Part shown: piece after piece, positions 1 to 64,000 of the stretch
How positions within the stretch are numbered: the stretch's first letter is position 1
Layout of the letters: each line of letters begins with the position of its first letter
Source: Ferrimonas lipolytica
Lineage (GTDB): Bacteria > Pseudomonadota > Gammaproteobacteria > Enterobacterales > Shewanellaceae
DNA length: 64,000 nucleotides
Reading direction: 5' to 3'
Assembly (NCBI RefSeq): GCF_012295575.1
Contig: NZ_CP051180.1
Coordinates: 3,844,001-3,908,000 of the forward strand
Program-made: the position numbers and the translations under genes
Notes under the pieces: model-generated
Database searches by the model: none
Told to the model about the DNA's origin: nothing
Seen by the model: only the letters and a program-made list of their open reading frames with translations

Positions 1-390
1 GAGGGCACCCGAGTCTTGTCAGAGAAAACCGCCGATGCGGTAGTACAGATGCTTACTGGGGTAACCAAGAAGGGCGGTACTGCGTTACAAGCGGCCATTG
101 ATGGCTATGAGGTTGCCGGTAAAACTGGTACCAGTCGGAAAGCCGTAGCCGGTGGTTACGGTGAAGATTACGTTACCCTGTTTGCGGGATTGGCTCCTGC
201 AGACAACCCACGCTTAGCGATGGCAGTGGTAGTGAACGAACCTAAAGGTGAAAGCTACTACGGTGGTACCGTTGCAGCGCCGGTGTTTGCAGAAGTGATG
301 GCCGGTGCGCTGCAGTTGCTTAACGTCGAGCCAACCACACAACCCCCTAAATTGGCAGGGCTTTTCGGGAGCGACAATGCCGTTAATTGA
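1..390 (+). CDS. ftsI: FtsI (PBP3), C-terminal fragment
   Basis: The reading frame is open from the first base of the window and stops at 388-390, so only the last 129 residues of the septal peptidoglycan transpeptidase are here. The KTG triad (third active-site motif of penicillin-binding transpeptidases) is at local residues 41-43, in the context AGKTGTSRK, followed by the usual tail of the transpeptidase domain. FtsI cross-links septal peptidoglycan in the periplasm together with FtsW. Its position immediately upstream of murE, overlapping it by 14 bp, is the standard dcw order. The serine nucleophile motif and membrane anchor lie outside the window. Confidence 0.95.
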   Translation, partial: EGTRVLSEKTADAVVQMLTGVTKKGGTALQAAIDGYEVAGKTGTSRKAVAGGYGEDYVTLFAGLAPADNPRLAMAVVVNEPKGESYYGGTVAAPVFAEVMAGALQLLNVEPTTQPPKLAGLFGSDNAVN

Positions 391-1843
391 TCAGGTGCTA
401 TCCCCTTGGATAAACCTTGATACTCAGATTGAATTTAACCAAGCGACATTAGACAGCCGCAGTGTAACTGCAGGCGCTCTTTTTGTGGCTGTGGTTGGCC
501 ATCAGCTTGATGGCCGTAAGTTTATTGATAGTGCCATTGCTAATGGTGCCGTAGCGGTACTGACTGAAGCGGAAACCGCTAAGCAACTACCGAGTCGAGA
601 TGGTGTTGTAGTGATTGGGCTACCGCAACTGAACGACAAGCTGTCTCATATTGCTATGCGGGTTTATCCTGCGGCGGCTACTCCTAGCGTGATTGGGGTA
701 ACCGGCACCAACGGCAAAACTACGGTTAGCCAACTGTGCGCCCAATTACTTACCACCATCGGCCTGCGTGCCGGCGTTATGGGGACGGTAGGCAATGGTT
801 TGTGGGGTGAGCTCAAACCATCGATTAATACCACCTCCGATGCCTTTACCGTAAGTAAAACCGTTGCTCAGCAAGCACTGAGCGGCGCGCAAACGGTGGC
901 GCTGGAGGTCTCCAGCCATGGTTTAAGTCAGCATCGAATTAAGGCGTTACCAATAGATGTAGCGGTGTACACCAATCTGAGCCGCGATCATTTGGATTAT
1001 CACGGCGATATGGAAAGCTATGCAGCGGCCAAGCGGGCGCTGTTTAACCACACTGGGGTAACCCATGCGGTGCTTAATCTTGATGATCAGTATGGTGCGC
1101 TGTGGCATCGGCAGTTACAGGATAAGGTGAACACCATTGGTTACAGTATTGATGGAGCTCAATGTCGTGGTGACTTTGTCCAAGCAACAGCTATCCAATA
1201 CCACGCCAACGGCGTCAACGCGACAATACACAGCAGTTTCGGTGATGGCCAGTTACACAGCCCGCTACTCGGTCAGTTCAATCTAGCCAACGTACTTGCG
1301 GCGGTTGCGGCTTTGCTCGCCCAAGGGCATCAACTCGCTACAGTGTTGAGTGCGGTCACAAGCTTAAAGCCTGCAGATGGTCGGATGGAGTGCTTTACCG
1401 CTGTCGGAAAACCTACTCTAGTGGTTGATTACGCTCATACTCCAGATGCGATAGAACAAGCGCTCACAGCGCTTCGCCGCCATTGCAGCGGCAAGCTTTG
1501 GTGCCTATTTGGCTGCGGTGGTGAACGGGATAAGGGTAAACGCCCGCTAATGACCGCCGCCGCTGCACGATCTGCCGATTACTTGGTTATCACCGCTGAC
1601 AATCCCCGTAGCGAACAGTTCGACGATATCTCGACCGATATGCAACGTGGTGTTGATGTAACCCCACGGTTGATTGAAGCGGATCGAGCCAGTGCCGTGC
1701 GACAGACCTTTACCATGGCGTCTGCCAATGATGTGATTTTGCTGGCGGGCAAGGGTCATGAAGATTATCAAATCGTGGCGGGTGAGCGGCTCAATTACAA
1801 TGAACGCGCCTTGGCGCAACAACTGTGTCAGGAGTCATCATGA
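377..1843 (+). CDS. murE: UDP-MurNAc-tripeptide synthetase MurE (meso-DAP adding)
   Basis: Cytoplasmic Mur ligase that adds the third stem residue to UDP-MurNAc-L-Ala-D-Glu using ATP. The ATG at 377 is preferred because GGGAG lies just upstream and the protein (488 aa) then has normal family length; an in-frame earlier start would sit deep inside ftsI. The P-loop GVTGTNGKTT is at residues 107-116. The DNPR motif at 408-411 is the known signature for meso-diaminopimelate rather than lysine, as expected for a Gram-negative. It overlaps ftsI by 14 bp and its TGA overlaps the murF ATG, so translation is probably coupled. Confidence 0.97.
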   Translation: MPLIDQVLSPWINLDTQIEFNQATLDSRSVTAGALFVAVVGHQLDGRKFIDSAIANGAVAVLTEAETAKQLPSRDGVVVIGLPQLNDKLSHIAMRVYPAAATPSVIGVTGTNGKTTVSQLCAQLLTTIGLRAGVMGTVGNGLWGELKPSINTTSDAFTVSKTVAQQALSGAQTVALEVSSHGLSQHRIKALPIDVAVYTNLSRDHLDYHGDMESYAAAKRALFNHTGVTHAVLNLDDQYGALWHRQLQDKVNTIGYSIDGAQCRGDFVQATAIQYHANGVNATIHSSFGDGQLHSPLLGQFNLANVLAAVAALLAQGHQLATVLSAVTSLKPADGRMECFTAVGKPTLVVDYAHTPDAIEQALTALRRHCSGKLWCLFGCGGERDKGKRPLMTAAAARSADYLVITADNPRSEQFDDISTDMQRGVDVTPRLIEADRASAVRQTFTMASANDVILLAGKGHEDYQIVAGERLNYNERALAQQLCQESS

Positions 1844-3210
1844 TCAGTGCATCATTGGACACTATCGCCTCTGCCTTAGGGGCTGAGATTCACGGCAGGC
1901 AGGATGTCACCATCACTCGGGTAAGCACCAACAGTCGTGAACTTGCAAGCGGAGATCTGTTCGTGGCATTGGTGGGCGAACGTTTTGATGCTCATGACTT
2001 TATCGAACAAGCAGAACAAGCTGGTGCGGCTGCGGTAATGGTTAGCCGCCAGCTGGACACTTCGTTGCCACAACTGCTGGTGCAAGACACCACGCTCGGA
2101 CTCGGGCAGTTGGCTGCATGGCTTAAGCGGCAAGTAACCCCATATAGTGTGGCCTTAACCGGTTCGGTTGGTAAGACTTCAGTAAAAGAGATGACCGCGG
2201 CGATCTTTAGCTTGGCGGGCACGACTTTAGCGACTAAGGGCAACTTGAATAACACCATAGGTGTACCATTAACACTGTTAGATCTTAGTGGTGATGAGCA
2301 ATACGCGGTACTGGAACTCGGTGCCAATGCTCCTGGTGAGATCCGCTATACCAGCAGCTTAGTGCAGGCAGATGCGGCGTTAATTAATAACGTGCAACCG
2401 GCTCATTTAGAGGGTTTTGGTGGCATAGATGGTGTCGCCGAAGCGAAAAGTGAAATCTTCGAAGCGCTGCAACCGCAGGGCATTGCGGTGGTTAATCTCG
2501 ACGATGATTACGCCGAGTTTATGTTGGCCAAGTTAGAGCAGCAGCCGGTATTGCGCTTTTCCAGTCGTCAGATCGCTGATATTTGGGCGGAGCAGCTCAC
2601 ACGCCTGAGCAATGGATGCTACCAATTCCAGCTGTGTTGTGGTGAACATCGAGCGCTGGTAACACTGCCACTGCCAGGACGTCACCAGGTTGATAATGCT
2701 TTAGCTGCGGCTAGCTTAGCGCATTGTGCGGAACTGTCTTTAGCGCTTATTGCCAAAGGCTTATCACAGGCGCCAAGTGTCCCAGGCCGAACCCAATATT
2801 ATCGCCTTACCCCACAGTTGACGGTGATTGACGACAGCTACAACGCCAACTTGGCTTCAACCAAGGCGGGTATCGATCTGCTGGCTGAAATAAGCGGTAC
2901 TTCAGTATTGTTGTTTGCGGATATGGGGGAGTTAGGGGATAGCGCAGCGGCGCATCATCGCGCAGTTGGTCAATATGCCCTAGATAAAGGGATTGACCAC
3001 CTGATTTCAGTCGGTACAGTAAGCGCCCTTACCGCGGAAGCCTTTGGCTCCGGGGTACATTTTGCTGATCAACCGGCGATGGTTGATCACCTGTTCACTT
3101 GGTTGGGGCAGTTGCCACCACCGGTGACCATATTAGTTAAAGGCTCACGCAGCGCGCGAATGGAAAACGTCGTCGATGCTCTGCGCCAGCAATTTGAGGT
3201 TACTCCCTAA
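1840..3210 (+). CDS. murF: UDP-MurNAc-tripeptide-D-Ala-D-Ala ligase MurF
   Basis: Adds D-Ala-D-Ala to the UDP-MurNAc tripeptide, the last cytoplasmic amino-acid step. 456 aa; ATP-binding loop GSVGKTS at residues 108-114. The ATG at 1840 overlaps the murE stop (ATGA) and follows an AGGAG ribosome site; a start at 1825 would be buried in murE without a comparable site. Its TAA shares its last base with the mraY ATG. Confidence 0.96.
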
Positions 3211-4289
3211 TGTTAGTTCTGCTCGCGGAATACCTAACTCAGTATTTCAGCGCCTTTAATGTGGTGTCATACCTTACTTTTCGGGCCATCATCAGCTTGC
3301 TGACTGCGCTGGTATTCTGCCTATGGGCAGGGCCGAAACTGATTCGCCAGTTGCAGCGCATGCAGATTGGTCAGGTAGTTCGAAACGATGGCCCAGAGTC
3401 CCACTTTAGTAAGCGAGGTACCCCGACCATGGGGGGGCTGATGATCCTTGCGGGGATCTTTGTCGCTACCTTGTTGTGGGGTGATTTGACCAACCATTAT
3501 GTGTTGGTATTGCTGTTTGTTTTAGGGGCCTTTGGCCTCATTGGTTACATTGACGATTACCGTAAAGTGATTCGTAAGGATCCTAAAGGGCTGATTGCGC
3601 GCTGGAAGTACTTCTGGCAATCCGCTGCAGCGTTGATTGTTGCCGTTTATCTGTACTGGCAAGGCCAGCCGGAAGGGCAGGTACTGGTGGTGCCGTTCTT
3701 CAAAGAGGTGATGCCTCAGCTAGGCTTGATGTTCATTGTACTGGCTTATTTCACTATTGTCGGCGCCTCAAATGCGGTTAACCTAACCGACGGCTTAGAC
3801 GGTTTGGCCATTGTGCCGACGGTTCTGGTTTCCGCCGCTTTTGCAATTGTGGCTTATCTGTCCGGTAACGTGAACTTCGCCGACTATCTGCATATTCCAT
3901 ACCTACCAGGTGTTGGTGAGATGGCCGTGGTCTGTACTGCGATGGTGGGTGCTGGCCTAGGGTTCTTATGGTTTAACACCTACCCAGCTCAAGTATTTAT
4001 GGGCGATGTTGGCTCATTGGCCTTAGGTGCAGGTCTTGGTGCCATGGCAGTACTTACTCGGCAAGAGTTCCTACTGGTTATCATGGGTGGGATCTTCGTG
4101 CTCGAAACGGTATCGGTGATCCTACAGGTTGGCTCATTTAAGCTGCGTAAAAAACGCATCTTCCGCATGGCGCCCATCCATCACCACTTTGAATTGAAAG
4201 GCTGGCCAGAACCACGAGTTATCGTGCGTTTTTGGATTATCTCTGTGTGTCTAGTCCTGCTGGGTCTTGCGACCTTGAAGGTGCGCTAG
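3210..4289 (+). CDS. mraY: Phospho-MurNAc-pentapeptide transferase MraY
   Basis: Integral membrane enzyme that transfers phospho-MurNAc-pentapeptide to undecaprenyl phosphate, giving lipid I. 359 aa, almost the E. coli length, with about ten hydrophobic segments. Family motifs are visible: [20 protein letters not shown] near the N-terminus, the Asp pair in GYIDDYRK, the [10 protein letters not shown] loop and the triple-His loop [11 protein letters not shown]. The start codon overlaps the murF stop by one base (TAATG). Confidence 0.97.
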
Positions 4290-4290
4290 C

Positions 4291-5595
4291 GTGAAGCCGT
4301 TGGCGGATATGTTAATCCTCGGGTTAGGCCTAACTGGCTTATCCTGTGTGCGTTTTCTTCGTCGTCACGGGGTAGCCGTTTCAGTATGGGATACTCGCAC
4401 TACACCGCCAGGCGCTGAGCTGCTTAGCCAACAGTTTCCTCAGGTGCAACTTCGTACCGGCCCGCTTGATGCGGAGCAATTAGCGCAAGTGAGTACCATC
4501 GTGATCTCTCCTGGCATTGCACTGTCGACCCCAGCGGTCGCAGCGGCAATTGCAGCAGGTGTTGAGGTGATTGGTGATATCGAATTGTTTGCCCGTCACG
4601 TTGATGCTCCTGTGGTGGCCATTACTGGCTCTAACGGCAAATCGACGGTTACCACCATGGTTGGTGACATGGCGCGTGCCGCTGGTTGGTCCGTAGGGGT
4701 TGGTGGCAACATTGGTTTACCGGCGCTTGATCTGCTTGAACAAGGCCATCAGTTGTATGTGTTGGAGTTATCTAGCTTCCAGCTTGAGACTACGCGCAGT
4801 CTCAATGCGGTGGCGGCGACTGTGCTCAATATTAGCGCCGATCACCTTGATCGTTACGACGGTTTTGAAGGCTATCGTCAGACCAAACTCGCTTTATATC
4901 AACAGACTCAATGTTGTATTGAGAATAGCGACAATCCGCTCACTTATAGTGGGTGCGATAACGCGATTCGGTTTGGATTGGCTAAACCCAATGCTGGCCA
5001 TTATGGTTTGTATCAACAGGCCCTGTGCTGTGGTGAGCACAAACGTCTTGAGTTAACACAGCTGCCACTGGTTGGTAGCCATAACTACGCCAATGCGCTT
5101 GCTGCACTGGCTTTGGCGGATGCGGCGGATATTCCTGCCGCTGCTAGTAAACAAGCACTAATTGACTTTGTTGGCTTGGCGCACCGCTGCCAGTTAGTGG
5201 CAACCAAAGCTGGTGTTCGGTACGTCAATGACTCTAAAGCCACCAATGTCGGTGCAACTGTTGCGGCCTTAGCTGGATTAACTGATGAAAAAGGTCAGGT
5301 TTTTTTGATCGCCGGCGGCGATGCCAAAGGTGCCGATTTAACCGAGCTAAAGCCGTTGTTACAGCCTTTGGCTGGAGTGTTTACCCTAGGCAAAGATGGC
5401 CCTGAAATTCAGGCGTTAGTTACTGATGCTATCGCCGTTACTTCCATCGACGAAGCTGTCCAGTTAGCTGCAGAGCAAGCCAAGCATGGCGATATCGTGT
5501 TGCTATCGCCAGCCTGTGCCAGTCTCGATATGTTTCGTAACTTCGAACAACGGGGCGATCACTTTATTGCTGCAGTTGAGGCGTTGCCATGTTAA
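4291..5595 (+). CDS. murD: UDP-MurNAc-L-Ala-D-Glu ligase MurD
   Basis: Cytoplasmic Mur ligase adding D-glutamate to UDP-MurNAc-L-Ala. 434 aa. The N-terminal part is a Rossmann-like UDP-binding domain (GLGLTGLSCVRFL), followed by the ATP loop ITGSNGKSTVTTM. The start is a GTG one base after the mraY stop, with no competing ATG nearby. It overlaps ftsW by 7 bp. Confidence 0.95.
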   Translation: MKPLADMLILGLGLTGLSCVRFLRRHGVAVSVWDTRTTPPGAELLSQQFPQVQLRTGPLDAEQLAQVSTIVISPGIALSTPAVAAAIAAGVEVIGDIELFARHVDAPVVAITGSNGKSTVTTMVGDMARAAGWSVGVGGNIGLPALDLLEQGHQLYVLELSSFQLETTRSLNAVAATVLNISADHLDRYDGFEGYRQTKLALYQQTQCCIENSDNPLTYSGCDNAIRFGLAKPNAGHYGLYQQALCCGEHKRLELTQLPLVGSHNYANALAALALADAADIPAAASKQALIDFVGLAHRCQLVATKAGVRYVNDSKATNVGATVAALAGLTDEKGQVFLIAGGDAKGADLTELKPLLQPLAGVFTLGKDGPEIQALVTDAIAVTSIDEAVQLAAEQAKHGDIVLLSPACASLDMFRNFEQRGDHFIAAVEALPC

Positions 5596-6815
5596 CGGCC
5601 ATCAAACAGCGGATCTCATTTAAGTTTCCGGGCTTTGCTGCCGCAAAACCGACAGTAGATGAACCACTGCATGATCGCTTGCTGCTGGTGTTGATTGGCA
5701 CCTTGCTGTTGTTTGGTTTGATGATGGTGACCTCGGCATCGATGCCGGAGGCCACTCGTCTCACTGGCAATCCGATGCACTTTATTTGGCGCCAAGGGTT
5801 CTTTGTAACAGTGGCGTTGATGATCATGACGGTGGTGATGACCATCCGCATCGAAGTATGGAGCAAAATGAGTTTGCCCATTGCCGTGGTGGCGCTGTTA
5901 ATGCTTATTGCGGTGCTGTTTGTCGGTAAAACGGTAAATGGTGCTCAGCGTTGGATCCCCTTAGGGATCTTTAACCTGCAGGTGGCTGAGGTCGCCAAAT
6001 TTGCCCTATTTGTATTTCTGTCTGGTTATCTGGTGCGCCGAAACCAAGAGGTGCGAGAGCACTGGCTTGGCTTCTTTAAAGCAGGCTTAGTGTTTGCCTT
6101 ATTCGCGCTGTTGCTGCTGATGCAGCCTGATTTCGGTACTGTGGTGGTGATGCTGGTGACCACCGCCGGCATGCTATTTTTGGCCGGTGCGCGGCTGGTT
6201 GAGTTTGCGGTGTTGATCATTGCCGCTCTTGTGGGGGTTGTTGCACTAGTGGCGGGCTCACCATATCGACTGGCACGGGTGCAGAACTTTCTTGATCCAT
6301 GGCAAGACCCGTTCGGTAACGGCTATCAATTGACCCAGAGCTTGATGGCATATGGCCGTGGAGATTGGTTCGGCGAAGGCCTTGGCAACAGCATCCAAAA
6401 GTTGGATTACTTACCAGAAGCACACACCGACTTTATTGCTGCGGTGGTTGGTGAAGAGCTTGGTTTTATTGGTATTGCCTCATTGCTGTGCTTGCAGCTG
6501 GGCTTGGCCTTGCGGGCGCTGTGGATTGGTCACCTAGCGCTGAAACAACAGCAACCTTTTGCAGGATACTGGGCTTACAGCATCGGTATCTGGTTTAGTT
6601 TTCAAACCGCGGTAAATATCGGTGCTAGCGTGGGCGCTTTACCCACCAAAGGGCTGACTCTACCGCTGGTATCCTATGGTGGCAGTAGCTTGTGGGTTAT
6701 GAGTGCAGCCGCCGCAGTATTGGTGCGTATCGATCACGAACGACGGGTGGCTCAGCAAGAGCAAGCCAAACCGCGTCGATCGCGTGCGACCAAAAGGAAC
6801 AGCGATGACGAATAA
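5589..6815 (+). CDS. ftsW: Septal peptidoglycan glycosyltransferase FtsW
   Basis: SEDS-family polytopic membrane protein that polymerises lipid II at the septum with FtsI. 408 aa with about ten transmembrane segments; after a basic N-terminal tail the first membrane span starts near residue 30. SEDS features visible include the GAQRWIPLG stretch, the LPEAHTDFIAAVVGEELGF loop and GLTLPLVSYGGSS near the end. The C-terminal tail is basic. It overlaps murD by 7 bp and murG by 11 bp. Confidence 0.96.
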   Translation: MLTAIKQRISFKFPGFAAAKPTVDEPLHDRLLLVLIGTLLLFGLMMVTSASMPEATRLTGNPMHFIWRQGFFVTVALMIMTVVMTIRIEVWSKMSLPIAVVALLMLIAVLFVGKTVNGAQRWIPLGIFNLQVAEVAKFALFVFLSGYLVRRNQEVREHWLGFFKAGLVFALFALLLLMQPDFGTVVVMLVTTAGMLFLAGARLVEFAVLIIAALVGVVALVAGSPYRLARVQNFLDPWQDPFGNGYQLTQSLMAYGRGDWFGEGLGNSIQKLDYLPEAHTDFIAAVVGEELGFIGIASLLCLQLGLALRALWIGHLALKQQQPFAGYWAYSIGIWFSFQTAVNIGASVGALPTKGLTLPLVSYGGSSLWVMSAAAAVLVRIDHERRVAQQEQAKPRRSRATKRNSDDE

Positions 6816-7887
6816 ACGACTTCTTGTGATGGCCGGAGGTACCGGCGGTCATGTTTTTCCAGCCCTTGCGGTAGCCCGTCAATTGCGTGAGCAAGGTTGG
6901 CAAGTGCAATGGCTTGGCACCGCCGAACGGATGGAGTCTCGACTGGTGCCACAGCACGGTTTTGAGATCCAATTTATCGATATTAAAGGTGTCCGTGGTA
7001 ACGGCTTGTTACGTAAGTTAATGGCACCGTGGCAGATCACTAAGGCCGTATGGCAAGCGCTGCAGATTCAACGTCAGTTTAAGCCAGATGTGGTGTTAGG
7101 GATGGGAGGTTATGCCTCAGGTCCTGGCGGTATTGCGGCGTGGTTACGTCGGACACCGCTGGTTTTGCACGAACAAAATGCAGTAGCAGGGGCAACCAAC
7201 AGAATATTAGCCAAGTTTGCTAGTAAAGTACTGGTGGCTTTTGCCGATGTATTACCTAATGAACAGCGCGTTGGCAACCCAGTTCGACAAGAGTTGATCG
7301 ATATCGGCGCGGCGCAACCAGTACAAGCCGGCGAGCAGATGAAGGTTCTGGTGGTTGGTGGAAGTTTAGGTGCAAAGGCACTGAACGATACTGTTCCTGC
7401 TGCTGTAGGGCGGATTGCCGCAGAAACCAGTATCACCGTTTGGCACCAGGTTGGCCGCAATAACAGTGCAACAACCGAACAGTTGTGGCAGCAGAAGGCC
7501 CCGGGTGTGGGCGCTCAGGTTACCGAGTTTATTGACGATATGGCAGCGGCTTACGCCTGGGCTGATGTGGTTATCAGTCGTGCTGGTGCGCTGACCGTTG
7601 CTGAGCTAGCCGCTACCGGCCGACCGGCCATCTTAGTGCCATTCCCCCACGCGGTGGACGACCATCAAACTCAGAACGCGCAAGCGTTGGTGGATGGTGG
7701 TGCGGCGGTGTTGATCCAGCAGAGTGAGTTAACTGCTGCTGGGCTAGCTGAATTACTGTTGGGCTTAAGCCAAGACCCACAGCGAATTAATACGATGGCA
7801 CAAGCGGCTCGAGCTGCCGCGGTGCCGGATGCAACCAACAAGGTTGCATCCATCTGTGACCAACTGACACGGAGACGCGGTCAATGA
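6805..7887 (+). CDS. murG: Lipid II synthase MurG
   Basis: Membrane-associated GT-B glycosyltransferase adding GlcNAc to lipid I. 360 aa. The N-terminal glycine-rich motif is [14 protein letters not shown], and the C-terminal donor-site motif lies in [24 protein letters not shown]. The ATG at 6805 follows AAGGAAC and yields the family length; an upstream in-frame ATG at 6703 lies inside ftsW and would add a non-conserved 34-residue tail. The end overlaps murC (ATGA). Confidence 0.96.
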
Positions 7888-9350
7888 AGCCGACACAACC
7901 CTCTGGGTCTAAGCCGATTCCTCATGGCGTAATGGGGCGAGTTAAACGAATCCACTTTGTGGGCATCGGTGGCGCCGGTATGGGCGGCATCGCGGAAGTA
8001 TTGGCCAATGAAGGCTATCAAGTCAGCGGTTCTGACTTGGGCAGCAATGCGGTAACCCAGCGTCTCAGTGAACTGGGTGCAGTGGTGCACAAGGGCCATC
8101 ATGCCGACTGGGTTGATGGTGTTGATGTAGTGGTGGTCTCTACTGCTATTGCCGCCAAAAACCCGGAATTGGTCGCTGCGCAGAAGGCGCGTATTCCGGT
8201 TGTACGCCGCGCAGAGATGTTGGCGGAGTTGATGCGTTTTCGCCATGGCATCGCGGTGGCTGGCACTCACGGTAAAACCACCACCACGAGCTTAGCTGCC
8301 AGCTTGTTCGCGGGGGCGGGCTTAGACCCAACTTTTGTGATTGGTGGCAAGCTAAATAGCGCTGGCACTAATGCGCGGTTAGGACAAAGCCATTACCTAG
8401 TCGCGGAAGCGGATGAGTCCGATGCGAGCTTCTTGCATCTGCAACCGATGTTGGCTGTGGTAACCAACATCGAACCGGATCACATGGATACCTACGGTGG
8501 TGATCTGAACAAGTTATACGACACCTTTGTCGATTTCCTCCATAACCTACCGTTTTACGGAACTGCGGTAATGTGTCTGGACGACGAAGGGGTTCAGGCG
8601 ATTATGCCGCGGGTAGCGCGCCGTATGGTGACCTACGGCTTCCACCCAGAAGCGGATATCCGTGCCGAAGATTATCGTCAAATAGGTACTCAAACTGAAT
8701 TTACCCTAGTGCGTGCTGGTCACGCGCCATTGCCATTGGTATTAAATCTACCTGGACGTCATAACGTCCAAAATGCATTGGCGGCGATCGCAACTGCGGT
8801 CGAAGAAGGTGTAGCTGACGAAGAGATCTATAAGGCGCTGCTGCAGTTTGAAGGCATCGGCCGCCGTTTTCAGCAGTACGGTGAGTTTAACACTGAAGTG
8901 GGCAAGGTACTCTTGGTTGATGATTACGGTCATCACCCGTCCGAAGTAGCTTGCACCATCAAAGCGGCAAGAGCTAGCTGGCCAGAGCGTCGCTTGGTAA
9001 TGATTTACCAGCCACATCGCTACAGTCGAACTCGTGATTTGTATGAGGATTTCTGCTCGGTATTGGCGGAGGTAGATTGCCTGTTGCTGATGGAGGTATA
9101 CAGCGCTGGAGAGGATCCGATCCCTGGAGCCGACAGCCGCGCCTTGTGTCGCTCGCTGCGTCAACGAGGGATTGATCCGGTTTACGTCCCAGGTCCAGCA
9201 GAGTTGCCAGCCTTGCTGGCGGAGCAGCTGCAAGATGGCGACGTGGTGCTGACCCAAGGGGCTGGTAACGTAGGTGTCTTGGCTAAGCAATTAGCGCAGC
9301 TGCAACTGTCCGTTGAACTAATGAAGCAGGAACCAAAGCATGAGCAGTAG
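7884..9350 (+). CDS. murC: UDP-MurNAc-L-alanine ligase MurC
   Basis: First amino-acid-adding Mur ligase (UDP-MurNAc + L-Ala). 488 aa, close to the E. coli 491. It has an N-terminal UDP-binding segment ([17 protein letters not shown]), the ATP loop [11 protein letters not shown], and the Mur ligase C-terminal domain with [10 protein letters not shown]. Starts on the murG stop and overlaps ddlB by 11 bp, in line with tight coupling through the cluster. Confidence 0.97.
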
Positions 9351-10257
9351 TCGCTTTGGCAAGGTGGCGGTATTGTTTGGTGGCACCAGTGCCGAACGAG
9401 AAGTCTCATTAAACTCCGGCGCTGCGGTATTGGCAGGGCTGCGTCGCAGCGGCGTTGATGCCCATAAGTTTGATCCTGCTGAGCAGCCGTTAACTGCATT
9501 AGCTAATTACGATCGTGCTTTTATCGTGTTGCACGGTCGCGGTGGCGAAGATGGCAGCATGCAGGGGGCGTTGCAGCAGCTGCAACTGCCCTACACCGGC
9601 AGTGGTGTATTGGCGTGCGCTGTAGCCATGGACAAGGTGCGTACCAAATGGATGTGGGCCGGCGTTGGTTTGCCTACTGCGCCATTTGCGGTGGTGGATA
9701 AGTCACAGTTTCAACCCAGCGACTGTGACAACATCGTTAACAGCCTCGGGCTACCGCTGATGGTAAAACCAGCCAATGAAGGTTCTTCAGTCGGCATGGC
9801 TAAGGCCACTGATTCTGAATCTTTGCTGGCGGCGATAACTAATGCATTGCAGTTTGACGATAGCATCTTGATTGAGGCGTGGATTGACGGCCCAGAATAC
9901 ACCGTTGCCATTATTGGTGATGAAGTGATGCCGGCGATCCAAATGGAAACCGACAACGAATTTTACGATTACCAAGCCAAGTACCAGTCGAGTACAACTC
10001 GCTATCACTGCCCGTGTGCGCTATCGGAACAAGATGAAAACGAGTTGCGGCAGTTGGCCCTGCGGGCATTTAAATCATTGGGTTGCCAAGGCTGGGGCCG
10101 TGTGGACGTAATGCGCGACAGTCACGGCCAGTGGCAATTGCTTGAGGTCAACACGGTACCAGGCATGACCGAAACCAGTTTGGTGCCCAAGGCAGCGAAG
10201 GTTGCTGGTTACAGTTTTGATGAGCTGGTAGTTAATGTCTTATCGATGGCGAAATAA
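9340..10257 (+). CDS. ddlB: D-alanine-D-alanine ligase DdlB
   Basis: ATP-grasp enzyme making the D-Ala-D-Ala dipeptide used by MurF. 305 aa (E. coli DdlB 306). The N-terminal motif is [16 protein letters not shown], followed by the ATP-grasp stretch [16 protein letters not shown] and the metal-binding end [12 protein letters not shown] / [17 protein letters not shown]. The Glu in EREVSL and the Ser-Val-Gly loop are conserved catalytic features. The YHCPCAL context is consistent with a D-Ala rather than D-Lac enzyme, though that is a weaker inference. Confidence 0.96.
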
Positions 10258-10270
10258 CGGATAACTATAG

Positions 10271-10999
10271 ATGGCTGTGGCGTGGCGCGAGGTGAGATGG
10301 GAGATGTGGTTAGGGATCGGCTTTTTGCTGTTTACCCTAACTGGTCTTAGTCGCCTGGGTTACTGGCTGTTTGAGTTAGGTAATGATGCCGATCAGGTGC
10401 CGATTGAAGAGTTGGCGCTGCTTGGCGAAAGACGATTCACCAGCGATACCGATGTCCAGCAGGCGGTGAAACAATTTTCGAGTTATTCACTGTTTAGTGC
10501 TGATGTCGCTGCTGTCAGTGATACCCTGTCGGCACTGCCTTGGGTGGATAGAGCACTGGTTCGCCGTGAATGGCCGAATCGCATGCGGGTGTTTGTCTTG
10601 GAGCAAAATCCAGTTGCCCAGTGGGGTGACTACGGTTGGCTGAATGACCGGGCTGAATCATTCAGCGCGCCCAAACGACAAGAGTTGAACTCTTTGCCAC
10701 TACTGCGCGGGCCGCAAGCCAGTGAGCAGAAGGTGTGGCAAATGTGGCAACAACTCTCGGAATTACTGGTGTTAAATGGACATCAAGGGCAATCTTTAGT
10801 GTTAAGTACTCGGCACGCATGGACGTTAGTGCTGAATAATGGCCTCGAGCTGGTATTAGGACGTAATAATACCGTTCAACGGGTGCAGCGCTTTATTGAT
10901 GTGTGGCCACGATTACAACAAACAGAACGCGCAGTAGCGCGAGTAGATTTACGATATGACACGGGATTGGCCGTGCAATGGCAGGGATTAGAACAATGA
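10271..10999 (+). CDS. ftsQ: Cell division protein FtsQ
   Basis: Bitopic inner-membrane divisome protein that links FtsB/FtsL to other components. 242 aa: short cytoplasmic N-terminus, a hydrophobic segment at about residues 12-34, then a periplasmic POTRA-type region (ELALLGERRFTSDTDVQQAVKQF) and the FtsQ/DivIB core with WVDRALVRREWPNRMRVFVLEQNPVAQWG. Placement between ddlB and ftsA confirms the assignment. The stop overlaps ftsA (ATGA). Confidence 0.94.
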   Translation: MAVAWREVRWEMWLGIGFLLFTLTGLSRLGYWLFELGNDADQVPIEELALLGERRFTSDTDVQQAVKQFSSYSLFSADVAAVSDTLSALPWVDRALVRREWPNRMRVFVLEQNPVAQWGDYGWLNDRAESFSAPKRQELNSLPLLRGPQASEQKVWQMWQQLSELLVLNGHQGQSLVLSTRHAWTLVLNNGLELVLGRNNTVQRVQRFIDVWPRLQQTERAVARVDLRYDTGLAVQWQGLEQ

Positions 11000-12231
11000 C
11001 AAACGGCCATGAGGCAAACCTGATTGTTGGCTTGGATGTGGGCACCGCTCAAACCACAGCAGTAATTGGTGAAACCTTACCTAACGGCGAAATCAGCATC
11101 ATTGGTGTTGCTAACCAGCCGTCTCGTGGCATGGATAAAGGTGGCGTGAACGATCTGGACTCGGTGATGCGTAGCGTCAAGCTGGCCCTGAACCAAGCCG
11201 CCACCATAGCCGAATGTGACGTTTCTTCGGTCTATCTGAGCATATCCGGTCGTCATATCCACAGTCAGAACGAAAAAGGGATGGTATCGATTGACGGCCA
11301 TGAGGTAACTCAAGAAGATGTCGACCACGTTATCCATACCGCCCGCTCGGTTAAGATCCCAACCGAGCGTCAAACGCTGCATGTGCTACCTCAGGATTAC
11401 ATCATTGATGAGCTGGAAGGGATAAAAAGTCCGGTCGGCATGTCGGGGGTACGGATGGAAGCGAATGTGCATATGGTAACGTGTTCCGCTGATTGGGCTC
11501 GTAATATCACCAAGTGTGTTGAACGCTGCGATGTCCGAGTGGATAGCTTAGTGTTCTCTGGCATTGCGTCGGCGGAAGCGGTACTGACTGAAGATGAGAA
11601 AGACCTCGGTGTCTGTTTGGTTGATATCGGTGCAGGAACTACAGATATAGCCGTATACGCAGGTGGTTCATTACGCCACTGTGCGGTATTGCCAGTGGCC
11701 GGTAATCAGGTAACCAGCGATATCGCGAAGATCTTCCGCACGCCACTAAGCCATGCTGAGCAGATCAAGGTCGACTTTGCTTGTGCTCGAGCGGCGTTGG
11801 TCGGTAAAGAAGAGAGCATAGAGGTACCATCGGTTGGTGGTCGCCCTGCTCGGACTATGTCACGACAAACGTTAGCTGAGGTGGTTGAACCTCGCTATCA
11901 AGAGCTGTTTGAGCTCGTCGCTGAAGCACTGCGTAACAGCGGCTTTGATGGTCAGGTACCAGCGGGAATCGTATTGACCGGCGGAACGGCTCAAATTGAG
12001 GGGGCGGAAACCGTCGCCGAAGAAATTTTTGGCATGCCGGTGCGTTTAGCACCGCCATTGCCGCTTAAGGGATTACATCAATACGTGGAGGAACCTGGAT
12101 TCGCAACTGCGGTCGGGTTACTTCATTTTGGCGTGGCACAACTCGACAAAAAAGTTGAGGCGAAAGCGTCAGAAAACGGAATCGGCCAGTCGATCCGCAG
12201 GATGCGGAACTGGTTTAAGGAAGCATTTTAA
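10996..12231 (+). CDS. ftsA: Cell division protein FtsA
   Basis: Actin-like ATPase that tethers FtsZ to the membrane. 411 aa. The phosphate-1 motif is VGLDVGTAQTTAVIGE, phosphate-2 is VDIGAGTTDIAVY and the adenosine motif is GIVLTGGTAQIEG. The last residues (SIRRMRNWFKEAF) form the amphipathic membrane-targeting helix. The ATG at 10996 overlaps the ftsQ stop; an in-frame ATG at 10978 would give six more residues and cannot be fully excluded. Confidence 0.95.
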   Translation: MTNGHEANLIVGLDVGTAQTTAVIGETLPNGEISIIGVANQPSRGMDKGGVNDLDSVMRSVKLALNQAATIAECDVSSVYLSISGRHIHSQNEKGMVSIDGHEVTQEDVDHVIHTARSVKIPTERQTLHVLPQDYIIDELEGIKSPVGMSGVRMEANVHMVTCSADWARNITKCVERCDVRVDSLVFSGIASAEAVLTEDEKDLGVCLVDIGAGTTDIAVYAGGSLRHCAVLPVAGNQVTSDIAKIFRTPLSHAEQIKVDFACARAALVGKEESIEVPSVGGRPARTMSRQTLAEVVEPRYQELFELVAEALRNSGFDGQVPAGIVLTGGTAQIEGAETVAEEIFGMPVRLAPPLPLKGLHQYVEEPGFATAVGLLHFGVAQLDKKVEAKASENGIGQSIRRMRNWFKEAF

Positions 12232-12261
12232 TTTTGGACGCGGGCTGAACGGAGATAAGAG

Positions 12262-13482
12262 ATGTTCGAGATATTAGACAGTAATAACGGCGATGCTGTC
12301 ATTAAGGTTGTCGGAGTAGGCGGTGGCGGCGGTAACGCGGTTGAGCACATGGTAGAGCAAACCATTGAAGGTGTAGATTTTATCTGTACCAACACTGATC
12401 TGCAGGCGTTACGAAAATCGTCAGCGCAAACCACCATTCAGCTAGGACAGGACGTGACCAAAGGTCTTGGCGCTGGCGCCAACCCAGAGGTTGGTCGTGA
12501 AGCCGCGCTAGAGGATCGTGAAGCTATTCGCGCCGCTATCACCGGTTCCGACATGGTCTTTATTGCAGCAGGCATGGGTGGCGGTACCGGTACCGGTGCG
12601 GCACCAGTTGTGGCCGAGGTTGCTAAAGAAGAAGGTATTCTGACCGTTGCGGTGGTTACTAAGCCGTTCTCCTTTGAAGGCAAGAAGCGTAGCTTCTACG
12701 CTGAGCAAGGTATCGATCAACTGGCACAACATGTTGATTCTTTGATTACCGTACCGAACGACAAGCTAATGAAGGTATTGGGCGGTCGTACCACCTTACT
12801 GGACGCCTTTAAAGCGGCTAACAATGTATTGTTAGGTGCAGTACAAGGGATCGCAGAGCTGATCACTCGCCCTGGCCTGATGAACGTCGATTTCGCCGAT
12901 GTCAAAACCGTTATGTCTGAAATGGGCAACGCCATGATGGGGACAGGTGTGGCTCGTGGTGAAGACCGCGCTGAAGAAGCTGCAGAAGCGGCGGTAGCTA
13001 GTCCGTTGCTTGAAGATATCGATCTGTCAGGTGCCCGTGGTGTGCTAGTCAACGTTACTGCCGGTTTGGATTTGACGATTGAAGAGTTCGAAACTGTTGG
13101 TCACCACGTTCGCGCCTATGCTTCTGACAACGCGAACGTTGTTGTTGGTATCGCCTGCGACCCAGAGATGACTGATGAGATTCGAGTAACCGTGGTTGCG
13201 ACCGGTATCGGTGCAGAGAAGAAGCCTGACATTCAGTTGGTTAGCAAACCTGCGGTTAAGCAAGCAGAACCGGCACCTCGCCAAGATGTAGAGCCCGCTG
13301 GTTACAGCGCAGCTAAACAAGCAGTCGAGAATATGCCTGCGTTTGGTGCGGCAACGAGTGATGTTAATCGCCCGACAACGCCAGCAAGCCCAACCGGTGC
13401 GGCGGCACAACAGCAACAACAACAGACTGCGCCAGAGAACATTCTGGATGTGCCTGCGTTCTTGCGTCGTCAAGCCGATTAA
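12262..13482 (+). CDS. ftsZ: Cell division GTPase FtsZ
   Basis: Tubulin homologue forming the Z ring. 406 aa. The tubulin signature [10 protein letters not shown] is near residue 105, the T7 loop is in [11 protein letters not shown], then a Gln/Pro-rich linker with a run of glutamines and the conserved C-terminal peptide [13 protein letters not shown] that binds FtsA/ZipA. A good ribosome site (CGGAGATAAGAG) precedes the ATG. 30 bp separate it from ftsA. Confidence 0.98.
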
Positions 13483-13523
13483 CATAATCGTTACCTTGAT
13501 CGGAGTTTGTGATCGTACGGACT

Positions 13524-13551
13524 TTGGTCACTGGTGACTTTGTGGTAGTAT
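13524..13551 (+). promoter_or_regulatory. Candidate sigma-70 promoter for lpxC
   Basis: TTGGTC at 13524-13529 and TAGTAT at 13546-13551 are separated by 16 bp in the ftsZ-lpxC gap, about 45 bp upstream of the lpxC ATG. The match is moderate (3 of 6 and 4 of 6). A private lpxC promoter at this place is known in E. coli, which makes the reading plausible. Confidence 0.35.
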
Positions 13552-13594
13552 GTGCGCCCTAATTAACGAAGTGGTAGCAGGAGGAGCTGGCAAA

Positions 13595-14506
13595 ATGAGT
13601 AAACAAATGACTCTTCAGCGTCCGATCCAGTCGTCTGGTGTAGGTTTACACTCAGGCAACAAGGTGACGATGGCGATTAAGCCCGCCCCAGTAAATACTG
13701 GGATTATCTTCCGTCGGGTCGACCTTGATCCGGTGGTGGAACTGCCTGCCCATGCGGAATTGGTTAAAGAAACCACGCTTTGTACCGGCCTGAGCAATGA
13801 TCAGGGCGTAAAAGTGTTGACCATTGAGCACCTAATGGCGGCATTAGCCAGCTTGGGTGTCGACAACGCCTACATTGAAGTGGATGCGCCTGAAGTGCCA
13901 ATCATGGACGGTAGTGCCACCCCTTACTTGTTTTTATTGCAAAGTGCCGGTATTGCGGAACAGTCCGCGTCCAAAAAATATCTGCGTATCCGCAAAACGA
14001 TTCGAGTAGAGGATGGCGACAAGTGGGCTGAGTTTCGTCCACACCATGGTTTCCGTTTGGATTTCTCAATCGATTTCCAACACCCTGAGATCAGCCGTAG
14101 CGCCCAGCGCATGGTGTTGGATTTCTCGGCGGAAAACTTCAATCGTCAAATCAGCCGCGCTCGTACCTTTGGTTTTATGAAGGACATCGAATTCCTGCGT
14201 GCCAACAACCTATGTTTAGGTGGCAGCATGGAAAATGCGATTGTATTGGATGAATACCGCATCCTCAATCCAGATGGCCTGCGTGACCCAGATGAGTTTG
14301 TTAAGCACAAAATTTTGGATGCTGTTGGCGATCTTTACCTTGCTGGTCATGCCATTTTAGGTGAGTTTCGTGCCCATAAGTCGGGCCATGCTTTGAACAA
14401 CATGTTAGTTCGAGCGGTACTGGCAGAGGCAGAAAGTTATGAGTTGGTCAGCTTTGACAAACCACAGCAAGTGCCGATGGATTACTTGGCACCCAGCTTG
14501 GCGTAA
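13595..14506 (+). CDS. lpxC: UDP-3-O-acyl-GlcNAc deacetylase LpxC
   Basis: Zinc deacetylase catalysing the committed step of lipid A synthesis. 303 aa. The start at 13595 follows CAGGAGGAGC and matches the E. coli N-terminus ([20 protein letters not shown]); an earlier in-frame ATG at 13550 adds 15 unrelated residues and overlaps the likely promoter. Zinc/catalytic motifs: TIEHLMAAL and [15 protein letters not shown], plus the [14 protein letters not shown] end. Usual last gene of the dcw region. Confidence 0.97.
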
Positions 14507-14533
14507 GCGTCTCGCTGCTTTGCAAAAATAACG

Positions 14534-14971
14534 TTATTGGCCGCCCCTATGGGCGGCCAACTTTTTGAGCTTCGCGGCTAATTCGCCATCTAAACGCTCT
14601 GCTAGAGCGTTGATGTGGTCACTAGCGTTAGCGCTTAACTGTTTGGTTGCTTTTGGTTTTTCTCTGGTTATCTGGGCCAGCTTCGGGTTGACTTTAAATT
14701 CGATACTGGACAGCATAGGAAACCCATCTCGGCGGAGCTGAGACAGTAATTCTAATCGCTGATATTGCAATCGCGTCACCCAGGTTGCAGATGCGATCTC
14801 AATAACCAGCGTTCCTCCGCGCATGTTTGCCACTCGAATTTGAGAGTGGATGGCGGGATCGGTAGCATTTAACACCGCTTGTTGCAGTTCGCTAGTTTGG
14901 CTGGTCTGCTGTTGTAGTTGAGCAAATCGTTGTCCCGCCAACTGAGCGAGGTCTTGCGGTTTCGATTTCAT
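14534..14971 (-). CDS. dciA: DciA (DUF721), replicative helicase loader
   Basis: 145 aa. The N-terminal half carries the DUF721 fold (GGTLVIEIASATWVTRLQYQRLELLSQL), followed by a low-complexity Lys/Ala-rich helical tail. DciA is the ancestral loader of DnaB helicase in bacteria that lack the phage-derived DnaC. Location between lpxC and secA is the common site in Vibrio- and Shewanella-type genomes and replaces the secM position of E. coli. Divergent from the M23 gene with only 30 bp between start codons. Confidence 0.82.
   Translation of the reverse strand: MKSKPQDLAQLAGQRFAQLQQQTSQTSELQQAVLNATDPAIHSQIRVANMRGGTLVIEIASATWVTRLQYQRLELLSQLRRDGFPMLSSIEFKVNPKLAQITREKPKATKQLSANASDHINALAERLDGELAAKLKKLAAHRGGQ
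14537..14566. terminator. Bidirectional hairpin between lpxC and dciA
   Basis: A perfect 10-bp stem (TTGGCCGCCC / GGGCGGCCAA, loop CTAT) is followed on the + strand by CTTTTT, giving a good intrinsic terminator for the dcw-lpxC transcript. On the - strand the same stem lies inside the last codons of dciA and is followed after the stop by an ATTTTT tract, so it can also end dciA transcription. Confidence 0.8.
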
Positions 14972-15001
14972 TATTAAGAGTGTCTAAGAAAAACCAACCT
15001 T

Positions 15002-15910
15002 ATGAGTGTATCAGTCTTTATCCGTACAAAACACGGAATGCGGCGCTGGGAACCCGGTAAACGTTGGTTATCGTTGCCACTCTTTATTGCCGCTATTGGT
15101 GCCACATGGTGGCATGGGCAGTTGCAGAACTCGGCGCAACAACAGCTGCAGGTATCGCAAGCCAATGAGTTATTACAGCAGCAACAGCAGCAGTTTTCTC
15201 AGCTGCGCGATCAAACCGATGTCCAGTTATCACTGTTAGCTTCTAAGGTTGGCCGTATTCAAGCTCGGATGAATCGTGTCGAGGCCGTTGCGGCGACGAT
15301 GGCTGCACAGGCCGACCTATCTGAACAGTTCGATTTTGAATCAGAAGTGGGCCTGGGGGGCGTTGCAAGTCCAAGCCAACAAGAGATTGATCTCAGTTTG
15401 CTCATTGAACAGATGGATCAGTTAGTAAAGCGGCTCGATCGTGCAGATAATCAATTGCCCCTACTTGAAAGCCTCGATCGCAATCACCATATCGATTTAG
15501 ACCGTTATTTAAGTGGCCGCCCACTGGTTAATGGTTGGCAATCTTCCTCTTACGGTTATCGGAATGATCCATTTACCGGTCGGCGTGCAAAACACCGTGG
15601 TTTGGACTTCGCGGGTAGCGAAGGGGGAGAAGTGATTGCTACTGGGGCAGGAGTTATCTCCTATTCTGGCAAACTGTCTGGTTATGGCAATCTGGTAGAG
15701 ATTGATCATGGCAACGGTTTAAAAACCCGATATGGGCATAATAAAGAGAATTTGGTGGAGTTAGGCCAATTAGTGAAGAAGGGAGAGCTGATCGCATTGA
15801 TTGGCAATACCGGTCGTTCGACCGGCCCTCACGTTCACTATGAGGTACTGCAAAACGACAAACAGGTGGATCCGGCCCGTTACGTATATCGACAACCACG
15901 TAGCGAATAG
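15002..15910 (+). CDS. M23 (LytM-domain) peptidase family protein
   Basis: 302 aa. A basic N-terminus is followed by one membrane anchor (LSLPLFIAAIGATWWHG, about 22-38), a Gln-rich coiled coil at about 40-110, and a C-terminal M23/LytM domain from about 180. Zinc residues are present: HRGLDFAG (His and Asp) and GPHVHYEV (HxH), so the enzyme should be an active periplasmic endopeptidase rather than an inactive activator. Neighbouring secA is a frequent arrangement in related genera. The start has no clear ribosome site; a later ATG at 15038 is possible. Confidence 0.88.
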   Translation: MSVSVFIRTKHGMRRWEPGKRWLSLPLFIAAIGATWWHGQLQNSAQQQLQVSQANELLQQQQQQFSQLRDQTDVQLSLLASKVGRIQARMNRVEAVAATMAAQADLSEQFDFESEVGLGGVASPSQQEIDLSLLIEQMDQLVKRLDRADNQLPLLESLDRNHHIDLDRYLSGRPLVNGWQSSSYGYRNDPFTGRRAKHRGLDFAGSEGGEVIATGAGVISYSGKLSGYGNLVEIDHGNGLKTRYGHNKENLVELGQLVKKGELIALIGNTGRSTGPHVHYEVLQNDKQVDPARYVYRQPRSE

Positions 15911-15974
15911 GATCTTAACGATTTATTTTGGGAGCCAATGATGGCGCTCATGTGTTCAGTAGCGATGTAAGACA

Positions 15975-18719
15975 ATGTTAACGAAACTCCTCACAAAAGT
16001 ATTTGGCAGCAAGAACGACAGAACCCTAAAGCAACTGCAGAAAACCGCGGTTAGCATCAACAACATGGAAGCTGAGTGGGAGGCACTGTCAGATGAACAG
16101 TTGCGTCAAATCACTGAGGAGCTAAAACAACGTGTTGCTGCTCAAGAAGATGGCGGTAAGGGTGAGTCCTTAGATGCTATTCTGCCGGAAGCGTTCGCTA
16201 CCGTTCGCGAAGCTTCTAAGCGCGTATTTGGCATGCGTCACTTTGACGTGCAGCTGGTTGGCGGCATGGTGTTGCAGTCTGGCCGCATCGCGGAGATGCG
16301 TACTGGTGAAGGTAAAACCTTAACGGGTACCTTGCCAGCTTACTTGAATGCCTTGAGTGGCAAAGGCGTACACGTTATTACCGTGAACGACTACTTGGCT
16401 CGCCGTGATGCTGAGTGGAACCGCCCTCTGTTTGAATTCCTTGGCATGACCGTTGGCATCAACTTGTCCGGCATGAGCCCACAAGATAAGAAAGACGCCT
16501 ACGGCTGTGATATCACCTACGGCACCAATAACGAGTTTGGTTTCGATTACTTGCGTGACAATATGGCGTTCTCTGCGCCTGAGCGTGTTCAACGTGAACT
16601 AAACTACGCCGTAATTGATGAAGTCGACTCGATTCTAATCGATGAAGCCCGCACCCCGCTGATTATCTCTGGCGCCGCTGAAGACGGTTCTGATCACTAC
16701 ATCCGCGTCAACACCCTTATTCCTAAGCTGGTTAAGCAGGATAAAGAAGACACCGAAGAAGAGATTGGCGATGGTGATTACACCGTCGACGAAAAGGGCA
16801 AGCAGGTTCACCTAACTGAGCGTGGCCAAGAAAAAATCGAACAACTGTTGGTTGATATCGAGCTGCTGCAAGAGGGCGACTCGCTCTACAATGCTGGTAA
16901 TATCTCGCTACTGCACCACGTAACAGCGGCACTACGTGCCCATAAATTGTTTGAGCGCGACGTTGACTACATTATCGATGACGAAGGTCAGGTAGTGATT
17001 GTTGATGAACATACCGGCCGTACCATGCCTGGTCGTCGTTGGTCCGATGGTTTACACCAAGCGGTGGAAGCCAAAGAGGGAGTGAAGATCCAGAACGAGA
17101 ACCAGACACTGGCCTCGATCACCTTCCAGAACTACTTCCGTATGTACTCAAGCCTTGCTGGTATGACCGGTACTGCTGATACAGAAGCATTTGAATTCCA
17201 AAGCATCTACGGCCTAGATACGGTGGTTATCCCAACTAACCGGCCAATGATCCGTAAAGACAACGCCGATTTAGTCTTCTTAACTGCTGAAGAGAAATAC
17301 GAAGCCATTATCGCTGATATCCGCGATTGTATGGAGCGTGGCCAGCCAGCATTGGTGGGTACCATCTCAATTGAGACTTCCGAGTTCCTGTCGGCGTTGC
17401 TGCGCAAAGAAAAGATTAAGCACAACGTCCTAAACGCCAAGTTCCACGAGCAAGAAGCACAGATTGTTGCCGATGCCGGCCGCACTGGTGCGGTAACCAT
17501 CGCTACCAACATGGCGGGTCGTGGTACCGATATCGTTTTGGGCGGCTCGTTGCAGGCTGAGTTGGATGCACTGCCAGAGGGCACTGCTGAAGATAAAATT
17601 GCAGCAATTAAAGCCGATTGGCAGCAGCGTCACGAAACCGTACTGGAGTCCGGCGGGTTGCACATCATTGCAACCGAGCGTCATGAATCTCGTCGTATTG
17701 ATAACCAGCTGCGTGGTCGTTCTGGCCGTCAGGGTGATGCCGGTTCAACCCGTTTCTACCTGTCGATGGAAGACAGCTTGATGCGTATCTTCGCCTCTGA
17801 CCGTGTTTCAGGCATGATGAAAAAGCTGGGTATGGAGCGTGGTGAAGCGATTGAGCATCCTTGGGTTAACCGTGCTATTGAAAACGCCCAGCGTAAAGTA
17901 GAAGCACGTAACTTTGATATTCGTAAGCAGCTGCTTGAGTATGATGATGTAGCTAACGATCAACGTCAGGTTGTATACGCTCAGCGTAACGAGTTGATGG
18001 ATGGCGATGACATCTTTGAAACCATTGAAGCGGTTCGTAGCAGCGTATTGGATGACATTGTATCGCAATACATCCCACCACAGTCTCTGGAAGAGATGTG
18101 GGACGTCTCGGGCCTTGAAGATCGCTTGGCCGCAGATTTTGATCTGAAGCTGCCAGTAGCTAAGTGGCTTGAGGAAGAGGAAGAGTTGCACGAAGAAACG
18201 CTGCGAGAACGCATCGTGACTGCGTGGGATGAAGCCTATAAGTTGAAAGAGGAGCAGGTTGGCGCCAGTGTGCTGCGTCAGTTCGAGAAGATGGTGATGT
18301 TACAGACTCTCGACAACCTGTGGAAAGAGCATTTAGCGGCGATGGATCACCTGCGTCAAGGTATCCATTTGCGTGGCTATGCTCAGAAGAACCCGAAGCA
18401 AGAGTATAAGCGTGAGTCATTTGAGCTGTTCCAGTCGATGTTGGAAAGCCTGAAAACTGATGTGATCAGTTTGTTGTCTAAGATCCAAGTTCAAGCCCAA
18501 GCCGACGTTGATGAGATGGAAGCCAAGCGCCGTCGTGAAGAGGAAGCGTTGGCTCGTCAACGTGCCTTTGAGCATCAGCAAGCGCAAGAGCACTTAGCTA
18601 CTGAAGGTCAGTTGGGTCAAGAAACTCAAACCCGTGAAGGACCAAAGGTCGGTCGTAACGATCCATGCCCTTGTGGTTCAGGTAAGAAGTTTAAACAGTG
18701 TCACGGCAAGTTAAGCTAA
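15975..18719 (+). CDS. secA: Protein translocase ATPase SecA
   Basis: Motor ATPase of the Sec translocon. 914 aa. Walker A lies in [18 protein letters not shown] and Walker B in [17 protein letters not shown]; helicase motifs include [10 protein letters not shown] and [17 protein letters not shown]. The C-terminal zinc motif [17 protein letters not shown], which binds SecB and phospholipid, is intact. The linker before it is Gln/Glu-rich. No secM-like arrest peptide precedes it; a 64-bp gap separates it from the M23 gene. Confidence 0.98.
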
Positions 18720-18735
18720 CTGGCAGTGCATATAG

Positions 18736-18760
18736 AGGCGACCTTAGGGTCGCCTTTTTT
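18736..18760 (+). terminator. Intrinsic terminator of secA
   Basis: Stem AGGCGACC / GGTCGCCT with loop TTAG, followed by TTTTTT. The T-tract and the next two bases (TTTTTTAT, 18755-18762) form the left target duplication of the repeat element that starts at 18763. Confidence 0.9.
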
Positions 18761-18762
18761 AT

Positions 18763-19031
18763 GGCTGTGTCACAGTCAAGTGTTGAGGTTTATATCAAGC
18801 CTTCGGCTCTATCGGTTGCAGTACTCTTAAGGGGGTATGTCGCCGTGGCGACGGCATATTCTTGTATGCATTAGCGGGGAGCTTCGCCACCTCTGGAATC
18901 CGCTTTGTCTTAGGTCACAGTTAAAAGCGGCAGCAGATCAACGACGGTACTGCTTTACCCTTTGTATCAAAACTTGCCTAGCCGGTGCTTTAACAGCATT
19001 GGAAAGAACAACACTTAGTTGGTACACAGCC
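18763..19031 (+). mobile_element. MITE-like repeat, copy A
   Basis: 269-bp non-coding element, one of four copies here (others at 53315, 57064, 60148). The left end GGCTGTGTCACAGT and the right end, read on the other strand as GGCTGTGTACCAACT, are imperfect terminal inverted repeats. Flanks are a perfect 8-bp direct repeat, TTTTTTAT at 18755-18762 and 19032-19039, which fits a target-site duplication made in the secA terminator T-tract. Compared with copies C and D it lacks about 22 bp around the internal GCAGTCC/GGACTGC hairpin. No transposase gene; the short open frames inside show no protein signature I recognise. Confidence 0.85.
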
Positions 19032-19056
19032 TTTTTTATCGCTGGAGAACTGGCCG

Positions 19057-19068
19057 TTATTGCAATAA
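19057..19068. repeat. 12-bp perfect palindrome upstream of mutT-like gene
   Basis: TTATTGCAATAA lies 42 bp before the GTG start at 19110, between the right end of repeat copy A and the gene. It could be an operator or part of a promoter region; nothing else in the window identifies a cognate regulator. Confidence 0.3.
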
Positions 19069-19109
19069 TGTACGCTGCAAAGATCCTTGTTCCCCAAAGA
19101 GGTTAGGCC

Positions 19110-19496
19110 GTGAAAGTAATCAATGTCGCGATAGGTTTAGTATTGCATGATGACAAAGTACTGGTTGCTCTAAGGCAGCAGAATCAACACCAGGGTGGCT
19201 TGTGGGAATATCCAGGTGGCAAGGTGGAATTGAACGAAACCTTTGATGAGGCGCTTATTAGGGAGCTTGCTGAGGAGGTTGACGTACATGCTACTGCTGC
19301 AGAGCTGTTTTGGCAGACTCAGCACGACTACGGCGACCGTATTATCAACTTAAAGGCGTTTAAGGTGATCAAGTGGCATGGAACTGCAGTAAGCAAAGAG
19401 GGCAACCAGACCCAATGGGTTGCCCTTGACCAACTTATGGCGTTGCCGATGCCGGCGGCGAATCAGCCGTTAAATCTTCAGCTGGCTTCGGCATAA
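19110..19496 (+). CDS. mutT: MutT-like Nudix hydrolase
   Basis: 128 aa, length of E. coli MutT (8-oxo-dGTPase, clears oxidised guanine nucleotides). The Nudix box starts at GGKVELNETFDEALIRELAEEVDV and fits Gx5Ex7REUxEExGU except that the penultimate Gly is Asp. N-terminal NVAIGLVLHDDKVLVALRQQ also matches the MutT type. The start is GTG at 19110 after AGAGG; no ATG gives full length. The 3' end overlaps the convergent pglL-like gene by 62 bp. The MutT rather than generic Nudix name rests on size and on the usual secA/yacG neighbourhood. Confidence 0.8.
   Translation: MKVINVAIGLVLHDDKVLVALRQQNQHQGGLWEYPGGKVELNETFDEALIRELAEEVDVHATAAELFWQTQHDYGDRIINLKAFKVIKWHGTAVSKEGNQTQWVALDQLMALPMPAANQPLNLQLASA
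19400..19427 (-). terminator. Hairpin inside mutT 3' end, likely terminator of the pil-pglL transcript
   Basis: Stem GGGCAACC / GGTTGCCC with a 10-base loop, located just after the pglL-like stop codon on the - strand and followed there by TCTTTGCTT. It lies within mutT coding sequence. The T-tract is imperfect, so termination efficiency is uncertain. Confidence 0.5.
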
Positions 19497-21102
19497 ATTG
19501 CTTAGATTTAGGGAAAAGGTAGGCTGCTTGAGCAAGGATAGTGGCAGCCTTGATGTTATCTTTCATCGCGAGATTAGCGTGATACCACAGCAGATAAGCA
19601 CCGACTGATGGGCGAACAGTCGCTTCCTCTTCCATCATGATATCGACCATTTTTAGTGCTTCTGGGTCTTGGCTTCGGAGCAAGGCAGTACCAAGCTGCA
19701 TATTGATCAACTTCGTCTGCAGAAATGGATTAACGACCTGCTGTAGATATTCATGTTTAGCGCTTTTAACGTAATCATGAATTAGTGAGGTAGTGTGCAG
19801 ATTGGTTAGCATTAAAAAGCAGGTTGCAACTACGCCGAGCCCAATAAAAAATTTGGGTAAAATCTCTAATTTGTTTTTGAACCGTTTTGCTGTAATTGAT
19901 GTTGTTGGCACTGCGGCGATGATCAGTAGCGTTAATAACGCCAGATGCGTGGCGGAATGATAAAGCGGATATTCGGTTTGAGTGTGAAGAATAATAGGGA
20001 TGGTGCTAATCCACATCGCCTTATTAAACAAATTGCCCCTACGCCAGACTGCAATGGAGAAGAAAAGCGCGAATAGGATAATGGCAAGTACCGGAATAGC
20101 ACCACCTTCAACCCACCAGAAAAGCAATTCGTTATGTGGATGAGTGGTTGACGTAGTCAACATTGGCACGGAACTGTCCTGCTGATATAGCTGCGCTAGG
20201 CGTTCGGTGTAGACCTTACTGAAGGAGCCGATACCATGCCCAAGTACTGGCTTTTCAGTAATAAGCTGCAGTGACTGTCCGTAAAGAGTGGTGCGATAGC
20301 CGGGGTTACTTAGGCCTTGTCGACCTTCAGTGTCGAGGGTGCTTTGTAACAGTGGCGCTAATACGGCACCGAGGATAAGTGCAAAGACGATTTTAATGGC
20401 GTTGTTGCGATTCTTTAGCAGGCAAAGCATTGCCACAGTTATTGCAATGGCTGCCAAAACCCCAGTACGGGACATAATGAGGATAGAAACGCAGGCAATA
20501 AGCGCCATGCAGGCTAGCAGTACCAACCTTATCGCAGGCTTAGCATTGTGATGTAACCAGATGGCCAATGCTAATGCGGTGGAAAGGAGGCTGGAGACCA
20601 CATTAGGCTGATAAAAACTACCAACGGGGCGGTGGTTACGAATGCCAATAAACCAGTCAGGTTGTAGGAATTGCGCAAGGCATATCAGTGCTTGAATCAT
20701 CGAGCCGATAACAACCAACCACAAGGTGTTATCTAGCGCAGACTTACAGCGGATTTGAGTGATTGCAATGGCGAGCAATAGCCAAGCGATTAACCCACAG
20801 GCACGGGCGCTAGCCTCACCCACCCAGGGTTGCGAAGACCAGCAATAGGGCAACAGCAATAAGCCGATAACAGTGGCCAGTCCGGTCAGTATCGGGCTCC
20901 AGTGGATCTGTTCATTTTGGATTATTTTGCTAAATCCTGTGGCACAGATCAGGGCAATGGAGATCCAGACCATATTATTGTTGGCAACAGATAAGCCCGA
21001 ACCACCGGCATTGGGCTGAAAGTAGTGCATCGAGAACAGAAACAAACTGCCGCAGAAAAACACCATCGCCTTATTCGCGTAACCATCCTTGGCTAGATTC
21101 AA
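19435..21102 (-). CDS. PglL/TfpO-type O-oligosaccharyltransferase (O-antigen ligase family)
   Basis: 555 aa with about ten to twelve hydrophobic segments, a large periplasmic loop containing GHGIGSFSKVY and TTHPHNELLFWWVEGG (the conserved His-containing signature of the Wzy_C/PglL superfamily), and a hydrophilic C-terminal region with TPR-like helices. Family members transfer a lipid-linked glycan to protein serine/threonine in the periplasm, or to lipid A core (WaaL). Its position at the end of the pilA-pilB-pilC-pilD-coaE-zapD-yacG series points to pilin as substrate. The TTG at 21102, 5 bp after yacG, is the longest start; an ATG at 21066 is the alternative and keeps the first membrane helix. 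Confidence 0.8.
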   Translation of the reverse strand: MNLAKDGYANKAMVFFCGSLFLFSMHYFQPNAGGSGLSVANNNMVWISIALICATGFSKIIQNEQIHWSPILTGLATVIGLLLLPYCWSSQPWVGEASARACGLIAWLLLAIAITQIRCKSALDNTLWLVVIGSMIQALICLAQFLQPDWFIGIRNHRPVGSFYQPNVVSSLLSTALALAIWLHHNAKPAIRLVLLACMALIACVSILIMSRTGVLAAIAITVAMLCLLKNRNNAIKIVFALILGAVLAPLLQSTLDTEGRQGLSNPGYRTTLYGQSLQLITEKPVLGHGIGSFSKVYTERLAQLYQQDSSVPMLTTSTTHPHNELLFWWVEGGAIPVLAIILFALFFSIAVWRRGNLFNKAMWISTIPIILHTQTEYPLYHSATHLALLTLLIIAAVPTTSITAKRFKNKLEILPKFFIGLGVVATCFLMLTNLHTTSLIHDYVKSAKHEYLQQVVNPFLQTKLINMQLGTALLRSQDPEALKMVDIMMEEEATVRPSVGAYLLWYHANLAMKDNIKAATILAQAAYLFPKSKQFMPKPAEDLTADSPPASATP

Positions 21103-21107
21103 TGGCT

Positions 21108-21317
21108 TTACTCTTGGTCGTCGTTTAGAAAGAAATCCGGTTCGCTAATATCAAACTCATCTGGAAGTTCAATCTTGCCGGGAATAGCGTGCCGCTCTTC
21201 GGCCCATTCGCCTAAATCGATAAGTTTGCAGCGTTCACTGCAAAATGGGCGGAATGTGGCTTGTTCAGTCCATTCAACTGGGGTTGAGCAGGTTGGGCAT
21301 TGTACGGATAGGGTCAT
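21108..21317 (-). CDS. yacG: DNA gyrase inhibitor YacG (zinc finger)
   Basis: 69 aa. Four zinc-binding cysteines are visible, CPTC near the N-terminus and [16 protein letters not shown], which is the family signature. YacG binds GyrB and blocks DNA binding by gyrase in E. coli. The start at 21317 overlaps the zapD stop (ATGA); the in-frame upstream extension lies in zapD. Same coaE-zapD-yacG order as E. coli. Confidence 0.93.
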
Positions 21318-22063
21318 TGTTGTTCCATGGATAAACACAGTTGCAGTGGTAAGTTACGATGATCGGCTTTGCCGGTGTCGTTATTAACCAGATGAATAGT
21401 AAAACGGTTGCGGTGGGCGCTGATTGCTGGATAGACCCCATGTTCCTGCTTGATGCGCAAACGCAGCAGGTCAATAGTCTTCTCAGAAGCGGCTTGATAG
21501 CTTCCAGCCATTGCAATGGAGTCTTGCCATTGGCTACTGCCACGCAGTATCGCCAGTAGCTGCTCGATACTGGCGGTAAATGGCGTGAGCAGCGCCAGCC
21601 ATTGCTGAGCTTGCTGTTGTCGCCATTCTAGCGGACGAGCTAACCAAAAGTGCAGCTGTGGCAGATCAAAGCTACCGCAACCGCCAGGAATCGTTAACCG
21701 TTGCCTGACCGCTGCTAAAAAGCGATCGGCTTTCAACTCTGAGGTGGGCTTAGTGAGTTTATACAGCTGTTGTTGCCAGCGTTTAAAATCGTTGGCTAAT
21801 AGATCCAGTTGTTGCTGATCGACGTTGGGGTATTGGCGCCAGCGCTCAATATTTGAGAGTTGTCTATCAATATCTTTAAGTAACTCTGAGCGCAGATCCG
21901 CTCTATCGATAAGCTCCATTAATTCAAACAAGCAGTGAAAAAATGCCAGTTCGCCATGGGGCAATTGAAATTGCTGATGTGAGTTAACTTGATTAAAAAC
22001 CGCTTCAACCCGCAAGTAACTGCGGACTTTTTCGTTAAGCGGTTGTTCGAACAGCAGCCACAT
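21314..22063 (-). CDS. zapD: Cell division protein ZapD (YacF)
   Basis: 249 aa, close to E. coli ZapD (247). Starts with [19 protein letters not shown] and contains the conserved [23 protein letters not shown] block. Cytoplasmic protein that bundles FtsZ filaments and strengthens the Z ring. Lies 4 bp downstream of coaE and overlaps yacG. Confidence 0.95.
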
Positions 22064-22067
22064 GGGG

Positions 22068-22670
22068 TTATTTCTCGGTAAGACTGAGGTAATACTGGTG
22101 AAGCTTTACTACTTGATGCTGTAAGTCGCAAAGCTGAGCACTATTGTCGATGATATCGTCCGCTTTAGCTAGGCGGCTCGGGCGATCAATTTGGCTGGCA
22201 ATGATCTTTTTTACCAGCTCGGGGTTATTGTTGTCTCGGGCAATGGTACGTTTGAGCTGTGTTTGTTCATCAACATCAACCACTAAAATACGATCAACCA
22301 GCTGGTGCATGTCGCCCTCGAGCAGCAATGGCACCACTACTACCACATAAGCAGAGGCAGCCTGCTGGCACTGAACTAACATCTCGGCGCGGATCATAGG
22401 GTGGGTTAATCGATTAAGCCACTGTCGCTGCTCAGGTTGGTTAAAAACCAGCTCACGCAGCTGTGCTCGGTCAAGTTGACCATCTGCTGTTAATACCTTG
22501 GTGCCGAAATGTTCAGTGATGGCAGCAAGCCCATCACTGCCTTTGGCTACGACATGACGCGCAATCACATCGGTATCGACAATGGTTACCCCTAAGTCCG
22601 CAAAGCGGTCACTTACCTGAGTTTTACCTGCGCCGATACCACCGGTTAGGCCGACGAGCAGTTTGTTCAT
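22068..22670 (-). CDS. coaE: Dephospho-CoA kinase CoaE
   Basis: Last step of coenzyme A synthesis, phosphorylating the ribose 3'-OH of dephospho-CoA. 200 aa. P-loop GLTGGIGAGKT at about 8-18, then DTDVIARHVV and the lid segment. Overlaps the end of pilD by 4 bp, so it is translated from the pil transcript. Confidence 0.96.
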   Translation of the reverse strand: MNKLLVGLTGGIGAGKTQVSDRFADLGVTIVDTDVIARHVVAKGSDGLAAITEHFGTKVLTADGQLDRAQLRELVFNQPEQRQWLNRLTHPMIRAEMLVQCQQAASAYVVVVVPLLLEGDMHQLVDRILVVDVDEQTQLKRTIARDNNNPELVKKIIASQIDRPSRLAKADDIIDNSAQLCDLQHQVVKLHQYYLSLTEK

Positions 22671-23548
22671 AAGCCAACCACGCTATGCAGATACCAGTTA
22701 ACCAACTCTGGGCCGTAAAATAGGTAACTTAATCCGCCAATAATAATCCATGGTCCAAACGGCATCGGCTTACCTTGGTCAAGTTTGCTGGTTACGGTTA
22801 GAGCAATTCCAACAACAGCACCGCCGATGGATGAAATCAGAATAATCGGTAATAGTGCCTGCCAGCCAAACCAGGCGCCGAACAAGGCTAATAGCTTAAA
22901 GTCGCCATATCCCATGCCCTCTTTGCCAGTGAGTAGTTTAAAGCCTTGAAAGATAGACCAGAGCGATAGGTAACCAAATGCAGCCCCTAATACCGCATCA
23001 GCGAGTGTTACAAAGCCCGTGTCTATATTGAGCAACAACCCCAGCCAAAGCAGTGGCAAGGTGATGCTGTCTGGAAGCAACATCTTGTCAAAGTCGATGG
23101 CAGCAGCAGCAATCAAGCCAAAGCACAGTAACCAAGTACCTAGAAACAGTCCCGTTGGGCCAAGTTTCGCGGCAACAGCAACACACAGCAGTGCCGTGAG
23201 AAGTTCTACTAACGGGTAGCGAATCGAGATTGGGCTATGGCAATTGTGGCATTTGCCCCGTTGCGATAGGTAGCTGATTAAGGGGATGTTACGCCAAGCT
23301 GGTATGTCAGCTTGGCATTTAGGGCAATTACTACCTGGAGTGATGAGATTGTATCGCTCTGGCCATTCATCTTTGGCAGGGGTGGTTGCAAGCCCTTCGG
23401 CGCACTCTTGTAGCCATTGTCGCTCCATCATAATAGGTAAACGATGGATAACCACATTGAGAAAACTGCCAATAAGCAAACTAACGGTGCCAATTACACC
23501 TAAAAAGAGCCAATTGTATTGAGCAAAAAGCTCTAGCCACATCGCCAT
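22667..23548 (-). CDS. pilD: Prepilin peptidase / N-methyltransferase PilD
   Basis: 293 aa inner-membrane aspartyl protease that removes the leader of type IV pilins and methylates the new N-terminus. The cytoplasmic N-terminal domain has the two zinc pairs CPKC and CHNC. The catalytic Asp residues are in DFDKMLLPD and GMGYGDFKLLALFG. About eight hydrophobic helices. It will also process type II secretion pseudopilins if these exist elsewhere in the genome. Confidence 0.96.
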   Translation of the reverse strand: MAMWLELFAQYNWLFLGVIGTVSLLIGSFLNVVIHRLPIMMERQWLQECAEGLATTPAKDEWPERYNLITPGSNCPKCQADIPAWRNIPLISYLSQRGKCHNCHSPISIRYPLVELLTALLCVAVAAKLGPTGLFLGTWLLCFGLIAAAAIDFDKMLLPDSITLPLLWLGLLLNIDTGFVTLADAVLGAAFGYLSLWSIFQGFKLLTGKEGMGYGDFKLLALFGAWFGWQALLPIILISSIGGAVVGIALTVTSKLDQGKPMPFGPWIIIGGLSYLFYGPELVNWYLHSVVGL

Positions 23549-23581
23549 TACTACCGCCGATTAAATGATTTATGCGGGATG

Positions 23582-24865
23582 TTAACCGACTACGTTACCT
23601 AATTCGAATATCGGCAGGTACATAGCGATAATAAGGCCGCCGACCAATACTCCCAGGACAACCATTAATAGCGGTTCGATCAAGGTTGATAAGCCATCAA
23701 CAGCATCATCTACTTCCATTTCAAATATGTTAGCGACCTTATTGAGCATATCGTCTAAGGCACCAGACTCTTCACCAATCATCACCATCTGAGTAACCAT
23801 ATCGGGGAACAGGTTTACGGTACGCATGGCAATGTTCATTTGTAAGCCGGAGACTACTTCCTCTTTCATTTTGAGGATCCCTTTGCGGTAGACCGCATTA
23901 CCCGAGGCACCAGCAGAGGCGTCTAAACCTTCTACTAGAGGGACACCAGCAGCAAAGGTAGTCGCCAGAGTTCGGGCAAACTTTGCCATTGCCCCTTTAT
24001 GTAAAATATTACCAACCACTGGAATTTTTAATAGCACCACATCGACCTTATCGCGAAACTCTGGCGAGTTATGATAGGCCCGTTTGTAGAGCCATACGAT
24101 GATCATTGCTACCCCAAGGAAGTAATACCAACTGCTTTGAATGAATTTGGATAAACCGATAACCATCTGGGTAAAGGCAGGCAGCTCAGCACCAAAGTCG
24201 TTAAATATCGCCTCAAATTGAGGTACCACAAATATCAATAGGATTAAGGTAACGATAATGGCAACGGTAACCACCGCAACCGGATAAAACATCGCCTTTT
24301 TAATTTTGGATTTGAGCGCTTCCGACTTTTCTCGATAGGTGGCGATACGGTCAAATACGCTGTCCAAGGTACCGGACTGTTCACCGGCCGAAACTAAGTC
24401 ACAGTAAAGCTCATCAAAGTGCTCGCGGTGGGGCCGCAATGCTTGCGCAACTGGAGTGCCCGCTTGGATCTCTTCTAAAATCTTGCCCAGCAGTTTCCGC
24501 ATCGCTTCATTTTCATGGCCTTTGGCGACCATATCGAGGCCGGTAACCAGTGGTACACCGGCCATCAACATGGTTGCTATCTGGCGGGTAACTACGGCGA
24601 TATCTTTAGAGGTGATCTTAGATTTTTTTTGAAATAGCGAACGGGGTTTGCGGGCGACCTTGAGCGGAGTGACGCCTTGGGAGCGTAATATCGCTTTAAC
24701 TTCATTAATGGAGGCGCCGCGCAGCTCGCCTTTGAGCGGATTGCCCTTTTGGTTTTTGCCAGACCATACGAAATCGCTGACTTCGGCTTTCTTCGACTTA
24801 TCCAGTTTTGCTTTTTTTTGTTGCCGTTGATCGGCACTGCTGCGCGCCTGAAAAACCTTAGCCAT
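23582..24865 (-). CDS. pilC: Type IV pilus inner-membrane platform protein PilC
   Basis: 427 aa with duplicated T2SSF domains: first at about 90-215 (TRQIATMLMAGVPLVTGLD), second at about 295-415 (ARTLATTFAAGVPLVEGLD), and three membrane helices. Couples the cytoplasmic ATPases to pilin insertion and extraction. The N-terminal 40 residues are highly basic. Lies between pilB and pilD with short gaps. Confidence 0.95.
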   Translation of the reverse strand: MAKVFQARSSADQRQQKKAKLDKSKKAEVSDFVWSGKNQKGNPLKGELRGASINEVKAILRSQGVTPLKVARKPRSLFQKKSKITSKDIAVVTRQIATMLMAGVPLVTGLDMVAKGHENEAMRKLLGKILEEIQAGTPVAQALRPHREHFDELYCDLVSAGEQSGTLDSVFDRIATYREKSEALKSKIKKAMFYPVAVVTVAIIVTLILLIFVVPQFEAIFNDFGAELPAFTQMVIGLSKFIQSSWYYFLGVAMIIVWLYKRAYHNSPEFRDKVDVVLLKIPVVGNILHKGAMAKFARTLATTFAAGVPLVEGLDASAGASGNAVYRKGILKMKEEVVSGLQMNIAMRTVNLFPDMVTQMVMIGEESGALDDMLNKVANIFEMEVDDAVDGLSTLIEPLLMVVLGVLVGGLIIAMYLPIFELGNVVG

Positions 24866-24888
24866 CGAGCAAATCCTTATGCTTTATG

Positions 24889-26430
24889 TTAGTGACTGGT
24901 TACTCGGTTAACTTCCGCTAGTGAAGTGGTTCCGTCAATCACTTTTTCCAGTGCTGACTGTCTTAACGTTACCATGCCATCTTTTTTAGCCTGTTTGGCC
25001 AGATCCAAGGCGCTGCCACCATCCATGATCAGCGCCGCCATCTCGGTGGTCATGGTTAACATCTCATACAGACCTATTCGCCCTTTATAGCCACCATTGC
25101 AGTTATCGCACCCCTTAGGTTTAAACAGGGTAATGCCAGCGTCAATCTGTTGGTGGCTAAAGCCTGCTTGCAGCAACTCAATCGACGGGATCTGCTCCGG
25201 TTGCTTGCAGTTAGGGCACAACTTACGGCCTAAACGTTGGGCAATAATTAGGCTTACCGAGCTGGCGATGTTGTAGGCTGGAACGCCCATGTTGAGCAAA
25301 CGAGTAAGTGTTTCTGGCGCCGAGTTGGTGTGCAACGTGCTCATCACCATATGCCCGGTTTGCGCTGCCTTTACTGCAATCTCAGCGGTTTCTAGATCGC
25401 GGATCTCACCAACCATAACAATATCGGGATCCTGCCGAAGGAAAGATCGTAGCGCGCCAGCAAAGGTAAGGCCGGCCTTTGGGTGGATCTGTACTTGGTT
25501 GATGCCAGGAAGGTTGATTTCAACCGGATCTTCAGCGGTGGAGATATTACGCTCTTCGGTATTAAGGATATTAAGGCCAGTATATAGCGATACCGTCTTG
25601 CCAGAACCGGTAGGGCCGGTTACTAAGATCATCCCCTGTGGTCGCTGCAGGTTTTGTTGGTACAGCGCTTTTTGTTGTTCGCTAAAACCGAGGATATCGA
25701 TATTTAAGTTGGCAGCGGAGGAGTCCAAGATCCGCATTACCACCTTTTCGCCAAACAGCGTTGGCAATACCGATACGCGAAAATCGACCATCTTTTTATT
25801 GCCAACCCGCAACTTGATTCGACCATCTTGCGGTAAACGGCGCTCGGCGATATCCAGTTTGGCCATTACCTTGATGCGGGCGGAGATACGTGGCCCTAAG
25901 CCCTGAGGCGGCGCGGTGATGGTGCTGAGCATGCCATCAATACGAAAACGAACCCGGTATTGGTTCTCGTAGGGCTCAAAGTGCAGATCCGAGGCGCCTT
26001 TACGGATCGCTTCGGTCATCAGCTTGTTGATAAATACTACTACGGGGGCGTCATCGGCGCTGACGTCAGTATGGTCGCTATCGTCACTGTTATCGGTATC
26101 AATGCCAGCGAGGCGATTTTCATCGTCTTCGCTGATATCAAGTTGATCTAGGTCAGCCTCTAGCACCTTATCGATAATCTTATCGAGCGCCTGCTGAACC
26201 ACGATGATCGGCTCAACGTGCAGCCCTAAGCTGAATTGAAACTCTTCAAGGGCAACTAAATTGTTGGGATTTGAGGTGGCCAGAATAAGCCGATTGTTAC
26301 GTTTACAAAGAGGCAGGCAACGATGTTTTTCTATTAGTTTTGAGTTTTTTATATCGTCAGGAATTGTAGATATATCAAGCCATGATATATCAAGAGACGG
26401 AAGGCCAAATGTACCTGCTATATTAGACAT
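24889..26430 (-). CDS. pilB: Type IV pilus assembly ATPase PilB (short N-terminus)
   Basis: 513 aa. Walker A GPTGSGKT at roughly residue 270, Asp box and Walker B ([12 protein letters not shown]), His box ([11 protein letters not shown]), and the tetracysteine zinc motif CPNC / GCDNC are all present, so the motor domain looks complete. Typical PilB proteins are about 565-570 aa; here roughly 50 N-terminal residues seem absent. An in-frame TGA sits nine codons upstream of the ATG at 26430 with no start between, so this is not a wrong start choice. No clear Shine-Dalgarno directly precedes the ATG. Confidence 0.93.
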
Positions 26431-26442
26431 CGTGAGATGAAG

Positions 26443-26467
26443 TACAGCTCCTCTTCAAGGAGCTGTA
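26443..26467 (-). terminator. Intercistronic hairpin between pilA and pilB
   Basis: Perfect 10-bp stem TACAGCTCCT / AGGAGCTGTA with a 5-base loop lies 10 bases after the pilA stop and 12 bases before the pilB ATG. On the transcribed strand it is followed by CTTCATC, a poor T-tract, so it more likely acts as a leaky terminator or mRNA-stabilising stem that lets pilin be made in excess over pilBCD. The only GAGGAG near pilB is inside this stem. Confidence 0.65.
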
Positions 26468-26477
26468 CTTTCTACTA

Positions 26478-26897
26478 TCAACTACAATTTTTTGGCTTAA
26501 ATTCAGCTGGGATTGTAGAAGTGCAATCCCAAACACCATCGCCATCTCTAGTTAGAGTGATATTTTTATCTTTAACTAAAGCGTTCACAGTTCCTGAATC
26601 TAGCTTACAATCTAACGAGTTTGCTGCGGCACTTGTTGTACTAGGAGCAGCGACTGTAATTGTGCAGTAGGTTCCACTAATAGTGTTTCCAAGAGTGGTG
26701 GTTACAGTTTCACCCTCATTTACTGCAATTTCATATGCAGTTTTATATGGAGTGACTTCAGCAAGCGCAGCATTAACTTGCGACTTCACTGTGTAATCCT
26801 GATAAGCAGGAATCGCGATTGCTGCCAAAATACCGATAATGGCTACCACGATCATCAATTCAATCAGGGTAAAGCCTTGTTGTAAGTTCCGTTTCAT
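26478..26897 (-). CDS. pilA: Type IV major pilin PilA
   Basis: 139 aa prepilin. Leader MKRNLQQG is cut before [20 protein letters not shown], with Glu5 of the mature protein present. Four cysteines follow in the globular domain, enough for the D-region disulfide, and the protein ends in KPKNCS, with a serine as last residue right after the final cysteine. The ATG at 26897 follows a GGGAG site; a TTG further up gives seven extra residues and is not plausible. First gene of pilA-pilB-pilC-pilD; a hairpin follows the stop. Confidence 0.95.
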
Positions 26898-27174
26898 CCG
26901 TGTATCTCCCAAAAACAATAATATCAGCCCGAAAGCGGCAGGCCGGGTGGCCCTCCTGGCTACCGACAGCTACTCCGTAGAAAAGTAGTGCTAATCGCAG
27001 TCTAAGCAACAAGAATCGCTAACACAATAGCTACTTACTGTAATTTCTTTGGAACGCTATAGATAAAATAGTACGTTATTGAGGCAGTGTGGCTGGTGAG
27101 TGTACGGCTGGTGTTGATCTTGTGAATCATAGAGGGTTGAGGCTCGGAGCGGTGAAGCTCCGAGTTGTTAGCTA
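26898..27174 (-). promoter_or_regulatory. pilA leader and promoter region
   Basis: 277 bp between the nadC stop and pilA. On the transcribed strand it contains the stem GGTAGCC / GGCCACC with loop AGGAG at about 26946-26964. I found no convincing sigma-54 -24/-12 element and no complete match to the c-di-GMP-I riboswitch, so the promoter type is unresolved. Confidence 0.4.
27143..27164 (-). terminator. Hairpin after nadC
   Basis: Stem CTCGGAGC / GCTCCGAG with loop GGTGAA, 10 bases downstream of the nadC stop on the - strand. It is not followed by a T-run, so it may be an mRNA 3'-end stabiliser or a Rho-dependent end rather than a classical intrinsic terminator. Confidence 0.5.
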
Positions 27175-28537
<1,363 letters not shown>

Positions 28538-28598
28538 AAGGTTTGATACACTCTTCGAATAATTATTACTATTATTTGCTAGTAAACAAGGAATTACC

Positions 28599-29165
28599 AT
28601 GACTAAACTGCAATATCATGTTGAACCGAAAGGGCGCTGGCTTGAGTCCGTTCAACATCGCTTTTGCAGCTTTCACGGGGTGCGGCCAAAGCCTATTTCG
28701 ATGGTGGTTATCCACAATATTAGTCTGCCGTCTGGGTTATTCGGCGCACCCTATATAGACCAGCTGTTTTTGGGTTGTGTTCAATCGGATTACGAGGTGC
28801 TGAAGCAGCTGCATCAGGTTGAGGTATCAGCGCACTTGTTGATCCGCCGAAATGGTGGCGTAGTGCAATATGTTCCGTTTGATCGCAGGGCATGGCATGC
28901 CGGGGTAAGCTGCTTTGCAAACGAAGCAAACTGCAACGACTATTCGATTGGGATTGAGCTGGAGGGAGCGGACAATATTCCTTATAGCGATAACCAGTAT
29001 CAAAGTTTGGCGGCAGTAATTAGCGCCATAATGGCAGTGTACCCATTAATTACACCGGCACGAATCGTTGGCCACAGTGATATAGCTCCCGGCCGCAAGA
29101 CTGATCCTGGCCCAGCCTTTGACTGGCAACGATTGACCACAGAACTGGAGTCCATCAGATTATGA
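28599..29165 (+). CDS. ampD: 1,6-anhydro-MurNAc-L-alanine amidase AmpD
   Basis: Cytoplasmic zinc amidase recycling anhydro-muropeptides; loss of the enzyme derepresses AmpC beta-lactamase in organisms with AmpR. 188 aa. Zinc ligands are visible in MVVIHNIS, RAWHAG and IVGHSDIAPGRKTDPG. Good AAGGAA ribosome site. Overlaps ampE (ATGA). Confidence 0.96.
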   Translation: MTKLQYHVEPKGRWLESVQHRFCSFHGVRPKPISMVVIHNISLPSGLFGAPYIDQLFLGCVQSDYEVLKQLHQVEVSAHLLIRRNGGVVQYVPFDRRAWHAGVSCFANEANCNDYSIGIELEGADNIPYSDNQYQSLAAVISAIMAVYPLITPARIVGHSDIAPGRKTDPGPAFDWQRLTTELESIRL

Positions 29166-30001
29166 CACTGTTCTCTCTTCTCTTGGTGATGTTGGCGGAG
29201 CGCTTAAAACTGTGGCAGCAGACATTTCAGTTTGAATCGTTCAGTCGCCGTTATTTCGCTTTGGTTGGCGTAGATAGAGGTCGACCCAGTATTATTTTAC
29301 TGGTAGCGGCCTTGCTCCCTGCGCTGGTCGTTGGCACAGCGACCGAGCGGCTAAGTGGCTGGTGGTTTGGTGTGCCCAATCTCATTGTGTGGTTGGTTAT
29401 CGGCTTACTGCTGTTTGGCCACAGCTCAATTCGCCAGCGCTTTCGGCAGTTTTTGCACTTTGCGAGCAGTGACGATATCGACGCCTGCCATCAGTTAGTG
29501 CAGCAAATGGACGCCTGCCATCGAAAAGATGCGGATGAATATTCACTCGGGCAGCATATGGGGGAGCTGGCGGCGTGGATCAACTTTCGCTATTACGCCG
29601 CCGTGGCACTCTATTTTGTGGTGCTTGGGCCAGCTTTTGCCATGTTTTATTCATTGGTGCGAGATCTACACGACCATCACTCCCGTCTAGGTCGGCCACG
29701 GTTATCGACAACCTTACATCTGCTTGACTGGTTACCTGCACGTATTGTCAGCGTCAGTTTTGCCTTTGCTGGCCACTTTCAACAATCGATGCAAGTACTG
29801 CTGCCAAACCTTATCAATCTTCGCGTTCCTGCTCGAAAGGTTGTGGTTGATGTAGCCATCGCCGCCGAGGAGATGCCATCGCAAACTAAGCAACCGATCT
29901 GCATCCTCTCAACCTTGGCAATGCTAAAGTTGGTAAAGCGCAATTTGGTACTGCTTTTAGTAGTGGTTTCTTTTTTGACCATTTTTGGCTTTTTACAGTA
30001 A
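29162..30001 (+). CDS. ampE: AmpE inner-membrane regulatory protein
   Basis: 279 aa with four likely membrane helices. Recognised from FSLLLVMLAERLKLWQ at the N-terminus, ARFSHRYYAAV-like region (INFRYYAAVALYFVVLGP) and its invariant pairing with ampD. Proposed sensor-type protein of the ampDE operon whose biochemical role is not settled. Related to the CobD/CbiB fold. Confidence 0.88.
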   Translation: MTLFSLLLVMLAERLKLWQQTFQFESFSRRYFALVGVDRGRPSIILLVAALLPALVVGTATERLSGWWFGVPNLIVWLVIGLLLFGHSSIRQRFRQFLHFASSDDIDACHQLVQQMDACHRKDADEYSLGQHMGELAAWINFRYYAAVALYFVVLGPAFAMFYSLVRDLHDHHSRLGRPRLSTTLHLLDWLPARIVSVSFAFAGHFQQSMQVLLPNLINLRVPARKVVVDVAIAAEEMPSQTKQPICILSTLAMLKLVKRNLVLLLVVVSFLTIFGFLQ

Positions 30002-30175
30002 TAACACACTGACAAAGATGAAAATATGCCTTACCAGCATTACTCTGTTTCGACCTTTTCTTAGTACTCTGTGGGTGACTTTATCTCGAACTTGATTCGA
30101 TGGGGCTCAAGCTGAGAGCTGCATCAAGCTAAAGTTGAGCATGAACTAGCCCTTATTCAAATTTCCCCCGCATGA

Positions 30176-30191
30176 TGTGATCGGCATCAAA
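30176..30191 (+). promoter_or_regulatory. Candidate CRP site upstream of pdhR
   Basis: TGTGA-N6-TCAAA differs from the symmetric CRP consensus TGTGA-N6-TCACA at one position. It ends 4 bp before the -35 hexamer of the proposed pdhR promoter, about 47 bp before the expected start of transcription. CRP activation of pdhR is known in E. coli. Confidence 0.4.
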
Positions 30192-30195
30192 TAAA

Positions 30196-30224
30196 TTGCA
30201 CTGAGCATCTGATACTTGTAGTAT
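30196..30224 (+). promoter_or_regulatory. Candidate sigma-70 promoter of pdhR-aceEF-lpd
   Basis: TTGCAC (30196-30201) and TAGTAT (30219-30224) with ideal 17-bp spacing, directly upstream of the PdhR operator, which would then cover the early transcribed region. Confidence 0.5.
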
Positions 30225-30239
30225 CCTGCGGCAACGGAT

Positions 30240-30254
30240 ATTGGTAATACCAAT
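30240..30254 (+). promoter_or_regulatory. PdhR operator
   Basis: ATTGGTAATACCAAT is a perfect 6+6 palindrome with 3-base spacer matching the known PdhR box ATTGGTnnnACCAAT. It lies 35 bp before the pdhR ATG and just downstream of the -10, as expected for pyruvate-relieved autorepression. Confidence 0.88.
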
Positions 30255-30289
30255 TTACAATCCCGAAATATCAATGGATGTGACACGAC

Positions 30290-31048
30290 ATGTCTTATCG
30301 ACGAATTAACCAGCCTAAATTGTCCGACGTAATCATGAAGGAACTCGAGAAGATGATTCTTGAGGGCAGCTTGAAACCTGGGCAAAAACTGCCGCCAGAA
30401 CGAGAGTTGGCAGTCCGCTTTGAGGTTTCACGACCGTCGTTGCGAGAAGCGATTCAAAAGCTCGAAGCTAAAGGGGTGTTAAATCGCCGACAGGGCGGTG
30501 GTACTTATGTGAAGGATCAGCTGTGGAATAGCTTGTCTGATCCGCTGGTTGAGTTGCTCGCCAATAATCCAGAATCACAGTACGACTTATTGGAATTTCG
30601 TCATGCAACTGAAGGCATGATGGCTTATTACGCCGCGTTACGTGGCACCGATTCTGATCAAGAACAGCTTCGAACCCAGATGGATTACATCAAACAGGTT
30701 CAAGGAGATCCAAAACGCGAAGCGCAGGCTATTGTCGAGTTCCATCGCAGTGTGGCAGAGGCTTGTCATAATGTTGCGATGTTGCACCTAGTCCTAAGTC
30801 TCGCGCCGTTGCTGGAACGCAACGTGGCGGAAAACCTGCAGCTGCTCTACCGTCGAGAGGGCTCATCAGATGTGGCAAATATCCACCGTGAAGCGCTGTT
30901 AGACGCCATTTTAAAGCGCGATCCAGAGATGGCTCGCCGCGCCTCAAACGACCACCTCGCTTACATTGAAGAGGTGACGTTAGAGGTTCGTAGGGAAGAC
31001 AGCCGACAGCAGCGTAGCCTGCGTCGAATGAGAAACGAACTTATTTAA
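30290..31048 (+). CDS. pdhR: Pyruvate-responsive repressor PdhR (GntR/FadR type)
   Basis: 252 aa. N-terminal winged helix (about 10-75; GQKLPPERELAVRFEVSRPSLREAIQKLEAKGVLNRRQGGGTYV, quoted in parts as LPPERELA, SRPSLREA and RRQGGGTYV) and a C-terminal FCD ligand domain. Represses its own operon until pyruvate binds. Followed after 60 bp by aceE, and preceded by a perfect PdhR operator. Confidence 0.95.
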   Translation: MSYRRINQPKLSDVIMKELEKMILEGSLKPGQKLPPERELAVRFEVSRPSLREAIQKLEAKGVLNRRQGGGTYVKDQLWNSLSDPLVELLANNPESQYDLLEFRHATEGMMAYYAALRGTDSDQEQLRTQMDYIKQVQGDPKREAQAIVEFHRSVAEACHNVAMLHLVLSLAPLLERNVAENLQLLYRREGSSDVANIHREALLDAILKRDPEMARRASNDHLAYIEEVTLEVRREDSRQQRSLRRMRNELI

Positions 31049-31061
31049 TTGCATGCGGTAT

Positions 31062-31081
31062 CACCCTCAATTACTAGGGTG
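31062..31081 (+). other. Hairpin between pdhR and aceE
   Basis: Stem CACCCT / AGGGTG with an 8-base loop in the 60-bp gap. No T-run follows. It may mark a processing or attenuation point separating the low-level repressor message from the highly expressed aceE message. Confidence 0.4.
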
Positions 31082-31108
31082 TGCAACTACAGAGAGTTAG
31101 GAGTGTAA

Positions 31109-33775
31109 ATGTCAGGTTCTATTGTGCAGGATGTTGACCAGCAGGAAACCAACGAGTGGCTACAAGCCCTTGAAGCGGTGATGCAGGAAGACGGTATTGA
31201 ACGCGCGAAGTTTCTTTTGGACGAGATGATCACCAAAGCGCGCAGTTCTGGTGTTGAACTACCAACAGGGATCACCACTAACTACCTGAACACGATTGAC
31301 CCACAGAGTGAGCCGGCTTATCCCGGCGACATCAGCCTTGAGCGCCGAATTCGCTCTATCGTACGTTGGAACGCGATTATGATCGTGTTGCGCGCCTCAA
31401 AAAAAGGGTTGGATCTTGGCGGTCACATGGCTTCTTATCAATCCGCTGCGGCGTTTTACGAAGTGGGCTTTAACCACCTGTTCCGCGCCAAGAATGCTAA
31501 AGACGGTGGCGACTTGGTCTATTACCAAGGCCATATCTCTCCCGGCATTTACGCTCGCGCCTTTATGGAAGGCCGCCTAACCGAACAGCAATTAGATAAC
31601 TTCCGCCAAGAGGTTGATGGTGAAGGTATCTCCTCCTACCCACACCCTAAGCTAATGCCAGAGTTTTGGCAGTTCCCAACGGTTTCTATGGGTCTTGGCC
31701 CAATCAGCGCCATCTATCAGGCTCGTTTCCTTAAGTACCTCAATGGCCGTGGTCTGAAAGACACCTCCGAGCAGCGGGTATACGCCTATCTTGGCGATGG
31801 CGAAATGGACGAGCCAGAATCCCGCGGTGCTATCTCCTTTGCGGCTCGTGAGAAACTGCACAACCTGTGTTTCTTGATTAACTGTAACCTGCAGCGTTTA
31901 GATGGCCCAGTAATGGGTAACGGCAAGATCATTCAAGAGCTAGAAGGCCTATTTAAGGGCGCTGGCTGGAACGTAGTTAAGGTGATCTGGGGGAACGGTT
32001 GGGACAAACTGTTGGCGAAAGACACCAGCGGTAAACTGCTGCAATTGATGAATGAAACCGTCGACGGCGATTACCAAACCTACAAATCCAAGAATGGCGC
32101 TTACGTGCGTGAGCACTTCTTTGGTCGCTACCCAGAAACCGCAGCGTTGGTGGCTGACATGACTGACGCTGAGATCTTTGCTCTGCAACGTGGCGGCCAC
32201 AGCCCATCGAAGTTGTATGCTGCTTATCAAAATGCGATGCAGTGCACCGATAAGCCAACAGTTATCCTTGCTAAAACCGTCAAAGGTTACGGCATGGGTG
32301 ATGCAGCAGAGGGTAAGAACATTGCCCACCAAGTTAAAAAGATGGACATGAGCACCATCTTACAGTTGCGTAACCGCTTAGGTTTGAGCGATTTACTCAG
32401 CGATGAACAGGTAAACGAATTGCCTTATTTGAAGCTGGAAGAAGGCACTGCGGAACACAAGTATCTGCACGAGCGTCGTCAGGCTTTGCATGGTTATACC
32501 CCGCAGCGTTTGCCTAACTTCACTGAAAAGTTGCAAGTTCCGACCTTAGAAACATTCCGTGGCTTGTTAGATGAGCAAAAGCGCGAGATCTCCACCACCA
32601 TGGCGTTCGTTCGTGCATTAAATGTGCTGCTGAAAGACCAAGGGATCGGTAAAAACGTGGTGCCAATTGTTGCTGATGAAGCACGTACCTTTGGTATGGA
32701 AGGCTTATTCCGTCAAATCGGCATCTACAACCCGCACGGCCAAACGTACACCCCCCAAGACCGTGACGTGGTGTCCTACTACAAAGAATCGACCTCCGGT
32801 CAGGTTCTCCAGGAAGGCATTAACGAACTTGGTGCTATGTCATCTTGGGTTGCAGCAGCAACCTCATACAGCACCAACGATCTGCCGATGATCCCATTCT
32901 ATATCTACTACTCGATGTTTGGTTTTCAGCGTGTTGGTGATATGGCTTACATGGCCGGAGATCAACAAGCCCGTGGCTTCTTGCTCGGCGCCACTGCAGG
33001 CCGTACCACATTGAATGGTGAAGGGTTACAGCACGAAGATGGTCACAGCCATATCTTGGCTAACACCGTGCCAAACTGTGTCTCTTACGATCCTACCTAC
33101 GCCTATGAAGTTGCGGTTATTCTGCAAGACGGCATTAAGCGTATGTACGGTCCAGAGCAAGAGAACATCTACTACTACCTAACGTTGCTCAACGAGAACT
33201 ACGCTCAGCCAGCAATGCCTGAAGGAAGCGAAGAGGGTATTCGCCGTGGCATCTACGGTTTAGAAAGCTACTCTGGCGATAAAGCCAAGGTACAGCTGTT
33301 GTCATCCGGCACCATTATGCTGCAGGTGCAACAGGCCGCTAAGGTGCTATCAGAACAATACGGCATCGGTTCAGATATCTTCTCCGTTACCTCGTTCAAC
33401 GAACTGACCCGAGACGGTCAAGATGTTGAACGTTGGAACATGCTCCACCCAACCGCTGAGGCGAAAACCCCTTATGTGGCGCAGGTGTTGGGCGATCTGC
33501 CTACCATCGCTGCAACGGATTACATGAAAAACTACGCAGAGCAGGTTCGTGCCTTCCTACCGACCTCAAGCTACCGCGTGCTTGGTACCGACGGCTTTGG
33601 TCGTTCAGACAGTCGCGTTAACTTGCGCCGCCATTTCGAAGTCAATGCTGATTACGTCGTCGTAGCAACCCTGACTGAGCTGGCTAAACAGGGCCAGATA
33701 GATAAGCAGGTAGTTGCCGATGCGATTGCCAAGTTTGGCATCAACCCAGATAAAACCAACCCACTGTTTGCTTAA
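31109..33775 (+). CDS. aceE: Pyruvate dehydrogenase E1 component AceE
   Basis: Homodimeric thiamine-diphosphate E1 that decarboxylates pyruvate and acetylates the lipoyl groups of E2. 888 aa versus 887 in E. coli. ThDP motif [17 protein letters not shown] through [11 protein letters not shown] is present; C-terminal transketolase region contains [11 protein letters not shown]. Good TAGGAG ribosome site before the ATG. Confidence 0.98.
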
Positions 33776-33788
33776 GGGAAATCATCAC

Positions 33789-35366
33789 ATGACTATTGAA
33801 ATTACCGTACCGGATATCGGTGCAGATGAAGTCGAAGTGACTGAAATCCTAGTTCAAGTGGGTGATACCGTTGAGCTGGAACAATCACTGCTGACCGTTG
33901 AAGGTGATAAGGCTTCAATGGAAGTGCCAGCAGCAAGTGCTGGTGTTGTTAAAGAGATAAAAGTAACCGTCGGCGATAACGTCACTACCGGCAGCTTAAT
34001 TATGCTCTTTGACGACGTTGCAGCAACGCCTGTTGCCCCAGCAAGTGCCGAAGCTGAAGCAATCACTACAGCTGCTCCCGCTGTTACCAGCGAGCAGGTT
34101 ATTGCAGTACCAGATATTGGCGGCGATGCGGTAGAGGTTACCGAGATCTTGGTTAAGGTTGGCGATAGCGTTACCGAAGAGCAATCGTTATTAACGGTAG
34201 AGGGTGACAAGGCTTCTATGGAAGTACCGGCACCGGTTGCCGGTGTGGTTAAATCCATCAGTGTTAATCTGGGTGATTCAGTCACCACCGGTGCCGATAT
34301 TATGGTGTTTGAAGTGGCTGGTGCTGCTCCAGCAGCTCCTACGCAAGCCCCTGTCGCATCGGTTGAAGCGCCAACAGCTGCTCCGGCTCAGCCTACGGCT
34401 GTGGTTCCAGTGGCTAACGCGCCAGCCAGCGACTTCTCGGAAAACAGCGCTTATGCCTACGCGACGCCGCTGATCCGCCGTTTGGCGCGTGAGTTTGGTG
34501 TCGACCTGAGTAAGGTGACTGGTACTGGCCGTAAGAAGCGCATCATTAAAGAGGATGTGCAAAGCTACGTTAAGGGCGCTTTGGCTAAGGTTCAATCTGG
34601 CCAAGTCAGCTCTGGCAACGGCTTGGAGCTGCTACCGTGGCCGAAAGTCGATTTTGCTAAGTTTGGTGAAATTGAAGTGCAGAAAATGTCGAAGATCAAG
34701 AAGATCTCCGGCGCGAACCTCGCCCGTAATTGGGCGGTCATTCCGCACGTAACCCAGTTCGATGAAGCCGATATCACCGAAGTCGAGGCGTTCCGCAAGG
34801 CGCAGAACGTTGATGTGGCCAAGCAAGATCTTGGTTTCAAGATCACCCCGCTGGTGTTCATCCTTAAAGCCGTGGCCAAAACCCTCGCGGATTTGCCGCA
34901 ATTCTGCGCCAGTATCGGTGAAGATGGCGAAAGTGTGGTGTTGAAAAAGTACATCCACATCGGTGTTGCTGTTGATACACCAAACGGGTTGGTGGTTCCA
35001 GTAGTGCGCGATGTTGATAAGAAGGGCATCTATGAGTTGTCGCAAGAGTTGATGGCAATCTCTAAGAAAGCCCGAGCAGGCAAGCTGAGCTCCGCTGATA
35101 TGCAGGGCGGTTGTTTCACTATCTCTAGTCTCGGTGGTATTGGTGGAACCGCGTTTACACCAATCGTGAACGCTCCGGAAGTGGCCATCTTGGGCGTATC
35201 CAAATCTGAGATGAAGCCCAAATGGAATGGCAGCGAGTTTGAGCCACGGCTGATGCTGCCGCTGTCGTTGTCTTATGACCACCGGGTTATCGATGGCGCC
35301 GACGGTGCTCGCTTTAGCTCAACCTTGGCGAGTTACTTAGGCGATATTCGCAAACTCGTACTGTAA
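33789..35366 (+). CDS. aceF: Dihydrolipoyl acetyltransferase AceF (E2), two lipoyl domains
   Basis: Core E2 of pyruvate dehydrogenase. 525 aa from the ATG at 33789 (13 bp after aceE). Two lipoyl domains with target lysines K41 and K141 in near-identical EGDKASMEV contexts, Ala/Pro-rich linkers, a peripheral subunit-binding domain ([20 protein letters not shown]), and the acyltransferase domain with catalytic His498 and Asp502 in [11 protein letters not shown]. coli has three lipoyl domains (630 aa); two is common in other gammaproteobacteria. Confidence 0.97.
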
Positions 35367-35376
35367 AGGTCGCAGT

Positions 35377-35401
35377 AAGCCAGAACTTTGTGATCTGGCT
35401 T
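35377..35401 (+). other. Hairpin between aceF and lpd
   Basis: Stem AAGCCAGA / TCTGGCTT with a 9-base loop, followed by CTGTTCC rather than a clean T-run; a second short stem (CGGCCA / TGGCCG) follows at about 35415-35432. Together they could attenuate read-through and leave lpd partly under its own promoter, as in E. coli. Confidence 0.45.
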
Positions 35402-35470
35402 CTGTTCCTGAGTGCGGCCACGTACAATGGCCGTGCTCTCAATGGAATGCATTAGAATCAGAGGAACATC

Positions 35471-36898
35471 ATGAGCCAACAGATCAAAACCCAAGTTGTT
35501 GTCTTGGGTGCAGGACCAGCCGGTTATTCTGCAGCGTTTCGCGCCGCTGACTTAGGTCTGGAAACCGTTATGATTGAACGTTACAGCAGTCTCGGTGGAG
35601 TATGCTTGAACGTAGGTTGTATCCCTTCCAAAGCGTTGCTACACGTAGCGAAGGTTATCGACGAAGCCAAACAGATGGATAGCCATGGCGTTAGCTTCTG
35701 CGCACCAACCATCGACTTAGATAAGATCCGCGCTCATAAAGAGAAGGTGGTCGGTCAGCTTACCGGTGGTCTGGGTGGCATGGCCAAGATGCGTAAGGTC
35801 AACGTGGTTAACGGCCACGCCCAATTCACCGGTGCCAACAGTATTGACGTAACTGGCGATGATGGACAGGTCACTACCATCACCTTTGATAACGCCATCG
35901 TTGCAGCGGGCTCTCGTCCAATTGAACTGCCATTTATTCCTCATGAAGATCCTCGTATCTGGGATTCTACAGACGCGCTAGAGCTGAAGAGTATTCCAGA
36001 GAAGCTATTGATTATGGGCGGCGGCATCATCGGTTTAGAGATGGGCACAGTCTATGACGCGCTTGGTTCTAACGTTGAAGTGGTTGAGATGCTCGATCAA
36101 GTGATCCCTGCCGCGGATAAAGATGTGGTGCGGGTGTTTACTAAGCGCATGAGCAAGAAATTTAAGTTTATGCTGCAAACCAAGGTGACTGCTGTTGAAG
36201 CCAAAGAAGATGGCATTTACGTCTCCATGGAAGGTAAGAAAGCCCCAGCAGAGCCACAGCGTTACGATGCGGTACTGGTGGCTATTGGTCGTCTACCAAA
36301 CGGTAAGCTAATTAACGCTGAAGCAGCCGGCATCGCCGTTGATGAGCGCGGCTTTATCAATGTTGATAAGCAGATGCGCACGAACGTGCCGCACATTAGC
36401 GCGATTGGCGACATCGTGGGTCAACCGATGTTAGCGCACAAAGGTGTGCATGAAGGCCATGTTGCCGCTGAGGTGATTGCCGGTAAGAAGCACTATTTCG
36501 ATCCTAAGGTGATTCCATCCATCGCTTACACCGATCCTGAGATCGCTTGGGTTGGCTTAACCGAGAAAGAAGCCAAAGAGCAGGGCATCAGTTACGAGAC
36601 CGCGGTGTTCCCATGGGGCGCTTCCGGCCGTGCTATTGCTCAAGGTGCCTCCGATGGTATGACCAAGCTTATCTTTGATAAAGAGAGCAACCGTATTATT
36701 GGTGGCGCTGTCGCTGGTTCTAACGGTGGTGAACTGCTTGGTGAGCTAGGCTTGGCGATTGAAATGGGTTGTGATGCTGAGGATCTCGCGCTCACCATTC
36801 ACGCTCACCCAACTCTGCATGAATCCGTTGGTCTAGCTGCGGAAGTGTATGAAGGTAGCATTACTGATTTGCCCAACGCCAAGGCAAAAAAGAAATAA
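35471..36898 (+). CDS. lpd: Dihydrolipoyl dehydrogenase Lpd (E3)
   Basis: FAD disulfide oxidoreductase serving pyruvate and 2-oxoglutarate dehydrogenases and the glycine cleavage system. 475 aa. FAD motif VVLGAGPAGYSAAFRAADLG, redox pair C45/C50 in CLNVGCIPSK, NAD motif GGGIIGLEMGTVY, and the C-terminal HAHPTLHE with the catalytic His/Glu. AGAGGAAC ribosome site. Confidence 0.98.
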   Translation: MSQQIKTQVVVLGAGPAGYSAAFRAADLGLETVMIERYSSLGGVCLNVGCIPSKALLHVAKVIDEAKQMDSHGVSFCAPTIDLDKIRAHKEKVVGQLTGGLGGMAKMRKVNVVNGHAQFTGANSIDVTGDDGQVTTITFDNAIVAAGSRPIELPFIPHEDPRIWDSTDALELKSIPEKLLIMGGGIIGLEMGTVYDALGSNVEVVEMLDQVIPAADKDVVRVFTKRMSKKFKFMLQTKVTAVEAKEDGIYVSMEGKKAPAEPQRYDAVLVAIGRLPNGKLINAEAAGIAVDERGFINVDKQMRTNVPHISAIGDIVGQPMLAHKGVHEGHVAAEVIAGKKHYFDPKVIPSIAYTDPEIAWVGLTEKEAKEQGISYETAVFPWGASGRAIAQGASDGMTKLIFDKESNRIIGGAVAGSNGGELLGELGLAIEMGCDAEDLALTIHAHPTLHESVGLAAEVYEGSITDLPNAKAKKK

Positions 36899-36916
36899 AA
36901 TTCAATAGTTAATTAT

Positions 36917-36945
36917 AAAAGGCAGCCTTTATGGCTGCCTTTTTT
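36917..36945 (+). terminator. Intrinsic terminator of the pdh operon
   Basis: AAAAGGCAGCC / GGCTGCCTTTT with loop TTTAT, ending in a T-run. Lies 19 bases after the lpd stop. Confidence 0.93.
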
Positions 36946-37014
36946 ATGGATGAATTCTGCAATAAATTAGCGTAGCTTGGCTGCCATAAAAATGAATAAC
37001 GTACAGTAGAGTTT

Positions 37015-40000
37015 ATGTGGCTGAGATTGTGGTGCTTCGCATTATTGCTGTGGACCAATAGTAGCGTTGCCGAAGCAGTTCGGGTGGTTGGGTTTGAGCA
37101 GGGTCTACAAAGCCAAATCGTACTGAGCACGCTTGAGGATCAAGAGGGCTTGTTATGGATAGGCACTGAGGATGGACTCTATCGCATGAGCGATAGGGTG
37201 GTTCGACGTGTGGATGACCTGAATGTTGCTGGGCAGCTCAGCAACAGTGTATTTCGTGCATTACAGCGCCTGCCAGATCAACAACTGTTACTTAGTACCG
37301 CAGGCCAGATTGCGTTATTCGATATCGCTAACAATCAATTTTTGCCGCTATCCGAGCGTTTCCCAAATCTCGATGCCAACAGCAGCACCGGCTTCTTTTA
37401 TCAAGATCACCAGCGTGACATTTGGTTTATTACCAACAATGGCCACATCTACAAACTGCGCTCCGACCTGAACGCATTAACCTTGGTTGGAAAGCTCCCA
37501 GCTGGGCAACGTTATCGGCAGATCTACCACCATGCTGATGGTGGCATCTGGGTCATGGCACCGCACCAACTTTGGCATCTTAATGAGCAAGGTGTGGTGC
37601 TGGATAGCGAGGTGTGGGATGACGCCGGCGGCGAACTCACTACGTTGTTGGATGTTGACCGCGATACCCTTTGGATAGCCAGCACCCAAGGGTTGGTGTC
37701 GATGGATGTCCATGTCGGTAAAGACTCGTTTAAGACCCTGTTAACTGCCTCAATTCGGGATCTTGAGATGGATCCCCGTGGCAATGTTTGGCTGTTAGGC
37801 AGAGGCAAACTTTGGCTTTGGTCGATAGGCGCTGTTGCCCCTACTGAAGTACCGATGCCAACCGTTGAAAACTTTGATCCGGTGTTGGTGCTAAAGCTGA
37901 TGCTCGATTCTAATCAACGGTTGTGGTTTATGAGTGGCTACCATGGCTTGGTGGGCATGCGACCACCGATGAACTTTGTGGCGGAGTCCTATACCCCTAA
38001 GCACTACCCGCAGATGCCAGCAGGGGCGGTTTGGCATATCTGGGCCGATGACGAACAACGGCTGTTGGCCACTGATGGTGGCTTGCAGTGGTTCGATGTA
38101 GCCACTAATAGCTATCGCCACATCGAGCTACCCGGCTTGGATGACAGTGGTGCGGCATGGGCGATTTGGCCTTTGGACCCACAACGATGGTTAATTGGTA
38201 GCAGTAATGGTTTATATGAAGTTGACCGAACCACACTGCAAGCGAAACCGCTGATCCCCGTAGGTGCGCCAGAGCTCGCAAAACGCAGTATCTATGTGAT
38301 TGTTCCTAGTGGCGATGCGTTATTGCTGATCACCGATTTGCAGACCTTCCGCTGGAAACCGGGGCGGGATATCGAACACCTGTTGATCGACGGTGAAGCG
38401 GTGATTGGAGTGCGTAATGCCCATGAGGATGAACAGCAACGATTGTGGTTGGCGGGGGAAGGAGTACTGGGCTATCTGGATCATAGCGATCAATATCATT
38501 CATTGCTGCCATTGCTGCCGCAACAATATCGCCTGAATAGCTTCAGCATGCTGCTGCCTATCTCCGAACAACGTTTATGGTTTGGCAACTATGGCCATGG
38601 CTTGTGGCAATATGACAGCCGCTGGAATGAGGTGGTATCGATCTCGGAACATCTAGGGTTGAATTGTGATAATCCCAATTTTGCCACAACCCATAATCAA
38701 TCGATCCTATTGGGATGTGATCGCAGCTTATATCGAATTGATCCTGCCGTAGATGAGGTGATCGGTATCGACCGTTACGATGGCTTACCGATCGCGAACT
38801 TCAATGAAGGCGCGATGTTTTACGATGAGTCTTTGGGATTCATGGTGGGTAGCAGTAACGGCATGGCGGTGTTGCAGCCCGACCAGATGTTTGTGGTAGA
38901 GCGGCGTCAACGGGCACTGTTTGAATCACTCGAGCTGCAGCTGAATGATGGCACTAGCCAGGTGTGGCTCCGACCTGAACTCAGCAAGATTGAATTGGAT
39001 GCTTCAGCCCAATTAGTTACCTTTCAGTTTGCCAGCAATCGCCTACTGGATCCGAACCCCAAGCGCTATCGTTACAAGTTGAATTACAACGGTAACGAAG
39101 GGGAGCTGATTACCATTAACGCCTCTGACCGACTCACTTTTAGCCACCTCAAAGCCGGCGATTATGAGCTACTGCTGTTCGGCAGCAGTAACGCCTCTTG
39201 GCAAAGTATTCCCAGTCGAGTTCGCTTTACGGTTAATCAAGCTTGGTGGCAATACAGTGCAGCCCAGTTTGCTACCCTCACCCTCGCTGTAATTCTGTTA
39301 GTGCTGTTAATACTGTTGCTCCGCTCTAAGCTCCGCCGTGGTAATAAGGCGTTAAAGCAGTTATCTAGTAGCCAACAGCGGTTGCATATTGCGCTGGATG
39401 CCAGTGATTCAGATAGCTGGGAGTGGCACCGAGAAGATAATCTAATTCGGATCAGCGATCGTAAGAAGATTTTCAGTGCCAGTGGGGACGTACTGATTGC
39501 CGAACCTGATACCAATAGTATCCATCCGGATGACCGCTTGCGGGTGAAAACTGCGTGGCAAAATCATATCAGTAACACCAACGATCGCTACGATGTGATC
39601 TACCGACAAACCGATTACAGTGGGCAGTGGCGCTGGATCCACACCATGGGGAAGGTTGTTACCCGTGAGCCCAATACCAACAAACCGATCTCGATCGCTG
39701 GGATCTACACCGATATCACCGAGAACCGCCGCTTAGAACAGGAACACACACTCTACGCGTTAGCGTTTGAGCATGCAGCAGAGGGGGTGTTCATTCTCGA
39801 TCGCGATCTTCAGATCGTTGGTGCCAACCCTGCGGCGGCCAGCATATTGGGCTGCAGCCCAACGGATCTGCACAACGGTGAATTGATGCACTTTTGGCTG
39901 CATGAGCAATCGATGTCGGTCAATGAGCTGCTGCAGCAACCGACACCATGGCAAGGGGAAGTCTTCCTATTCAATCGGCAAGGCAATGCTTTGCCGATGC

Positions 40001-41406
40001 AGGTGAGCTTGAGCACCATGCACAGCGGCTCAGAACAGCGCTGGATCTTCCTGTTCAGTGATATCTCAATCCGCAAGCAGACCGAAGCCGAGCTGCAGCG
40101 ACTCGCTAATTTTGATCCTCTTACAGGGCTGCTAAATCGCTCCAATTTTAATAAACAGGTAGCGCAGCTACTGGAAAAAAATGCGCTGTTGTCACAGCCG
40201 TCAGCGTTGTTGTTCTTAGATCTTGATCGATTTAAGAACATCAATGACAGCTTTGGTCACTCAAGTGGTGATGAGCTGCTGGTGGAGGCGGCTCGGCGCT
40301 TGCAACAGTACATCGGCCCTGCCGATATGTTGTGTCGTTTTGGTGGCGATGAGTTTGTGGTGTTTGTGCCGGATGCGCTGAGCACTAAAAAGCTGGAGCA
40401 ATTGGCAGATCGGTTGCTGCATGCATTTAGCCAACCGTTTGAAGTGGGCTCGCAGGTGTTTTACATCAGTACCAGTATTGGCATTTCACGTTGTCCTGAG
40501 GATGGCGAACAACTGGAGTTTCTGGTTAAGAACGCCGATTTAGCGATGTATCAAGCTAAAGAGGAGGGGCGCGGGCGCTTCTGTTTTTATACCAAGCAAC
40601 GCAACGATCAGATGCACCACCAACTGGCCCTCGATAGTGCCCTGCGGGAGGCGCTATTGAATGAGCGGTTGCAGCTGTACTACCAGCCGCAGATTGATCT
40701 TGATAGCGGCCGTATTCTTGGGATTGAAGCACTACTGCGCTGGTTTGATGTTGCCGGTGGTGCCATTCACCCCGAGGAGTTTATCGCCATTGCCGAGTCG
40801 AATGGTTTTATCATTCAGTTGGATCGGTGGGCTTTGAAACAGGCGTGTCGTGAGTTTGTGCGCTGGGATGGGGTGGATGCAAACTTGGTGCTATCGGTTA
40901 ACGTGTCAGCCACCAACTTTCGCCAAGCGGAGTTTGTCGATTACGTCGAGCAGGTGCTGCAACAAACGCAGATGAAACCGCAATCATTGTGTATCGAGAT
41001 CACTGAAGGGGTGTTGATGCATGAAGTTAAATTGGTACAACACCATCTGCATGCCCTGCAACAATTAGGCGTACGGGTTGCCATTGATGACTTTGGTACC
41101 GGTTACTCCAGCTTGGCCTACCTAAGCCAATTTGCGGTTGATCAAGTTAAGATTGACCGCTCCTTTGTCTTGTCGTTACCGCAGTCTGAGGTTAATGCTG
41201 CCATTATCCGCACCATTATCGACTTGGGTCGCAACCTTAACCTTGAAGTACTGGCTGAGGGGGTAGAAACCGCTACCCAACAACAGTTTTTACAAGAGCA
41301 AGGCTGCAGCCTTGTACAGGGTTTTCGTTATGCGCGGCCGATGAGTGCGCCATTGTGCCTTAGCTTTATTCAGCAATGGCAAGGTGTTCCTGCTGAGGAT
41401 TACTAA
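37015..41406 (+). CDS. Periplasmic beta-propeller sensor with PAS, GGDEF and EAL domains
   Basis: 1463 aa. Signal sequence (1-20); long periplasmic two-component-regulator propeller with many WIGTEDGLYR / WLLGRGKLWLW type repeats (about 25-640); Y_Y_Y domain (about 690-755, RYRYKLNYNGNEGE); one membrane helix (about 757-778); two PAS/PAC units; GGDEF at 1110-1114; EAL at 1238-1240 followed by DDFGTGYSSL, VKIDRSFV and AEGVET. Both enzymatic signatures are intact, so it may make and/or degrade c-di-GMP in response to an extracellular ligand. The allosteric RxxD I-site is GPAD, so product inhibition is unlikely. Ligand unknown. Convergent with hxpB, 9 bp away. Confidence 0.92.
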   Translation: MWLRLWCFALLLWTNSSVAEAVRVVGFEQGLQSQIVLSTLEDQEGLLWIGTEDGLYRMSDRVVRRVDDLNVAGQLSNSVFRALQRLPDQQLLLSTAGQIALFDIANNQFLPLSERFPNLDANSSTGFFYQDHQRDIWFITNNGHIYKLRSDLNALTLVGKLPAGQRYRQIYHHADGGIWVMAPHQLWHLNEQGVVLDSEVWDDAGGELTTLLDVDRDTLWIASTQGLVSMDVHVGKDSFKTLLTASIRDLEMDPRGNVWLLGRGKLWLWSIGAVAPTEVPMPTVENFDPVLVLKLMLDSNQRLWFMSGYHGLVGMRPPMNFVAESYTPKHYPQMPAGAVWHIWADDEQRLLATDGGLQWFDVATNSYRHIELPGLDDSGAAWAIWPLDPQRWLIGSSNGLYEVDRTTLQAKPLIPVGAPELAKRSIYVIVPSGDALLLITDLQTFRWKPGRDIEHLLIDGEAVIGVRNAHEDEQQRLWLAGEGVLGYLDHSDQYHSLLPLLPQQYRLNSFSMLLPISEQRLWFGNYGHGLWQYDSRWNEVVSISEHLGLNCDNPNFATTHNQSILLGCDRSLYRIDPAVDEVIGIDRYDGLPIANFNEGAMFYDESLGFMVGSSNGMAVLQPDQMFVVERRQRALFESLELQLNDGTSQVWLRPELSKIELDASAQLVTFQFASNRLLDPNPKRYRYKLNYNGNEGELITINASDRLTFSHLKAGDYELLLFGSSNASWQSIPSRVRFTVNQAWWQYSAAQFATLTLAVILLVLLILLLRSKLRRGNKALKQLSSSQQRLHIALDASDSDSWEWHREDNLIRISDRKKIFSASGDVLIAEPDTNSIHPDDRLRVKTAWQNHISNTNDRYDVIYRQTDYSGQWRWIHTMGKVVTREPNTNKPISIAGIYTDITENRRLEQEHTLYALAFEHAAEGVFILDRDLQIVGANPAAASILGCSPTDLHNGELMHFWLHEQSMSVNELLQQPTPWQGEVFLFNRQGNALPMQVSLSTMHSGSEQRWIFLFSDISIRKQTEAELQRLANFDPLTGLLNRSNFNKQVAQLLEKNALLSQPSALLFLDLDRFKNINDSFGHSSGDELLVEAARRLQQYIGPADMLCRFGGDEFVVFVPDALSTKKLEQLADRLLHAFSQPFEVGSQVFYISTSIGISRCPEDGEQLEFLVKNADLAMYQAKEEGRGRFCFYTKQRNDQMHHQLALDSALREALLNERLQLYYQPQIDLDSGRILGIEALLRWFDVAGGAIHPEEFIAIAESNGFIIQLDRWALKQACREFVRWDGVDANLVLSVNVSATNFRQAEFVDYVEQVLQQTQMKPQSLCIEITEGVLMHEVKLVQHHLHALQQLGVRVAIDDFGTGYSSLAYLSQFAVDQVKIDRSFVLSLPQSEVNAAIIRTIIDLGRNLNLEVLAEGVETATQQQFLQEQGCSLVQGFRYARPMSAPLCLSFIQQWQGVPAEDY

Positions 41407-41415
41407 CGCCACCGC

Positions 41416-42099
41416 TTAGCAGCAGTGTTGGCGCCACCAATCTTGGTTTAATTCATGCAACGTGGCTAGGTTGAAGTTAGCGATACTAAAACGAGGGTCT
41501 TGTTGTTGCGCGACTTCAGGGATGGCGACCACAGCCATATTGGCAGCCTTAGCCGCGATAACACCATTGACCGAATCTTCAATGGCGAGGCATTGCTCTG
41601 GAGCAACCCCGAGTGCTGTGGCAGCATTGAGATAAACCTGAGGGTGCGGTTTACCGTAAGCCAAGGCTTCGGCGGAGCAGATTGCCTGAAAATGCTCGGT
41701 TAGCTGCAATCGCTCGAGGGTAGCGTTAATCAGTTGCGTCGGCGAGGAGGTTGCTAGAGCGATAGGTAAGCCGTTTGCTTTGATAACCGCAAATGCTTGC
41801 TCTACACCGGGTAAGGGTTGTCCTTCGGTTCGCACCAATGCAGCCACCTGATCGACAATCTCGGCGGCAACTTGGTCAATGCTAGCGCCTTGCCATGGGT
41901 GGCGGCTATACCATAGCGCCACCACCTGGTCGATACGCAGACCCTTGGTCGCAACCGTGTCTGCAAGGGTTAACGGCACACCATAGCGAGGTAAGACGGC
42001 GAGCTCAGCTCTTTGCCACATCGGTTCGGAATCGACTAAAACGCCGTCCATATCGAAGATCACTGCGGCCAAAGCGAGCGCTTGCTGTTGTTGAGTCAT
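41416..42099 (-). CDS. hxpB: HAD phosphatase, hexitol phosphatase HxpB (YniC) type
   Basis: 227 aa. HAD motif I FDMDGVLVDSEPMW, motif II LATSSP, motif III KPHPQVYL and motif IV EDSVNGVIAAKAA. The overall similarity to E. coli YniC (RAELAV, GLRIDQVVALWYSRHPW, DPRF near the end) supports HxpB, which hydrolyses 2-deoxyglucose 6-phosphate and hexitol phosphates. Substrate in this organism is inferred only. Confidence 0.85.
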   Translation of the reverse strand: MTQQQQALALAAVIFDMDGVLVDSEPMWQRAELAVLPRYGVPLTLADTVATKGLRIDQVVALWYSRHPWQGASIDQVAAEIVDQVAALVRTEGQPLPGVEQAFAVIKANGLPIALATSSPTQLINATLERLQLTEHFQAICSAEALAYGKPHPQVYLNAATALGVAPEQCLAIEDSVNGVIAAKAANMAVVAIPEVAQQQDPRFSIANFNLATLHELNQDWWRQHCC

Positions 42100-42230
42100 G
42101 ACTGCTTATTTGATTGGAATAGAAACGAGATGGTAATGCAGCAAACGTGCAGGGAAAAGCCGCTTGTGAGTATGGTTAGTGTAAATAATTAAATATCTAT
42201 AAACATTATCGTTAGCAGGTTGTGAATCGA

Positions 42231-42259
42231 TTTAAAACTGAACATAACCTCGCTATACT
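42231..42259 (+). promoter_or_regulatory. Candidate promoter of acnB
   Basis: TTTAAA (42231-42236) and TATACT (42254-42259, 5 of 6) with a 17-bp spacer. The 270-bp gap upstream is AT-rich (AATAATTAAATATC at about 42184-42197 resembles an ArcA box) and holds no gene. Confidence 0.5.
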
Positions 42260-42370
42260 GCCCGCACCTAAGCAAGATGTGGCATAACTCACAAATCGAG
42301 TGATTATGCCAATCGGTTCACAGGATGTGCAGCTTGTCGTGAGCTTGCCAGGATGAAGAGGAATTACGTT

Positions 42371-44965
42371 GTGTTAAAAGCCTATCGTGAACACGTCGCA
42401 GAGCGTGCCGCCCAGGGTATCGTTGCTAAACCCCTCGATGCGCAACAAACTGCCGAGCTTATTGAGCTCATCAAAACCCCACCAGCAGGCGAAGAAGCCG
42501 TCCTGCTAGACCTACTCGAAAATCGCATTCCACCTGGTGTGGATGAAGCGGCTTACGTTAAAGCCAGCTTTTTAGCGGCTATCGCCAAAGGCGACATCGC
42601 AAGCCCATTAGTAAGTGCAGAGAAAGCGGTAGAACTGCTTGGCACCATGCAGGGTGGCTACAACATTGAGCCGCTGATCGCTGCACTGACTAACGACACC
42701 TTGGCGCCAATCGCTGCCAAGGCTCTGTCGCATACGCTATTGATGTTTGATTCCTTCCACGATGTGGTTGAGTTGAGCAATAGCGGTAATGCCTTTGCTA
42801 AGCAGGTTGTTGAATCTTGGGCAGAAGCCGAATGGTTCACCTCCAAGCCAACCTTGGCGGAAAAGATCACCCTTACCGTCTTTAAGGTTACCGGCGAAAC
42901 CAACACCGATGATCTGTCGCCGGCACCGGACGCGTGGTCACGCCCAGATATCCCATTACATGCCTTAGCGATGCTGAAGAACGCTCGTGATGGCATTGTG
43001 CCAGATGTGGCCGGTGAAGTTGGCCCAGTAAAACTGATTGAAGAACTGAAAGCCAAAGGCCACCCAGTGGTTTATGTTGGCGACGTTGTCGGCACCGGCT
43101 CTTCCCGTAAATCTGCCACCAACTCGGTGCTGTGGTTTATGGGCGATGATATCCCCAACGTACCTAATAAGCGTGCTGGTGGTTTCTGTTTCGGTGGCAA
43201 GATTGCGCCTATCTTCTTCAACACCATGGAAGATGCCGGCGCGCTGCCAATTGAGATGCCGGTTGATGCGATGGCGATGGGTGATGTTATTCACGTCCAC
43301 CCATACGAAGGCGTAGTAAAGAACGACGCTGGCGAAGTTATCTCAGAGTTCAGCCTCAAAACCGACGTACTGCTTGATGAAGTGCGTGCTGGCGGCCGTA
43401 TTCCATTGATCATTGGACGAGGCTTGACCGACCGCGCTCGTGAGACCCTATCTCTGGCACCGTCGGATGTGTTCCGTCGCCCACAAGATGTTGCTGCGAG
43501 TAGCAACGGTTTCACCTTGGCGCAGAAGATGGTTGGTAAAGCCTGTGGTGTTGATGGGGTTCGCCCTGGTCAATACTGCGAGCCGAAGATGACCACCGTA
43601 GGCTCGCAAGATACGACTGGCCCAATGACCCGTGATGAGCTCAAAGATCTGGCTTGTTTGGGCTTCTCTGCCGATTTAACCATGCAGTCGTTCTGTCACA
43701 CCGCCGCTTATCCTAAGCCAGTGGATGTGAACACGCATGCGACCTTGCCTGATTTCATCATGAACCGCGGTGGTGTATCACTTCGCCCTGGTGATGGTGT
43801 TATTCACTCTTGGCTGAACCGCATGTTGCTGCCAGATACCGTTGGTACCGGCGGTGACTCGCATACCCGTTTCCCATTAGGGATCTCCTTCCCTGCGGGT
43901 TCTGGTTTAGTGGCCTTTGCCGCCGCAACTGGCGTAATGCCGCTGGATATGCCCGAGTCAGTACTAGTTCGCTTTAAAGGCGAGATGCAGCCGGGTATTA
44001 CCTTGCGCGATTTGGTTCATGCCATTCCGTATTACGCGATTCAGCAAGGTTTGCTGACGGTGGAGAAGAAGGGCAAGAAGAACATCTTCTCCGGTCGCGT
44101 GCTAGAAATTGAAGGGTTGGAAAGCTTGACCGTTGAACAGGCGTTCGAGTTATCCGATGCGTCGGCCGAGCGATCCGCTGCGGGTTGTACCATTAACTTA
44201 GGCCAAGAACCTATCGCCGAATATCTTGAGTCCAACATCGTTATGCTGAAGTGGATGATTGCTGAAGGCTATGGCGATCGTCGTACCATCGAGCGTCGTA
44301 TTCAAGCGATGCAAGACTGGCTGGATAACCCACAGTTAATGAAAGCTGATGCGGATGCCGAGTACTGTGAAGTGATCGAAATCGATCTGGCCGAGATCAA
44401 CCAGCCAATCCTATGCGCCCCGAATGATCCTGACGACGCTCGCTTGCTGTCAGAGGTGCAAGGCGAAACCATCGACGAAGTGTTTATCGGCTCTTGTATG
44501 ACCAACATCGGTCACTTCCGTGCCGCAGGTAAGTTACTGGATCAACACAAGGGCGCGTTACCGACTCGGCTATGGGTTGCGCCACCAACCAAGATGGACG
44601 CGCAGCAGCTAACTGACGAGGGCTATTACGGCATCTTTGGTAAGGTTGGTGCACGCACTGAGATGCCGGGTTGTTCACTGTGTATGGGTAACCAAGCCCG
44701 GGTCGCGGACAACTCCACCGTGGTGTCAACCTCAACCCGTAACTTCCCGAACCGTTTGGGTACCGGCGCGAACGTCTACCTGGCATCGGCAGAGCTAGCT
44801 GCAGTGGCTTCTATTATCGGTAAGTTGCCAACGGTTGCTGAGTATCTGGAATACGCTAAAACCATCGATGCGCAAGCTGCGGACACCTACCGTTACTTGA
44901 ATTTCCATTTGATGGAGCAATATACCAAGCCAGCTGGTGAGGTGATTTTACAGCAGCCAGCGTAA
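42371..44965 (+). CDS. acnB: Aconitate hydratase B
   Basis: TCA-cycle 4Fe-4S enzyme isomerising citrate and isocitrate, also acting on 2-methylaconitate, and an RNA-binding regulator when iron is lost. 864 aa from the GTG at 42371, matching E. coli AcnB (865). The GTG is preferred over the ATG at 42353 because AGAGGA is correctly spaced before it and the conserved N-terminus begins there ([16 protein letters not shown]). Cluster cysteines lie in [10 protein letters not shown] and [11 protein letters not shown]. Confidence 0.96.
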
Positions 44966-44981
44966 GTTGGCGCAGTAAACT

Positions 44982-45015
44982 AAAAGGCCCTGCTCAATGA
45001 GCAGGGCCTTTTTTG
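44982..45015 (+). terminator. Intrinsic terminator of acnB
   Basis: 14-bp perfect stem AAAAGGCCCTGCTC / GAGCAGGGCCTTTT with a 3-base loop, extended by more T residues. 16 bases after the acnB stop. Confidence 0.95.
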
Positions 45016-45152
45016 TTGAGGAGTAGAGCTGTTTAGTGTTGTTGCGTTATCGGAGCTACTGCTTGAGCGACGAACAGTGGCACCCGATGCCTAGGTTAAT
45101 GCGACTTGCCGGCACGATAGCAACAACCAATAGGGCCGGTATAACAATAAGC

Positions 45153-45632
45153 TTATGTTGCGGTGGTTTCTAAACCTTGGTGAAGCGTATCGAGTAGCCG
45201 GTCCTCAAGTTCAAAGCGTTCTTCCATCGCCTGGCCAAGTTTGGATAGGTCTTGATCCAGTCTCAACATCTGCTCGTCATCAATGCCATTGGTGTATTGG
45301 TCATTAAAGTCGAGCGCTAAATCGGTACTGAGATTGATTTTGGGCAGCAGCTCCTTGGCCAGCTGACGGCTCTTTTCACCGCTTTTTTCACAGGCGCTGG
45401 CTACTTGGTCGTACACCTCGAAATGGCCAGCAGAAACATAATCCATCAGTAAACCGCAGAAATGTTTGATGTGTGCCTCTTCCGGTAGGGTACCGGTGTC
45501 GTTGCTGTAAGGCGGTAAACCAGCCAACTGACAGTAGTTAATGAGCAACTGCCGTCTATTGTCCAACCACTGGTCCACAATCTTGCTCGAACCACCCCAA
45601 GTGTCTATGGCTTTTTCTAATTTGGTCAGCAT
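45153..45632 (-). CDS. rsd: Regulator of sigma D, Rsd
   Basis: 159 aa all-helical cytoplasmic protein. Matches E. coli Rsd in LTKLEKA, SSKIVDQWLDNRRQLL, FCGLLMDYVSAGHFEVYD and GQAMEERFELEDRLL. Rsd binds sigma-70 in stationary phase and favours alternative sigma factors. Position divergent from hemE mirrors the E. coli rsd-nudC-hemE neighbourhood, but nudC is absent here. Confidence 0.92.
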   Translation of the reverse strand: MLTKLEKAIDTWGGSSKIVDQWLDNRRQLLINYCQLAGLPPYSNDTGTLPEEAHIKHFCGLLMDYVSAGHFEVYDQVASACEKSGEKSRQLAKELLPKINLSTDLALDFNDQYTNGIDDEQMLRLDQDLSKLGQAMEERFELEDRLLDTLHQGLETTAT

Positions 45633-46064
45633 GCAACTGTCCTCTTATTTTCGCTCGGCCCTCTGATATTCCAATTTAAGTCGGAGTTGTGGGTTGGATC
45701 AATGGTTTTGTTGCTTATCTGTGAAAATCAGTGTGCTGTTCCGATCAGTTACGGTTAAACAGGTATGTTATATAAGCGATTTGCATGCAGTGGCGACTGT
45801 TCGCGACTAAATTAATGAATCAAAAGATTTTTCTATATGCATAGTGAATATTGTTCTTGGCTTTTTAAACGTTTGATACTAACGAAATACGAATGTTGTC
45901 GGAACAATGAGCAATTTTCACTGCAAATTGTTATCAGTTGATGAATATGGTTTTCCTGTTGCCAAATTGTGCAGTGGTTCACGCCCCGCTCGTATCAATT
46001 CAACTTTGCGGTGCTACAATGTTGCCACTTATTTTGATTCGTTTGCTGTTTTTGGAAGATACAG
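45633..46064. promoter_or_regulatory. Divergent rsd / hemE intergenic region
   Basis: 432 bp, AT-rich, no gene seen. On the - strand TTGATC and TTAAAT with a 17-bp spacer (45674-45702) form a fair rsd promoter. On the + strand TACAAT at 46015-46020 is a candidate hemE -10 with a weak -35. The middle (about 45770-45960) shows no structure I can name. Confidence 0.4.
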
Positions 46065-47129
46065 ATGTCAGAACTGAAGAATGATCGCTACCTGCGCGCC
46101 TTGTTGCGTCAGCCTGTTGATGTAACCCCTGTATGGATGATGCGCCAAGCTGGCCGTTACCTACCTGAGTACCGTGCTACTCGCGCCGAAGCTGGCGATT
46201 TCATGAGCCTGTGTAAAAACCCAGAATTGGCTTGTGAAGTAACACTGCAACCTCTGCGTCGTTACGAGCTGGATGCGGCTATCCTGTTCTCTGACATCCT
46301 GACCATCCCTGATGCTATGGGTCTGGGCCTGTACTTCGAAACCGGCGAAGGCCCACGTTTCAAGAAGCTGGCTGACAACAAAGAAGCAATCGAAGCTCTG
46401 CCAATCCCAGATCCAGAACAAGAGCTGGGTTACGTGATGGATGCGGTTCGCACTATCCGTCGTGAACTGAAAGGTGAAGTACCACTGATCGGTTTCTCTG
46501 GTTCTCCATGGACTTTGGCTACCTACATGGTTGAGGGCGGCAGCTCGAAAGATTTCGCTAAGACCAAGAAAATGGCCTTTGCTGAACCACAGATGCTGCA
46601 CATGTTGTTGGACAAGCTTGCTGATTCAGTAATCCTGTACCTGAACGCCCAGATCAAAGCGGGCGCACAAGCGGTCCAGATCTTTGATTCTTGGGGCGGT
46701 GTACTGTCTGGCCCAGCTTACGAAGAGTTCTCGCTGCGTTACATGCACAAAATCGTTGATGGCCTAATCCGCACCTACGAAGGTAAGAAAGTACCAGTAG
46801 TGCTGTTCACCAAAGGTGGCGGTCAGTGGTTAGAAGCTATTGCAGACACCGGCTGTGATGCACTGGGTCTGGATTGGACCACCAACATGCACGAAGCTCG
46901 TCAGCGCGTTGGTCATAAGGTTGCTCTGCAGGGCAACATGGACCCATCGATGTTATACGCACCGGTTCCTCGCATTGAGGAAGAAGTTGAGCGTATCTTG
47001 GGTGAGTTCGGTCACGGTGAAGGCCACGTCTTCAACTTGGGCCACGGCATTCACCAGTTTGCTGACCCTGAGCACGCGGGCGCGTTCATCAAGGCTGTTC
47101 ACGCTCAGTCTGCCAAATACCACAAGTAA
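46065..47129 (+). CDS. hemE: Uroporphyrinogen decarboxylase HemE
   Basis: Decarboxylates uroporphyrinogen III to coproporphyrinogen III in haem synthesis. 354 aa, E. coli length. Signatures [16 protein letters not shown] at the N-terminus and [30 protein letters not shown] ribosome-binding region. Confidence 0.98.
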
Positions 47130-47145
47130 GCTTAGCTACTTGTTG

Positions 47146-47173
47146 AAAAGGCCACCTTCGGGTGGCCTTTTTT
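47146..47173 (+). terminator. Intrinsic terminator of hemE
   Basis: AAAAGGCCACC / GGTGGCCTTTT closing a TTCG tetraloop, followed by additional T residues. Confidence 0.95.
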
Positions 47174-47240
47174 GTTTTTATGCACTCTTTGCTAGCATAA
47201 GCAACGGTCGATACCAACCTAACCAGTTAAAGGATTAACG

Positions 47241-47840
47241 ATGAAGCCATTACTCGCTGCGATCTGCTTGCTACCAAGCTTGGCATTGGCGCAGGACTTA
47301 CCAACCCTATATCAATGGATGCAAGGATCTTTCAGTAGTGAAACGCAAGCACAACGAGACGATGATTATCACCCTATCTTATTGCATATGGCCCCTATCT
47401 GGACTGAGCGTAAAGACGGTTTGTGGCTGTATGTCGAGCAAGCGTTAAAGAGCAAAACTCCCTATCGACAACGGGTATACCAGCTCACTGAGACCTCCGA
47501 CGGGCACTTTATCAGTGCGGTATACACCATTGATGAACCCAGTCGTATGGTTGGTGCTTGGGAAGATGAAGCGCAGCTACAGCAACTGGAGTTTGCGCAG
47601 ATCAACCTGAAAGCTGGTTGCGAAATTACCTTGTTGTGGCAACCACAGCAACAGCGCTTTACTGGTGCAACCGAGGACGATAACTGCAAAAGTAAACTCT
47701 ATGGCGCGAGTTATGCCACCGCTACTACCGTAATAACCGCTAACCAGCTGGTCAGTTGGGATCGTGGCTTTGATAGTGAGGGTAAGCACAAGTGGGGCGC
47801 CACTAAAGGCGGTTATCGTTTCGATAAACTTGGTTACTAA
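47241..47840 (+). CDS. CpcT/CpeT-family protein, exported
   Basis: 199 aa with a cleavable signal peptide (MKPLLAAICLLPSLALA, cut before QDLP). The body matches the CpcT/CpeT family (YQWMQGSFSSETQA, LWLYVEQALKSKTPYRQRVYQL, and a late GASYATATTVI block). In cyanobacteria these are bilin lyases; the periplasmic proteobacterial members have no known substrate and no phycobiliprotein is expected here. Follows hemE after a terminator, so not clearly in its operon. Confidence 0.78.
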   Translation: MKPLLAAICLLPSLALAQDLPTLYQWMQGSFSSETQAQRDDDYHPILLHMAPIWTERKDGLWLYVEQALKSKTPYRQRVYQLTETSDGHFISAVYTIDEPSRMVGAWEDEAQLQQLEFAQINLKAGCEITLLWQPQQQRFTGATEDDNCKSKLYGASYATATTVITANQLVSWDRGFDSEGKHKWGATKGGYRFDKLGY

Positions 47841-47861
47841 ACTCAGGGATAAACGCTGCTT

Positions 47862-47888
47862 AATGGCACCTTTGTGGGTGCCATTTTT
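47862..47888 (+). terminator. Intrinsic terminator of the CpeT-like gene
   Basis: AATGGCACC / GGTGCCATT with a 6-base loop and a following T-run. Confidence 0.9.
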
Positions 47889-47990
47889 CATTTTAACAGG
47901 CGGGATTGTTGTGCTGAATCACAGTGAGTCACAAAGTGGCTGAGAAATCGTGAGAAAAAGCTTTGCAAATTCACGATTACGATCAATCAT

Positions 47991-48017
47991 CAAACAAATG
48001 TTTGTGGGGCAAACAAA
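47991..48017 (+). promoter_or_regulatory. Candidate operator upstream of psuK
   Basis: CAAACAAA occurs at 47991-47998 and again at 48010-48017, a 19-bp period. The first overlaps an inverted repeat, ACAAA-TG-TTTGT (47994-48005). The last copy ends 5 bp before the psuK ATG. The kinase carries its own HTH, so autoregulation is possible. Confidence 0.4.
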
Positions 48018-48022
48018 AGTTT

Positions 48023-49129
48023 ATGACTGATCGAGAACAACAAATACTGGCGCTGCTGCGCCAAGATCCAATGATACAGCAACAACAGTTGGCTGATCTG
48101 CTTGGGATCAGCCGCAGTGCTGCTGCTGGCCACATAATGAATCTCACCCGTAAAGGCGAGATCCAAGGCAAGGGCTATATCTTGGCAGCCCATCGCTATG
48201 CCGCAGTAATTGGTGGTGCCAACATGGATCTATGCGGCCGTGCTGATGGTGAGCTGATCAGTGCCGACTCCAACCCAGGGCAGTTGCGCAGCAGTGCAGG
48301 CGGTGTTGGTCGTAACATCGCTGACAACCTCGCCCGCCTTGGCAGTTCAGTGCAGTTTATCGGTGCCATTGGTGACGATAGCTGGGGCGAGCAGCTCAAA
48401 CAGTGTTGTCGCGAAGCTGGCGTTGAGGTTGAACATTGCCTTTGTGTTAGTGGTGCTACCTCGTCCAGCTACCTCTCGATTCATGACGCCAGTGGCGAGC
48501 TGCAATTGGCGCTCAACGATATGGCGTTGCTGGAACAACTTAACGCGGAGCAATTAGCTCAGCGGGAAGGGGTGTTAAACCGAGCCTCAGTATTAGTGAT
48601 TGATGCCAACCTGAGTGCCAGTGCCTTGGAATATCTGTTCCATTGTCACAGCGATAAGCCAATATTTGTCGATCCCGTCTCCAGCGTAAAGGCGGTAAAG
48701 CTCAAACCTTACCTGCGCCATATTCACACATTAAAACCGAATAAGTTGGAAGCTGAGCTATTGAGCGGGCTAACCATCAATGATCGTGACGATTTGCCTA
48801 AAGTTGCCATGGCACTGCATCAGCAGGGCATTACGCGGTTGCTGATCAGCTTGGGTCATGAAGGGGCCTTTGCCAGCGATGAGCAGGGACAACGCTTTAT
48901 CCCAGCTTCGGCGACCTGCGTTAACAACGTAACCGGTGCTGGCGATGCCTTAATGGCAGGTTTGGTACACGGTCATCTAAGTCAGTGGGATTGGGCTCAC
49001 TGCGTCGATTTTGCGTTGGGAGCCGCTCGCTTAGCGCTTGCCGCTGCCAACACCATTAATTCAACCATGTCAGAGCTGTCGGTTCTACGTCAGTTAGAGC
49101 TAAGCCAGCAAGAGGAAACATCATGTTAG
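48023..49129 (+). CDS. psuK: Pseudouridine kinase-type PfkB protein with N-terminal HTH
   Basis: 368 aa from the ATG at 48023 (an earlier in-frame ATG at 47963 would run through the putative operator). Residues 1-60 are a winged-helix DNA-binding module (QQQLADLLGISRSAAAGHIMNLTRKGEIQGKGYIL, seen as QLADLLGIS and HIMNLTRKGEI). Residues 65-365 are a PfkB/ribokinase fold with AGGVGRNIADNLARLG and the anion-hole motif NNVTGAGDALMAG. Overlap of 7 bp with psuG identifies the substrate as pseudouridine, giving pseudouridine 5'-phosphate. The HTH fusion resembles E. coli YeiI more than the shorter YeiC. Confidence 0.85.
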   Translation: MTDREQQILALLRQDPMIQQQQLADLLGISRSAAAGHIMNLTRKGEIQGKGYILAAHRYAAVIGGANMDLCGRADGELISADSNPGQLRSSAGGVGRNIADNLARLGSSVQFIGAIGDDSWGEQLKQCCREAGVEVEHCLCVSGATSSSYLSIHDASGELQLALNDMALLEQLNAEQLAQREGVLNRASVLVIDANLSASALEYLFHCHSDKPIFVDPVSSVKAVKLKPYLRHIHTLKPNKLEAELLSGLTINDRDDLPKVAMALHQQGITRLLISLGHEGAFASDEQGQRFIPASATCVNNVTGAGDALMAGLVHGHLSQWDWAHCVDFALGAARLALAAANTINSTMSELSVLRQLELSQQEETSC

Positions 49130-50037
49130 AGCAGTACTTAGATATCCAACCAGAAGTCGCCGCAGCATTAGCAGCGAACAAGCCGGTAGTTGCATTGGAA
49201 TCCACCATCATCTCCCACGGCATGCCTTATCCACGTAACGTTGAGACGGCATTATTGGTTGAGCAAACCATCCGTGATCAAGGTGCAGTACCAGCAACTA
49301 TCGCCATTATTGGTGGCCGTCTAAAGGTGGGTTTAGATGAAGCGCAAATCCGCCACTTAGGTCAAGCGGGTCAAGCGGTAACTAAGGTAAGCCGTCGTGA
49401 TATTCCGTTTGTGGTTGCAGCTGAGAAAGACGGCGCGACTACAGTTGCTGCAACGATGATCCTAGCGGCTATGGCTGACATCAAGGTCTTTGCGACAGGC
49501 GGTATCGGTGGTGTTCACCGCGGCGCCCAGCAAACCATGGATATCTCTGCTGATCTGCAAGAGCTGGCAAACACCAATGTTGCGGTTGTTTGTGCTGGCG
49601 CTAAGTCAATTCTGGATTTGGCACTGACCCGCGAGTATTTAGAAACTCAAGGTGTACCAGTGATTGGTTACCAGACTGACACTCTGCCAGCGTTCTACAC
49701 CCGTGAAAGCGAACACAGCATCGATTACCGTTTGGATACGCCAGAGCAGATTGCGACTGCACTGCAGGCCAAGTGGGCATTAGAGTTGAACGGTGGTGTG
49801 GTTGTGGCTAATCCAATTCCAGCGGAATACGCTATGCCACTTGAAACCATTACTAATGCGGTCGAGCAAGCACTGACTGAAGCGGATGAACAGGGTATTG
49901 CTGGCAAGGCTTCTACCCCATTCCTGTTAGCTCGAGTATGTGAACTGACCGGTGGTAACAGCTTGGACTCCAACATCCAACTGGTACTGAATAACGCCCG
50001 TTTAGGCGCTCAGATCGCTAAGGCTTACTGCCAATAA
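49123..50037 (+). CDS. psuG: Pseudouridine-5'-phosphate glycosidase PsuG
   Basis: 304 aa. Cleaves the C-C glycosidic bond of pseudouridine 5'-phosphate to uracil and ribose 5-phosphate. Family blocks VALESTIISHGMPYP, TVAATMILAAMADIKVFATGGIGGVHRGA and VVANPIPAEYAMP are clear. Together with psuK it forms a two-gene pathway for salvage of pseudouridine from RNA turnover. Confidence 0.96.
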   Translation: MLEQYLDIQPEVAAALAANKPVVALESTIISHGMPYPRNVETALLVEQTIRDQGAVPATIAIIGGRLKVGLDEAQIRHLGQAGQAVTKVSRRDIPFVVAAEKDGATTVAATMILAAMADIKVFATGGIGGVHRGAQQTMDISADLQELANTNVAVVCAGAKSILDLALTREYLETQGVPVIGYQTDTLPAFYTRESEHSIDYRLDTPEQIATALQAKWALELNGGVVVANPIPAEYAMPLETITNAVEQALTEADEQGIAGKASTPFLLARVCELTGGNSLDSNIQLVLNNARLGAQIAKAYCQ

Positions 50038-50040
50038 GCG

Positions 50041-50595
50041 TTAGCCTAATGCCGCTGCAACAGCTTGTTGCAGCGGTGGTAACAGCTGTTGCTCAAACCA
50101 AGGGTTACGCTTAAGCCAGATGTTATTGCGTGGCGATGGGTGCGGCAATGGCATCACCCCAACGGCTAAATGTTGCTGCCATTGCTGCACCGCCGCAGTT
50201 GTAGTGCTAAACCCCTGTAAATAATGACGCTGAGCATGCTGGCCTAACAATATCGTCAACTTCAACTGCGACATCTGTTCGAGCAGCTGATGGTGCCACC
50301 GCGGTGCACAGCGTGGATCCGGCGGATTATCGCCACTCTTTCCCTTGCCTGGATAACAGAAGCCCATCGGTACGATGGCAACCTGTTGCGGATCATAAAA
50401 ACAGCCGTTAGTGATCCCAAGCCATTGCCTTAACCGACGCCCACTGGGATCATTAAAAGCGATACCGCTTTGATGTGCCGCCAGACCAGGGGCTTGGCCA
50501 ATAATTAATAGGGTCGCGTTAGCGGAAAACTGCAGCACGGGATTGGGCTCAAGTTTATCGTCGCAGTGCCGACATAACCTAGGAGAGCTCAGCAT
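50041..50595 (-). CDS. Uracil-DNA glycosylase superfamily protein
   Basis: 184 aa. GQAPG at 33-37 and HPSPRNNIWLKRNPWFE near the C-terminus are the two active-site blocks of the UDG superfamily; a CxxC pair (C8, C11) lies at the N-terminus in RLCRHCDDKL. It is not classical Ung. The specific base and role in repair are not known to me for this subfamily. Convergent with psuG, 3 bp apart. Confidence 0.78.
   Translation of the reverse strand: MLSSPRLCRHCDDKLEPNPVLQFSANATLLIIGQAPGLAAHQSGIAFNDPSGRRLRQWLGITNGCFYDPQQVAIVPMGFCYPGKGKSGDNPPDPRCAPRWHHQLLEQMSQLKLTILLGQHAQRHYLQGFSTTTAAVQQWQQHLAVGVMPLPHPSPRNNIWLKRNPWFEQQLLPPLQQAVAAALG
50052..50076. terminator. Shared hairpin between psuG and the UDG-family gene
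   Basis: Perfect 10-bp stem CCGCTGCAAC / GTTGCAGCGG with loop AGCTT, 14 bases after the psuG stop and inside the final codons of the convergent gene. Neither side has a T-run, so it may protect both mRNA ends more than terminate. Confidence 0.5.
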
Positions 50596-50722
50596 AATTG
50601 TCCTTTATGTTGTGCGCTATTCAATAACGCTATCAATGTAGACGTCTGAAGCGGTCTTCTTGAGAAGGAACTCAGGTGGCAATATCGCTGCCAATATAGG
50701 CCAACAACAGGGTTAGGGTGCA

Positions 50723-53308
50723 GTGCCAGCAATCAGTTTATCTCGCCGTTTGATGCTTTTGGTGTTTGTGTTCGCGCTACCAGCCATGGTGGTAGTGTCA
50801 GGACTGTCTTTAATGCAACTGGAATGGCATCTAGATGGTCTAACGAAACAACAACAAAGTGCTAAATTTAACCGTGCTCAGCTCCGGTTGGAGAAGAGCT
50901 TAGCGAACCTGGGTGACCAAACCCAGCAGGTTCGTGCCGCCCTTGAATCTTCCCAAGACGATCTACTGCAGTATTTGCTACGCAATGCTCGGCAACAGGG
51001 TGCGCATCTGATGGTGGTCAATCATTATGGCGAATTGCGGCCGTTGCTCGCGCGTAACCGTCAGGTGGATGGCACCCTAGCGCGGCTTTTAGAGCAGTTG
51101 CAACGCCCCCTAGCCAATGAAACCTACCAGCTCGAACGCAATGGCTTTTTCCAGTTGGAGCAACAGAACTTCTTAGCGGTTATCTTACCGCTGAAACACC
51201 CGCAATGGCGTGCCGTCATGCAGGTAAACAACCTCAGTAATAAACGGGTGCAACTGCTGTCGCAAACCTATGATGAGGTCGTTGGTGCCGCTATCGTCCG
51301 TGCTCCGATGCACTCGAGCGCACCAACCTTACCGATGCTGTTTGGTAAACCGTTGATGCTCGATATTACCTTTAATAGCAAATCGGTCGACTCTTTCGGC
51401 GGCCAGGTGGTCACGCTGTTTGCAATATTCGTTGTGTTGGCGGCGGTGATCTTAATTGGCTTATTCCTGTTACAGCATCACTTTGTGCTTAGCCCGATTC
51501 GCGAAATGTCGAAATTACTGCAGCAATCGGAGCAACATGAGCTGCACCACCCGCTCAAGTTTCCTCGAGTTAATGAGCTGAGCTACATTGCCCAAAACTG
51601 CAACGTCCTGTTGCTGAAAAACCACCATCAACGTCAGCTTCGAGACTCTCTGCTGCGAGCGGTAGATGACGCCGTGGTAGTGGTGGATACTGATACGCGG
51701 GTTGAACTGGTTAACCCAGCGGCAGAACGGTTACTGCGATTAGAGCATGGGCCGGTGCAACGTTGTTCGTTGGTTGATCTGATTACCGATGAAGCCGGCG
51801 AACAGCTAAACGATGCGCTGCAATTGTTGTTTAACTCCAGCCGAGTAAGTCATGATGGCGAAGTGGTGTTGCACCAGAGCCAAGAAACCCTTCGCTACAG
51901 CGTAATGCGCACCCTCGACGGCCAAGGCAATACCTTGGGGGCGGTGATGGTGCTATCAGACTTGACCAATTCGCTGCTGCTCAAACAGCAGTTACGGCAA
52001 CGTTCGCAACGCGACCGCACCACCAATTTGTTTAATCGGCAGGTGTTTGAACAAGCGCTGGAGGAGCTGGGCAACAAACCTGGCCAGCATGCGATCTGTT
52101 ACATGAACCTCAACCGCTTTAAGCTTATCAATGACAGCTGTGGCCATGCCGCTGGCGACCGCATGCTGCTTGATGTTGCAACCGAAATGAGTGCAACGAT
52201 CCGCTCGCAAGATATGCTGGCACGGATTGGTGGGGACGAGTTTGGGTTGATAATGAAAGACAGCTCTGCAATGGAGATCTCCAAGCTATTGAAGGAGCTG
52301 AGCGACCGAGTCCAAGGCATTACTTTGTACTGGGACAGCGGCAGTTACAAGATTGGTATCAGCATCGGGGTGGCATTCTTTAGGGGCGAACAAACCCCCT
52401 ATGAAACCTTTAAAGATGCCGAGATTGCTTGCACCATGACCCGCTCCCAGGGCGGAGAAGGGCAGATCAGCTTCTTTGACTCGCTGGATCAGGATCTGGC
52501 CAATCAGCGTAATGCGCCGCTGTGGGCAATGAGGATTAACGACGCCATCGTCAACGATGACTTGGTGTTGTTCTACCAGCCGATTGAGCCTTGCAACGGC
52601 GATACGCGTGGTAAGCATAAGTTCGAGATCCTATTGCGGATCAAGGAAGAGGATGGCCGCATCATTGCGCCGGGCCAGTTTATTGCTGCCGCTGAACGCT
52701 TTAACTTGATGCCACAGGTCGATAGGGCGGTTATTCGTAAGAGTTTCGAATGGTTGGCTCGCAACCAGCAGTTGTGGGGACGTTTAGTCGTTTCGATTAA
52801 CCTTTCAGGTACCACTCTTAATAGCGATGGTTTGGTGCGCTATGTCGATCAGATGTGCAGCATCTATCGAGTACCAACCCATACGGTCTGTTTTGAAGTT
52901 ACTGAAACCGCAGCGTTGACCAACGAAAACCACGCCTTGGAGATCTTACATGAGCTCCGTCAGCGGGGCTTCTCCTTTGCGTTGGATGATTTTGGCTCTG
53001 GCTTTGCTTCCTATGGCTATCTGCGTCGATTGCCCGTTGACTACGTTAAAATCGATGGCATTTTCGTTAAGAACCTCGCCACCAACAGTAAAGATTACGC
53101 CATTGTGAAATCGATCTATGACGTCTGTGAAGTGATGGGCATTCAGACTGTTGCTGAGTTTGTTGAAGACCAAGAGATCTTGCAGCGTTTGCGCGAAATT
53201 GGCATTACCTATGCTCAAGGCTATGGTATTGCGCGGCCACAGGATCTAGCCACTTACCAATCGGAAGAGAGCGAAGAGGATGCATTACTCGGAGCTCTCG
53301 AAGGGTAA
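50723..53308 (+). CDS. Membrane GGDEF/EAL protein with PAS domain
   Basis: 861 aa from a GTG at 50723. Two membrane helices (about 10-30 and 231-253) flank a periplasmic domain of about 200 residues; then HAMP-like linker, a PAS (about 310-415), GGDEF at 503-507 with an upstream RSQD I-site, and an EAL domain in which EAL is EIL (635-637) with DDFGSGFAS and VKIDGIFVK retained. The cyclase should be active and product-inhibited; phosphodiesterase activity is plausible because the metal-binding Glu and Asp pair are present. Its stop codon overlaps the target duplication of repeat copy B. Confidence 0.9.
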   Translation: MPAISLSRRLMLLVFVFALPAMVVVSGLSLMQLEWHLDGLTKQQQSAKFNRAQLRLEKSLANLGDQTQQVRAALESSQDDLLQYLLRNARQQGAHLMVVNHYGELRPLLARNRQVDGTLARLLEQLQRPLANETYQLERNGFFQLEQQNFLAVILPLKHPQWRAVMQVNNLSNKRVQLLSQTYDEVVGAAIVRAPMHSSAPTLPMLFGKPLMLDITFNSKSVDSFGGQVVTLFAIFVVLAAVILIGLFLLQHHFVLSPIREMSKLLQQSEQHELHHPLKFPRVNELSYIAQNCNVLLLKNHHQRQLRDSLLRAVDDAVVVVDTDTRVELVNPAAERLLRLEHGPVQRCSLVDLITDEAGEQLNDALQLLFNSSRVSHDGEVVLHQSQETLRYSVMRTLDGQGNTLGAVMVLSDLTNSLLLKQQLRQRSQRDRTTNLFNRQVFEQALEELGNKPGQHAICYMNLNRFKLINDSCGHAAGDRMLLDVATEMSATIRSQDMLARIGGDEFGLIMKDSSAMEISKLLKELSDRVQGITLYWDSGSYKIGISIGVAFFRGEQTPYETFKDAEIACTMTRSQGGEGQISFFDSLDQDLANQRNAPLWAMRINDAIVNDDLVLFYQPIEPCNGDTRGKHKFEILLRIKEEDGRIIAPGQFIAAAERFNLMPQVDRAVIRKSFEWLARNQQLWGRLVVSINLSGTTLNSDGLVRYVDQMCSIYRVPTHTVCFEVTETAALTNENHALEILHELRQRGFSFALDDFGSGFASYGYLRRLPVDYVKIDGIFVKNLATNSKDYAIVKSIYDVCEVMGIQTVAEFVEDQEILQRLREIGITYAQGYGIARPQDLATYQSEESEEDALLGALEG

Positions 53309-53314
53309 TTTTTG

Positions 53315-53599
53315 AGCTGTCTACCAGCTAAGTGTTGTTGTTCTTTCTAATACAGTTACAGCTCGGCTAGGCGAGCCCCGATACAAAGGGTTAAGCACTG
53401 CCGTCGTCGATCTTCTGCCGCATTGGAGCAGTTCAGCGAAGCGCTTTGGACTGCGATCTAAGGCAAAGGGGGATTCCAAAGGGGGCGAAGCTCCCCTTTG
53501 GGTGCCGTCGCCACCGCGACATCCTCCCCCCCCCAAAGCACCGAAATCGGTGAAGCCGAAGGCTTAAGGTAAACTTCAACAGCTAACTACGACAGAGCC
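53315..53599 (-). mobile_element. MITE-like repeat, copy B (reverse orientation)
   Basis: 285 bp, reads as the element on the - strand. Ends are degenerate (GGCTCTGT at one end, AGCTGTCT at the other). Flanks AATTTTTG (53307-53314) and AATATTTG (53600-53607) agree at 7 of 8 positions. The internal stem CCAAAGGGG / CCCCTTTGG is 9 bp and better paired than in other copies. The left flank begins inside the stop codon of the GGDEF/EAL gene. Most diverged of the four copies, so probably the oldest. Confidence 0.8.
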
Positions 53600-53610
53600 A
53601 ATATTTGCGG

Positions 53611-54462
53611 CTATTTGGCATTGGTTTGCCAGCGTTGCATCGCACTAGCAGCCGCATCTAAGCCGAGCTGGTAACCCTGTTCCATTAGTTTGGTTTGGCG
53701 GCTAAAGCGACTCGGCTGGAACGATTTTGGTGGGCAAATTTCTATTATCTCAATCCCTGCCGGTGGATTGCGGATCAGCTCAACACTGAAGTTATAATGT
53801 TGAGCTCGGCTGAGCATTGGCTCTATCAATCCCGGCGTGTTCCGTAACAAGCGCTTGAGTAATCGAGGGGCGTTAGGCGCGGGTTTGCGATAGTTGGCGC
53901 TGCGGCTGCGCAACACCATGATCTTGGTAGCGCCGTGGGCGATGGCCGCTTGAACTGGGATTGAATCAGCCACACCGCCATCAACATAGCGCTCACCCTC
54001 GAGTTCGACCCCAGCCCGATATAATAGCGGTAAGGCGCTGGAGGCCTTAATCAGTTCGACGATGTTGCTGGTGTTCGCGCGTAGATAGTGCGGTGTGCCT
54101 TGGTCGCGGTGGGTGACGGCCACAAATACCGGTTGCGGCTGCTGGGCGAAGGTGTCGTTATCAAACCCTAGCTCAGCCATGCTGACCTGCCATAACCAGT
54201 CGAGATCCATGACATCACCACCACGCAACAGCGCCAAAGGCTGCATAAATTGTGGCCGCTGCGCTAAGTCGGTGTAGATTTTCTGATTACGGCCGCGCAT
54301 CTGAGCTTGATAGGCCGCCACATTTGTTGCCCCCGCAGAAACCCCCCAGAGGCTATCAAACGGCTTAAAGTTGGCGTCCATAAAGCCATCTAACACGCCA
54401 CAGGAAAATACCGCGCGCAGAGCGCCGCCTTCGACCACTAGTGCGGTTTGTTGCTGATCCAT
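53611..54462 (-). CDS. Patatin-like phospholipase (YjjU type)
   Basis: 283 aa. Oxyanion-hole stretch VVEGGALRAVFSCGVLDG, nucleophile Ser42 in GVSAGA and catalytic Asp in YVDGGVADSIPV form the Ser-Asp dyad of patatins. Single-domain cytoplasmic protein as in E. coli YjjU. Expected to be an acyl hydrolase; natural lipid unknown. Confidence 0.87.
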   Translation of the reverse strand: MDQQQTALVVEGGALRAVFSCGVLDGFMDANFKPFDSLWGVSAGATNVAAYQAQMRGRNQKIYTDLAQRPQFMQPLALLRGGDVMDLDWLWQVSMAELGFDNDTFAQQPQPVFVAVTHRDQGTPHYLRANTSNIVELIKASSALPLLYRAGVELEGERYVDGGVADSIPVQAAIAHGATKIMVLRSRSANYRKPAPNAPRLLKRLLRNTPGLIEPMLSRAQHYNFSVELIRNPPAGIEIIEICPPKSFQPSRFSRQTKLMEQGYQLGLDAAASAMQRWQTNAK

Positions 54463-54694
54463 AACGACTCCTTGTTATTGTCGGCCTCAATGTAGCCAAT
54501 TTATCGCTACCGGAGCAACGCCAAAGCGGCGCTTCAGTTGGGCCACGCTAAACTGATGGGGCGAGTTGTGGATTAATCCCATAGTAAATTTATGGTTAAA
54601 ACTTAACCGTCGCACCTAAGCCTTGGCTTTGCTACAATCGCGCGTCCATTCGCCCCGGCTACCGCCGTGGGGGGACTGAGCCTGAGGAAACCCG

Positions 54695-56995
54695 ATGATC
54701 CAAACCCCTAAAAATAAGCTTTTCAGTTATCCGAAGTATCGTGACGAAAAGCCGGCCCCGTTTTTACCAACCAGCCGCAAAGAGATGCGTAAGCTGGGTT
54801 GGGACAGCTGCGATATTATTGTCGTTACTGGCGATGCCTATGTGGATCATCCCTCCTTTGGTATGGGGATTGTTGGTCGTATGTTGGAAGCGCAAGGCTT
54901 CCGTGTTGGCATCATCGATCAGCCAGACTGGCACAGCAAAGAGGATTTTATGGCGTTGGGTAAACCCAACCTATTCTTTGCGGTTGGCGCTGGCAACATG
55001 GACTCAATGATCAACCATTACACGGCTGATCGTCGCTTGCGTCACGACGATGCCTACACCCCAGATAACCTGCACGGCAAACGGCCCGATCGGGCGGTGG
55101 TGGTTTACACCCAGCGTTGTAAAGAAGCCTACAAAGATGTGCCGGTAACCATCGGTTCTATCGAAGCGAGTTTGCGCCGTATTGCTCATTATGATTATTG
55201 GCAGGACAAGGTTCGTCGCTCCATATTGTTTGATGCCAAAGCGGATCTGTTGATATACGGTAATGCTGAACGACCAATTATTGAGGTGGCACATCGGGCC
55301 GCAGCTGGTGAAAACATCAAGGATATGCATGATATCCGGGGTACCGGCTTCTTAACTAAAGATGCATTGCCAGAATGGTCTGGGCTTGATTCCACCACTT
55401 TGGATAGCCCGGGCAAAATCGACCCTATTCCAAACCCTTACGGTGCCGATGATATGGGCTGTGAGCTGGGCAGTAAGTTTGATAACAGTCCGGCAGAGGG
55501 TGCTATTACGGTGCAGCCACCGAAGCCAAAGCCATGGGATAAGCAGTACATCTTGCTACCGGCCTATGATCAGGTGAAGGCAGATAAGATCCTCTACGCT
55601 CACAGTTCACGAGTGTTCCACCAAGAGACCAATCCCGGTTGTGCGCGGGCGTTAATGCAACGTCATGGTGACCGTTTTGTGTGGTTAACGCCGCCTGCGA
55701 TCCCGCTGGAAACCGACGAGATGGATTGGGTCTTCGGTTTGCCGTATGCGCGGGTACCACACCCGAAATACACCGGAAAGAAGATCCCAGCATATGACAT
55801 GATCAAAACCTCGATCAACATCATGCGTGGCTGTTATGGCGGCTGTACCTTCTGCTCCATTACCGAGCACGAAGGGCGGATCATCCAAAGTCGCTCGCAT
55901 GAATCGATCATCAGTGAGATCGAAGATATTAAAGATAAGGTGCCTGGTTTTACCGGGGTGATCTCCGATCTGGGCGGACCTACAGCCAATATGTATAAGT
56001 TGCGCTGTAAGAGCCCGAAGGCGGAAGCGACTTGTCGTCGTTACAGCTGTATCTACCCAGATATCTGTGGCCACATGGATACCGATCACACCCCAACCAT
56101 CGATCTGTATCGCAAGGCGCGTGCAGTGCCGGGCATTAAGAAGGTGCTTATCGCCTCGGGGGTGCGCTACGACTTAGCGGTGGAAGATCCTCGCTACGTT
56201 AAAGAGCTAGCCAGCCATCACGTTGGCGGTTACTTGAAGATTGCGCCTGAGCACACCGAAGAGGGCCCACTATCGAAGATGATGAAACCGGGTATGGGCA
56301 GTTATCACAAGTTCAAGCAGCTGTTTGATAAGTACTCGAAGGAAGCTGGAAAGAAACAATACTTGATCCCGTACTTCATCTCGGCGCACCCAGGCACCAC
56401 CATCAAAGATATGGCTAACCTAGCGCTGTGGTTGAAAGAGAACGACTTCAAGTTGGACCAGGTCCAGAATTTCTACCCGTCGCCGCTCGCCAATGCCACC
56501 ACTATCTGGCATACCGAGTTCGATTCGTTGCGTAACGTCACCAAGTCTTCGATTAAGGAGAAAGTAGCGGTAGCGAAGGGGGGGCGTGAGCGACGCATCC
56601 ACAAAGCGATTCTGCGCTACCATGATCCCGAGGGCTGGCCAATTGTGCGTGAAGGCTTGAAGAAAGCCGGTTTGGGGAAGTTGATTGGTAACGGACCTAA
56701 TTGCTTAGTTCCTGCTGAAGGCAGCAGTGGCGGCCGTCATGGGGCGCGCTCCGGTGGCAAAGGAAAACCGGCATTAAGTCGGCATACTGGCCTGAAGCAG
56801 TTTGATAAGACCAAACGTGCAGCAGCTGAGTCTAGCCGTGGCGATAAAGGCCGCAGTGATGAACGAGGTGACGGTCGAAAAGGCGATAATCGCTCGGAGC
56901 AGGGGCGAGGCCGGCCGGGACAGAAAGCTAAGTCTCAAGGCAATTGGAATGGCAAACCGGCCAAACCAATCCGGCCTAAACGCGCCAAAGCGTAA
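54695..56995 (+). CDS. ygiQ: YgiQ family radical SAM protein
   Basis: 766 aa. An N-terminal B12-binding-like domain (about 40-200), then the radical SAM core with cluster cysteines C380, C384 and C387 in CYGGCTFC, and a UPF0313 C-terminal region. The last 100 residues are a Gly/Arg/Lys/Ser-rich basic tail typical of the family and suggestive of nucleic-acid contact. Reaction unknown. AGGAAA ribosome site. Confidence 0.95.
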
Positions 56996-57028
56996 ACAGT
57001 TAGAGGTTTCGCACTACCCTACCCCTAG

Positions 57029-57061
57029 GCGAGCCCGGTAGCCACCGCGCTCGCTTTTTTT
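57029..57061 (+). terminator. Intrinsic terminator of ygiQ
   Basis: Outer stem GCGAGC / GCTCGC and inner stem CGGT / ACCG separated by a C-C mismatch, loop AGCC, then seven T residues. The T-tract forms the left flank of repeat copy C. Confidence 0.88.
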
Positions 57062-57063
57062 GG

Positions 57064-57354
57064 GGCTGTGTCGTAGTTAAATGTTGAAGTTGATATCAAG
57101 CCTTCGGCTCTACCTATTGCAGTACTCTTAAGGGGTTATGTTGCGGTAGCGACGGCACATTCTTGTATGCATTAGGGGAGGCTCCGCCCCCTTTGGAGCC
57201 CCCCCTTGCCTTAGGTCGCCGTCCAAAACGCTTCGCTGGACTGCTCCAATGCGGCAGAAGATCAACGGCGGTAGTGCTATCCCCTTGTACCAAAACTAGC
57301 CTAGCCGGTGCTTTAACAGCATTGGAAACAACAACACTTAGTTGGTACGCAGCC
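57064..57354 (+). mobile_element. MITE-like repeat, copy C
   Basis: 291 bp, same length and orientation as copy D. Left end GGCTGTGTCGTAGTT, right end TTGGTACGCAGCC. Flanks TTTTTTGG (57056-57063) and TTTTTTGT (57355-57362) match at 7 of 8. Inserted in the ygiQ terminator tail, upstream of the arsenate genes. Confidence 0.85.
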
Positions 57355-57473
57355 TTTTTTGTGTTTACCGATAGTTGTAGTCAGTGTTTTAGGCCACCCT
57401 CCTTGCTACCGTTTACGGTAGTGATTGTATTTTTTGCCAAAGTGATTTTATTTGTCGATGAAAGCGGCTAAAC

Positions 57474-57487
57474 TTAATATATATCAA
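57474..57487. repeat. Near-palindrome upstream of gapArs
   Basis: TTAATATATATCAA is symmetric except at one position pair. It could be a binding site for an ArsR-like repressor, but AT-rich chance symmetry is as likely. No arsR gene is in the window. Confidence 0.2.
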
Positions 57488-57510
57488 AAAGTGTATGTTT
57501 TATTTTTTCA

Positions 57511-57544
57511 CTTTCATCAAACTGTAATATTTGCATTTGATAGT
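57511..57544 (+). promoter_or_regulatory. Candidate Pho box and promoter of gapArs-arsJ
   Basis: CTTTCATCAAACTGTAAT (57511-57528) matches the Pho-box consensus CTGTCATAAAACTGTCAT at 15 of 18 positions, with both 7-bp half-sites recognisable. GATAGT (57539-57544, 4 of 6 to TATAAT) follows 10 bp later, the distance usual for PhoB-dependent promoters in which the box replaces the -35. The gapArs ATG is 30 bp downstream. Confidence 0.6.
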
Positions 57545-57574
57545 GGCGGCAATTGAACAAGCGAGAGAGCAACG

Positions 57575-58582
57575 ATGACTGTAAAAGTTGGCATTAATGG
57601 CTTTGGCCGGATGGGAAGATTGGTATTGCGTGCGGCCTGGGACTGGCCAGAGTTTGAGTTTGTGCAGATCAACGATCCAGCTGGTAACGCTGAAACAGCT
57701 GCGCATTTACTGACCTTTGACTCTGTTCATGGCCGTTGGGCTTACGACGCCCGTGTCGACGGCGATGGTATCGCTATCGGCGATAAAAAAATTGTGGTTA
57801 CGGCTAACAAAAAATTAGAGCAAACCGATTGGTCAGGTTGTGACATCGTGATTGAGGCTTCTGGTAAATTTAAGACCAAAGAGAAGCTGCAAGCTTACCT
57901 TGATCAAGGCGTTAAGAAGGTCATCGTGACTGCGCCGGTTAAGCAAGCGGGCGTATTGGATGCGGTGTTTGGCGTTAACCACGATTGGTACGACAAATTC
58001 GAGCACGATATTGTGACTGCTGCTTCTTGTACCACCAACTGTCTGGCGCCAGCGGTTAAAGTTATCCACGAGAAGTTAGGCATCAAGCATGGCTCGATGA
58101 CCACCATCCACTCCATCACTAACACCCAGACCATTCTTGATGCACCGCATAAAGATCTTCGTCGCTCTCGCGCCTGTGGTGAAAGCTTGATTCCAACAAC
58201 CACTGGTTCAGCCACGGCCATTACTCATATTTTTCCGGATCTGAAGGGGCGTTTGAATGGCCATGCAGTTCGAGTACCGTTGTGTAATGCTTCGTTAACT
58301 GACTGTGTATTTGAAGTAGAACGCCCAACCTCGGTAGCCGAAGTTAATGCACTGCTGAAAGAGGCATCTGAAGGCGAACTGAAAGGCGTACTTGGTTTTG
58401 AAGAGCGCCCGTTGGTGTCCATCGATTACCGCACTGATCCGCGCAGTTCCATTGTTGATGCACCATCGACCATGGTGGTTAACGACACTCAGGTGAAGAT
58501 GTACCTGTGGTATGACAATGAATGGGGTTATGTTAATCGTACGATGGAGCTAGCCAAGTACGTCTGCGCCCAAGGGTTATAA
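57575..58582 (+). CDS. ArsJ-associated glyceraldehyde-3-phosphate dehydrogenase
   Basis: 335 aa. NAD-binding [10 protein letters not shown], catalytic Cys152 in ASCTTNC, and the typical [11 protein letters not shown] end. The N-terminal half ([30 protein letters not shown]) is of the type found beside arsJ rather than housekeeping GapA. Known role of that type: using arsenate in place of phosphate to make unstable 1-arseno-3-phosphoglycerate, which ArsJ exports. Next gene, 259 bp on, is arsJ. A short distance upstream lies a Pho-box-like promoter. Confidence 0.85.
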
Positions 58583-58841
58583 ACGGCGTTTGTGGAAACC
58601 GTGAGCTGGGGGCGTGGCTAATTCCTTGAGCCCATCATTTGGAGCGGCAAACCCAAGGGCTCGGTGCAAATGGTTGCTAGCATCTTATCGGTTTCCCCTA
58701 CGTTTTGGTAACCATGGCGTAATTCTACGGCGTTTTTGCGGTGTGCTCTAAGCAGCGTTGGCTCAGGCAGCTGCGATTATCGCCTGAGCGCTGCTCCCAA
58801 CCATTTTATTATTACCACTATTTACCGGAAAGAGAGCCACT
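58583..58841 (+). other. gapArs-arsJ intergenic region
   Basis: 259 bp without a recognisable gene. It has a loose inverted repeat (GAGCCC near 58628, GGGCTC near 58657) without a T-run, so no clear terminator separates the two genes. The gap is longer than expected within an operon; arsJ could have a second promoter here. Confidence 0.4.
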
Positions 58842-60080
58842 GTGAACGCCTTTGCTAACCTCAGTCGTGAGCTAAAACAATACCTGTTGGTGACGTTCAA
58901 TTATTGGAACTTCACCCTAACCGATGGTGCCTTGCGCATGTTGGTGGTTCTGCACTTTCATCAGCTTGGTTATACGCCGTTGGCGATTGCGATGCTGTTC
59001 CTGTTTTACGAGATCTTTGGGGTTATCACCAACTTGGTTGGCGGCTATTTGGGGGCCAGGCTGGGGTTGAACAAAACCATGAATGTTGGCCTTGGCATGC
59101 AAGTGTTGGCACTGCTGATGCTGGCGGTGCCTTCATCAATGTTGAGTGTACCCTACGTGATGGCGGCGCAAGCTCTGTCTGGTATCGCTAAAGATCTAAA
59201 CAAGATGAGCGCCAAAAGCGCCATTAAGACGCTGGTTCCTAGCGGCGAGAGCGGCACCCTGTACAAGTGGGTGGCGATTCTCACCGGCTCAAAGAACGCC
59301 CTGAAAGGGGCGGGCTTCTTCCTTGGCGGCTTGTTGCTGATGGCGGTGGGTTTCCAACAATCGATGATTATTATGGCGGCGCTACTGGCGTTGGTATTGG
59401 TACTGAGCGCTCGTTTGCTTGGTAGTGATATTGGTAAGGCTAAAACCAAGCCAAAGTTTACTGAGATTTTCTCCAAATCCGGCAGCGTTAACATTCTATC
59501 GGCGGCGCGTATGTTTCTGTTCGCCGCACGCGATGTGTGGTTTGTGGTGGCGCTACCGGTATTTCTTGGTAGCACCTTCGGCTGGGATCATCTCTGGGTT
59601 GGCGGCTTCTTGGCATTGTGGGTGATTGGCTACGGCATTGTGCAGGGGTTTGCCCCGAAAATCACCGGTACTGGTGCGGCTGGTAAAGCACATACACCGG
59701 ATGGTCGTACAGCCATGCTGTGGGCCGGTGCGCTGGTGATAGTTACTGCAACCGTTGCGTTGGGCATTCACCATCAGTGGCAGCAACAGTTCACCATTGT
59801 TGGCGGGTTAATGTTGTTTGGGGTAGTTTTTGCCATTAACTCCAGTCTGCACTCCTTTCTTATTGTCCATTACGCTGGCGAAGATGGAGTGTCGATGGAT
59901 GTCGGCTTCTATTACATGGCCAATGCCATGGGACGCTTGGTTGGCACAGTCTTATCTGGCTGGGTTTACCAAATGGCTGGCTTGGCGGCGTGTTTGTGGA
60001 TCTCGGTGGCCTTTTTAGCGCTGACAGTACTCATCTCTATTGGCTTACCGCGCAATAAGCGGCTTTCTGCAGTGGCTTAA
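58842..60080 (+). CDS. arsJ: Organoarsenical efflux MFS transporter ArsJ
   Basis: 412 aa with about ten to twelve membrane helices. Recognised from QYLLVTFNYWNFTLTDGALRML and FYEIFGVITNLVGGYLGARLGLN, which are characteristic of ArsJ and not of general MFS pumps. Exports 1-arseno-3-phosphoglycerate, which then breaks down to arsenate outside the cell. The start is GTG at 58842 after GGAAAGAG. Partner enzyme gapArs is directly upstream. No arsC, arsB or arsR is seen nearby. Confidence 0.88.
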   Translation: MNAFANLSRELKQYLLVTFNYWNFTLTDGALRMLVVLHFHQLGYTPLAIAMLFLFYEIFGVITNLVGGYLGARLGLNKTMNVGLGMQVLALLMLAVPSSMLSVPYVMAAQALSGIAKDLNKMSAKSAIKTLVPSGESGTLYKWVAILTGSKNALKGAGFFLGGLLLMAVGFQQSMIIMAALLALVLVLSARLLGSDIGKAKTKPKFTEIFSKSGSVNILSAARMFLFAARDVWFVVALPVFLGSTFGWDHLWVGGFLALWVIGYGIVQGFAPKITGTGAAGKAHTPDGRTAMLWAGALVIVTATVALGIHHQWQQQFTIVGGLMLFGVVFAINSSLHSFLIVHYAGEDGVSMDVGFYYMANAMGRLVGTVLSGWVYQMAGLAACLWISVAFLALTVLISIGLPRNKRLSAVA

Positions 60081-60100
60081 TCGCTAAACTGTAACGTTGA

Positions 60101-60143
60101 AATAAGCAGAGCCGCTGATGATAGGTCAGCGGCTCTGCTTATT
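60101..60143 (+). terminator. Intrinsic terminator of arsJ
   Basis: 18-bp perfect stem AATAAGCAGAGCCGCTGA / TCAGCGGCTCTGCTTATT with a 7-base loop, the longest in the window. Its T-rich tail (TATTTGTT) is the left flank of repeat copy D. Confidence 0.9.
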
Positions 60144-60147
60144 TGTT

Positions 60148-60438
60148 GGCTGTGTCACAGTTAAGTGGTTAGGTTTATATCAAGCCTTCGGCTCTACCGA
60201 TTGCAGAACTCTTAAAGGGTTATGTCGCGGTGGCGACAGCACATTCTTGTATGCATTAAGGGGGAGCTTCGCCCCCTTTGGAACTCCCCTTGCCTTAGAA
60301 CGCAGTCCCAAACGCTTCGCTGGACTGCTTCAATGCGGCAAAAGATCAACAGCGGTAGTGTTATCCCCTTGTATCAAAACGCGCCTAGCCGGTGCTTTAA
60401 CAGCATTGGCAAGAACAACACTTAGTTGCTACACAGCC
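60148..60438 (+). mobile_element. MITE-like repeat, copy D
   Basis: 291 bp. Left end GGCTGTGTCACAGTTAAG; right end TTGCTACACAGCC. Flanks TATTTGTT (60140-60147) and TTTTTGTT (60439-60446) match at 7 of 8. Internal stems: AGCC/GGCT (60183-60193), TGTCGC/GCGACA (60223-60238), AAGGGGG/CCCCCTT (60258-60278), GCAGTCC/GGACTGC (60302-60328). No transposase. Confidence 0.87.
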
Positions 60439-60462
60439 TTTTTGTTTGCCTATCACCAACCT

Positions 60463-61533
60463 TTAGTTGTGGATCTGTGCATGCCAGTTAGGCAACACCT
60501 GCGTATGTAATTGGCGCAGTGTTGCGGTTGATTGATGGCCACAAGCAATCAACAAACAATCTATACCGAGTGCGTGGGCAACCTCGAGATCATGATCGGT
60601 ATCGCCGATCATAATGGTGTCGGATTTGGCTATCTTGGCCAGTGTTAACAGCTCGTGCCCTCGTTCAACTTTACTGACGGCATGATGGTTATCGAGGCCA
60701 AAAACCGAATCGAACAATGGCGTTATCTGATGATGTTCAAGGCAATGTTCAAGGCTCGACTGTGACGCCGCCGATAGGATCGATTGACGATGATCCGTCG
60801 CTAGCTGCCGCAGCAAAAACAAACAGCCAGGGTGGAGCTGAAGCTTATCGCGGTTGGCCTGATAGGCCTTGCCAAAGTAGCTACAGATTTCATCAAAACT
60901 AATGCGGTCAAAGTCGAAACCGGCTGCGGCGTAATAGTCGCTGACCGGATGGCAGAACTGGTCGCGATAATGTTCTAGGGTGGTGGTGGGCAGTTGCTGC
61001 TTAGTGAGCATCTGATTAACGATATCCACCGCCAGTGGCGCATCATCGACTAGGGTTCCGTTCCAATCCCACACTACATGTTTATAGCTCTTTAACCGTT
61101 GTAATAACGCCATGCGCAGTTCTACTTGGGCAAACAGGTGCGGTTGGATCAATGGATGGGTGAATTGTGTCGCATTGGGGGCAGCACCAACCTGTTGTAT
61201 TTCTGCCATCTCGCTGCCGATTGGCAATGGCCCCAGCTCGCTAATTTCAGCAACACAAAGCAGCCCAGACGCGCTGTGACCGGCATTGTCGGTCACGTGG
61301 TATAGCTCAATCGGCTCTAGGGTAAATTGGCTGGCGCCGGTTTCCTCTACTAACTCTCTAGCGGCAGCTTGCTCTGCCGTTTCGCCAGCGTCAATTTTGC
61401 CACCGGGAATATCCCAGCTCTGGCGTTGGTGATGCCGACTTAGGATCCATTGCCCTTGATAACGTGCCATTACAACAACGTATTTCAATGAGGAGTGGCT
61501 TGGTGCTGGCCACGCGGAGAAGGAGAGTTGCAT
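60463..61533 (-). CDS. Nudix hydrolase - HAD hydrolase fusion
   Basis: 356 aa in one open frame. Residues 15-140 form a Nudix domain whose box at 45-67 (GKIDAGETAEQAAARELVEETG) fits the consensus completely. Residues 150-356 form a HAD phosphatase (phosphoglycolate phosphatase-like) with motif I at D156 in DWNGTLVDD, where the usual second Asp is Asn158, and motif IV IGDTDHDLEVA. Both halves act on phosphorylated small molecules, so a two-step nucleotide or sugar-nucleotide clean-up is conceivable, but the substrate is unknown. Convergent with arsJ across repeat D. Confidence 0.85.
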   Translation of the reverse strand: MQLSFSAWPAPSHSSLKYVVVMARYQGQWILSRHHQRQSWDIPGGKIDAGETAEQAAARELVEETGASQFTLEPIELYHVTDNAGHSASGLLCVAEISELGPLPIGSEMAEIQQVGAAPNATQFTHPLIQPHLFAQVELRMALLQRLKSYKHVVWDWNGTLVDDAPLAVDIVNQMLTKQQLPTTTLEHYRDQFCHPVSDYYAAAGFDFDRISFDEICSYFGKAYQANRDKLQLHPGCLFLLRQLATDHRQSILSAASQSSLEHCLEHHQITPLFDSVFGLDNHHAVSKVERGHELLTLAKIAKSDTIMIGDTDHDLEVAHALGIDCLLIACGHQSTATLRQLHTQVLPNWHAQIHN

Positions 61534-61725
61534 AGAGTTGGTCTGTCGGCAAACAAAGAGCTGAAGTTATACCATTGCAGCTGGCCTTGGTCTAAACCAA
61601 CCGGTGCTGACGTGAGCCAGACCGCTTAGTTAACTAGCGCAATAGCGTGTATTTAGCAGGGTTTAAGGTTGCCTCAGGTACTGGCTCTGCCACAATGGTG
61701 GCACTGCTCATCTATCGTTGTTGTT

Positions 61726-64000
61726 ATGTCGCTGTTGTTACCTATCGATTCACTTCACTCTCACTTTGTTACCGCATTAACGCAAAACCATTTGGTGGTT
61801 GAAGCGGAAACCGGCTCGGGCAAATCAACTCGATTACCGCTGTGGGCGGCAGAGCAGGGCAAAGTATTGGTGGTTGAGCCGCGACGAATTGCTTGTACCG
61901 CCCTCGCCGAGTTCGTGGGGCAAGGGCGAGCCGATGTCGGTTATTCGATTCGTTTTGATAATCAGGTGGACGACAACACTCGGGTCGCCTTTGTCACTCC
62001 AGGGGTAGCGCTATCGTGGTACAACGAGAATCGTTTAGCGGATTTCACCACCGTCATTATTGATGAGTTTCATGAGCGGCGCTGGGATACTGATCTGCTG
62101 TTGGCATTGCTGCAAAAGGGGGCTGGGCATCGTTTGGTACTGACGTCAGCCACGGTCGATGGTGAGCGCTTGGCGAACTATCTTGGTGGCGAGCGCTTAT
62201 ACGCCGAGGGGCGTCGTTTCGATGTAGATATTAGCTATCAGGCTAAAGATAGCCAAAGCCTGCCAAGTGACCGCGACTTAGTATCACGGTTGAAGTCTGC
62301 GCTGCTCAGTCACATCGATAACGACCACGGTGATGTGTTGGTGTTTCTGCCGGGGCGCAAAGAGATAACCCAAGCCCAAGCAAGTTTAACGTCGGCCCTA
62401 CCTAATTGTTTGTTGTTGGCACTGCATGCAGGTGTAACTAAGGCCGAACAGCAGCTGGCGCTCGCGCCAAACAAACAACGGCGAATCGTATTGGCGACCA
62501 ACGTGGCGGAGACTTCACTAACCATCCCTGGAGTGACCTTAGTGATTGATTCCGGTTTGGAGCGTCGTACCAGCCAGCGCAATGGCCGCACCGTGCTCGG
62601 GTTGACTCGTATCTCCAAAGCGTCGGCTCAGCAGCGCGCGGGTCGTGCTGGCCGTATTGCCGCCGGACGTTGTGTGCGACTGTGGGGCCAATTTGCGCCG
62701 CTTGAGGCGTTAACGCCACCGGAGTTACAGCGAGAAGAGTTGGTTGAGCCGATGCTAGCTGCTGCCTGCGCTGAGCAAGCGCTCGGCCAGCTTACCTTTG
62801 TCGACACCCTGCCGCCCAAATCGCTGCAGCTGGCGGCAGCAAAGCTGCAGCAGATGCAGGCAATCGATGTTGATGGCAAGGTAACGGCGCATGGTCGTCG
62901 GCTCTATCGGTTGCCTATAGATACTCAGTTTGCCCATCTTATTAGCGCGATGGAGAACAAAACCAACCAAGAGGCGATGGTTGATTTGGTGGCGGCGTTA
63001 TCTATTGGTCAGCGCTTATGGCAGGCGCCCAAAGGTGAAGAAGCAATGAAGGCGTTGCAGCAATGGCAACCAATACCTTGCGATGCCACCACCTTGGTTA
63101 AGATCGTCCGCGAATCGGCACCAGAGGCATTAACGGTTGATGCTAATATGCGCGCCGAAGCGCGGCAGATGGCGCAGCAGATCCGCTCCACATTAAATTT
63201 GCCGCAATTGCAGGCGGCATCCTATTTAGATAGGCCGTCATGGTTGGCCGCGATCCTTGCGGCGATGCCTGAGTTGGCCTTTGTTCGCCGTACTAAAAGG
63301 CGGGAGGCATTGGGTAATGGCAGCGTTGAGGTTAGCCCCAGTCGCGATACCCGCTTTAATGACGAGGCTGAAGCGGCGTTGGTGCTGGACCAATTCGCAT
63401 TGCCCGGTCGGGGCGTACGCCAAACCCTTAATTTAGCCACCTGTATGATGCCAATTTCGTTAGCACAATTATGCGAAGCTCAACTTGGACATGAACAACT
63501 AAGTGAGCGCCGTGCCGATGAACAGGGGCAGCGATTGCATGAGCGCATCTACGCTGGCCGGGTTATTGGCTCGCAGTGGCGAACGGTCGAGGGCGAGCTT
63601 GGTATTGAGTTACTGGTGGAGCAAATCCTGACCGGTAAAAAGATGACTCCGGTTGGAGCACGACTACAGGCCGATGCTCAGGCGTGGGCGCTCTATCTTG
63701 CATTAGGCGAGGCTGATGGTGAGCCGATCGAGCCACAGCAATGGTTACTGCAGCAGCTGCAAGACTTAGGGGTAGAAAGCGCGGAAGATCTGTTGCTGTT
63801 GGAGGTGGACGATCTCAAATTTGACGGAGTGCCTGAGTGGCAGCGAGCGGAGTTTGAGCAGCGTTTTCCGCAGCAACTCACTTTGGCAGAGTTAAAGCTG
63901 ACGGTGGAGTATCAACCTCGAGGCAAGCTGGTAACCGTGGTATACGCGAGTGGCCGACGCAAAATGGATCCAAAGCGATGGGAGCTACCCAAATGGAGCG
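61726..64000 (+). CDS. HrpB-like DExH-box helicase, 3' end outside window
   Basis: Open from the ATG at 61726 to the window edge (758 codons). Walker A AETGSGKST, motif Ia EPRRIA, motif II DEFH in VIIDEFHERRWDTDLLL, motif III TSAT, then NVAETSLTIPGV and QRAGRAGR (motifs V and VI), a ratchet region, and an HrpB-type C-terminal region. DEFH rather than DEAH is typical of HrpB. Function of HrpB proteins is poorly defined. Divergent from the Nudix-HAD gene over 192 bp. Confidence 0.85.
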   Translation, partial: MSLLLPIDSLHSHFVTALTQNHLVVEAETGSGKSTRLPLWAAEQGKVLVVEPRRIACTALAEFVGQGRADVGYSIRFDNQVDDNTRVAFVTPGVALSWYNENRLADFTTVIIDEFHERRWDTDLLLALLQKGAGHRLVLTSATVDGERLANYLGGERLYAEGRRFDVDISYQAKDSQSLPSDRDLVSRLKSALLSHIDNDHGDVLVFLPGRKEITQAQASLTSALPNCLLLALHAGVTKAEQQLALAPNKQRRIVLATNVAETSLTIPGVTLVIDSGLERRTSQRNGRTVLGLTRISKASAQQRAGRAGRIAAGRCVRLWGQFAPLEALTPPELQREELVEPMLAAACAEQALGQLTFVDTLPPKSLQLAAAKLQQMQAIDVDGKVTAHGRRLYRLPIDTQFAHLISAMENKTNQEAMVDLVAALSIGQRLWQAPKGEEAMKALQQWQPIPCDATTLVKIVRESAPEALTVDANMRAEARQMAQQIRSTLNLPQLQAASYLDRPSWLAAILAAMPELAFVRRTKRREALGNGSVEVSPSRDTRFNDEAEAALVLDQFALPGRGVRQTLNLATCMMPISLAQLCEAQLGHEQLSERRADEQGQRLHERIYAGRVIGSQWRTVEGELGIELLVEQILTGKKMTPVGARLQADAQAWALYLALGEADGEPIEPQQWLLQQLQDLGVESAEDLLLLEVDDLKFDGVPEWQRAEFEQRFPQQLTLAELKLTVEYQPRGKLVTVVYASGRRKMDPKRWELPKWS

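What the first reader, a model, noticed from the sequence alone, without database searches (positions are those of the whole stretch)
18763..60438. A MITE family with 8-bp target duplications, four copies in 42 kb
Copies at 18763-19031, 53315-53599 (reverse), 57064-57354 and 60148-60438 align over nearly their whole length. The ends form imperfect terminal inverted repeats: GGCTGTGT-CACAGT-TAAG against GGCTGTGT-ACCAAC-TAAG, about 19 of 23 matching in the consensus. Each copy has an 8-bp direct repeat at its flanks: TTTTTTAT/TTTTTTAT, AATTTTTG/AATATTTG, TTTTTTGG/TTTTTTGT, TATTTGTT/TTTTTGTT. One perfect and three single-mismatch duplications strongly imply transposition. No transposase is encoded, so a parent IS must act in trans; ISL3 and IS1595 families are known to leave 8-bp duplications and are guesses only. 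I do not recognise this element as a named family.
Basis: partly seen in the sequence, partly recalled or inferred. Interest (0 to 1): 0.78.

Follow-up and report, generated by a model that had tools for sequence, protein, structure and literature searches.

The report
IS1595-type MITE seated in transcription terminators
A short stretch of 'jumping' DNA that cannot move by itself has copied itself roughly 200 times through a marine bacterium's genome, often landing just behind the stop signals of genes, where it should do little damage.

Summary
The four copies, their 19/23 terminal repeats and their 8-bp duplications are as described. Genome-wide about 214 copies are estimated (380 terminal-repeat matches, 0 in the control). 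Of 80 near-full-length copies read, 55 have 8-bp flanks at most one base apart; mispaired flanks give 3.2%. Copy A's site is empty in 13 of 13 congeneric genomes. The ends are those of IS1595-family elements: one intact in a congener, and the only one found in this genome, whose transposase is broken.
Two things go beyond the finding. (1) Copies favour the T-tracts of intrinsic terminators: 45 of 80 abut a terminator stem, against 52 of 269 AT-rich intergenic 8-mers; so do 9 of 18 resolvable autonomous IS1595 copies, all in one subgroup (9 of 11). (2) The middle carries a hairpin unit shared with repeats of Colwellia and relatives, some of which contain TwoAYGGAY RNA. It is a new MITE of a known kind; the terminator preference is the interesting part.

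The parts
18737..18762 (+). intrinsic terminator behind secA (stem 18737-18754) with the left target duplication TTTTTTAT (18755-18762) of copy A
   Evidence: sequence; stem test; terminators without element in 13 relatives
18763..19031 (+). MITE copy A (269 bp), between secA and a NUDIX gene
   Evidence: profile hit 278 bits over model 1-292; genes by Pfam
19032..19039 (+). right target duplication of copy A, TTTTTTAT (8/8)
53307..53314 (+). target duplication of copy B (AATTTTTG)
   Evidence: 7/8 with the other flank
53315..53599 (-). MITE copy B (285 bp), most diverged of the four (83.8% to consensus), between the 3' ends of two convergent genes; no terminator stem by the test
   Evidence: profile hit 252 bits; identity; ORFs; stem test negative
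53600..53607 (+). target duplication of copy B (AATATTTG)
57029..57063 (+). intrinsic terminator (stem 57029-57054, then T-tract) downstream of the radical SAM gene; 57056-57063 is the left duplication TTTTTTGG of copy C
   Evidence: sequence; stem test
57064..57354 (+). MITE copy C (291 bp)
   Evidence: profile hit 333 bits
57355..57362 (+). right target duplication of copy C, TTTTTTGT (7/8)
60104..60147 (+). intrinsic terminator downstream of the MFS gene (stem 60104-60140); 60140-60147 is the left duplication TATTTGTT of copy D
   Evidence: sequence; stem test; terminators without element behind the orthologous gene in G010 and G009
60148..60438 (+). MITE copy D (291 bp)
   Evidence: profile hit 335 bits; RNA fold z = -3.4
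60439..60446 (+). right target duplication of copy D, TTTTTGTT (7/8)
60224..60237 (+). GTCGCGGTGGCGAC hairpin, start of the core unit shared with repeats of G010 and of Colwellia and relatives (in A at 18839-18852, in C at 57140-57153, in B at 53507-53520 on the - strand)
   Evidence: sequence

Best explanation
A non-autonomous DNA transposon (MITE, consensus 292 bp) of the IS1595 family. SHOWN by sequence: the ends resemble the ends of IS1595-family elements, insertion duplicates 8 bp of AT-rich target, copy A's site is empty in congeneric genomes, and no transposase was found in the element. INFERRED: an IS1595 transposase acting in trans on the 23-bp ends amplified it to about 200 copies. 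SHOWN as a statistical preference: more than half of the sampled insertions (45 of 80) begin where the GC-rich stem of an intrinsic terminator ends, so that the duplicated 8 bp is the terminator's T-tract and stem plus T-tract stay intact. INFERRED: the transposase complex prefers the stem/T-tract junction, and such insertions do little harm, so the element accumulated there. INFERRED: the family is now largely a fossil here, because copies average 91% identity to the consensus, many duplications have decayed, and the only IS1595 transposase found in the genome has nine stops.
For: 8-bp flanks: 55 of 80 with at most 1 mismatch, against 3.2% mispaired. Ends (23 bases): MITE against the genome's own IS1595 19 (5') and 17 (3'); against the intact congener IS 18 and 17; against an Aeromonas IS1595 end 19 and 19. 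Own IS: PF12762 28.4 bits, 1,029 bp, flanks TATTAAAA/TATTAAAG. Intact congener IS in G008: 1,023 bp, 315-aa transposase, NF033547 185 bits. Empty sites: 13 of 13 relatives for copy A (the profile finds no element in their loci); 2 of 5 relatives for copy D, the other 3 not comparable. Terminators: 45 of 80 against 52 of 269 AT-rich intergenic 8-mers, Fisher p 6e-10, and 31 of 35 against 15 of 33 when an A5/T5 run is required, p 2e-4; shuffled flanks 3.2 of 80 on average (maximum 7 in 20 shuffles). Autonomous IS1595 copies: 9 of 18 at terminator stems, plus both G008 sites as put together by eye from contig ends.
Against: The interior of the two IS1595 elements compared shares nothing detectable with the MITE's interior (local score 10 against a shuffled mean of 10.5), so the MITE is not a simple internal deletion of either. 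TSD decay does not correlate with divergence from the consensus (Spearman -0.08, p 0.50), so the 'one clock' picture is weak. 35 of 80 sites, copy B's among them, have no stem by this test. None of the 7 resolvable IS1595 copies outside the CCCA-type terminal-repeat subgroup, this genome's own copy included, passes the test (L205 looks like a terminator by eye). Five of the nine positive IS copies come from one genome. The control 8-mers overlap one another and come from one 64-kb window, so the p-values are optimistic. Selection after random insertion could give part of the enrichment. Copy C's site was not reached in relatives and copy B's was not tried. Searches of this genome and congeners used the family and protein queries named; a strongly diverged parent could be missed.
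Confidence: 0.9

Rival explanations
1. Terminator enrichment is survivorship only: the transposase inserts at any AT-rich 8-mer, and copies in genes or promoters were purged, leaving those behind terminators.
For: All four window copies lie between ORFs. A different IS1595 element, ISEc69/Tn7052, inserts experimentally at AT-rich 8-mers, all 23 mapped sites inside genes (PMC7835479, passages read). A large survey finds IS1595 overrepresented between tandem genes and explains it by silent insertion (PMC9208149, passages read).
Against: Within intergenic DNA the stem is still enriched: 45/80 against 52/269, and 31/35 against 15/33 among A5/T5 8-mers. The stem end peaks at the first base of the duplication (left side: 27 of 80 at offset 0, 0-5 of 80 at offsets of 8 or more). 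Nine autonomous copies show it too, eight of them with perfect duplications and one with 7/8.
Confidence: 0.3
2. The element is a conserved structured RNA or regulatory 3' element (REP/BIME-like) spread by other means, the flanking 8-mers being terminator T-runs that look alike by chance.
For: The sequence folds better than shuffles (copy D as RNA z -3.4; copy C as DNA z -2.0). Flanks are AT-rich. The core unit has relatives with a variable, paired second hairpin.
Against: Flank identity is far above that of mispaired flanks of the same family (55/80 against 3.2%); many duplications are not T-runs (TAATTAAT, AATGATTA, ATTGTTAT); copy A's site is empty in relatives; the ends are those of an IS family. 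No Rfam family matches the window at gathering score.
Confidence: 0.04
3. Mobilised by another family that makes 8-bp duplications (ISL3, IS6, IS256, IS66).
For: These families also duplicate about 8 bp (recalled).
Against: ISL3: 0 of 2 genomes match PF01610. IS1595 elements with similar ends and the same duplication length exist in the same genome and in a congener. IS6, IS256 and IS66 were not searched.
Confidence: 0.03

Closest known systems
   Same: GGCTNTGT...TGTTG ends of 23 bp, 8-bp AT-rich duplication, terminator T-tract sites in one subgroup
   Different: The MITE is 292 bp, encodes no transposase, and its interior is unrelated to the interior of the two Ferrimonas IS compared
ERIC and Correia elements (high-copy bacterial MITEs)
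   Same: Short, without a transposase, tens to hundreds of copies; the review PMC10969869 (passages) gives 30 to 711 ERIC copies per genome and more than 120 Correia copies
   Different: Different ends and parent; 8-bp duplication here (the TA-type duplication of ERIC and Correia is recalled, not looked up)
ISEc69 / Tn7052 (IS1595 family, ends like IS1016C2)
   Same: 8-bp AT-rich duplication (PMC7835479, passages)
   Different: Its 23 mapped insertions were all within genes; its transposase is 217 aa, against 315 aa in G008
Colwellia repeats holding TwoAYGGAY RNA (RF01731)
   Same: They share the roughly 60-bp GTCGCGGTGGCGAC hairpin unit with the MITE's middle
   Different: TwoAYGGAY itself is not detected in the window, in 8 G010 core loci or in 5 Ferrimonas genomes (its control rang nowhere, so this does not prove absence)

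Membership tests
MITE (non-autonomous TIR transposon) | short element without a transposase gene | tested here: met
   269-291 bp in the window; the ORFs of at least 100 aa that overlap copies C and D (57163-57471, 60118-60510) have no Pfam match
MITE (non-autonomous TIR transposon) | terminal inverted repeats | tested here: met
   19/23 in the consensus
MITE (non-autonomous TIR transposon) | target-site duplication of fixed length | tested here: met
   8 bp; 55 of 80 with at most 1 mismatch; within the 8 the flanks agree in 59-73 of 80, just outside in 31 and 33 of 80
MITE (non-autonomous TIR transposon) | empty sites in relatives | tested here: met
   copy A: 13 of 13 congeners; copy D: 2 of 5, the other 3 not comparable; copies B and C not shown
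MITE (non-autonomous TIR transposon) | transposition in trans by a parent transposase | not testable with these tools
   needs an assay; ends resemble IS1595 ends
IS1595 family (as non-autonomous derivative) | parent transposase of the family between similar ends | tested here: met
   G008: NF033547 185 bits, cut-off 75, ends GGCTGTGTTTTAGTTAGCTGTTG / GGCTGTGTCTTATGTAACTGTTG; 18 and 17 of 23 to the MITE
IS1595 family (as non-autonomous derivative) | 8-bp AT-rich duplication | tested here: met
   66 of 80 left-flank 8-mers hold at least 7 A/T of 8; 8 bp also given for ISEc69 of this family
ISL3 family (considered) | ISL3 transposase present in this genome or in G010 | tested here: not met
   PF01610 0 of 2 genomes; the control search rang in 4 of 14
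IS6 / IS256 / IS66 (considered) | transposase with matching ends | not tested
   not searched

The most novel reading that the evidence does not exclude
One branch of IS1595 (ends of the type GGCTNTGTCCCAATTACGTGTTG, and the Ferrimonas relatives) has a transposase that recognises the stem/T-tract junction of intrinsic terminators. Terminators serve it as safe harbours that survive insertion because the T-tract is duplicated. This let a 292-bp satellite, which had taken up a hairpin unit from an older repeat family of marine Gammaproteobacteria, reach about 200 copies in one genome.
Probability: 0.5. Interest if true: 0.65.

Novelty: new member of a known kind. Interest (0 to 1): 0.5.

Why it matters
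Transposons that seek out harmless sites are few and instructive (Tn7 downstream of glmS is the textbook case, recalled). A DDE transposase of a common IS family that uses the generic intrinsic terminator would help explain how a satellite can reach 1-2% of a genome (about 214 x 290 bp in 4.13 Mb) without killing it. It would also give a simple system to ask whether the signal is the stem, the T-tract, or transcription ending there. In print: nine full-text searches bear on this. I saw their listings and opened passages of seven of the listed papers. None of these passages reports terminator targeting by IS1595; PMC9208149 does report IS1595 overrepresented between tandem genes. The library holds open-licence papers only, and the family's founding paper (Siguier 2009) was seen as a reference entry, not read.

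Tried and rejected
ISL3 as parent: 0 of 2 genomes. Plasmids carrying the MITE: no match. Viral contigs encoding the transposase: none confirmed. Rfam matches to the MITE: none at gathering score in the window; around copies in L001, L002, L005 and L010 only tRNAs above gathering score and weak matches below it. A first profile mixed copies of both orientations and matched both strands; it was rebuilt from oriented copies and not used for counts. MITE as a simple internal deletion of the IS: no interior similarity to two IS. A coding reading of the core ('ATGTCGCGG...'): judged by eye not conserved after the second hairpin; the two ORFs overlapping copies C and D have no Pfam match. Orientation bias of copies to terminators: 28 left, 18 right (one copy in both), not convincing. 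TSD decay as a clock: no correlation. Transposase survey in the class: 2 of 369 genomes at E 1e-65, this genome one of them; in the order 13 of 295 at E 1e-60, this genome included. Of the 40 loci from the 20-base core scan, 18 from other bacterial groups were dropped by eye because the core does not continue there. In the hairpin test, units without a detectable second hairpin were dropped uncounted. Autonomous IS1595 sites: of 34 loci, 14 gave no end pair and 2 repeated a site already counted; 18 were counted; the G008 loci were not in that call because their flanks end at contig edges. In the copy C/D relatives one weak profile match (13.7 bits, L242) was taken as chance. One paper search on Ferrimonas repeats found 0 papers.
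Full report
1. The observation. The consensus of 32 copies (30 genomic loci, C and D among them, plus window copies A and B) is 292 bp with 19/23 terminal inverted repeats.

2. More than chance. The window lies at 3,844,001-3,908,000 of a 4.13-Mb genome in one contig. I took 30 loci brought in by whole-element similarity and 60 stretches around terminal-repeat matches (57 chosen at no mismatch, 3 at one). With the window they hold 104 distinct hits of at least 30 bits, 80 of them near full length (31, 47 and 2); the 24 partial ones were not used for the flanks. Flanking 8-mers are identical in 27 of 80 and one base apart in 28 of 80. Pairing left flanks with other copies' right flanks gives 0.5% and 2.8%. 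Agreement is 59-73 of 80 at each of the eight positions and falls to 31 and 33 of 80 just outside, so the duplication is 8 bp.

3. How many. The pattern GGCTGTGTNNCANNTAAGTGTTG with up to two mismatches occurs 202 + 178 times, the backward control 0 + 0. In 31 copies of the loci L001-L030, 55 of 62 ends match it, so about 214 copies are expected; the window density would give about 258. A rough 1.5% of the genome is this element. Among 13 congeners only G010 has related sequence at E 0.001, at 71-79% identity (and one 23-base exact piece). Two of its copies, L031 and L032, have the same kind of ends and, by eye, duplications agreeing in 7 of 8. Three contig lengths of G010 (302431, 201332 and 126542) equal those of 'Uncultured Ferrimonas sp. 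isolate 1028', so the host genus is inferred to be Ferrimonas.

4. Empty sites. The secA end was found in all 13 congeners. By eye, each has a terminator stem and T-run behind secA and no element; the profile finds only this genome's copy in the 14 loci. In G010, the nearest at this locus (80%), the T-tract reads TTTTTTAT once, the very 8-mer that is doubled around copy A. For copy D, G010 and G009 have a bare terminator after the MFS gene; the other three of the five genomes searched have another gene directly downstream. Copy C's site was not reached and copy B's was not tried.

5. The parent. The genome has one IS1595-family match (PF12762, 28.4 bits). Around it stand GGCTGTGTCTTAATTAGCTGTTG and GGCTGTGTTTGAGTTAACTGTTG, 1,029 bp apart, flanked by TATTAAAA/TATTAAAG. 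Its transposase is broken (six TGA, one TAG, two TAA), and no second place was found at E 1e-60 by protein search of this genome. In congener G008 an intact 1,023-bp element occurs at four contig ends. Its 315-aa transposase scores 185 bits to NCBIfam IS1595 (cut-off 75), and its ends are GGCTGTGTTTTAGTTAGCTGTTG / GGCTGTGTCTTATGTAACTGTTG. The junctions read CTTTTTTG; because the copies lie at contig ends the two sites are put together by inference, and both then abut a terminator stem by eye. The MITE's ends agree with the genome's own IS1595 at 19 (5') and 17 (3') of 23, with the G008 IS at 18 and 17, and with an Aeromonas-type IS1595 end at 19 and 19, so which branch moved it is open. The interiors of the two Ferrimonas IS share nothing detectable with the MITE. 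IS1595 elements of Azotobacter and Aeromonas have the same style of ends and, in the three resolved, perfect 8-bp duplications.

6. Where it lands. In the joined pre-insertion sites, a GC-containing stem ends within three bases of the duplicated 8-mer in 45 of 80 (28 on the left, 18 on the right in element orientation, one on both). On the left the count peaks at the first base of the 8-mer (27 of 80) and is 0-5 of 80 at offsets of 8 or more. With shuffled flanks the mean is 3.2 of 80. For AT-rich (7 or 8 of 8) intergenic 8-mers of the window it is 52 of 269, and for all AT-rich 8-mers of the window 14% of 1,548. If the 8-mer must hold A5 or T5, it is 31 of 35 against 15 of 33; without such a run 14 of 45. 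The control positions overlap, so the Fisher values (6e-10, 2e-4) are indicative. Because the T-tract is what gets duplicated, stem plus T-run remain together on one side and the terminator should still work (inference).

7. The parent's relatives. I resolved both ends and the duplication for 18 autonomous-type IS1595 copies out of 34 loci (14 without an end pair, 2 repeats). Nine of 18 abut a terminator stem by the same test. All nine have CCCA-type ends (9 of 11 in that subgroup; five of the nine from one genome, G176). None of the other seven does, this genome's own IS included (L205 looks like one by eye, with an AT-rich stem). So the preference looks like a property of a branch of the family, not of all of it. 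ISEc69/Tn7052 of the same family was shown by experiment to make 8-bp AT-rich duplications with all 23 mapped insertions in genes (PMC7835479, passages). A large survey reports IS1595 overrepresented between tandem genes and reads it as silent insertion (PMC9208149, passages), which fits either targeting or survivorship.

8. The middle of the element. About positions 75-215 carry GTCGCGGTGGCGACGGCAC and a second hairpin. In G010 this unit also occurs in places where the profile does not reach the IS1595 ends. An exact 20-base scan of genome contigs brought 40 stretches. In 18, from other bacterial groups, the core does not continue; the other 22 are Ferrimonas, Colwellia, Cognaticolwellia, Pseudocolwellia, Pseudoalteromonas and Thalassotalea. 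In Colwellia and relatives the unit often stands at both ends, inverted, of repeats mostly about 490-560 bp long. Some contain, on the other strand, TwoAYGGAY RNA: of five loci two are at or above Rfam's gathering score of 43 bits (51.5 and 43.7), one is below (39.1) and two have none; the same two places come up in 2 of 6 further loci. In 58 such units the second hairpin varies in sequence while staying paired, and its loop is complementary to the bases just downstream (mean run 4.24; 3.52 when reassigned, maximum 3.83 in 200 reassignments), which suggests a pseudoknot; units without a detectable second hairpin were dropped. The eight G010 units do not show this (2.4 against 2.5). The simplest reading is that an IS1595 satellite took up a unit of an older repeat family; the direction of the capture is inferred.

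9. Age. Copies average 91.1% to the consensus (79.6-96.8%) and 1.34 mismatches per 8-bp duplication, but the two do not correlate. With a broken parent this suggests an old burst, not current movement; it is not proved.

10. Verdict. As a MITE it is an ordinary kind of thing. The terminator preference, shared with an autonomous branch of IS1595, is the part a specialist would want to test; it was not seen in the searches listed under Why it matters.

Noticed in passing
L137 1509-2015, L139 1504-1997, L059 5780-6273 (Colwellia and relatives): Repeats of about 500 bp bounded by inverted GTCGCGGTGGCGAC hairpin units with a variable but paired second hairpin whose loop complements the sequence just downstream; these contain TwoAYGGAY RNA (RF01731) on the opposite strand.
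   Followed up: partly
L009 1297-1849: One MITE inserted inside an older copy of the same family: the outer copy matches the profile at 31-231 and 240-281, with a 7/8 duplication (TTTATCTA/TTTATTTA) at the junction.
   Followed up: partly
L005 64-1441: Six tRNA genes of equal score (68.2 bits) at spacings of 213 or 293 bases, followed by a MITE copy.
   Followed up: no
L026 1501-1957: A full MITE followed directly by the 3' part (129-292) of another copy, suggesting recombination or insertion between copies.
   Followed up: no
L066 around 3970, L070 around 7540 and L059 around 5760: Short strings of the type GGGGTCAG(A)GTAAATT / GGTACACTTTAAA stand just upstream of several Colwellia units; they resemble a REP-type repeat (the likeness is recalled).
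   Followed up: no
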